This document shows, piece after piece, positions 1 to 34,091 of a stretch of DNA of 34,091 bases. The position numbers and the translations under genes are program-made. The stretch's first letter is position 1. Each line of letters starts with the position of its first letter. The DNA lies in contig SHMT01000040.1 of assembly GCA_004282745.1 (NCBI GenBank), positions 1-34,091 on the forward strand. The letters are read 5' to 3'. This stretch comes from Candidatus Scalindua sp. SCAELEC01. Its GTDB lineage: Bacteria > Planctomycetota > Brocadiia > Brocadiales > Scalinduaceae. The notes beneath the pieces were generated by a model. That model did no database searches and was not told the origin of the DNA. It saw only the letters and a program-made list of their open reading frames with translations.

Positions 1-313
1 TCCCGTAATTGCAAGCAAATAATGCAATCTATAAAAATATATTAGTGACTACATAATGGGGAAAAATTTTGCCTAACTACAATACTATAAGAGTGTTAAT
101 GCGTTTTATAGGGGTGAACTTCCGTTGGAATATGTCAATGATAGTTGGCATTATGGGCATGGCGTTGTGAATTTAAACAATAATTCACTCCTTAAAGTCC
201 TTGATTAACCAGTAAGAGTTCAGCGCTCTTACCGGATACGCAGGCGTATGGTAAAGAAACAGAGAGTTTTTCTGTTCTAAAGTTCGATGCGGCATGTGTA
301 TTGCTGAAACAAA
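1..313. other. Intergenic, no gene seen
   Basis: AT-rich stretch with no credible coding frame. A short GC stem (ggatacgcaggcgtatgg) lies near 233-251. No promoter or RNA gene could be supported. The gene upstream of the window, if any, is not visible. Confidence 0.4.
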
Positions 314-552
314 GGGCCCAGGAAGGAATAACTTATTGTTTTATCGCCCGTCCGAACGGTATGAGCCGGGCGGGCGCTCAGTTTTAGGTCAGATTTGGTC
401 GATCTGATCGAGCAGGACCACAGGCGTAGCCTGCGCTACAGCGAGGATACTGCGAGTTAAGAGCGGCAGAAGGTGGCCTGAAAATGAGATGCCCAGCCGG
501 CCTACCAGCCATTCGGACAAGCGAGAACTACAAGTTATTCTTTCCTGGGCCC
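314..552. repeat. Family C palindromic element
   Basis: The ends are inverted repeats: GGGCCCAGGAAGGAATAACTT at the left and AAGTTATTCTTTCCTGGGCCC at the right, differing by one base. Both outer flanks read AAA, a possible short target duplication. The interior carries two copies of the GC-rich hairpin module, one inverted (346-375) and one degenerate (491-523). A third of the way in is an unrelated spacer with no ORF. No transposase is present, so if mobile it is non-autonomous. A lone end of the same type occurs at 30702-30736. Confidence 0.7.
346..375 (-). repeat. GC-rich mini-hairpin module, inverted copy
   Basis: Reads on the minus strand as GCCCGCCCGGC, a variable centre, then CGTTCGGACGGGC. 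The outer bases match the copies at 1177-1207 and 20230-20260 while the central 6-7 bases differ. It is embedded in the family C element. Confidence 0.6.
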
Positions 553-607
553 AAAGATGCCACAATGAACAACGTGAGAATTAAACATTTTCAAATGGAT
601 TATTGCT

Positions 608-1000
608 ATGCAAAATCTTTCCGAAAAAAGAGAATATAAACGAAGAGAGATACCGGTTCTGGCACGATTCCGAGTAAAAAAATATAAAGGTCAGGAGATG
701 TCGCCCTTTTACTGGGAAATGGTTTCCGTGAAGAATGTTAGTGCAGGAGGATTACTTTTTTATTATAACAGAAATTTAGGGTCTGATTCACTGCTCGATC
801 TTAAAATCGACATTTCGTATACCACACCTACCATAAGTTGTGTTGGAAAAGTTGTCCGCATTGAAGAGCCTCAACCTCATTCACTATTTCGTATCGCAGC
901 CTCTTTTTCTGAACTGAGCAAAGAAGAAAAAGAGTTAATAAACAAAACGATCGAAGAAAATTTTACCATGGAACCTCCGGTCAAATCGGGAGAGGATTAG
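608..1000 (+). CDS. PilZ-domain protein
   Basis: 130 residues, close to a single PilZ domain. PilZ domains bind cyclic di-GMP and relay it to motility, polysaccharide or envelope targets. Both signature elements are visible: the N-terminal RxxxR motif (R8 to R12, within EKREYKRR) and the (D/N)xSxxG motif (N43-V-S45-A-G-G48), followed by beta-rich sequence ending near residue 110. No signal peptide or membrane segment is seen, so it is probably cytosolic. The start has no strong Shine-Dalgarno sequence. It stands alone between a family C and a family B repeat, so its output partner cannot be deduced. Identification of the domain is firm; ligand binding is inferred from the motifs. Confidence 0.85.
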   Translation: MQNLSEKREYKRREIPVLARFRVKKYKGQEMSPFYWEMVSVKNVSAGGLLFYYNRNLGSDSLLDLKIDISYTTPTISCVGKVVRIEEPQPHSLFRIAASFSELSKEEKELINKTIEENFTMEPPVKSGED

Positions 1001-1078
1001 GTTTTCCGTTTTCTCTTCAATACGGTAATCCTAACATGAACGATCAATTAAACAACGAGTATTAAGTATTCCCATTTA

Positions 1079-1236
1079 TACTCATCTCATAATGGTTTTC
1101 GGATAAAATTCGAGATAAAATTGAGCGAGTAAAGTCCTCTGCGTCCGGGGATACCTTCACCAAGATTTGGTTTCCGGCCCGCCCGGCCTGTCAGCCGTTC
1201 GGACGGGTAAAACCGAAAACCAAATCGGTTTTAGTA
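1079..1236 (+). mobile_element. Family B element, copy B1
   Basis: Begins TACTCATCTCATAATGG and ends CGGTTTTAGTA, with TA on each side (1077-1078 and 1237-1238). An inner palindrome around CCAAGATTTGG and CCAAATCGG is interrupted by a GC-rich module at 1177-1207 that copy B3 lacks. No transposase is encoded. TA duplication with short terminal inverted repeats is typical of IS630/mariner-type MITEs. Confidence 0.65.
1177..1207 (+). repeat. GC-rich mini-hairpin module inside B1
   Basis: GCCCGCCCGGCCTGTCAGCC followed by GTTCGGACGGG. Comparison with B3, which reads straight through the equivalent position, shows this module is an insertion in the loop of the family B palindrome. The same module occurs at 20230-20260. 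Confidence 0.65.
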
Positions 1237-1255
1237 TATATACTGTTGCAAGATT

Positions 1256-1426
1256 ATGGAAAAAGATAACGATTACGAGTCCCTTTCAAACAGTAATGGC
1301 CCTGGCAAGGAGTTCTTCGAAAATGAAAAATGGATATTTGGTGATATCACGAGTGAGTATTATGATTTTCTCCTCAATAGAGCTTTTGAAGGACACAACT
1401 TAAATGAATCAGAACTCTTCTTTTAA
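1256..1426 (+). CDS. Small acidic hypothetical protein (56 aa)
   Basis: An ATG-initiated frame of 56 residues rich in Glu, Asp, Asn and aromatic residues (for example WIFGDITSEYYDFLL), which reads like a folded protein rather than random translation. An in-frame stop lies upstream within family B1, so it starts at this ATG or is the surviving 3' end of a gene whose front was lost to the repeat. No good ribosome-binding site is visible. Its TAA stop forms the first three bases of the 6-bp target duplication of the next family A element. No family recognised; it could be a remnant. Confidence 0.4.
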   Translation: MEKDNDYESLSNSNGPGKEFFENEKWIFGDITSEYYDFLLNRAFEGHNLNESELFF

Positions 1427-1429
1427 CTA

Positions 1430-1574
1430 GTGTCTAAACGAAAACCCTGTGTTTGAATGAAAAGTGCCCAGGTACAAGGCGCGTAACAATTTCGTAACCG
1501 GAACGTACAATAGTACTTGAGGATTTAGAAATTGTTGCAGCAACGTAGTAGATGGGTAGTTTTTGTTCAAACAC
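1430..1574 (+). mobile_element. Family A element, copy A1 (145 bp)
   Basis: Core runs from GTGTCTAAACGAAAAC to GTTTTTGTTCAAACAC and is flanked by TAACTA on both sides (1424-1429, 1575-1580). Long imperfect palindrome with central GTACAATAGTAC. The stop codon of the preceding small ORF lies in the left duplication. Confidence 0.75.
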
Positions 1575-1724
1575 TAACTATGAGAAAAGATCAACAAACA
1601 CCTCTTTATAACCCGGCGAAAACATCATAAGAACTTTGGAACCCCTTCGGCATTACCTACCAGTCAGCAAAATTAATGATAGACACAACACTTATTATAA
1701 AACCTAAAAAATATGAAAGGAATT

Positions 1725-2057
1725 ATGAAAAAAACAATAACACATGATCAAGATATAAGATTAACCATTATAGAATACAAAGATAGACTGAATAAAATTG
1801 TTACGCTTGCATACCTTTGTCTAGAAAAAGACAGACAGGATAATGGAAATTTTGTAGATAATGGTAAACTTTTAGTTTCTGTTGATAAAAAAGAGATGTA
1901 TAGAATACCATTTAAAGGAACATTTACCGAGGAAAGAAGTACCGCCCTAACAAAACATCTTAATGAAATTGTTAACCAAGGAAAGGCTGGAGAAGTTCTT
2001 TGGGGTCATATAGAAAATAAAGTTCTTAGGTGTTGTGGCTCTTGCTATGCAATATAG
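1725..2057 (+). CDS. Hypothetical protein
   Basis: About 110 residues from the second in-frame ATG, chosen because AAAGGA lies six bases before it; the ATG at 1713 has no such site. The protein is basic to neutral with mixed helix and strand character, no signal peptide and no membrane segment. It ends in a Cys-rich tail (RCCGSCYAI) that could bind metal or form disulfides. No family recognised. The low-GC codon use resembles the coiled-coil gene downstream. Function unknown. Confidence 0.6.
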   Translation: MKKTITHDQDIRLTIIEYKDRLNKIVTLAYLCLEKDRQDNGNFVDNGKLLVSVDKKEMYRIPFKGTFTEERSTALTKHLNEIVNQGKAGEVLWGHIENKVLRCCGSCYAI

Positions 2058-2288
2058 ATTATTTTACTTTTCCCGCAATGTAAAAAACTTCTCCTATTCA
2101 AAGTAATAGACATCTGAGATTTCTCACCTTATGCATTCTTGAGAAACAATACCTGATTGCTTATCAATTTCTCTCTTTTGTATTGTCTTTCACTCTTTTT
2201 TTAATTAGAATGGCTTTAGTTAGTACTATCCTTTGAATAATCAATTTTTCAGTAAATAACTCCGTAAAGAGAAGAGAGGAGGGTCGTT

Positions 2289-2579
2289 ATGAGTGTAAAA
2301 AAAGATTATCTTCATAAATTAGAAGTAGAGTTGAGTGATTGGGATAACAAAATTAATGAGCTGACTGTTCTGGCTGATAAGGCCAAACCTGAAGATAAAG
2401 CGGAATTCATTGGACATATTGAACACTTAAAGGTGAAGCAAAATCTTGTCAGGAAGCAACAAGAAGAGTTGGAACAGGCTCACGAAAGCGTATGGGAAGG
2501 TCTAAAGGATGGTATCGACAGCATCTTTGATGATATGTTAAGTTACGCTGAAACACTTTTTTCAAAATTTAAGGATTAA
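2289..2579 (+). CDS. Small coiled-coil protein, sll1863-like
   Basis: 96 residues, almost entirely charged heptad-like helix: MSVKKDYLHKLEVELSDWDNK and onward, with a central KPEDKAEF turn. The pattern resembles the small sll1863-type coiled-coil stress proteins found near RND or stress genes, a likeness of architecture rather than a proven homology. A strong GAGGAGGG site lies seven to ten bases before the ATG. No export signal, so likely cytosolic and oligomeric. It lies 18 bp before the radical SAM gene and may be co-transcribed with it. Confidence 0.65.
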   Translation: MSVKKDYLHKLEVELSDWDNKINELTVLADKAKPEDKAEFIGHIEHLKVKQNLVRKQQEELEQAHESVWEGLKDGIDSIFDDMLSYAETLFSKFKD

Positions 2580-2597
2580 TATCTATTACAAAATAGA

Positions 2598-3707
2598 ATG
2601 CTCAATTTAGATTCATGCAATGATTCTGATTGTGATCTTCTTATACAACATGTGGCAAGAAAATTTTCTCCCCTCTTTCGAAAGAGAAACTACACAGATG
2701 AAGATAAGAGGTCCATCTACAGATATTTTTTCTCACAAAGACCCAAGAAATTACCCCCGTCACTAAAAAGCCGCATAATTAACCTCTATGACCCCCTGGC
2801 CGATAGGACAAAGAGGTTTCCCGATGGACTCCGCTTCTGTCTAAACGTTTACGTTGGATGTGAACACGCGTGTAAATACTGTTATGTAAATGGCTATTCC
2901 CAAGAATCGGTCGGACACTCTCCTCACGTAAAATCTGACTTCAGAAAAAACCTTGTCAGAGATATGAATGACTGTAAAGAGTTTGCTGTCCCTGTCGCAC
3001 CGCTTCATCTGAGCAATTCAACTGACATCTGCCAAGAAACCTTAGAAACACAGTATCGACATACACTTTTTGCACTGAATAAAATATCCGAATATAGGGA
3101 CCACTTCAGTTCAGTCGTACTTTTAACAAAAAATCCAAAAATACTTTGTCAAGAAGAGTACCTGTCACTACTCAATATGCAATCAATGAAACCTCTCGTT
3201 GTTCAGGTCACCTGCGCATTTTGGTGTGATGAAGTGAGAAAATTTTACGAACCGGATGCCCCAACTATTGAGAGTAGATTGCAATCAATTACATTTTTAA
3301 TTGAGAACAACATTGATATCGAGATGCGAATAGACCCTCTTTTTCCATCATCCGGAATTGAGTTTGAAGAAAAGTGCCACAAACCCTTACCCGATTATTC
3401 ACTCCCTGAAACACAATCTCATGATGACCTGGTCCAATTGGTCCGGTTTGCGAAGAATACTGGTGTTAAAACCATTATCGGTAAACCGCTAAAGATACCA
3501 ATCTCAAATAAGGCAGAAAAAGCTAAGAACCTGTTTGGAGAACTTTTCAGGGAATCTTTTACCGATAGAACAAGAACTGTACAGGGAGGATCATGGAGAT
3601 TACCTGAGACATATCAGGAATCAATACTTTCATCGGTAGCCACTATCTGTAAAAGAGAAGGGATCCGTTTCAAGTTTTGTAAATACGATGTGTTGACAAG
3701 AAAGTAA
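2598..3707 (+). CDS. Radical SAM protein, SplB-like (DNA repair photolyase family)
   Basis: 369 residues. The radical SAM cluster motif CxxxCxxC is C88-E-H-A-C92-K-Y-C95, which binds a [4Fe-4S] cluster and S-adenosylmethionine. The surrounding sequence (LRFCLNVYVGCEHACKYCYV) and the later LLTKNP and MRIDPLFPSSG segments match the spore-photoproduct-lyase-like group (COG1533), which includes true DNA lesion repair enzymes and many members of unknown substrate. A 60-80 residue N-terminal extension precedes the core. The start codon has a weak ribosome-binding site and follows the coiled-coil gene by 18 bp. Family assignment is firm; substrate is unknown. Confidence 0.8.
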   Translation: MLNLDSCNDSDCDLLIQHVARKFSPLFRKRNYTDEDKRSIYRYFFSQRPKKLPPSLKSRIINLYDPLADRTKRFPDGLRFCLNVYVGCEHACKYCYVNGYSQESVGHSPHVKSDFRKNLVRDMNDCKEFAVPVAPLHLSNSTDICQETLETQYRHTLFALNKISEYRDHFSSVVLLTKNPKILCQEEYLSLLNMQSMKPLVVQVTCAFWCDEVRKFYEPDAPTIESRLQSITFLIENNIDIEMRIDPLFPSSGIEFEEKCHKPLPDYSLPETQSHDDLVQLVRFAKNTGVKTIIGKPLKIPISNKAEKAKNLFGELFRESFTDRTRTVQGGSWRLPETYQESILSSVATICKREGIRFKFCKYDVLTRK

Positions 3708-3865
3708 ACAGTTTTAAGATCTTTCTCGCTTTTATTCTTAGGAAAAAGTTATTTGGCTGTTACCTAAACATGCTAATAATGTATTTCTTAACATATTAAA
3801 TATTGATATTATTAAGGGTTTTTGATAAGAGTACTAGTAATAAGAGTATCTATCTGTAAAAGTCT

Positions 3866-5506
3866 ATGGGATTAATTATGAACAGCATAATCAATTTTTT
3901 CATATCAACCAGTTGGATATACTCATCTCATAATGGTTTTCGGATAAAACCCGAGATAAAATTGAGCGAGTATAGTCCTCAGCGCCTTTTGACCGGCTTT
4001 AGTATATTTAACTCAAAACCGAAGATCAGGAGAGGTATCTGTATCGTTTTGCTTTTTGTTGGAATTTCTCTTATGGTTGGTTGCGGAAAAAAGAAGGAGA
4101 TTAAAAAGACACCCAGCCCGCGCCCTGTAACGGTACTTGAACTCCGTGAATCAAATCCTGTCAAGCCATTACAGCTGACGGGATCGGTCAAATCCTGGAA
4201 GGATGAGGATATCTCCTTCGAGGTGGATGGGCGTTTAGGCTGGATTGTGGAGATGGGTACCAACCTGGAGGGTCGTTGGGAAGAGGATGGTGTAGTGCGA
4301 GTCCCTGGAGACATCCTGGCCCGTATTGATGAACGACGTTATAATATAAGATTAAAACGGGCAAAGGCTGAGAGAGATCGTGCCGATGCCGAATATGTGA
4401 GGAAGAAGAGTGCGTGGGAGAAGAGGGCAATTTCTGAGGTTGATTTTATCCGCGGCACTGCAGATCGAGACGCCAAAGAGGCAGAATTTGAGTATGCGGA
4501 TTACGACCTCGAAAAGTGTACCCTCTACGCCCCTTTTGCTGGTGAGGTTTCCGAGGTGTATGTAGAGGCTGGTGGCTACGTGAAAAGAGGAGACCCAGTA
4601 GCGCATCTTGTGATGATGGATCCCATCAAGATTGATATTTCAGTCTCTTCTGCAACATCCGAACGCCTGAAAATCAGGGATGCAGTACGTATTTTCTTAC
4701 CGGAAGACGAAGACCCTGTCTACGGAATCGTCTATGAAAAGTCCACCGTTGCCGATCCGAAAACTAGGACATTTAGGGTCTCGATTATTACGCGTAATAT
4801 ACGGACTGTTGGCGGTCTTGCTCCGGACAATCCGCTTCTTAACCATCCCCTTATAACAGATTTTACCCATCTGTTTAGAATGAGGGAGGGTGATAAGGAT
4901 AGTCCTTTCGTAGTTGAGGAAAACCGATCACTTCGCAAGGAAGGCGAAGGCTACTATGTCTGGGCCGCACCTGAACATAAATTAGGAGATAAGATTGATA
5001 AAGATAACCCTCTCATCACGCTCCACAAATTTAATGTCACTCCCGGAGAACGTCGCATGAACCTCCAGGGTCTCTACCTCATGCGTGAACTCTCTGACAT
5101 TGGAGAACTTGCGCCGGGTACATTGATTGCCATGGATGTCCCTGACGGTTTTAAGGATGGTGACGAGGTTCTGATTTCCCGAAATCAGTGGCGGCTACGT
5201 CCCGGTCAGCTAATACCCGTACTCCTTGGAGTATCTGTCCCGGTGACAGGCCTCTATCTTCCCATGAATTCTATCAAACCCGTTGATGAAAAAGTTGGGG
5301 AGATATTTTTAGCCATCGATGGTAAGGCCACGAAGGTAAGGGTGAAGATTCTCGACAACGTGGGTGAATTGTTTCGATTGGAAGCACTTGATCCGAATGA
5401 AGCCAACCTCGTCAAGGCTGGCGCCAAGGTTATTATTGATCACATCCATTTCCTTCAGAACGAGGAGCCCATTCAGGTTATCAAACTGGTGGAGCAGAGG
5501 CCATGA
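3866..5506 (+). CDS. RND efflux periplasmic adaptor (MFP) lipoprotein
   Basis: A membrane-fusion protein bridging an inner-membrane RND pump to an outer-membrane channel. A hydrophobic stretch ends in the lipobox LMVGC (Cys at residue 73 from this start). A lipoyl-like half (SVKSWKDEDISFEVDGRLG), an alpha-hairpin (RLKRAKAERDRADAEYVRKK) and the second half (CTLYAPFAGEVSEVYVEAGG) follow. At 546 residues it is longer than the usual 350-400; the extra length lies around residues 300-430 in the barrel region. The N-terminus is odd: family B copy B2 (3920-4004) is read through in frame, adding 29 residues before the signal sequence. ATG 3878 is an equally possible start; neither has a good ribosome-binding site. 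The stop overlaps the pump start by 4 bp. Confidence 0.85.
   Translation: MGLIMNSIINFFISTSWIYSSHNGFRIKPEIKLSEYSPQRLLTGFSIFNSKPKIRRGICIVLLFVGISLMVGCGKKKEIKKTPSPRPVTVLELRESNPVKPLQLTGSVKSWKDEDISFEVDGRLGWIVEMGTNLEGRWEEDGVVRVPGDILARIDERRYNIRLKRAKAERDRADAEYVRKKSAWEKRAISEVDFIRGTADRDAKEAEFEYADYDLEKCTLYAPFAGEVSEVYVEAGGYVKRGDPVAHLVMMDPIKIDISVSSATSERLKIRDAVRIFLPEDEDPVYGIVYEKSTVADPKTRTFRVSIITRNIRTVGGLAPDNPLLNHPLITDFTHLFRMREGDKDSPFVVEENRSLRKEGEGYYVWAAPEHKLGDKIDKDNPLITLHKFNVTPGERRMNLQGLYLMRELSDIGELAPGTLIAMDVPDGFKDGDEVLISRNQWRLRPGQLIPVLLGVSVPVTGLYLPMNSIKPVDEKVGEIFLAIDGKATKVRVKILDNVGELFRLEALDPNEANLVKAGAKVIIDHIHFLQNEEPIQVIKLVEQRP
3920..4004 (+). mobile_element. Family B element, copy B2, inside the adaptor gene
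   Basis: Shares TACTCATCTCATAATGG and the following 55 bases with B1 and B3, then ends CTTTAGTA after an internal deletion of the CCAAGATTTGG palindrome. TA flanks both ends. Element plus one TA is 87 bases, so removal leaves the adaptor frame open. Confidence 0.65.
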
Positions 5507-8500
5507 ATCTCCCAGCGTTTTCTCTCAAATATAAAGCCATCATCGTGACGATGGTTGCTCTATTAATGTTATGGGGCATATTGAGTTACTTTACCATGTC
5601 CCGACGTGAGGATCCTGAGTATACGGTTCGGACGTGCCAGGTATTGACCAACTGGCCAGGCACCCCTACTGAAGAGGTAGAGGAGCTCATTACCTTTAAA
5701 CTGGAAGAGGAGATAAACACCCTTGATGGTATCCGTTGGGTACGTTCCGAGACATCGATTGGGCGGTCAGCCGTTTACGTGGAGTTGGACAGGACAACTC
5801 CTGGTGATGCCGTGGAACAGATGTGGGACAAGGTCCGCTCACGGGTAGATCGCGTTCCCATGCCGGAACCTGGGATCAAACCTGTGGTCATCGATGATTT
5901 CGGTGACACAAATATCATGCTTATGGCCCTTTACCAGATTCCACTCCCCGGAGAGGATAGGGTAAGAGATGAGGACCGCTATTCATATCGCGAACTGGAC
6001 ATATTCTCCAACCGGCTTAAAGACGAGATCAAGCTCCTTACCGGTGTAGCCAAGGTTGTGCGTACGGGTGTGCAGGACGAAGCCATATACATAGAGGCTG
6101 ATCTGGGGACGTGGACACAGCTGTCAATGACGACAAGCAAGCTGGAGGAGTTAGTCTCAAGGCGTAACGTTATCGCTCCCGGTGGTGAAATTAACACCGA
6201 TGTTGGACGGTTTACGGTTAAACCCAGTGGTAACATCAACGTTATGAGTGAACTGAACGCAATCGTCATTGGCACCATTGGTGACAAAGACTCCAGTGCC
6301 CCGGCATACCTAAAAGACCTAAACCTTAAAGTAGTGCGAGACTATGAGGATCCACCTGAAGTTATCGTACGTTTTGGTGACCCATATAGCCTGGAAACCT
6401 GTGTCATCGTAGCCTTCACAATGAAAAAAGGTGCCAACATCGTTGACGTCTGCGCAAATGCGAAAGGGGTGGTTAACCGCTTAATCAATGAGCAGAAAGT
6501 TTTTCCTCCCGATATTGCTGTTTCGTACATCTCTGATCAATCAGAGACAGTCACACGCAAGATCAGCGATTTCATCGCGAACGTTGTAGCGGCAGTTGTC
6601 ATTGTCGTCGTCGTCGTCTACCTGATGGTAGGATATCGGTCAGCGGCCGTAATGGGGGCGAATATCCCCCTTGTCATAATCGGATCTATCGCCATAATTA
6701 CGCTCTTTGGTGTACAACTTGAGCAGATTTCACTGGCGGCAATGATTATTGCCCTTGGAATGCTCGTGGACAATGCAGTACAAATTTGCGACCAGACTCG
6801 ACGGCTACAAATGGAGGGAATGTCACCATTCAATGCAGCCTTAAACGGCGCCAATCAACTTGCATTTCCAATCCTTATCGCCACGGGCACTACAATCGCT
6901 GCCTTTTATCCCATGCTTATAGGTCTGCAGGGTTCAACGTACGAATATATCTACAGCCTGCCGGTTACCCTGACCGTTACCCTTGGTTTCAGCTACGTGC
7001 TCGCAATGACCTTTTGCGTCTTACTGGCATACTGGTTCATCAAACCACCCAAGGACCCTGATCAGTCAATGTCACCCGTAATCCAGCTCTTCAATCTCAT
7101 CGGTAAGAAACTGCGCAAGGGACCTTCCGAGGACAAGGGAAGCGCAAAGAAATCCACCCTTTTGGCTAATCTCTACCCAAAATTTTCTCTTTTCTGTATC
7201 AAAATGAGATTCCTCGTTATCGCTATCTCGTTTGCCTTACTTGCTGGTGTTATGATGCTCCCTGTAGGATCAGAGTTCTTCCCTCAGGATCTCCGTGATC
7301 AGTTTGCGGTAGAGGTCTGGCTACCGGAAGGCGCTACCATTCATCAGACCGATGCCGTTACCAGGAACGTGGAGGAGATAATCAGAAAACTCAGCCCCCA
7401 TACTGATGATGAGGGGAATCCCGGACAGCGACTCCGTAACTTGGGAACCGTCGTTGGCAAGGGATGTGACCGCTGGTACCTGGGAAGAAGCCCGGAGTCA
7501 TCCAGGCCTAACTACGCAGAGATCGTTGTCAAGACAACTGATGGCAGAGTGACTTCCAACTATGTAAAAGAGATCCGGAGAGTAACCAGAGAGGGCAGTT
7601 CCCGTCTGGGTTTAGATCCTGTTACCGGTGCCCGCATCATTCCCCGCGAGTTGGTAATGGGCCCATCCGTTGATGCGCCCATAGGCTTTAGAATCTTTGG
7701 ACCAAAGTTGGGCGTTGGGTTTGCTGATCTGAAAATTATGCGTGAATTAGGAGATCAACTAAAGACAATCCTGCGTGAACAGTCGGGCACCTGGGACACC
7801 TACGATACCTGGGGTTCATCAGCCTACCAACTCCACGTAGATGTCGACGAGGATAAGGCAAATCTTGCAGGCATCACAAACCTTGGAGTTGCACAAACGC
7901 TCAATGCCTACTTTACCGGTCACTACATCACTACCTTCAGAGAGGGGGATCATCTTATTCCTGTTTACCTTCGCTTACCTCATGCACAGAGGGGTTCAAT
8001 CGAAGAGCTCCGTTCCGCATACGTAGAGGGCAAGTACGGCAAGGTACCCCTTGATGCTATTGCAAACGTTCAACCGCAATGGAAACCTGCACGAATCGAT
8101 AGACGCTTCCTCCAACGAGTAATTGAGGTACGGGCACGGGTCGAACCGGGATACCGCGCCAATGACATTGTAACGACTATGATGAAAAGCGAAGAGTTTA
8201 AGAGCTGGGAAGCAAACATTCCTCCCGGTTACTGGTGGGAGGTTGGTGGGGAGATGTTTGAATCTAAGCAGGCCAAGGGAGAACTCAGCCTTTCGTTAGG
8301 CATCTCTATACTCATGATAATTCTTTTGCTCATTATTCAGTACAACGGCTTTGCCAAGCCCGTTATCATACTCACGACACTGCCCCTTGCGCTCATAGGT
8401 GCGTTCTTTGGGCTCTATATTACGGGTAATCCACTTGGCTTTATGCCCCAACTAGGCCTTCTGGCCCTATTTGGCATTGTTGTGAATACGGCCATTATCT

Positions 8501-8847
8501 TTATCGAATTTGCAGACATCCTCATTAAGGAGAAGATTGAGAAATGTGATGGTTCCGGCCCCGTTATGGGACTTACTATCGAAGAATTCCGTACATGCCT
8601 TGTGCAGGCAGGCCAAATACGCCTCCTCCCCATAGCCATGACAACACTCACGACAATCGGCGGTCTTTTGCCTTTGGCATTGGCTGGAGGACCGTTGTGG
8701 GAAGGCATGGCCTGGCTCATGATATTTGGTTTGATTGTTGCCACCCTGCTGACACTGATCATTATACCCGCGCTCTATGCCATATTCGTCGAGAATTTTA
8801 AGATATCGCCCATCCCCAAGGTTGAACAAAAAACCGCGTCCCCTTAA
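5503..8847 (+). CDS. RND efflux pump, inner-membrane subunit (AcrB/HAE-like)
   Basis: 1114 residues, the normal size for a proton-driven RND exporter. TM1 is near residues 10-30; the first large periplasmic loop carries pore-domain features (NWPGTPTEEVEELITFKLEE). The TM4 proton-relay motif is GMLVDNAVQICD with Asp423. TM2-TM6 lie at about 365-515, TM7 begins near 565, a second periplasmic loop spans about 590-920, and TM8-TM12 follow to the end, including GLLALFGIVVNTAIIFIEF. It is translationally coupled to the adaptor through an ATGA overlap. No TolC-type gene lies in the window, so the outer channel must be encoded elsewhere. Substrate cannot be read from sequence; metal-exporter signatures of the CzcA type were not seen. 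Confidence 0.9.
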   Translation: MNLPAFSLKYKAIIVTMVALLMLWGILSYFTMSRREDPEYTVRTCQVLTNWPGTPTEEVEELITFKLEEEINTLDGIRWVRSETSIGRSAVYVELDRTTPGDAVEQMWDKVRSRVDRVPMPEPGIKPVVIDDFGDTNIMLMALYQIPLPGEDRVRDEDRYSYRELDIFSNRLKDEIKLLTGVAKVVRTGVQDEAIYIEADLGTWTQLSMTTSKLEELVSRRNVIAPGGEINTDVGRFTVKPSGNINVMSELNAIVIGTIGDKDSSAPAYLKDLNLKVVRDYEDPPEVIVRFGDPYSLETCVIVAFTMKKGANIVDVCANAKGVVNRLINEQKVFPPDIAVSYISDQSETVTRKISDFIANVVAAVVIVVVVVYLMVGYRSAAVMGANIPLVIIGSIAIITLFGVQLEQISLAAMIIALGMLVDNAVQICDQTRRLQMEGMSPFNAALNGANQLAFPILIATGTTIAAFYPMLIGLQGSTYEYIYSLPVTLTVTLGFSYVLAMTFCVLLAYWFIKPPKDPDQSMSPVIQLFNLIGKKLRKGPSEDKGSAKKSTLLANLYPKFSLFCIKMRFLVIAISFALLAGVMMLPVGSEFFPQDLRDQFAVEVWLPEGATIHQTDAVTRNVEEIIRKLSPHTDDEGNPGQRLRNLGTVVGKGCDRWYLGRSPESSRPNYAEIVVKTTDGRVTSNYVKEIRRVTREGSSRLGLDPVTGARIIPRELVMGPSVDAPIGFRIFGPKLGVGFADLKIMRELGDQLKTILREQSGTWDTYDTWGSSAYQLHVDVDEDKANLAGITNLGVAQTLNAYFTGHYITTFREGDHLIPVYLRLPHAQRGSIEELRSAYVEGKYGKVPLDAIANVQPQWKPARIDRRFLQRVIEVRARVEPGYRANDIVTTMMKSEEFKSWEANIPPGYWWEVGGEMFESKQAKGELSLSLGISILMIILLLIIQYNGFAKPVIILTTLPLALIGAFFGLYITGNPLGFMPQLGLLALFGIVVNTAIIFIEFADILIKEKIEKCDGSGPVMGLTIEEFRTCLVQAGQIRLLPIAMTTLTTIGGLLPLALAGGPLWEGMAWLMIFGLIVATLLTLIIIPALYAIFVENFKISPIPKVEQKTASP

Positions 8848-8978
8848 AAGGTGTTCTTAAGACTGCAGTTTTGAAAGCTGCGGTGTATACAGAGGCGTAC
8901 CCTCTGCACGTTTATAGGCGATGACGACCTTTCTGGGAAGCTTCATCCTGCCGTCCTCTGTCCATATCTGCCAGTCTA

Positions 8979-9112
8979 TACTCATCCCATAATGGTTTTC
9001 GGATAAAATCCGAGATCAATTGAGCGAGTAAAGTCCTCGGCGTTTTCTGTCCGGGGATACCTTCACCAAGATTTGGTTTCCGATAAACCCGAAAACCAAA
9101 TCGGTTTTAGTA
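8979..9112 (+). mobile_element. Family B element, copy B3
   Basis: TACTCATCCCATAATGG to CGGTTTTAGTA with TA on each side. The internal CCAAGATTTGG / CCAAATCGG palindrome has no GC-rich insertion, unlike B1. It interrupts the DUF2092 pseudogene. Confidence 0.75.
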
Positions 9113-9116
9113 TATA

Positions 9117-9261
9117 GTGTCTGAACGAAAACCCTGTGTTTGAATGAAAAGTGCCTAGGTACAAGGCGCGTAATAATTTCGTAACCGGAACGTACAATTG
9201 TACTTGAGGATTGAGAAAATATTGCAGCAACGCAGTAGATGGGTAGTTTTCGCTCAAACAC
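9117..9261 (+). mobile_element. Family A element, copy A2 (145 bp)
   Basis: GTGTCTGAACGAAAAC to GTTTTCGCTCAAACAC, centre GTACAATTGTAC, flanked by TATATA on both sides (9111-9116, 9262-9267). It was inserted into the right edge of B3, so it is the later event. Confidence 0.8.
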
Positions 9262-9520
9262 TATATATTCTCCTGGGTAAAGGTCAGAGTTACACTGAAC
9301 GCCATCGATAATAAGCAGACCAACACTAGTGCCTGATTTTACCTTTTCTACGAGAGATGCGCAGGGATCACTAACCACCAGGTAACCCTGAATTACCTCA
9401 TGCACAGGACATCCTAAAGCGTCTTACTATCCCACCCCTTGTCGAGCCAAGAGGTTCCCCTACTACGCTTAGGAGTTGTCGCAACTCCTTATTATCTTAT
9501 CAAGTTTGAAAGTCTTCTTT

Positions 9521-10297
9521 TTAATCAATCTTGTCCGGCACCCTATTCTCAACAGGCATAAACTCAATCTTTTCAGAGTCTGCCGGTGCTATAAAGGCAA
9601 ACACGCTTTCCGGCAAATGGGGTGCGAAATTCCAATCTGAGAGTACTGCTGTGTATTGGGGTGCCCCCTCCGCCAACTTATAGGTAATTACGATCTTTCT
9701 AGGGACCTGCATCTTGCCATCCTCGATCCATATCTGCCAGTCAAGATTCTCCTGGGTAAAGGCCAGATGGTGACATTTGATACCACCAATTTTATGTAAT
9801 CCTACATAGGTTGCGGATTGTGCTTTTTCGGTCAAGGCTGTATACGGATCACTCACCACGAAGTCAGCTAGCGGGGCAGTAATTCCAAGGCTTTTCGCTG
9901 CAAAACCCAGGGTAGAATCGATGTCGGCAGGGGCATCTGTTGTAGCATACATGTTCAAATCCGTATCTAACATTGTGATACTTTTGCCATTGTACCAGAA
10001 GCGATTGTTAATAAGATCACCCACAATATTGGCATGCAATCGGTCAGGTCTTCGCACGGCAACGCTCACCGTCTCTCCATACTCTAATTTCTGACCAGAA
10101 ACGGAAATTTTTTCAAAGGTAGCCTGAGAACAAAGCGTATATTGCTCTGCGCTCTTCAGATAATCACACATCTGACGCAGGGTTTTGTCAACTGTGGGAT
10201 CAATTGATGAAGCGCCCTCTTGCTCATAACTAAACGCGTGGTTACCCATTGATAAGCTGAGTAAAATAAATACGAAGAAAAAAAATCGATGTTTCAT
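9521..10297 (-). CDS. DUF2092 family secreted protein (LolA-like fold expected)
   Basis: 258 residues from the ATG at 10297, which follows GGAGGGAGAGAGG; the in-frame ATG at 10327 lies before this site and is unlikely. A signal peptide (MKHRFFFFVFILLSLSMGN, cleavage near AFS) precedes a domain with YTLCSQATFEKIS, WYNGKSITMLD, and DWQIWIEDGKMQVPRK segments characteristic of DUF2092 proteins, which are predicted to resemble LolA-type lipoprotein carriers. The actual ligand is not known. It lies 47 bp after the glycine-zipper gene on the same strand, probably one operon. A decayed paralogue sits immediately downstream. Confidence 0.75.
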   Translation of the reverse strand: MKHRFFFFVFILLSLSMGNHAFSYEQEGASSIDPTVDKTLRQMCDYLKSAEQYTLCSQATFEKISVSGQKLEYGETVSVAVRRPDRLHANIVGDLINNRFWYNGKSITMLDTDLNMYATTDAPADIDSTLGFAAKSLGITAPLADFVVSDPYTALTEKAQSATYVGLHKIGGIKCHHLAFTQENLDWQIWIEDGKMQVPRKIVITYKLAEGAPQYTAVLSDWNFAPHLPESVFAFIAPADSEKIEFMPVENRVPDKID

Positions 10298-10344
10298 CCT
10301 CTCTCCCTCCCTTTTTGTGCAGCCCATAAGTTTGAATTTGTAAT

Positions 10345-10869
10345 CTAATTTACCGAATAATCGCGACCCTCAAGACATGCCCTATAAGCACGATTAAAGG
10401 TTTCCATTAATGCCTGCTGTTGTTGATTTGCCTGCTCGTAAGCCTGCATCTGTTGCTGTTGAGAATGCCTTCTGCGCCTGTTACCACCCAGGGCGCCAAT
10501 TCCCGCTCCTATCGCTGCACCTTTACCCGCATCCCCCGCTATAGCGCCACCGATCGCGCCAACCGCGGCTCCACGTGCCGCCCCACCAAAAGCTCCACCT
10601 CTCTGTTCAACCTGTTGCGGCCGTACGTCTGTCGCCACACGGTTGGGATCTATGCCGGTTTGCTGCTTTGCCCATTCATGGCACTCAAATTTATCGCGGT
10701 TAACGGTTTCAGCTGTCTGTCCTGCCTTCGGATAAACATAGAAATCTTGAGACATTACGCTTCCGCTTGCTGCAAAAAGACCCAACAGAACCGCCATGAC
10801 AAATAGGGTACAGTGTAAGCGGATTCCTGCCCTTCTAAAAAGAGTCAAGGCAATGAAAAAGTTTTTCAT
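10345..10869 (-). CDS. Glycine-zipper envelope protein
   Basis: 174 residues. A signal or anchor segment (LFVMAVLLGLFAASGSVMS) is followed by the recurring YPKAGQTAETVNRDKFECHEW block seen in many small glycine-zipper proteins, then a Gly/Ala-rich zipper (GGAARGAAVGAIGGAIAG, GKGAAIGAGIGALGG) at about 90-130, a Gln-rich hinge and a C-terminal RAYRACLEGRDY motif. The two Cys could pair. Glycine zippers insert into or pack against membranes; exact role unknown. AGGAGG lies eight bases before the ATG, a strong start. It precedes the DUF2092 gene in the same transcript direction. Confidence 0.75.
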   Translation of the reverse strand: MKNFFIALTLFRRAGIRLHCTLFVMAVLLGLFAASGSVMSQDFYVYPKAGQTAETVNRDKFECHEWAKQQTGIDPNRVATDVRPQQVEQRGGAFGGAARGAAVGAIGGAIAGDAGKGAAIGAGIGALGGNRRRRHSQQQQMQAYEQANQQQQALMETFNRAYRACLEGRDYSVN

Positions 10870-11375
10870 ATTAATAACCTCCTAAAAAAATCTGTTTCCA
10901 CGGTTAAAGATAAGCTTCTGCCTGAACAAGAAGAACCAATCGTTTTTTTCCATCGAAGGCGACCATCACAATAGTATTTCTGTTATGGGGCCTACACTTT
11001 GCGATGCTTTCCATACGGCACTTCAATGAGCAAATCCTCGTTTCTCAATGGCGCACATTATGTATTAAGGATAGCATAGCAATAACAAACCGTCAACTCT
11101 ATAACTCACGGTAATAGTAAAAAACCCTTGCAAAACGCTCAATTTTTGATACCTTGACATGTGTATGAAAACTTAAAATTACAGCCTTATATTTTTCATA
11201 TCGCATGAGAACAGAATATGAGACTCTTCGGCTTCTTTCTCCTTTTTCCCGGGGCAAAGTCTCCTGGACATTAACTCCCACCTATCTCGGATCTAAGCTT
11301 AGTTGCAGTGCTGAAAAGGGGGAATGAGAAGTAAGTGCTGGGTAGTTACAACATTAACAGAAAGGGTTACTCAAT
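10870..11375. other. Intergenic divergent region, no gene seen
   Basis: About 500 bp between divergently transcribed genes. No convincing coding frame or palindromic repeat was found. TTGACA at 11154-11159 is a possible -35 element but no good -10 follows at 16-18 bp, so no promoter is called. Confidence 0.35.
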
Positions 11376-12689
11376 ATGAAGAAAATTCTTAGACAGGACT
11401 ACGATCGATTTTTTCATTTCAAAAGCATTATGCTCTCTTTTGTTCTCATGATGATGACAGTGTCTTTTCTCCCTAATAACTGTTTAAGCCAGCCACCTGA
11501 CGAATATGAAACCCCCGGGACCTTAGACGCTTACAAAATCCTTCCACCGAAGCTTCTTGAGGGTGAAAACTATTGGGTGGATAGACATGTTGTGGCATTT
11601 GGTTTTACCAATCGTTATACACTCATGTCGCGGTATGGACAGTTTGATGCACACGGTGAAGACATGCTGCGAATTCGAATCCAGGAGATCAAGGCTATAG
11701 AGGCGTTACAGGAGATTAAAAAATCAAAGGCATTTGGCGATGCCGCTAAAAATGCCATAAAGAGCCCAATAAAAGGGGCCAAGGCCCTGATCACCAACCC
11801 AGTTGAAACCATTACGGGAGTGCCAAAGGGTGTTGGTCGATTCCTGGGGAGATTTGGTGAAATGGCTAAGGGTGGACGTGGAGAACAGGAGGATAGTTAT
11901 GCAGCGGAAATTATGGGTTTATCGGTAGTTAAACGTAAATATGCACACGAACTGGGAGTAGACGTCTACTCTTCAAACCCTGCACTACAAAAGGAGCTGA
12001 ATAGCGTTGCCTGGGCGGGATTTGCCGGCGGCTTGGGAGTAAGTTTAGCGATGCTGCCCATTAAGGGCGCCTCAGAAGCTGCATTTTTCTCCATACAGGG
12101 AACGAAACTCACCTATGGCATGAACCAGATACTACTCGACAATTCACCGGAGGACCTTCAAAAAATAAATCGTGAGAAACTGAAGCAGATGGGAGTAGAA
12201 GATGCTGTCATCAGTGAGCTCCTCAAACATCCTAATTATTCTCCTCGCCATACAACAATTCTGGCACACGCACTGGCAGAGATGGCCGGGGTAAAAGGTC
12301 GTGATCAGTTAATTAAGCAGGCCCTCTATGCCGAGTATGAGGAAGAGGCACTCTTCTATCAACGTATGGCAGAATTGTTGCACGGCTACCATACATTAGT
12401 AAGACCGCTCAGCGAGTTAATCCCCGTTCGAAAAGTCGTGATGGGGTACAATGTAGATAAGGACCTGATAGCAACCCTTCCTACTGATGACGTGTATTGG
12501 ACCGACCGGGCAGATCTTGGTACCGCGGCCATTGTTCGATTACAGAGCAAAGGGAGTCTCCCGGTAAGAAGGGTAGAGGTATGGATTACTGGAAGGCTTA
12601 CGCCGAGAGCCAGGCAGGAGTGTAATGCCAGGGGATTGATAATCAAAGAAGGGGTAAGTGACATATTGATGCCGCCGTCAGCACAGTAA
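11376..12689 (+). CDS. Secreted protein of unrecognised family, paralogue of 32058-33536
   Basis: 437 residues with an N-terminal signal segment (IMLSFVLMMMTVSFLP). The body has an amphipathic stretch (EIKAIEALQEIKKSKAFGDA), a Gly-rich segment around SPIKGAKALITNPVETITGV, a YAHELGVDVYSSNPALQKEL motif near 195-212, a hydrophobic Gly-rich segment (WAGFAGGLGVSLAMLPIKG), and a C-terminal alpha/beta part containing RVEVWITGRLTPRAR. All these blocks recur in the same order in the 32-33.5 kb protein. No enzyme motif recognised. The glycine-rich helices suggest membrane association. Function unknown; the conservation between the two copies supports a real gene. Confidence 0.75.
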   Translation: MKKILRQDYDRFFHFKSIMLSFVLMMMTVSFLPNNCLSQPPDEYETPGTLDAYKILPPKLLEGENYWVDRHVVAFGFTNRYTLMSRYGQFDAHGEDMLRIRIQEIKAIEALQEIKKSKAFGDAAKNAIKSPIKGAKALITNPVETITGVPKGVGRFLGRFGEMAKGGRGEQEDSYAAEIMGLSVVKRKYAHELGVDVYSSNPALQKELNSVAWAGFAGGLGVSLAMLPIKGASEAAFFSIQGTKLTYGMNQILLDNSPEDLQKINREKLKQMGVEDAVISELLKHPNYSPRHTTILAHALAEMAGVKGRDQLIKQALYAEYEEEALFYQRMAELLHGYHTLVRPLSELIPVRKVVMGYNVDKDLIATLPTDDVYWTDRADLGTAAIVRLQSKGSLPVRRVEVWITGRLTPRARQECNARGLIIKEGVSDILMPPSAQ

Positions 12690-12956
12690 AAAAACGGTCC
12701 TCCTTTTAAAGGGTTCAAATGTTCTGGGTTTGCCGAAAACAGCCTGCTATCCGTTAAGCTCGCGTCCACCCTGTTACAACGCCATTCATGTAGGCGGACG
12801 GGGTCTGGTGAACGGGTCCATCCGGGCGGGAAGTGCCGCAACTGTAGATTCGTTCGTTTTTACACCACATTACGGAGCCTAAGTTCCCTTCTAGGGGCAA
12901 TGTCATTGAATTAAGACGTGGCAGAAACCTTTGTTGCCTGACAGATTTTTGTGCGC

Positions 12957-13051
12957 TGTAGGGGCACTTTGCTACGTGCCCTGATCTATGGAGGGGGATA
13001 CAATGCATTGGGGAGCGGATGTATAAGGGCACGAGGCATCGTGCCCCTACA
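12957..13051. repeat. Family E palindromic repeat
   Basis: Ends TGTAGGGGCAC and GTGCCCCTACA are a perfect 11-bp inverted pair. Inner arms CTACGTGCCC and GGGCACGAGG give further pairing. Lies between convergent genes. The rest of 12690-13126 has no gene; it holds a GC-rich patch near 12800-12840. Confidence 0.6.
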
Positions 13052-13126
13052 GATGTTGGCATACACCAATTTAAATATAGGGTAAGAAACCAAGTTTGAA
13101 GTGCCTTAAGCGCAGGTGAAGCGCAC

Positions 13127-14437
13127 TCATTCCACACTTTTTGGAGGAGCATCCCTTTCCATTTTCTCTAACAACTCATTTACACCCTCCATCCGAAAAT
13201 CCCAGTTGAAGAAATCGATCTCGTCCATGAGAACTGGTTCATCGGTAACGACCATCACCAGACGGTTACCGTCCGTCCAGTACAGGTCTCCTAGCAGTAT
13301 CTCCCGCGGATTTTCGGGAGTTGCCGCACCAACACCTTTTACGGGGCCAATTTTAGCAAGTCCCTGTACGGACATGAGATCCATAGCGAGGTAATCGCGA
13401 GCGTCGTCCACTACCGGATCAACGGCGTGGGTTGTGAGGTTCCACACTCCGCTCGAAAAACGGATACCGATATCCCTGCTGATCTGCCCGATCCAGACGG
13501 GTTTACCGAGGAACACCCATGGACTGAGCCACAAGCGAGTGTGATTACGCTCGTTGAGGGAATCGCGCCCCTTCTGTAGGGCAATGTCCTGGACCCGGCC
13601 AAAGAGGTATTGGGGACTGATCGGGGCGTGCTTGTACATATCCCCGGAAAAGAAGGCCTTTGCAGTCTTTAACGCAGTGGAGAACGTAATAGCCTCGGTC
13701 TCATCCCATCCGGCCCGGGCGAGTTTGCCAAATACTGTTTCGCGGTTACCGACCAAGACAATATTGAGAGGATCTCCGTCTTTGGTATCATCCTCGTTTC
13801 TTGTGCAGCATTGAAAACGAGTAAGCATATCCCGAAACTCTTCCTCTTTATCGAAAATAACCAATTCGTCCTCTTGGTAGAGTTCGTCAAAGTTAACGCG
13901 ATCATAGTCTGCCTGTAAGCCCGGAACGGGAATATAAAAAACAAGTGATCTCACCTGTTTCGGTCCAAACATGACAACGGGAACAACCTTGGTACCGAGA
14001 TCGAACCGCGTAAATACAAAACCTGAATTTGTTTTACCCGCCGGGATACGCTGGTCTATGGACGCCTTCCGGTAGTCATTGGCCATCTGTTCATCTGCCT
14101 CTTTATCTGATACCCGGTTCATGTATGCCGCTTCTGAGGCGGAAAAGTAGGTTGGGTCAAGCGATCGGGAGACGAGGAAATACGGAATCTTCTCACCATT
14201 TTTTATCTCCAGCCAGACGGGCTGGATTCCCTTCTCAGCCAGAGGTCTGCCGAATATCTTCTCGCTCTCCTCGGGTGAGAGGACGGCCGCCGTTACCGTC
14301 ACACCGCCAATGGTATCGGTCTGTGAGCGCTGGAGAAAGGGTACCTCCTCAATCGGAATCGGACGGTAGGTTTTGCAGGCGGGAATCCATGCTAGCAGTA
14401 CCACTAATACCAGAAATCGAATTAAGATAACTTTCAT
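13127..14437 (-). CDS. Lipoprotein with LssY C-terminal-like domain
   Basis: 436 residues. The signal peptide ends in the lipobox IPAC (Cys21), so it should be lipid-anchored. Residues about 215-360 match the LssY_C type domain: LVGNRETVFGKLARAGWDE, SPQYLFGRVQDIALQKGRD, NHTRLWLSPW, GKPVWIGQISRDIGI. In other proteins this domain is appended to membrane phosphatases or found alone; its role is unknown. The N-terminal half has no recognised domain. The gene converges with the secreted-protein gene at 11376. No good alternative start; the lipobox position supports this one. Confidence 0.75.
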   Translation of the reverse strand: MKVILIRFLVLVVLLAWIPACKTYRPIPIEEVPFLQRSQTDTIGGVTVTAAVLSPEESEKIFGRPLAEKGIQPVWLEIKNGEKIPYFLVSRSLDPTYFSASEAAYMNRVSDKEADEQMANDYRKASIDQRIPAGKTNSGFVFTRFDLGTKVVPVVMFGPKQVRSLVFYIPVPGLQADYDRVNFDELYQEDELVIFDKEEEFRDMLTRFQCCTRNEDDTKDGDPLNIVLVGNRETVFGKLARAGWDETEAITFSTALKTAKAFFSGDMYKHAPISPQYLFGRVQDIALQKGRDSLNERNHTRLWLSPWVFLGKPVWIGQISRDIGIRFSSGVWNLTTHAVDPVVDDARDYLAMDLMSVQGLAKIGPVKGVGAATPENPREILLGDLYWTDGNRLVMVVTDEPVLMDEIDFFNWDFRMEGVNELLEKMERDAPPKSVE

Positions 14438-14673
14438 TTTTTAGCTCTCCGAATCAGGATAAATCAAATACTGAACGATGAGTTCTTGGATGAATTGCCT
14501 GTACGAATGTTGGTAACATATCACAACAGGTTGGCATTGTCCAATCATAAAAATAGTCAATCAGCGTTCAGAGGTTCAGCGGTAAACGTTTCTGGTTACC
14601 TTGATCTCTATTCTACATTACGGAACTATTCCGGAAAGAAAGGAGATGAGAGGTTGTTATGGTTCAACCATAA

Positions 14674-14832
14674 TTTGGAGATGGTAATTGGGATACCAAT
14701 CCCAGTAACATCTATTACCGTCATCTGAAAGAGATGGTGAAGGAGTTTAAACGCCACAGTATCCCAGGGAGTATCATTAACGGAGTATACCCATTCCAAA
14801 ATAACTTGTTGTTTGATAACGCTCAGTTTTAG
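14674..14832 (+). pseudogene. Short gene remnant, possibly DUF4159-like
   Basis: An open stretch without an initiator reads GDGNWDTNPSNIYYRHLKEM and continues to FDNAQF before a TAG. The GNWDTNPS pattern followed by an amphipathic helix recalls DUF4159 proteins, whose sequences often carry a GDW/GNW-xxPS segment. A stop lies immediately upstream in this frame and the preceding bases look coding in another frame, as after a frameshift. The rest of 14438-14955 shows nothing else. The assignment is weak. Confidence 0.25.
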
Positions 14833-14955
14833 ATCAGATTTGGTATTGAAGATTTTCCTGACACCCATATAATATTACTGTCTGGATGTCCGTCTTTACA
14901 CCTTGTATGTTTTGATCTCCTGTTATGGTCTACAGAGTTTTGACCGGGTTCTATA

Positions 14956-16500
14956 ATGAAAATAACTGAACGACATGTCAAAATATTTTCAGCGGTTCTG
15001 TTTGCAATAGCGATAGCACTCTTTGTTTATCAGTCATTCATTGATACAAGCGGACACCCTACCAGTAATCAGAAGCGACTCTTGGGTAGAGAAGAATCAT
15101 CTTCATTGGTAGGTACTGAACCAGGAGACAAACAATTCAATAGCAGTCCGGAGAAACAGTTGGATACCGAGTTGATAAACGAGAAGTTCAAAGGTGATCT
15201 GGATCAAATGAAGCAGCGTAAAATCATACGGGCACTGGTTGTTTATAGTAAGACCGATTTCTTTTTTGTAAAGGGAGGTATGAAGGGTATACAGGTTGAG
15301 CTTTTACATGAATATGAAAAATTTCTCAATCGTGGGGTAATGAGTGCTGAAAAGAGAGTACGCATCATATATATTCCTGTAACATTTGATAATCTACTCC
15401 CGGCATTAAACAGTGGTAAAGGTGATATAGCCGCTGACTTTTTGACCATTACTCCGGAGAGAGAGAAGCAGGTCTGTTTTATTTCTAACAGGAAAATGCC
15501 GGTTACCGAATTAGTCGTTTCACACAAGTCTGTCATCGGTTTAAATACAATTGAGGATCTGGCTGGAAGAGCTGTCTATATTCTCAAAGGTAGCAGCTAT
15601 ATCGAGCATCTGGGAGAGCTCAATACATACTTTAAGAACAATAATTTATCGGTGATGAAAATCGAAGAATCTGATTTTCGTTTAGCAGAGGAGGATATTC
15701 TGGAGTTGGTTAATTCCGGTACCATCCCGATTACGGTTGTTGATGATTACAGAGCCAGATTATGGTCAGGTCTATTTCCAAATCTTCAGGTGAATGAAAG
15801 ACTTAAAGTAGTCGAAGGTAACTATACAGGCTGGGCCGTAAGAAAAGAGAATCAGCAACTGGAAAAAAGTCTTAATGCCTTTGTCCAAAAAGTAGGCAAA
15901 GGCTCCTTATTAGGAAATATTCTGTTTAAGCGCTATTACACAGACGTCCGTTGGATAAAAAATCCGTTAAGTACACGTGAGTTGAGAAAACTTGAACAAT
16001 TGATTACCCTCTTTAAGAAATATGGCGAACAATATAACATCGATTATCTCGCATTACTTGCTCAGGCTTACCAGGAATCGAGTTTGGATCATAGCAAAAA
16101 AAGCCCTCGTGGGGCAATTGGTATTATGCAACTACTCCCAAGCACTGCCTCAGACCCTCACATCAATATTCACCGTATTGATCTACTGGAAAATAATATC
16201 CATGCGGGGACCAAATATCTCTCTTTTATCAGGGACCGCTACTATTCAGATCCGGCAATCAGTAGAGAGGACCGTCTTGCGTTTTCATGGGCAGCATATA
16301 ACGCCGGCCCTGCTAAGGTACGCCGCATGCGTGCAGAGGCAAAAAGAATGGGTCTTAATCGGGACAAATGGTTTTCCCATGTAGAAGTCTCGGCTGGTAA
16401 GATAGTTGGCAGAGAAACCGTGCAGTATGTATCCAATATTTACAAATACTATATTGCATATAAATTAAGCAGCAACAGGAAAAACGTGAAACCTCGCTAA
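14956..16500 (+). CDS. mltF: MltF-like membrane-bound lytic transglycosylase
   Basis: 514 residues. A single N-terminal membrane anchor (about 9-27) is followed by a periplasmic-binding-protein type domain (about 75-325: GDIAADFLTITPEREKQVCF) and a C-terminal SLT lysozyme-like domain (about 335-500). Catalytic Glu374 is in QAYQESSLD; GIMQLLPSTA and SWAAYNAGPAKV complete the family signature. Lytic transglycosylases cut peptidoglycan between MurNAc and GlcNAc with 1,6-anhydro formation. Domain order matches MltF. A same-strand mechanosensitive channel gene follows after about 240 bp; the pair suits envelope turnover and turgor control. Family firm, gene symbol by architecture. Confidence 0.88.
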   Translation: MKITERHVKIFSAVLFAIAIALFVYQSFIDTSGHPTSNQKRLLGREESSSLVGTEPGDKQFNSSPEKQLDTELINEKFKGDLDQMKQRKIIRALVVYSKTDFFFVKGGMKGIQVELLHEYEKFLNRGVMSAEKRVRIIYIPVTFDNLLPALNSGKGDIAADFLTITPEREKQVCFISNRKMPVTELVVSHKSVIGLNTIEDLAGRAVYILKGSSYIEHLGELNTYFKNNNLSVMKIEESDFRLAEEDILELVNSGTIPITVVDDYRARLWSGLFPNLQVNERLKVVEGNYTGWAVRKENQQLEKSLNAFVQKVGKGSLLGNILFKRYYTDVRWIKNPLSTRELRKLEQLITLFKKYGEQYNIDYLALLAQAYQESSLDHSKKSPRGAIGIMQLLPSTASDPHINIHRIDLLENNIHAGTKYLSFIRDRYYSDPAISREDRLAFSWAAYNAGPAKVRRMRAEAKRMGLNRDKWFSHVEVSAGKIVGRETVQYVSNIYKYYIAYKLSSNRKNVKPR

Positions 16501-16743
16501 GGGTCCAGGAAAAAATAAAGATGCATACAGTTGTTACCAAATTATATATGCAGAAATCGTGGAACATCCAGTACCATAGTATATCCGATATCCGAAAAGT
16601 CATTGATTAATACGTTGTCTTATTTCATAATACGATGAAAATTGCACACTTGCTATCATACAGGTGATATTCAATAAAATTTTTATAGCCTCATGATAAA
16701 AAATGATACTCCTTCTGTTTGTCGCAGAGCTTTTTCCTGAAAG

Positions 16744-19209
16744 GTGATAAGGTTGAGGTATTTTTGTATTAGTTGTTTTCTCTTTGCGTTCCTCTGCACA
16801 GGTGTTCTTTCGGCACAAACCTTTGAGCAAACCAAACCACAATCCGATGTTACGGAGGAGAACCGGGAACCAGAAAAACCGGTAGCTATACCGATTACGA
16901 AGATCTCCAGCCGTGCACAAGATGCGTATCTCCTCTTAAATCAAATAAATGCGGACCTCAAACCCATTACTGAAATCCTGATAATAAGAGAAAAATTACC
17001 TCTATTTCTCTCTTCTATGAACAAGTTACGCACCAGTTGGATCTATCTCTCACTCAACAATCTGACCACACGAAAATTGCAAAAACTCAGTCATGACTGG
17101 AATACGCAACTGAATAAACTCAAACAGTGGGAAGAGACACTTGTAGAACGTTCTGAGTTATTAGATGAGGACATCAGACAACTGGATGAAATGGCCGTTA
17201 TCTGGAGACTTACCTTTGACACAGCAATCGCCAAAGACGCGCCTGAAGTAATTCAGGAAAGAGCCAAAACAACTCTTGATCAAATCAGTGACACAAAAAC
17301 TAAGATTACGGAAGAAATCAAGGTTTTGTTAACCTTCCGGGACCAGATATCTGAACAAGAACTTGAAGTTACCAAACTGATTGGTCTGATAGGCAATGCT
17401 GAAGCGCAATCAAAGACACAGCTCTTTGTGCGTGACAGCCCCCCCATATGGAAAGCTATTCAGGACTTTGAAGGTATACAGAGACTTGGTAGTCAGATTC
17501 TTGTATCCACTCTCAATTTTTTCAACATGAACCGTGAATATTTTCATGCCAGCAGAGGCCGTTGCATCCTTCATATCGTAATTTTTGCTGCGCTCCTTGC
17601 CATATTGATCTATTTCCATCAACGGAACAGACATGATCGGCTCTTTAATGAGGAAGATCTGGATGTTAAGGCCTCAGCATTTTTTATCTCATGTCCCATC
17701 ACTACTGCTTTTCTGATTTCCCTCTTTTTTGGCGCATTCATACATAGTAATAGACCCGAGGCGTTCAATGAATTAATAATCCTGTTAACACTTTTTCCGA
17801 TCCTGCGGTTGGTGCCGAGAATCTTCGCATCGGAGCTGAAAAAGCCCATCTACTTTCTGACCGGTCTCTGTTTTCTTAATATTACCGGATCAATTGTCGG
17901 CGACTATATCCTGATGCAGAGATTTTTGATCTTACTTATGTCGTTCCTCATCATTCCCCCGCTTGCATGGTGGCTGAGGCCTCAAAGTCAAATGTATCAG
18001 ATAAAATCTCGTTTAACCTGCAGGTTATCCATAATTCTCAGCTCCGTTATACTCTTCCTTTCGTTAGCGTCTCTGGTGACCAACGTCATCGGAATCTCCT
18101 CTTATCTAGCGTATGTATTGATGTCGGGAATGATGCATATCCTCTATGTCACATTCGCCATGTACGTGATAACTCTCGTTCTTGACGGATTTATTGTGCT
18201 CCTTATCAGGAGGCGCAGCGCACGGTCTTTACATATCATACAGACCTATGCTGCACAAATGGAACGACGTGCCATTTCCCTTATCCATCTCATCGTCCTT
18301 TTACTGTGGATACGCATGATTTTCAGGACCTTTGGGATCTCCAAACAATTCTGGAACTGGATCTTGACATTCTCCGGACACAGATGGACCCTGGGTTCGA
18401 TAGAGATTTCTATTGGCGCTATTTTCAGTTTTATCATCATCCTCATAATCGTATTCATTCTTGCACGTCTGGTACGTACTTTCCTGGAAATAGAGATTTT
18501 CACCCGTCTCCAACTCCCCAGAGGTGTTCCTGGTGCAATATCGATGCTCGTTCGATACACCATTATCGGAATTGGAGCCTTCCTGGCCATCTCCGCCATC
18601 GGTATTGATCTGTCACGGTTCGGTCTCTTGGCGGGCGCAATGGGTGTTGGTCTTGGATTCGGCCTGAGAAATGTTATCGAAAACTTTGTATCCGGCCTGA
18701 TAATTATTTTTGAACGGCCGATCGAAGTTGGTGACACGGTAGAGGTCAACGATGTAATCGGTAACGTAGGGAACATTGGAATACGTTCCAGCACGGTTAA
18801 GACGTTTGACGGATCTGACGTTATCGTTCCCAATGCGCAATTAATCTCCAACCAGGTCACGAACTGGACAATGTCCGACCGCCGGCGGAGAATACAACTC
18901 CCTGTTAAGGTGGCGTTTGGAAATGACCCCCACAAAGTATTAGAGTTGCTGCTTAAGGTTGCCAGTGAGCACCAAGGTGTTTTAGGATTTCCGGAACCTG
19001 TCGCCCTCTTCAATGGATTTGGAGACAACTACCTTGACTTTACGCTCAATTATTGGGTATCAGACAACATACCCCAGACCAAATCTGAAGTGGCGCTAGG
19101 AGTTCATGACACAATACTAGAGGCCGGCATTGACACTCCCAGGCCAAAGGGTGACTTCAATGTGCAATGGATAAACCCGCCTGAAAAATCGCAGGATAAG
19201 GAGAAGTAA
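16744..19209 (+). CDS. Large MscS-family mechanosensitive channel (MscK/MscM-like)
   Basis: 821 residues. Signal peptide, then a periplasmic coiled-coil-rich domain (about 50-270), many membrane spans (about 275-640) and the MscS core near 585-810. The pore helix region is SRFGLLAGAMGVGLGFGLRN, followed by the beta-domain FERPIEVGDTVEVNDVIGNV and TFDGSDVIVPNAQLISNQV. This matches the large KefA/YjeP subgroup rather than small MscS. It should open under membrane tension to release solutes. The frame opens with GTG at 16744, but TTG at 16753 lies just after AAGGTGAT, a strong anti-rRNA match, and may be the true start. Confidence 0.88.
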   Translation: MIRLRYFCISCFLFAFLCTGVLSAQTFEQTKPQSDVTEENREPEKPVAIPITKISSRAQDAYLLLNQINADLKPITEILIIREKLPLFLSSMNKLRTSWIYLSLNNLTTRKLQKLSHDWNTQLNKLKQWEETLVERSELLDEDIRQLDEMAVIWRLTFDTAIAKDAPEVIQERAKTTLDQISDTKTKITEEIKVLLTFRDQISEQELEVTKLIGLIGNAEAQSKTQLFVRDSPPIWKAIQDFEGIQRLGSQILVSTLNFFNMNREYFHASRGRCILHIVIFAALLAILIYFHQRNRHDRLFNEEDLDVKASAFFISCPITTAFLISLFFGAFIHSNRPEAFNELIILLTLFPILRLVPRIFASELKKPIYFLTGLCFLNITGSIVGDYILMQRFLILLMSFLIIPPLAWWLRPQSQMYQIKSRLTCRLSIILSSVILFLSLASLVTNVIGISSYLAYVLMSGMMHILYVTFAMYVITLVLDGFIVLLIRRRSARSLHIIQTYAAQMERRAISLIHLIVLLLWIRMIFRTFGISKQFWNWILTFSGHRWTLGSIEISIGAIFSFIIILIIVFILARLVRTFLEIEIFTRLQLPRGVPGAISMLVRYTIIGIGAFLAISAIGIDLSRFGLLAGAMGVGLGFGLRNVIENFVSGLIIIFERPIEVGDTVEVNDVIGNVGNIGIRSSTVKTFDGSDVIVPNAQLISNQVTNWTMSDRRRRIQLPVKVAFGNDPHKVLELLLKVASEHQGVLGFPEPVALFNGFGDNYLDFTLNYWVSDNIPQTKSEVALGVHDTILEAGIDTPRPKGDFNVQWINPPEKSQDKEK

Positions 19210-19392
19210 CTTATCATTTCAGAACCTAATTTTCAAAAATCACTTGAATATTGTTTTTAGTTTCACTATGCTTACACCATCTTATAAAAGCAATTTCCTA
19301 TCATCAAATTAAGATTTTAGACTGGAACAGCAAGTTGTTTTTGCAACTTTTCAACAATACCGCATAGTTGTTTTTATCTCAATAGTTAAATA

Positions 19393-19537
19393 GTACTTGA
19401 ACGGAGACCCCTTGGTTGAACCAAAACTGACCAGGTATAAGGCGCGTAATAATTTTGTAACCGGAACGTACTCAAGTACGTGAGGATTACGGAATTATTA
19501 CTGCAACGCAGTAGATGGGTAGTTTTCGTTCAACCAC
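19393..19537 (+). mobile_element. Family A element, copy A3 (145 bp)
   Basis: GTACTTGAACGGAGACC to GTTTTCGTTCAACCAC, centre GTACTCAAGTAC, flanked by TAAATA on each side (19387-19392, 19538-19543). Lies 5' of the small lipoprotein gene, in the same orientation as A4 on its other side. Confidence 0.78.
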
Positions 19538-19587
19538 TAAATAGAAATTTACTTTTTTTAAGGCACAGAGAGAAGGGGATTTACCCT

Positions 19588-19977
19588 ATGAAGAAATTTA
19601 TGACATCTTTTACTTTTTTTGGATTGATAGTTTGTGTTATTGTCATCTCAAGCGGCTGTAAATATCTTTCCAGAACAGCTGCCATACCCGAACCGGTCGG
19701 CAATTACGTAGTCCTTGTTTATGAACTGCCGTTTATTTACGAGGAAGATAACTCTCGACAGGAACAGTTTCTTTCCACCATTCGCACTGTTGTTGCTCCA
19801 GCAAATTGGAAAAAGGGACCGGATACTATGTTCGCGATAACAAATATACTGGTTGTAAGTACAACACCTCAAAATCACATGCATCTCGAACGATTCTTCG
19901 ATTCGCTTCCGGATATCATCGATGAGCAACCACCGGCGTGGATTGAAATACTGGAAGAAAAGAAGAGAGCTAAATAG
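19588..19977 (+). CDS. Small planctomycete-type lipoprotein
   Basis: 129 residues from ATG 19588, preceded by GAAGGGG; a longer frame upstream is only repeat A3 read through. Signal peptide ends SSGC (Cys24), a passable lipobox. The mature part has IRTVVAPANWKKGPDTMFAI and NILVVSTTPQNHMHLERFF, a pattern common in planctomycete secreted proteins where a TxxPxxW segment precedes an LVVxxTxxxHxxI beta-alpha unit resembling secretin N-domains. Function unknown. The TAG stop uses the TA of the target duplication and the first G of A4. The gene is bracketed by two directly repeated family A elements. Confidence 0.65.
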   Translation: MKKFMTSFTFFGLIVCVIVISSGCKYLSRTAAIPEPVGNYVVLVYELPFIYEEDNSRQEQFLSTIRTVVAPANWKKGPDTMFAITNILVVSTTPQNHMHLERFFDSLPDIIDEQPPAWIEILEEKKRAK

Positions 19978-20121
19978 TGTCTGAACGAAAACCCTGTGTT
20001 TGAATGAAAAGTGCCCAGGTACAAGGCGCGTAACAATTTCGTAACCGGAACGTACAATTGTACTTGAGGATTTCGAAATTGTTGCAGCAACGTAGTAGAT
20101 AGGTAGTTTTCGTTCAAACAC
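19977..20121 (+). mobile_element. Family A element, copy A4 (145 bp)
   Basis: GTGTCTGAACGAAAAC to GTTTTCGTTCAAACAC, centre GTACAATTGTAC, flanked by TAAATA (19971-19976, 20122-20127). The first base completes the stop codon of the upstream gene. Confidence 0.8.
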
Positions 20122-20133
20122 TAAATAAGAGTA

Positions 20134-20300
20134 TATACTCATTGCAAAGAAGTGTTCCTGGTATGCGGTGCCTACGCTAAAAGCGATTTTTGGTTTTCGG
20201 TATTACCCGTCCCCGCCAGAAAGAGCGTCGCCCGCCCGGCCTGTCAGCCATTCGGACGGGGGCTGGCGAACGGCTGACAGGCCGGAAACCAAATATTGGT
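20134..20300 (+). repeat. Composite family B-related repeat with nested GC hairpin
   Basis: Starts TATACTCATTGC as in family B/F and has the inner GATTTTTGGTTTTCGG / GGAAACCAAATATTGGT palindrome, but its loop is filled by a GC-rich module (20230-20260) and an inverted partial second copy. The right terminus could not be fixed. With A4 it accounts for most of the interval before the next gene. Confidence 0.5.
20236..20285 (+). repeat. Strong GC-rich hairpin (GC module and inverted copy)
   Basis: Left arm CCGGCCTGTCAGCCATTCG (20236-20254), 12-base loop, right arm CGAACGGCTGACAGGCCGG (20267-20285): 18 of 19 positions pair. No T-run follows, so it is not called an intrinsic terminator. Confidence 0.7.
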
Positions 20301-20391
20301 TGCCGGCTCGCCCTTCATTACCCTTCTTCACTTTTTTCATAACTATTGACACTCTTATATTTATCTATCGATGGAATGTTTTTCGCCACTT

Positions 20392-20988
20392 TCACTTTGC
20401 TGCGGCAATATTCCTGCTTATCTCACCGATATGCCAGGCAATACTTTTGAAAGAATCAAGGATATCAAGGTAAATTGGGGCATTGTTTGGTGTACACACT
20501 CCGGATATTAACCTCTCTTCATGAAAGATAGCATATTCATCTGCCCGTTCACACAATTCTTTCACACTACTACAGATTTGTTCAACCAATGACCCAGTAC
20601 ATGTATTGATACAATTACGCAGGCCATCCAACAGTTCCTGCAACTGACTAAATAATGTATTAGCCTCAGAAACCGATTTGTCAGAAAACAAAATATCGTC
20701 TGTCACCTTCTTATTTACTGCTTTAAACATTTTATTCAATCCATTTCCTATCCTATTAAAATGCTCGGGAACAGGAATAAAATGTTTTATCTCCTTTGAT
20801 TCCTGCGCACCAAGAAGAGAATTAAGCAGTATTTCAGAGTCTTTATAAAGATTCTCCTCAAGACCCTCTACTTTTTCCAGAAATTCCAAATTATGTTTTT
20901 TAAAACCTTTTTCCAGCATTCCAAGCATCTCTTTTGTGTGACTAATCATCTCTAAAAGGTCATTATTTACTGCGCTTTGACTGATCAT
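20392..20988 (-). CDS. Helical protein, PhoU-domain-like
   Basis: 198 residues, wholly alpha-helical by composition, no export signal. Segments such as LLEMISHTKEMLGMLEKGFK, LEFLEKVEGLEENLYKDSE and the second half with SVKELCERADEY resemble the PhoU-like three-helix bundles found at the C-terminus of Na/phosphate cotransporters, but the ExxxD metal pattern is incomplete and this remains a likeness. AGGAGG lies eight bases before the ATG. Likely cytosolic. It stands alone; no phosphate genes are nearby. Confidence 0.55.
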   Translation of the reverse strand: MISQSAVNNDLLEMISHTKEMLGMLEKGFKKHNLEFLEKVEGLEENLYKDSEILLNSLLGAQESKEIKHFIPVPEHFNRIGNGLNKMFKAVNKKVTDDILFSDKSVSEANTLFSQLQELLDGLRNCINTCTGSLVEQICSSVKELCERADEYAIFHEERLISGVCTPNNAPIYLDILDSFKSIAWHIGEISRNIAAAK

Positions 20989-21157
20989 TTCTAAACCCTC
21001 CTCATTTTAAATTCAGATTTTCATAATAAACTATACTCTTCACTAGCAAATGAAAAATATCAAAAACAATCGTAAATCTCAAATACCAAATCGTAATTCC
21101 GGGTAATTCAAGGAATTACCTAAGGAGATTCGCAGAATCGCCCATAATCAGATATCC

Positions 21158-22297
21158 TCATTGAGATGTAGGAACAGTAATCATCGGTCCCACTGTCTGT
21201 GCCTGCGGGGCCTGCATAAGGAAAAGATAGGTAAGCAGACCAAAGGCCTGTTTACTCATATGATCGGAGTGACTGATATAAAACCAGTGATCATGATGTC
21301 GCACCGTGACGAAGGCGTCTGCGGGACGATCAACACTGGAGTGAATTTTCAGCGGAAACAACAATGAACGAAGTTCCGGGTCAACCGAAAAAACCATCTC
21401 CTCGACGCGTTGTTCCTCGATGTGTGCGGCAGGAACCTCTATACCACGGGAGAGGAATCCCATCAGGGCTAAAAGCGACCTTACCCGTATGGTGACCTCA
21501 TCCGGTTTGCGCCCTACCAATCTCCTTGTTACCCGAAAAGAGGAGTTATCAGGGTCAAGGTCAAGCATACTTTTACATTCATCGATCAGGGCCTGGGTAT
21601 CATCATCCTGCACCTGTTTGAACACTAGGGAGCGGGTACTCGGAGTCGCTGAATTGTTGCTTTGCATTTCCAGTAACCTGCGTCTTGACAATTCTATAAT
21701 GGTTTGAACCATATGATTAAATGTACGAAGTCCTTTAAGGCTTTTAACAGACGGCATAGTACTGAAAGGTATATTCTCCAGATGGTTTACTCGTTCCAGG
21801 CTCATCATCAGTAGCTGGTCCGGTGGCCAGCCGGACTGTATGAGGGAAAAAACCAATTCATTGGGGAGTGGAGTCAGCAGTTGTTGTGTGAATTCCTGAC
21901 CGGCCAGAGGACTGTAGGTAATAGTAGGCCGTTCAAAGTAAACCATGTTACCGGTTGCACCTATGATCTCATTTGCCGCACCGCTCGTAGGTTTGCCAAA
22001 TCGGGCATCCGCAAAAACCTGTCCCCCATAAAAATACTGGGTAAGCACTGAGCCAACAGCAAGAAACACAGGAACTTCACGATACCGCAGGCGTACGAGG
22101 TTGGCCAACATCTGTTCATTAGACGAACGTGCAATCGCCTCATTATAGTTGAAGCTGTCTCTTGCTATTTGTCTGGGCCCGAATCTGCCACAGGCTGGCA
22201 GAAATAGACACAGCATAATTAAAAAACTGACGACAAGAGTGCTGCTACAAGGCCTCGTCCTGAGCCACTTCACGTTACTCCCTTCCATTGAATCCAC
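21158..22297 (-). CDS. Conserved hypothetical lipoprotein
   Basis: 380 residues (379 codons plus GTG start). GTG at 22297 is chosen because AAGGAGAGATCC lies directly before it; the upstream ATG at 22330 has no such site. The signal peptide ends in lipobox LPAC (Cys about 36). The mature protein opens FNYNEAIARSSNEQMLANLV and includes RYREVPVFLAVGSVLTQYFY, ERPTITYSPLAGQEF and LIQSGWPPDQLL, blocks I know from a widespread but unnamed proteobacterial/planctomycetal lipoprotein group. No enzyme motif recognised. It follows the gene at 22455-23495 on the same strand by about 157 bp. Confidence 0.7.
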   Translation of the reverse strand: MDSMEGSNVKWLRTRPCSSTLVVSFLIMLCLFLPACGRFGPRQIARDSFNYNEAIARSSNEQMLANLVRLRYREVPVFLAVGSVLTQYFYGGQVFADARFGKPTSGAANEIIGATGNMVYFERPTITYSPLAGQEFTQQLLTPLPNELVFSLIQSGWPPDQLLMMSLERVNHLENIPFSTMPSVKSLKGLRTFNHMVQTIIELSRRRLLEMQSNNSATPSTRSLVFKQVQDDDTQALIDECKSMLDLDPDNSSFRVTRRLVGRKPDEVTIRVRSLLALMGFLSRGIEVPAAHIEEQRVEEMVFSVDPELRSLLFPLKIHSSVDRPADAFVTVRHHDHWFYISHSDHMSKQAFGLLTYLFLMQAPQAQTVGPMITVPTSQ

Positions 22298-22454
22298 AGG
22301 ATCTCTCCTTACAAAAGTACGAATAATCATGCGTATGGTTACACGATAACAGCTCTGCGTTAAAACAAAACACTAAAGGCTTCATGCACAAATGTTTAAA
22401 ATGGAAAGACGGTACAATCAACTTGAACAGGTAAATAACTACTTGGGGCAACCT

Positions 22455-23495
22455 TTAAGGTTTACAAAGTTTACAGGGCACACCGCCAGATTCAAGCGCC
22501 TCTTGAGATGAGCCAAATTCCAGTATATCCCCTCCACCCAGGTTAGGACAATCGGATGTGTGATACAGGTTAGACGTTCTGGTCACAAATACGGAACGAG
22601 AACCACTTTCAGGTAACACCTGTTTATCCACCCGTCTCATACTCTCCTCAACCCTGGTTGGTTGTGCATCATCTCTGATCATCTCGCTTGATAGAGCGGA
22701 GTATTCTCCGAGGTAAAGATATGGATCGAGACTATCTTCCGGCATTCCCGCTTGTGTCGTGCCTGCCTGAGTATCATTCGCATTCTCTCCCAGGGTAAAG
22801 AGAATACTCTCTTCACCTACCGTCCCCCTTATACCAGAGACATCCATAACCCATCTTCTCTTGTGTCTGACCAATTTTATTGTATCGTCACCCTCTCCAA
22901 ACAACAGTGTGGGTATGGGCATATCAATCTTTTCTAAGATATCGGGTTGAATATTTACAACACGTAACCCCATCCCGTTCCCACCGGTGAAGAACCAGGT
23001 ATCACCTTCGTCCTTTGAATAGGCAACAATTGCAAGGTTAAAGACCCCGTCCATGCCTTCAAATACCCTTGCAGGAAAGGTGGGGTTAAATTGAAGATAC
23101 GTCTCTTTCAGCTCTTGATCTACCCCTTTCGTGGTTACGGGAATCATTTGTGTCACAACAGAAACACGCATGCCGTCATAAGAGACTATCTCTTCCGGTT
23201 TGCTGAATCGCATTTGAGAAGGATCAAGTATCATTATCGTAGAATCCTTAAACTTCTGGACTAACCGAGCAAAACTCTCTTCACCCCCTATTGCTTGTAC
23301 CATTTCAGGAGAAGAAAAAGAGGCGGCCTTGACATAATCTCCAGACCGAAACGCATCTTCATACGCACTCAATCTCGACTCAAGTTTAGCATACATTGAC
23401 TTGACCGGTTCTGCCTCTACAGAGCAAGACATAAAAACAGATACCAATACTACAAAAACTACTTTTACCATCTCTTTCCACACAATTGATCTCAT
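22455..23495 (-). CDS. Secreted protein with C-terminal zinc-binding-like tail
   Basis: 346 residues. N-terminal signal (VKVVFVVLVSVFMSCSVEA), a domain resembling NTF2/DUF-type fold (RLSAYEDAFRSGDYVKAASF), a middle beta-rich region, a low-complexity linker and a final 40-residue module, VTRTSNLYHTSDCPNLGG through GVPCKLCKP. Its His312, Cys316, Cys341 and Cys344 form a plausible zinc site like the Ada/YHxxxC...CxxC tails found on other secreted proteins. AGGAGGTG lies three to ten bases before the ATG. No assigned function; the tail may bind metal or a partner. Confidence 0.7.
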   Translation of the reverse strand: MRSIVWKEMVKVVFVVLVSVFMSCSVEAEPVKSMYAKLESRLSAYEDAFRSGDYVKAASFSSPEMVQAIGGEESFARLVQKFKDSTIMILDPSQMRFSKPEEIVSYDGMRVSVVTQMIPVTTKGVDQELKETYLQFNPTFPARVFEGMDGVFNLAIVAYSKDEGDTWFFTGGNGMGLRVVNIQPDILEKIDMPIPTLLFGEGDDTIKLVRHKRRWVMDVSGIRGTVGEESILFTLGENANDTQAGTTQAGMPEDSLDPYLYLGEYSALSSEMIRDDAQPTRVEESMRRVDKQVLPESGSRSVFVTRTSNLYHTSDCPNLGGGDILEFGSSQEALESGGVPCKLCKP

Positions 23496-23985
23496 AACAC
23501 CTCCTCCCTAAGAAAAAAAATTGTATCACACTTCCTAAATGAAGTCAAAAGACTTAAGAATAAGAGAGGAGACAAATGCGTAACGCACATTCTCCTTTAC
23601 AAAATTTTAAATTCTCACTACAGCAACACTTTATATTTCACCCATTTGAATAGTGAAAGCACATTATTAATCACCATTGTCCGGTTAGGTTTTTGCGTAT
23701 TTAATTTATTGCCCCAAAACTTGTCATTCCCGCATGTTTTTAGCGGGAATCTATGATGAAACGAGTCTCTGGATACCCGATGAAGGTGTTCGGGTATGAC
23801 GAAAGCCGCCTTCGCAAAAACCTAACCGGACGCTACTGATTATTAATAGCAAAATTTATTACAACAAAAAATGAAAAAATTATTGTATTTTAACATTAAT
23901 TTGTATACACTGGTTACTGAAAAATCAACACCATATCATCTTTATTAAGTTCTAAAATACCAGGCATCACAAAATCGGGTTCTCT
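23496..23985. other. Divergent intergenic region upstream of the respiratory module
   Basis: Contains repeat D (23679-23831) and otherwise AT-rich sequence. TTGTAT near 23884 and TATACA near 23905 could be a weak promoter for the module, with a spacer (15 bp) shorter than ideal. No gene is seen. Confidence 0.3.
23679..23831. repeat. Family D composite palindromic repeat
   Basis: Ends GTCCGGTTAGGTTTTTGCG and CGCAAAAACCTAACCGGAC are a perfect 19-bp inverted pair. Inside lie two further hairpins, ATTCCCGC / GCGGGAAT and ATACCCGA / TCGGGTAT. The inner part resembles the widespread CATTCCCGC...GCGGGAAT type repeat. No clear target duplication was found. Confidence 0.75.
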
Positions 23986-24597
23986 ATGCACCATCTGTTT
24001 CCTTGCCAAACTATCAGGAACTCCCTATACAGAATCTCTTTTCTGTGTGCCTTTTTTTACTTACTATCTCTTTCCACTTCCGTATCGTTTGCCGTAGACA
24101 ATAAGAATGCTATCGAGTTAAATAAAGGCTTGGTAGATTACACTCCAGTGCAGGGTTACCTCCGTCAACTCAAGTTACGGCGTGAGGGGCTTTTCGAATA
24201 CTCCTGTGATGAGTGTCACCGGGTATTTCGTACCGTTCGGAGTAAGCGTTCACGAGTAGCCGAGCACGTAGACCTGAAACTGAATCACGGTAGCAACGAC
24301 AACTGTCTGAACTGTCACCATACAATCAATCGGAATGTTTATGTCACAAACGATGGTAAAGAGATACCCGCTGACAAACCGGAAGAGTTATGCGCCAAAT
24401 GCCATGGAGTGGTATATGGAGACTGGAAAGTTGGCGCCCATGGCCGCACCAGCGGTCCATGGAATAGAACAGAAACAGGATGGCATTCGCTCGTCTGTAC
24501 AGAGTGCCACAACCCTCATGATCCCAAATTTCCGCAAATTGTCCCCATGCCAGGTCCTGCAATCCCGGGCAGAAAAAGAGAAAAGGAGTCACAGTAA
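23986..24597 (+). CDS. Tetraheme cytochrome c, paired-CXXCH type
   Basis: 203 residues. A signal segment (FLCAFFYLLSLSTSVSFA) is followed by four CXXCH haem-binding motifs at residues 74-78, 107-111, 136-140 and 171-175, plus several other His that may be distal ligands. This suits a periplasmic electron carrier similar in role to NrfB or DsrJ. The TAA stop overlaps the next ATG (TAATG), so the ferredoxin gene is translationally coupled. The start lacks a clear Shine-Dalgarno site; another start within the signal segment is possible. Confidence 0.85.
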   Translation: MHHLFPCQTIRNSLYRISFLCAFFYLLSLSTSVSFAVDNKNAIELNKGLVDYTPVQGYLRQLKLRREGLFEYSCDECHRVFRTVRSKRSRVAEHVDLKLNHGSNDNCLNCHHTINRNVYVTNDGKEIPADKPEELCAKCHGVVYGDWKVGAHGRTSGPWNRTETGWHSLVCTECHNPHDPKFPQIVPMPGPAIPGRKREKESQ

Positions 24598-25553
24598 TGT
24601 CTGATAAAGCTACCGGAAAGAGCACCGCAGGCAAAAAAGAGATGTTTAAGCCCTTAAGCAGGAGAAGTTTTCTCAAAGCGGGCGCTTTGGGTTCACTTTT
24701 AATTGGGGGCACCGCTGCGGCAATGCTTCCGCTTCGCAAATTCAAGAACGATACGTCACTAGAAGCCTTCTTCCAGCAACATTACGACCGTCTGACCCCG
24801 GAAAGAATGGAAAGAATTCTGAGACGCATCGAAAAAGAGGTGAAAGAGCGTCACGGAATAGAAGCTTCTGTTGAAGATCCAAAACCGATCCCTGGCGTTC
24901 AATTCGCATATGCGTTAAATATCAGTCGCTGTGTGGGATGTCGACGCTGCGTGCATGCCTGTGTTGAGGAAAATAACCAATCACGTGATCCTGAAATCCA
25001 GTATATTCGGGTACTGGAGATGCCGGATGGCACCTTTGACGTTGAAAAATCTGACCACTATTATGACCCTGATACCGTACCCAGTGAGGGGAAATATTAT
25101 ATGCCGGTCCAGTGTCAACAGTGCGAGAATCCCGCATGTGTTAAGGCCTGTCCGGTGGGTGCGACATGGAAAGATGACGATGGAGTTGTTGTCATTGACT
25201 ATGACTGGTGTATTGGCTGCCGCTATTGCGAAGCAGCGTGCCCCTATTGGGCACGTCGTTTTAACTTTGCCGAACCTAAGATCCCCAAGGAGCAGATTAA
25301 CCCTGAAATGGCATACCTTGGCAATCGAATCCGCCCCAAAGGGACTATGGAGAAATGCACCTTTTGTCTGGGGAGGACGCGAAAGGGTCTCCTTCCAAAA
25401 TGTGCCGAGGCGTGCCCCGCCGGAGCGAGGCAGTTTGGAAACCTTTTGGACCCAGATAGTGTGATCAGACATATATTACGGGAAAAAAGGGTGTATGTAT
25501 TGAAAGAGGAGGCGGGAACTCGACCTAAGTTCTATTATTGGTTTGATAAATAG
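24597..25553 (+). CDS. Tat-exported 4x[4Fe-4S] ferredoxin, NrfC/DsrO-like
   Basis: 318 residues with a twin-arginine signal SRRSFLK (21-27) and a hydrophobic segment to about 45. Sixteen Cys in four groups: 112/115/118/122, 173/176/181/185, 205/208/211/215 and 254/257/269/273, giving four cubane clusters. This is the electron-wire subunit of NrfD-type membrane complexes, facing the periplasm or an analogous compartment. AAGGAG precedes the ATG, which overlaps the stop of the cytochrome gene. Its TAG stop is completed by the first G of family A copy A5, so the repeat starts exactly at the gene's end. Assignment to the NrfC/DsrO group is strong; partner quinone not readable. Confidence 0.9.
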   Translation: MSDKATGKSTAGKKEMFKPLSRRSFLKAGALGSLLIGGTAAAMLPLRKFKNDTSLEAFFQQHYDRLTPERMERILRRIEKEVKERHGIEASVEDPKPIPGVQFAYALNISRCVGCRRCVHACVEENNQSRDPEIQYIRVLEMPDGTFDVEKSDHYYDPDTVPSEGKYYMPVQCQQCENPACVKACPVGATWKDDDGVVVIDYDWCIGCRYCEAACPYWARRFNFAEPKIPKEQINPEMAYLGNRIRPKGTMEKCTFCLGRTRKGLLPKCAEACPAGARQFGNLLDPDSVIRHILREKRVYVLKEEAGTRPKFYYWFDK

Positions 25554-25678
25554 TGGTTGAAGGAAAAATACCCACCTACTGCGTTGCTGTAAAAATTTCG
25601 TAATCCTCACGTACTTGAGTACGCTCCGGTTACAAATTTTTTACGCGCCTTGTATCTAGGCATTTTTCCTTCAACCAC
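25553..25678 (-). mobile_element. Family A element, copy A5 (126 bp)
   Basis: Inverted orientation relative to A1-A4. GTGGTTGAAGGAAAAA to TTTTTCCTTCAACCAC, centre GTACTTGAGTAC, flanked by TAAATA on both sides (25547-25552, 25679-25684). Placed between the ferredoxin and NrfD genes. Confidence 0.8.
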
Positions 25679-25758
25679 TAAATAGGCATATCAATTCAGC
25701 GTAAATTTGCAAAATACACCTAAATCCTCTCCGGAAATAGGGGTATCTACAATATTAG

Positions 25759-25861
25759 ATGGGGTACGTAGTAGACGCTAAACAGTTGCAAATTTCAATG
25801 CGAAATGCTACTTTTACGTATTGTATAAAATTAAATCACTAATCCAAAAATTGTACCCCAT
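25759..25861. repeat. Inverted pair before the NrfD gene
   Basis: ATGGGGTAC at 25759-25767 and GTACCCCAT at 25853-25861 are a perfect 9-bp inverted pair enclosing 85 bp of AT-rich DNA. It may be an old repeat or a leader structure. Between 25685 and 25937 no gene is visible. Confidence 0.4.
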
Positions 25862-25937
25862 AAGAAAAACTCTGGACATGTTAGCAGTTACAATTGTTCT
25901 CTGTGGGCTCTATACAGTAGTGGCCCGGAGGTAAAAG

Positions 25938-27209
25938 ATGGAAAAACGTGAAAACAGTGAGGTCCATAAAGAGGCAACGCCGGGATCTCTCTCTAATTAT
26001 GGGCTGTTTCTGTTTCAAGCCGTTAGGCTTAGTTTTAGAGGGCATGTTGCTTTCTATTCCTGGATGATTTTCTTGACCATTCTCTCTTTGATTGGGCTCT
26101 GGGCATACTGTAATCAGTTCGTTGAAGGACTTGTCACCACCGGGATGACGGACCAGGTCTCCTGGGGAGTCTATATCGCCAACTTTACATTTCTTGTTGG
26201 AATGGCTGCAGCAGCAGTTATGCTTGTCATCCCCGCCTATCTCTACAAAGAGGAGGAGATGCATAACATCGTTATTTTTGGTGAATTGTTTGCTGTCGCC
26301 GTAATGATCATGTGCATGCTTTTTGTTACGGTGGATATGGGTCGTCCGGGACGTTTCTGGCATTTAATTCCCGTGATCGGACGCTTCAATTTTCCCATAT
26401 CAATGCTCAGTTGGGATGTTGTAGCGCTTATGGGGTATCTTGTCATAAATGCGCATGTCTGCGGTTACCTCCTCTATATGAAATACCTTGGAAAGAGACC
26501 AAACAGATGGCTCTTTATGCCTTTTGTTATCTTGTCTATTGTCTGGGCTATTTCCATCCATACGGTCACCGCATTTCTTTACGTGGGGATTGCGGGTCGT
26601 CCTTTCTGGAATTCGGCAATTGTAGCGCCGCGCTTCATTGCGTCTGCCTTTACTGCCGGGCCAGCATTTATGATCATTGCCTTTCAGATTATTCGAAGTA
26701 CTACAGGATATCATATCGGAGACCGGGTATTTCAACTTCTGAGGCAGATTGTGACAATATCACTATTGATCAGCCTCTTTCTGTTAGGATGTGAAATGTT
26801 CAAAGAGTTTTACAGCCAGTCACTGCACAATGCAAGTGCACGGTACCTGTTTTTCGGACTCCACGGACACTATGCGCTGGTACCATGGATCTGGTCAGCG
26901 ATTGCCATGGAAGTTGCTGCCGTTATAATACTCCTGAGTCGATTTTCTAAGAACCCGGCCAGATATGTCTGGTTAAATCTGGCATGCATCATGGCAACAG
27001 TAGGAATCTGGATAGAGAAAGGCCCGGGGTTGGTTATCCCCGGCTTCTTACCGACACCGTTGGGAGAAATCGTAGAGTATGCACCGACCCTTAATGAAAC
27101 TATGGTCTGTGTGGGTATATGGGCAATGGGCATACTTCTCTTCAGTTGGATGTTGCGGCTTGCGATTCCGATTACGTCAGGTGTGTTTCATACAACGGAA
27201 GATGTGTAG
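25938..27209 (+). CDS. NrfD/DsrP-family membrane subunit
   Basis: 423 residues with about ten hydrophobic spans. The family pattern is clear: WGVYIANFTFLVGMAAAAVM, TVDMGRPGRFWHL, ISMLSWDVVALMGYLVINAH, and LHGHYALVPWIWSAIAMEV. Proteins of this family (NrfD, PsrC, DsrP, HmcC, ActC) exchange electrons with the membrane quinone pool and dock a four-cluster ferredoxin. GGAGG lies seven bases before the ATG. Its TAG stop (27207-27209) is followed three bases later by family A copy A6. The 385-bp gap from the ferredoxin gene is unusual for partners and is partly filled by A5. Confidence 0.9.
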   Translation: MEKRENSEVHKEATPGSLSNYGLFLFQAVRLSFRGHVAFYSWMIFLTILSLIGLWAYCNQFVEGLVTTGMTDQVSWGVYIANFTFLVGMAAAAVMLVIPAYLYKEEEMHNIVIFGELFAVAVMIMCMLFVTVDMGRPGRFWHLIPVIGRFNFPISMLSWDVVALMGYLVINAHVCGYLLYMKYLGKRPNRWLFMPFVILSIVWAISIHTVTAFLYVGIAGRPFWNSAIVAPRFIASAFTAGPAFMIIAFQIIRSTTGYHIGDRVFQLLRQIVTISLLISLFLLGCEMFKEFYSQSLHNASARYLFFGLHGHYALVPWIWSAIAMEVAAVIILLSRFSKNPARYVWLNLACIMATVGIWIEKGPGLVIPGFLPTPLGEIVEYAPTLNETMVCVGIWAMGILLFSWMLRLAIPITSGVFHTTEDV

Positions 27210-27212
27210 TCA

Positions 27213-27338
27213 GTGGTTGAACGAAAACTACCCATCAACTTCGTTGCTGTAATAAGTCCATAATCCTCACGTACTTGAGTACGTTCCGGTTACGGACTTT
27301 TTACGCGCCTTGTACCTGGGTAGTTTTGGTTCAACCAC
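27213..27338 (-). mobile_element. Family A element, copy A6 (126 bp)
   Basis: Same orientation and short form as A5: GTGGTTGAACGAAAAC to GTTTTGGTTCAACCAC, centre GTACTTGAGTAC. Its flanks (TAGTCA and TAATTT) do not match, unlike the other five copies. The NrfD stop codon is in the left flank. Confidence 0.75.
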
Positions 27339-27452
27339 TAATTTACGTTTACAGGACCGTTGTTAAATTTCGGAATACAGATTGAAAAATGAAACAGCTT
27401 AATAATTTAGCAATTTTAAGGGAAAGTCTGAAAACCGTAGGTTTTCATTTAA

Positions 27453-27516
27453 CAACCTTGCCGAGCCGGAACACATGTGAAATTTACCCATTTTTGGTTC
27501 TAGCTCGGCAAGGTTG
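27453..27516 (+). promoter_or_regulatory. Leader stem-loop before the octaheme gene
   Basis: CAACCTTGCCGAGC at 27453-27466 and GCTCGGCAAGGTTG at 27503-27516 pair perfectly over 14 bp around a 36-base loop. The 3' arm ends 26 bases before the Shine-Dalgarno site of the next gene. A second inverted pair (GTTGTTAAAT near 27359 and ATTTAACAAC near 27447) lies just upstream. No T-run follows, so it is not a simple terminator; a leader or processing structure, or a repeat remnant, are possible. Confidence 0.45.
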
Positions 27517-27558
27517 GGGAAGAATACATTTTTTATGATTAAGGGGAGGTCTTGCATT

Positions 27559-29037
27559 ATGAAACAATTTCACTATCTCATGTTCGCTTTTCTGGTAGGA
27601 GTACTCTTATTTTGGTCAACCCCGGTTACGGCAGCATTCGCGCCAGGGGCTATAACTCCGGAGTCTGCAGAGTGCATCGAGTGTCACAAAAAAGAGACAA
27701 ACACCCTTTACCAGCAGTGGGGTGCCAGCAAGCATTATGGGGCGAACATTGGGTGTTATGAATGCCATGCTGCAGAGGAGGGTGATGCAGACGCATTCCT
27801 GCATGATGTGAAACTGGAAGATGGTACGACCTACAAAGGAAAACTTATCTCTGTTATTGTCAGTCCACGTGACTGTGGCAAATGCCACGCACGCGAAGTA
27901 AAGGAGTTCTCTGAATCTCACCATGCCTATGCAGGTAACATTATGGGTTCTCTCGACAATGTGCTTGCAGAAGTCGTAGAGGGGAATAATGGCTTTGTAA
28001 CTGAAGGGTTTCCCGATGGAGTATCTGCCGCAGCAGTAAGCGGATGCTGGCAGTGTCACGGCAGTATCGTAAAGGTCCTCCCCAGCGGCAAGCTGGACCC
28101 TGCAACCTGGCCCAACACGGGAATCGGACGAATCAATCCTGATGGATCCAAAGGTTCCTGTTCAGCCTGCCATTCACGACATATTTTCTCGGTAAAGCAG
28201 GCCAGGTATCCTGAAAACTGCGGTAAATGTCATATGGGACCTGACCATCCTCAGATGGAGATTTATGAAGAATCAAAACATGGTATTGCGTTCTATGCTA
28301 ATATTGACAAGATGAATCTCGACAATCCTAAATGGATACCTGGAGAAGACTACAACGCCGCACCAACATGCGCAACCTGTCACATGTCTGCAACAGCAAA
28401 CCAACCGGTCAATCATGATGTAGGAATGCGGATCTCCTGGAACAACAGACCCATAATTTCCGTGCGTCCTGAAGTCTCCGACAAAAAAATGGGCCTTCCC
28501 GGTGCACAAGTGAACTGGCAGACAAGAAGAGGAAATATGCAGGACGTCTGCCGCAACTGCCACAACCAACCCTTTGTAAGCGGATTCTATAGACAATACG
28601 ACGCACTGCTTGATCTATACCACGAGAAGTTTGCAATTCCGGGCAAGGAGCTCATGGCGATATCCGCACCACTGAGAGAACCGGCAAAATTCTCTAACAA
28701 GATTGATTTTACCTGGTTTGAACTCTGGCACCATGAAGGGAGAAGGGCAAGGCATGCGGCTGCAATGAGTGGACCAGACTGGACGCATTGGCACGGAACC
28801 TATGATCTTGCCAAGAACTTTTATTCTCATTTTATCCCCGAACTGGAAGAGTTGATAGAGAAGGGAAAGAGTTCGGACGATACGAAAAAAGTCGAGGCAG
28901 CGAAAGCAACCGAAGAACGGCTGAGTGAGATTATGAACAGCAAAAATCACAAATGGCATTTGAATAAAATGGACCCGGAGGAGCAGGAGAGACGTAAGGC
29001 CCGACAGGCTGAATTCAAGGCTCGTTACACGAAATAG
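27559..29037 (+). CDS. Octaheme cytochrome c, HAO-like
   Basis: 492 residues from ATG 27559, which follows GGGGAGG by nine bases; an in-frame ATG 45 bases earlier is less likely. Signal peptide to about 25. Eight CXXCH motifs at 39, 66, 106, 163, 201, 221, 271 and 331 have the spacing of hydroxylamine oxidoreductase relatives. The GPDHPQ motif (Asp229-His230) after haem 6 matches the catalytic Asp-His pair of HAO, and QES-free ARHAAAMSGPDWTHWHGTYD near 397-416 is the region where HAO enzymes carry the tyrosine that crosslinks haem 4; Tyr415 is a candidate but I cannot align it safely. With the crosslink it would oxidise hydroxylamine or hydrazine; without it a reductive role (nitrite, hydroxylamine) is likelier. 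No C-terminal membrane anchor. Confidence 0.88.
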   Translation: MKQFHYLMFAFLVGVLLFWSTPVTAAFAPGAITPESAECIECHKKETNTLYQQWGASKHYGANIGCYECHAAEEGDADAFLHDVKLEDGTTYKGKLISVIVSPRDCGKCHAREVKEFSESHHAYAGNIMGSLDNVLAEVVEGNNGFVTEGFPDGVSAAAVSGCWQCHGSIVKVLPSGKLDPATWPNTGIGRINPDGSKGSCSACHSRHIFSVKQARYPENCGKCHMGPDHPQMEIYEESKHGIAFYANIDKMNLDNPKWIPGEDYNAAPTCATCHMSATANQPVNHDVGMRISWNNRPIISVRPEVSDKKMGLPGAQVNWQTRRGNMQDVCRNCHNQPFVSGFYRQYDALLDLYHEKFAIPGKELMAISAPLREPAKFSNKIDFTWFELWHHEGRRARHAAAMSGPDWTHWHGTYDLAKNFYSHFIPELEELIEKGKSSDDTKKVEAAKATEERLSEIMNSKNHKWHLNKMDPEEQERRKARQAEFKARYTK

Positions 29038-29097
29038 CAATGTAATCCTTTGATTTATTTACATGAAAAATGAATATTCCTCATATCCACCAGGACC

Positions 29098-30618
29098 CTA
29101 GAAATCCAATTGCAGCCTGAAACTAGCGGTGGTGGCGGTGTCAAAAAATTCCAACGCCGAGTCGACTACCTGTACATTCATGGTGAGGTGTGCAGCAGGC
29201 GTTACCTCAAAATTGTAGAAGGCCTCGAAGGCGTGCTCGAAGGAGTCAAGGCCTTTGCGGAGGCCCCTGGTAATACTTCTCAGGTCATCGGAGATGTGCG
29301 TTCCCGACCAGCCGATGCCCCACCGATCTTGGTCTCGCCCCGGTATGATCATGCCGTACCCGCCGATGCCGAAGCTGTAGAACTGGTCGATTACGTTACG
29401 GTCATTGGGCGCCCACCCCGCGCGGGCGAAGATGCCGATTCCGACCGGCGGTAAGTGTTGACGGGCATGTCCCGGATGGGAACTCTCTTTCAGACGAAGT
29501 TTACGCTCGTAGGCTTCCACACTCCCTTCCTTCACCCACAAGTACTGATCGAAGTTGGCCAGCACACTATAGTTACCACTCTTCTTGGCTACGGGCACGA
29601 CACCGAGAATCTGCCCGATGAGATGTCGCTTATCAATGGAGAAGTCGCGGGGGTTCTTGCTCGTATACGCGGAGAGGATCCGGTAATTTCCGGGGCGCCC
29701 GGCGATTGTCGGCGAGTACTGGTACTGGGCGGAGTAAGTGGTGTTGCCGTTGAAGATCGTGTTTAAGGCGATGGTATTCGCATCCCCGTCGGTAGCCAGA
29801 GCACCCATGAAGAACGTGTGCTCTTTGTTGGGCATCCAGCCAACCCCTGCACCCCATGTCACATACGGAACGAACGCACCAAGAATGGGGTTGTTGACAA
29901 GGCCAGTATAGCTGAACTGGGTACGCATGTTGTTGGCAAAGGTGTTCTGCTCGGCAAACCCGGCCCAGTCGGCCCTACCCGCCAAAAAGATAGTATTCGC
30001 GGGCAAGGCCTGCATTATATAAAACTGGGAGAATGTTGACGTGGATTCATTGAGCACTGGCATGGTCGCATCATAGTTGGCCGGCAAAAGCGATCCAACG
30101 TCGGGGTTGATGCTCTGATCTGCCTCCCACGAAGTCTCCCCATGCAGGACTAAAGATCCACCGGGCCAAAGGCCCGCCTTGCCTGTGTCAAAATACAGCC
30201 AGTAATCTGCCGTTCCGTTGTTCCGGATCTTCCCATCTTTCACGCCCCCGGATACGTTCGCTCCAAGGAATTGCGTGATACCCACGTCCAGGTAGATACC
30301 AATGTCAACCAGGCGGTCACGCAAACCCTTTGGGTTTCCCAGGAGCTGGGATCGGTGCAGGATATCGCCGTGTACGGTGTTATCGTCTCCGTAAAACTTG
30401 GGGTAGCGTCGACTCTCGTAATAGAGTTCAGGCGCTACCTCGGCCAATGACACCTTACCTTTCTCAGCAGTTTTGACGACAGGCGTCTCATCGGCGGATT
30501 TTCCCGGCTCGTCCGCCTTCAGTGATTGAGTGTGCAGACCCATGACGCAAATAGATAGCGTTATTACAAAAGTCATCTTTGGAAGTATATCACTTGCCTT
30601 GGTGGTTAAAGGTTTCAT
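29098..30618 (-). CDS. oprB: OprB-family porin
   Basis: 506 residues. Signal region to about 35, a short charged linker, then the OprB-type barrel: GIYLDVGITQFLGANVSGG, PGGSLVLHGETSW, FFMGALATDGDAN, GIFARAGWAPNDRNVIDQF and the closing phenylalanine (FRLQLDF) typical of outer-membrane barrels. OprB porins pass sugars and other small solutes. AAGGAGA lies about nine bases before the ATG. GC content is visibly higher than in the flanking sequence, a possible sign of separate origin. No sugar-use genes adjoin it, so the substrate is open. It converges with the octaheme gene. Confidence 0.85.
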   Translation of the reverse strand: MKPLTTKASDILPKMTFVITLSICVMGLHTQSLKADEPGKSADETPVVKTAEKGKVSLAEVAPELYYESRRYPKFYGDDNTVHGDILHRSQLLGNPKGLRDRLVDIGIYLDVGITQFLGANVSGGVKDGKIRNNGTADYWLYFDTGKAGLWPGGSLVLHGETSWEADQSINPDVGSLLPANYDATMPVLNESTSTFSQFYIMQALPANTIFLAGRADWAGFAEQNTFANNMRTQFSYTGLVNNPILGAFVPYVTWGAGVGWMPNKEHTFFMGALATDGDANTIALNTIFNGNTTYSAQYQYSPTIAGRPGNYRILSAYTSKNPRDFSIDKRHLIGQILGVVPVAKKSGNYSVLANFDQYLWVKEGSVEAYERKLRLKESSHPGHARQHLPPVGIGIFARAGWAPNDRNVIDQFYSFGIGGYGMIIPGRDQDRWGIGWSGTHISDDLRSITRGLRKGLDSFEHAFEAFYNFEVTPAAHLTMNVQVVDSALEFFDTATTASFRLQLDF

Positions 30619-30701
30619 CCAGGTTCTCCTTATATATTTCCATTAATATGACACAGACTCTACAAATGCCTGAATTCTCAGGAGCTCTACGAGTCAGCTT
30701 A

Positions 30702-30736
30702 GGGCCCAGGAAAGAATAACTTGTTGTTCTTTCCTG
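30702..30736. repeat. Family C solo end, hairpin
   Basis: GGGCCCAGGAAAGAATAACTT matches the family C terminus at 314. CAGGAAAGAA (30707-30716) and TTCTTTCCTG (30727-30736) pair perfectly over 10 bp. It lies between the HAD and porin genes, downstream of the HAD gene, and could end transcription there, though no T-run is present. Confidence 0.55.
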
Positions 30737-30840
30737 AAGACTTAACTGCAATATATTAAAAATGGAGATACTATTCCATTAAATTATTTTGTTGCTGTAC
30801 TCCTGCATTCCTGGCTTCTTTATAGTTGATTCATTTCCAA

Positions 30841-31923
30841 TCATTCCTTTGACGGAAAGACTGTTTTCCAGTCCTTCCTCATATCCACAATAATCCATCC
30901 CATGGCATCAGCCTGATCGAGGGCCTTGTCCAGTGTACCAACGTGGCTTTTGCGGTCGTATGCATACTCGCGATCCGCATCGGTGTGATGAATGAATAGC
31001 CCCATTCGTCTACCTTCACCGGCCATGGTGTATTCGATCATCTGCATGTCGGAATCGGAATTGCCACATGCCAGGATCGGTCGGTGACCGATGTGCTCAT
31101 AGATACCAACCGGCTTGCCCTCCTTATCGTTGATGAAGTCGATTTTCGGCATACGAACGAGGGTAGATTTGCCATCTTTGATCTGAAATTTGGAAACCAC
31201 ACTGGAGCCAACGACTTGTTCCGGCGGAATACCGTACGCTTCCCCGGTCATTTGGCGCATGAACTGAACGCCACCGCCGGAGACAATAAAGGTCTTGAAT
31301 CCATTCGCACGCAAGTAACCGAGTAATTCAAGCTGGGGTTGATAGACGCATTCGGTATATAGCCGTTTGAACCGGGGTTGATTATTCGTTGCCAGCCAGT
31401 CCGAAGCCATCTTTTCAAACTCAGTGGCAGTCATGCCTGTGTGTGTCTCAATCAGAATCTCCATGAGGCCTTTCATACCCGAGGTTCCGACGGTTTTCAT
31501 GTCTCCTTCCAGCACCGCCTTGAATGGTTGTTTGGTTTTCCACTCCGGATGCTGCGGCGCGAGCTTCTTCACACGATCAAAAGCAAAGAGAAACTGTGTA
31601 TAGATGGGATACTCGACCCACAACGTGCCATCGTTGTCGAATGTGGCGATGCGGTCTTCAGGTCGAACATAGTCAGGGCCCCCTTGTTTGGTGACGTCCT
31701 GAACAAATTGAATAATTGCCGACTTGGTCGTTCCTTCAGCCCATGACGGCAACACGGACGATTCCTTGACCAATACAGGTGTCACACTTGACGCTGCACC
31801 TGTCCTGGCAGCAGGTGCAGAACACGATTCAAAAAAGGCACTGCCGATTATCAGCGCAGCAAGCAACAAAGCAACACTTTTTGTTGTTTTTATTTTCTTT
31901 TCAGTTTTTCTTGAAATTAACAT
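30841..31923 (-). CDS. HAD-superfamily phosphatase, exported
   Basis: 360 residues with an N-terminal hydrophobic segment (VALLLAALIIGSAFFESC). The Cys34 lipobox is poor (FESC), so either a lipoprotein or a cleaved protein is possible. HAD motif I is FDNDGTLW (nucleophile Asp96, general acid Asp98), motif II FIVSGGG, and motif IV GNSDSDMQM. The cap region lies between I and II, resembling the SerB/phosphoserine-phosphatase-like branch. It likely hydrolyses a phosphomonoester outside the cytoplasm; substrate unknown. AGGAGA lies about nine bases before the ATG. GC content is like the neighbouring porin gene, and both point the same way. Confidence 0.8.
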   Translation of the reverse strand: MLISRKTEKKIKTTKSVALLLAALIIGSAFFESCSAPAARTGAASSVTPVLVKESSVLPSWAEGTTKSAIIQFVQDVTKQGGPDYVRPEDRIATFDNDGTLWVEYPIYTQFLFAFDRVKKLAPQHPEWKTKQPFKAVLEGDMKTVGTSGMKGLMEILIETHTGMTATEFEKMASDWLATNNQPRFKRLYTECVYQPQLELLGYLRANGFKTFIVSGGGVQFMRQMTGEAYGIPPEQVVGSSVVSKFQIKDGKSTLVRMPKIDFINDKEGKPVGIYEHIGHRPILACGNSDSDMQMIEYTMAGEGRRMGLFIHHTDADREYAYDRKSHVGTLDKALDQADAMGWIIVDMRKDWKTVFPSKE

Positions 31924-32057
31924 TTAAGTCTTTCTCCTCATAAAAGAAATCTTTCATACTTATTCTCAAGGAACTCCACTCGCATGCGGATAAATTATTT
32001 CCCCAGGCTACCGGCCTATCCCAAGAATGAGTCTTTCCTTGGCCCTAAGTATGGCTT

Positions 32058-33536
32058 TTAATCCATAAATGAGATCATCGAGCCTACCTGTTCCTTTACT
32101 TCCATCCCCCGTTCACGTACCTGCTGCCGTGCGAACGTGGACACCGTCCCCGTCACCCAGAACTCAATGTTACTATTTGGGTAGAGCTCTACCAACTCCT
32201 GGCTGGCGCGGTCTATCGGTGCTCTCCATATTCCATGATCTACCGGAATTGGGATCATCACATTACCGTTTTTGGCACTTGCTACCAGAAGGAACGACAC
32301 CTTGTTCAGTTCCGTAATCGGCGACACTTTTGAGTTGTAACCATGCAGTATCTCGACCATGTTTTGAAAAAAGTTGGCGTCATCCTCGCACATAGCGCAG
32401 AGTGCCATCTGCAAAAACAGCTCACAACCTTTTGCATCCTTTAACGAGGCCAGATTGTTTACAATGATCGCATCATGCCGGGGAGTGAAGTATGGACTAT
32501 CCAGATATTGTTTCGCAAGCTCGTCATCTATCCCAATTTCTGCCAGTTTTTCTTCATTGGTAATCCGCATACGAGACGGGGGTAACTCTTCCACCATTTT
32601 GTTTATCTGGTCGACATAGGTTGCCCTCTGCTCATCAGCAGCCTCATCCATCGTATCGGCGAGCCGCATCGTTTTGTAGACCACACCGGCAGTTGCTGAA
32701 GCCGGTAAAGTAACAGCGCTCATCGTCAATCCACCCAGCGCCCCTGCCCACCCTATACTGTTCAGCTCTTTCTGCAATGATTTGTTGCTGGAGTAAGGGT
32801 CAACGCCCAGCTTGTAGGCCCACTCCCGCTTATACGTTGTCATCTGCAAGACCTGCTCCGCTTTGCTATCTTCACTGGGATCAGTGGTATGGTGAACCGT
32901 TCCAGAGATTCCTTTTTTTATGTTTCCAAAGAGCGTACCCACTCCCTTCCCCACCCCACTGACGGTATCAACCGGATGAGTGATCATATTCTTCCCCATG
33001 TGGAATGGTCGTTTGGCTGATTCTTTCACCGCCTTCATGAAAATCTTGCTTTTCTTCACTTCCTGAAGGGCTGCAATGGCGTCTATCTCCCTTAATAATT
33101 TGCGCAGGGCAGAATCTCCGGTGACTTCAAACGTTCCGAAATCAGAGTTCACCGCAAAATGATGCATAAATCCGTCGTAGATACGCACGGTCTGTTCAAT
33201 AGTATAATGCTCCCCCTCAATTACGTCCCAATTGAGCACCTCGCTTACCAGCCGATTTCTTGGTACCTCATATTCAGCCTTGGGTCTCTTTGCTACTTCA
33301 TACACGTTAACAAATTCCTCCATGACAATACTGCCGTCACCGTCTTTGTCAAGGATCACATATTTTTCTTCGAGAACGATCTTATCACGATAGAGCACCA
33401 TGAGTTCTTCTTTCATGATCTTCCCGTCCTTATTCACATCCAGGGAATAAAACATCTCCTGAGGTGTCTTATATCCGGCAAACGCAGGCACTGACGCAAG
33501 CATACAAAACAGCAACCAAAATACTATTTTTTTCAT
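32058..33536 (-). CDS. Secreted protein with two EF-hands, paralogue of 11376-12689
   Basis: 492 residues from ATG 33536, which follows GAAAGGACGGAAAAG; the upstream in-frame ATG is less likely. A clean signal peptide (cleavage near AFA20) precedes two canonical EF-hand loops: DVNKDGKIMKEE (33-44) and DKDGDGSIVMEE (63-74), both with acidic or Asn residues at positions 1, 3, 5 and Glu at 12, so calcium binding is expected. From about residue 140 on it aligns with the 11.4 kb protein: AIAALQEVKKSKIF, YKLGVDPYSSNKSLQKEL, WAGALGGLTMSAVTLP, YFTPRHDAIIVNNLA and ILHGYNSKVSPITEL. The shared family is not one I recognise. The EF-hand module is absent from the other copy. Confidence 0.8.
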   Translation of the reverse strand: MKKIVFWLLFCMLASVPAFAGYKTPQEMFYSLDVNKDGKIMKEELMVLYRDKIVLEEKYVILDKDGDGSIVMEEFVNVYEVAKRPKAEYEVPRNRLVSEVLNWDVIEGEHYTIEQTVRIYDGFMHHFAVNSDFGTFEVTGDSALRKLLREIDAIAALQEVKKSKIFMKAVKESAKRPFHMGKNMITHPVDTVSGVGKGVGTLFGNIKKGISGTVHHTTDPSEDSKAEQVLQMTTYKREWAYKLGVDPYSSNKSLQKELNSIGWAGALGGLTMSAVTLPASATAGVVYKTMRLADTMDEAADEQRATYVDQINKMVEELPPSRMRITNEEKLAEIGIDDELAKQYLDSPYFTPRHDAIIVNNLASLKDAKGCELFLQMALCAMCEDDANFFQNMVEILHGYNSKVSPITELNKVSFLLVASAKNGNVMIPIPVDHGIWRAPIDRASQELVELYPNSNIEFWVTGTVSTFARQQVRERGMEVKEQVGSMISFMD

Positions 33537-33662
33537 CTTTTCCGTCCTTTCTCGCATTAAAATAAAAAGCTGTCCGTAAAACAATTCTTCAAATAAAACA
33601 GTGAAAGATGAGTCAACCTTAACACCTGGGAATCATACTAATTTTCTGAAAAATTCCAAATA

Positions 33663-33840
33663 TACTCATCGCGAATTGATTTTTGGAATTTCTGGGCAAG
33701 AGTTTGCCTGAAATTTTGATTTTTCGATTGAACAAAACCAGAGCCTTGGTGCTATCAAGGCGAGGATATTGTGATTGAGAAAGATCTAAAGGTCTGGTGA
33801 AATCGGGTTCTGAAAACCGAAAACCAATTTGCGATGAGTA
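33663..33840. mobile_element. Family F element (B-like ends)
   Basis: TACTCATCGCGAATTG at the left and CAATTTGCGATGAGTA at the right, an inverted pair with one mismatch, flanked by TA on each side. The interior (178 bp core) differs from family B, but the outer ten bases are the same. No transposase. Minus-strand frames across it are repeat read-through. The remainder of 33537-34002 has no gene. Confidence 0.7.
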
Positions 33841-34002
33841 TACCTTCGACATCTTTTTTATCTCTCCCTTATCTCCTGAAAATATAGACTTTTTATCCAT
33901 AATAATCAATTGGAAAGTAAAATATAAAAACAACTTAGAGTGACTCAAACCTGGAGACAATATTTTTTGTAAGTTTAAACTGTCTTCAGATTGAACTAAT
34001 CA

Positions 34003-34091
34003 TTACAGTAGTTTGGCTGCCTTCTTCAGCGTTTCTACCTCTACAAATTCTTTTAATAACAAAGGCTTTCCGGTTCTGATATAGTGCTTTA
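34003..34091 (-). CDS. Partial gene, C-terminal end
   Basis: The last 28 codons of a minus-strand gene running off the window. The tail YIRTGKPLLLKEFVEVETLK and a final KAAKLL read like a genuine protein C-terminus. No family recognised from so little sequence. Confidence 0.5.
   Translation of the reverse strand, partial: KHYIRTGKPLLLKEFVEVETLKKAAKLL

Follow-up and report, generated by a model that had tools for sequence, protein, structure and literature searches.

A modest excess of a MITE family on stop codons and gene 3' ends in Candidatus Scalindua

Short mobile repeats lying downstream of genes have been described in other systems: ERIC elements located at 3' ends alter transcripts, and most QMITE2 copies of Coxiella fall within 3' untranslated regions (PMC10969869). 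A MITE can also be paired with an IS, as in MITEAba12 and ISAba12, which have common terminal repeats and a common length of target site duplication (TSD) (PMC6382973). A repeat of the anammox planctomycete Candidatus Scalindua sp. SCAELEC01, here called family A, shares with ERIC and QMITE2 the features of a short, non-coding, hairpin-forming, high copy, mainly intergenic element with an AT target. Other features differ; family A has its own sequence, a 6-bp TANNTA duplication and ends in which TA plus G preserve a stop codon, and the effect on RNA is one described for ERIC. The MITEAba12/ISAba12 pair likewise differs from family A in its 9-bp TSD, its unrelated sequence and the presence of the partner IS in the same genome. 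The literature searched for stop-codon insertions of IS or MITEs in general contained nothing directly equivalent to the arrangement described here.

The window analysed is a stretch of 34,091 nucleotides, contig C97 in a genome of 4.59 Mb and 104 contigs, and it carries six copies of family A (Table 1). The first-pass annotation had placed an upstream stop codon immediately to the left of four of the six (A1, A4, A5 and A6), and a base-by-base check of the coordinates agrees. Its further statements that the first G of the element finishes the host TAG at A4 and A5, that joining the flanks without the element gives AAA TAA at A4 and AAA TAG at A5, and that two orientations occur (A1-A4 plus, A5-A6 minus) were confirmed as well. 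Two of the four cases need qualification. At A1 the TAA is present but the 56-aa ORF that it closes is unsupported outside the window: its coding score of 9 is marginal, and the corresponding locus of the same-genus genome G001 has no homologue; at A6 the NrfD TAG is in place but the element lacks a clean duplication. The closest homologues of the NrfD-like protein are from Candidatus Scalindua (92% identity), plus another Planctomycetota MAG. The small lipoprotein had been read as an ORF of 165 aa that begins within A3 (GTG 19480), yielding MITE-derived residues, and its true start is probably the ATG at 19588. The gene is flanked by the direct copies A3 and A4 (19393-20121), a composite-like arrangement that could move or be deleted as a unit. 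A short repeat of yet another family (the third, after A and the family B described below), marked by GGGCCCAGGAAAGAATAACTTGT, is seen in the window at 313-345, 524-559 and 30695-30733; in other parts of the genome it likewise adjoins copies of family A.

Table 1. Family A copies in the window and the genes and stop codons next to them
Feature	Position	Strand	Remarks
Element A1	1430..1574	+	145 bp, long form; perfect TSD TAACTA 1424-1429 / 1575-1580
TAA stop of 56-aa ORF (ORF 1256-1426)	1424..1426	+	within left TSD of A1
Element A2	9117..9261	+	145 bp; TSD TATATA 9111-9116 / 9262-9267; no stop at site
Element A3	19393..19537	+	145 bp; TSD TAAATA 19387-19392 / 19538-19543; no stop at site
Small lipoprotein gene	19588..19977	+	129 aa from ATG 19588; between A3 and A4; TAG stop borrows first G of A4
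Element A4	19977..20121	+	145 bp; TSD TAAATA 19971-19976 / 20122-20127; host TAG at 19975-19977
4Fe-4S ferredoxin-type protein	24597..25553	+	318 aa; Pfam Fer4_11 E=1.4e-18; TAG stop borrows first G of A5
Element A5	25553..25678	-	126 bp, short form; TSD TAAATA; host TAG at 25551-25553
NrfD-like membrane protein	25938..27209	+	423 aa; Pfam NrfD E=9e-39; TAG 27207-27209 just left of A6
Element A6	27213..27338	-	short form (126 bp); TSD decayed or rearranged, flanks reading TAGTCA / TAATTT

Family A adds a new family to the known MITEs: it is short and non-coding, has no transposase gene, is bounded by discrete terminal inverted repeats (GTGTCTGAACGAAAAC and GTGTTTGAACGAAAAC, both starting GTG when read inward) and a TSD, is present in high and homogeneous copy number, and matches an IS in its ends. 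The modal length is 145 bp (92 of 148 near-complete copies); a 126-bp form also occurs, and on the left the long form has the terminal motif in an additional copy (GTGTCTGAACGAAAACCCT then GTGTTTGAATGAAAAGTGCC). The core pattern is matched 301 times in the genome, corresponding to about 300 copies, as against no match for the reversed control pattern and only about 15 in G001, and the median nearest-neighbour identity among copies is 98.6%. Within the 0.76 Mb around known copies, window included, perfect 6-bp duplications border 90 of the 148 near-complete copies, and 86 of these 90 read TANNTA. Searches of Rfam and of the PLSDB plasmids gave no match.

The likely partner of family A was found in other genomes. 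The end GTGTYTGAACGAAAAC following TANNTA, with up to 2 mismatches allowed, is present in 27 of the 59 genomes searched, and two full IS with the terminal inverted repeat GTGTCTGAACGAAAAC could be bounded in genomes (G024 and G051) of another family of the same order, at L216 438-2320 (1883 bp) and L217 381-2239 (1859 bp), with target duplications TAAGTA in L216 and TACATA/TAATTA in L217. Each carries one transposase, of 515 and 491 aa, that passes the curated 325-bit cut-off of the ISNCY-type model NF033593 (470 and 433 bits); one of the two also matches PF01609. Family A and these IS have a common 16-bp end and TANNTA targets; the interior of family A differs and it lacks the transposase. 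Judging from ends and target, then, family A was presumably mobilised by this ISNCY-type transposase. No homologue was detected in the window's own genome with the Brocadiales transposase at 1e-5, and the NF033593 model recovered there only a short frame-broken remnant with an internal stop at a contig end (L070 7237-7482; G000:C1:30436-30681), in a stretch that holds no family A end apart from those of family A copies. These observations would fit a MITE whose helper was lost, sits in an assembly gap or came transiently.

Derivatives of the same IS group occur elsewhere in the order. An 852-bp ISNCY derivative in G032 (L218 464-1315) has an internal deletion, intact ends and a TACATA duplication, and is intermediate between the full IS and a MITE. 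MITEs of 131-138 bp with the same ends and another interior (GTCATTTCGA...) are found in G055, G024 and G052 (L207, L221, L222, L226), and such differing interiors between the same ends imply that this IS group has given rise to MITEs several times independently. As to classification, the IS1202 family was formerly filed under ISNCY and is described with 5'-TGT ends, TSDs of 3-5 bp, more than 15 bp or none, and a TnsB-like transposase; members of its ISAjo2 group have 5'-TGT ends, are 1.5 kb long, encode a TnsB-like transposase of 441-457 aa and insert at dif sites, where they give 5-bp TSDs (Harmer and Hall 2023, PMC10132070). The partner IS was rejected as a member of IS1202 on its GTG ends, size of ~1.87 kb, transposase of 491-515 aa and 6-bp TANNTA duplication, and on the PF01609 match of one of the two transposases. 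The ISDol1 group comprises elements of about 1.6-1.9 kb with a 6-7 bp TSD, and the partner IS would fit it in size and TSD.

Placement was examined genome-wide in a sample of two parts, 0.76 Mb of DNA surrounding copies (the window among it) and a set of 20-kb stretches, 0.80 Mb in all, picked regardless of copies; complete copies were removed in silico, genes were called by a home-made dicodon model, and all TANNTA in the same DNA served as the null. The 134 restored sites divide into 105 intergenic, 22 on a stop codon and 7 in coding sequence (CDS), against 2071 intergenic, 132 stop, 3663 CDS and 46 start sites for the null. The first-pass annotation had proposed comparing the distance of copies to stop codons with that of TANNTA sites, and the copies do lie nearer: outside CDS the stop share is 22/127 (17.3%) as compared with 6.0% for random TANNTA (Fisher P=1.6e-5), and it is similar under stricter and looser gene thresholds. 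In the unbiased 0.80-Mb set alone the share is 4/35 vs 6.4% (P=0.28); this set is small, and the excess in it has the same direction but is not significant alone. The overall excess is real, at 2-3-fold, but the ratio in the window is untypical, since about one in six copies is at a stop genome-wide; the four of six is a lucky, unusually rich sample of a real but modest effect. Pure chance, by which AT-rich intergenic DNA and the TA contained in TAA and TAG would have sufficed to give four of six, gains something from the 6% of random TANNTA that already overlap stops and from the drop to 17% genome-wide, but is very improbable in view of the Fisher test on all sites and of a P of 0.003 that persists with motif weighting and the window excluded.

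That weighting bears on a second explanation, namely that the transposase favours an extended YTAAWTA resembling the stop context, so that the excess would be made at insertion and not by selection. In the orientation of the element the target does approximate YTAAWTA, with A enriched at TSD position 3 (54% vs 33%) and depleted directly before the TSD (14% vs 35%), and when the null is weighted by a motif trained solely on intergenic insertions, this by itself lifts the expected stop share from 6.0% to 7.8%. However, the weighted null predicts 9.9 sites where 22 are observed (P=3e-4), and neither the enrichment 1-25 bp from stops nor the preference for convergent regions is explained by target sequence. 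Target preference as the source of the excess is therefore rather unlikely, although the approximately 2-fold excess that survives weighting could include a preference that the motif does not model; the residual excess probably stems from selection, not targeting.

The distribution around genes points to tolerance. Within 0-25 bp of a stop there are 37 sites vs 18.6 expected, and the excess holds at 1-25 bp (15 vs 8.7, P=0.03), where the stop codon is not involved, which favours tolerance of 3' ends. Convergent gene pairs hold 17% of sites vs 9.5%, and a single site lies within 10 bp of a start where 5.1 are expected; together with the enriched 3' flank this is the pattern expected of insertion-tolerant 3' ends. 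CDS is strongly depleted (7/134 vs ~62% of TANNTA sites), likewise in set 1 (Fisher P=3e-24). The stop share is 16/110 in young copies and 5/15 in older ones, both based on small numbers. Choice of an AT-rich target followed by purifying selection, aided by the G at both ends, probably explains the copies at stops and 3' ends. An ISNCY-type transposase would move, or once have moved, family A in trans by cutting TANNTA with a 6-bp stagger, and insertions in CDS would be purged by selection. At stops, overlap with the first TA would copy the stop whole and overlap with the second would have it rebuilt as TAG by the terminal G; with the host protein unaltered, copies at stops and nearby 3' positions would persist and become over-represented 2-3-fold. 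The earlier suggestion that the target coincides with stops and that selection spares the harmless hits is borne out by the TANNTA target, the excess, the CDS depletion and the preserved stops, but it does not cover the majority of copies, which are off stops, nor the enrichment at 1-25 bp.

Preservation of the stop follows from the geometry of the target. TANNTA can meet TAA or TAG only via its first or last TA, giving two registers in each of which the stop is kept: when the first TA is common to the stop the entire codon is duplicated, and when the last TA is common the terminal G found at either end of the element produces TAG. All 22 stop cases fall in these registers, 9 in one and 13 in the other vs 4.3 and 5.6 expected, and a working stop is retained in every one of them, in agreement with the proposal that insertion leaves the host protein unchanged. 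Family B, a second repeat (TACTCATCTCATAATGG...CCAAATCGGTTTTAGTA, 106-187 bp, TA duplication; e.g. 1079-1236, near 3918 and near 8977 in the window) that is abundant in G001 too, provides a contrast because its TA target and T end would turn a stop into TAT. None of 42 classifiable non-CDS copies of family B is at a stop (Fisher P=0.002 vs family A), which is consistent with stops being safe for family A, as one contrast between two families that differ beyond the end base. It is doubtful, in a stronger version, that TANNTA and the terminal G at both ends make stops safe harbours, a heritable niche closed to the T-ended family B, with some old copies such as A5 belonging to the mRNA 3' end. 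Several family B copies sit within family A elements, at a GGTACAAGG motif.

The age of A5 comes from relatives. In a Scalindua relative (L031) a diverged family A element occupies the same ferredoxin stop, and an element common to this stop in both implies that the A5 association is old; in L032 the ferredoxin stop is TGA and no element is present. At the A6 locus of L031 the NrfD end has a possible short element remnant, weak at E=0.002. Comparisons with G001 for empty sites matched only repeats at A4, and at A1 conservation is limited to the downstream gene.

The first-pass annotation had also offered the hairpin as an mRNA 3' end, a suggestion that gains no support here. Its broader form would make the hairpin a terminator, an mRNA stabiliser or an RNase substrate, kept at stops for the benefit of the upstream gene, and could draw on the strong folding of both strands (z between -6 and -8.7), on two-sided changes at 5 of 40 consensus pairs, and on the old A5 association. 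However, the ends read CAC-TANNTA with no U-tract after the stem, terminator prediction called no site over A3-A6, so that the elements do not qualify as intrinsic terminators, orientation at stops is random (10/22 with the gene), and only 17% of copies are at stops. Hairpins moreover come with terminal inverted repeats, which explain the fold, and template switching at palindromes can also yield compensatory changes. Selection for such a function is thus improbable, more so than target preference; given the known effects of MITEs on mRNAs from 3' positions, family A may nevertheless have some RNA role there.

Insertion followed by tolerance at 3' ends remains the favored reading, and if the copies are neutral, as is judged likely, family A is a tidy but ordinary example. 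The overall effect is real, modest and largely ordinary, probably that of a MITE tolerated at gene ends. It nevertheless supplies a quantified case in which target motif and end base shape the sites where a transposon survives in a gene-dense genome, and an abundant, previously unassigned anammox repeat is now paired with an IS family. The contrast between families A and B (17% vs 0% at stops) puts the safe-harbour idea in a testable form.
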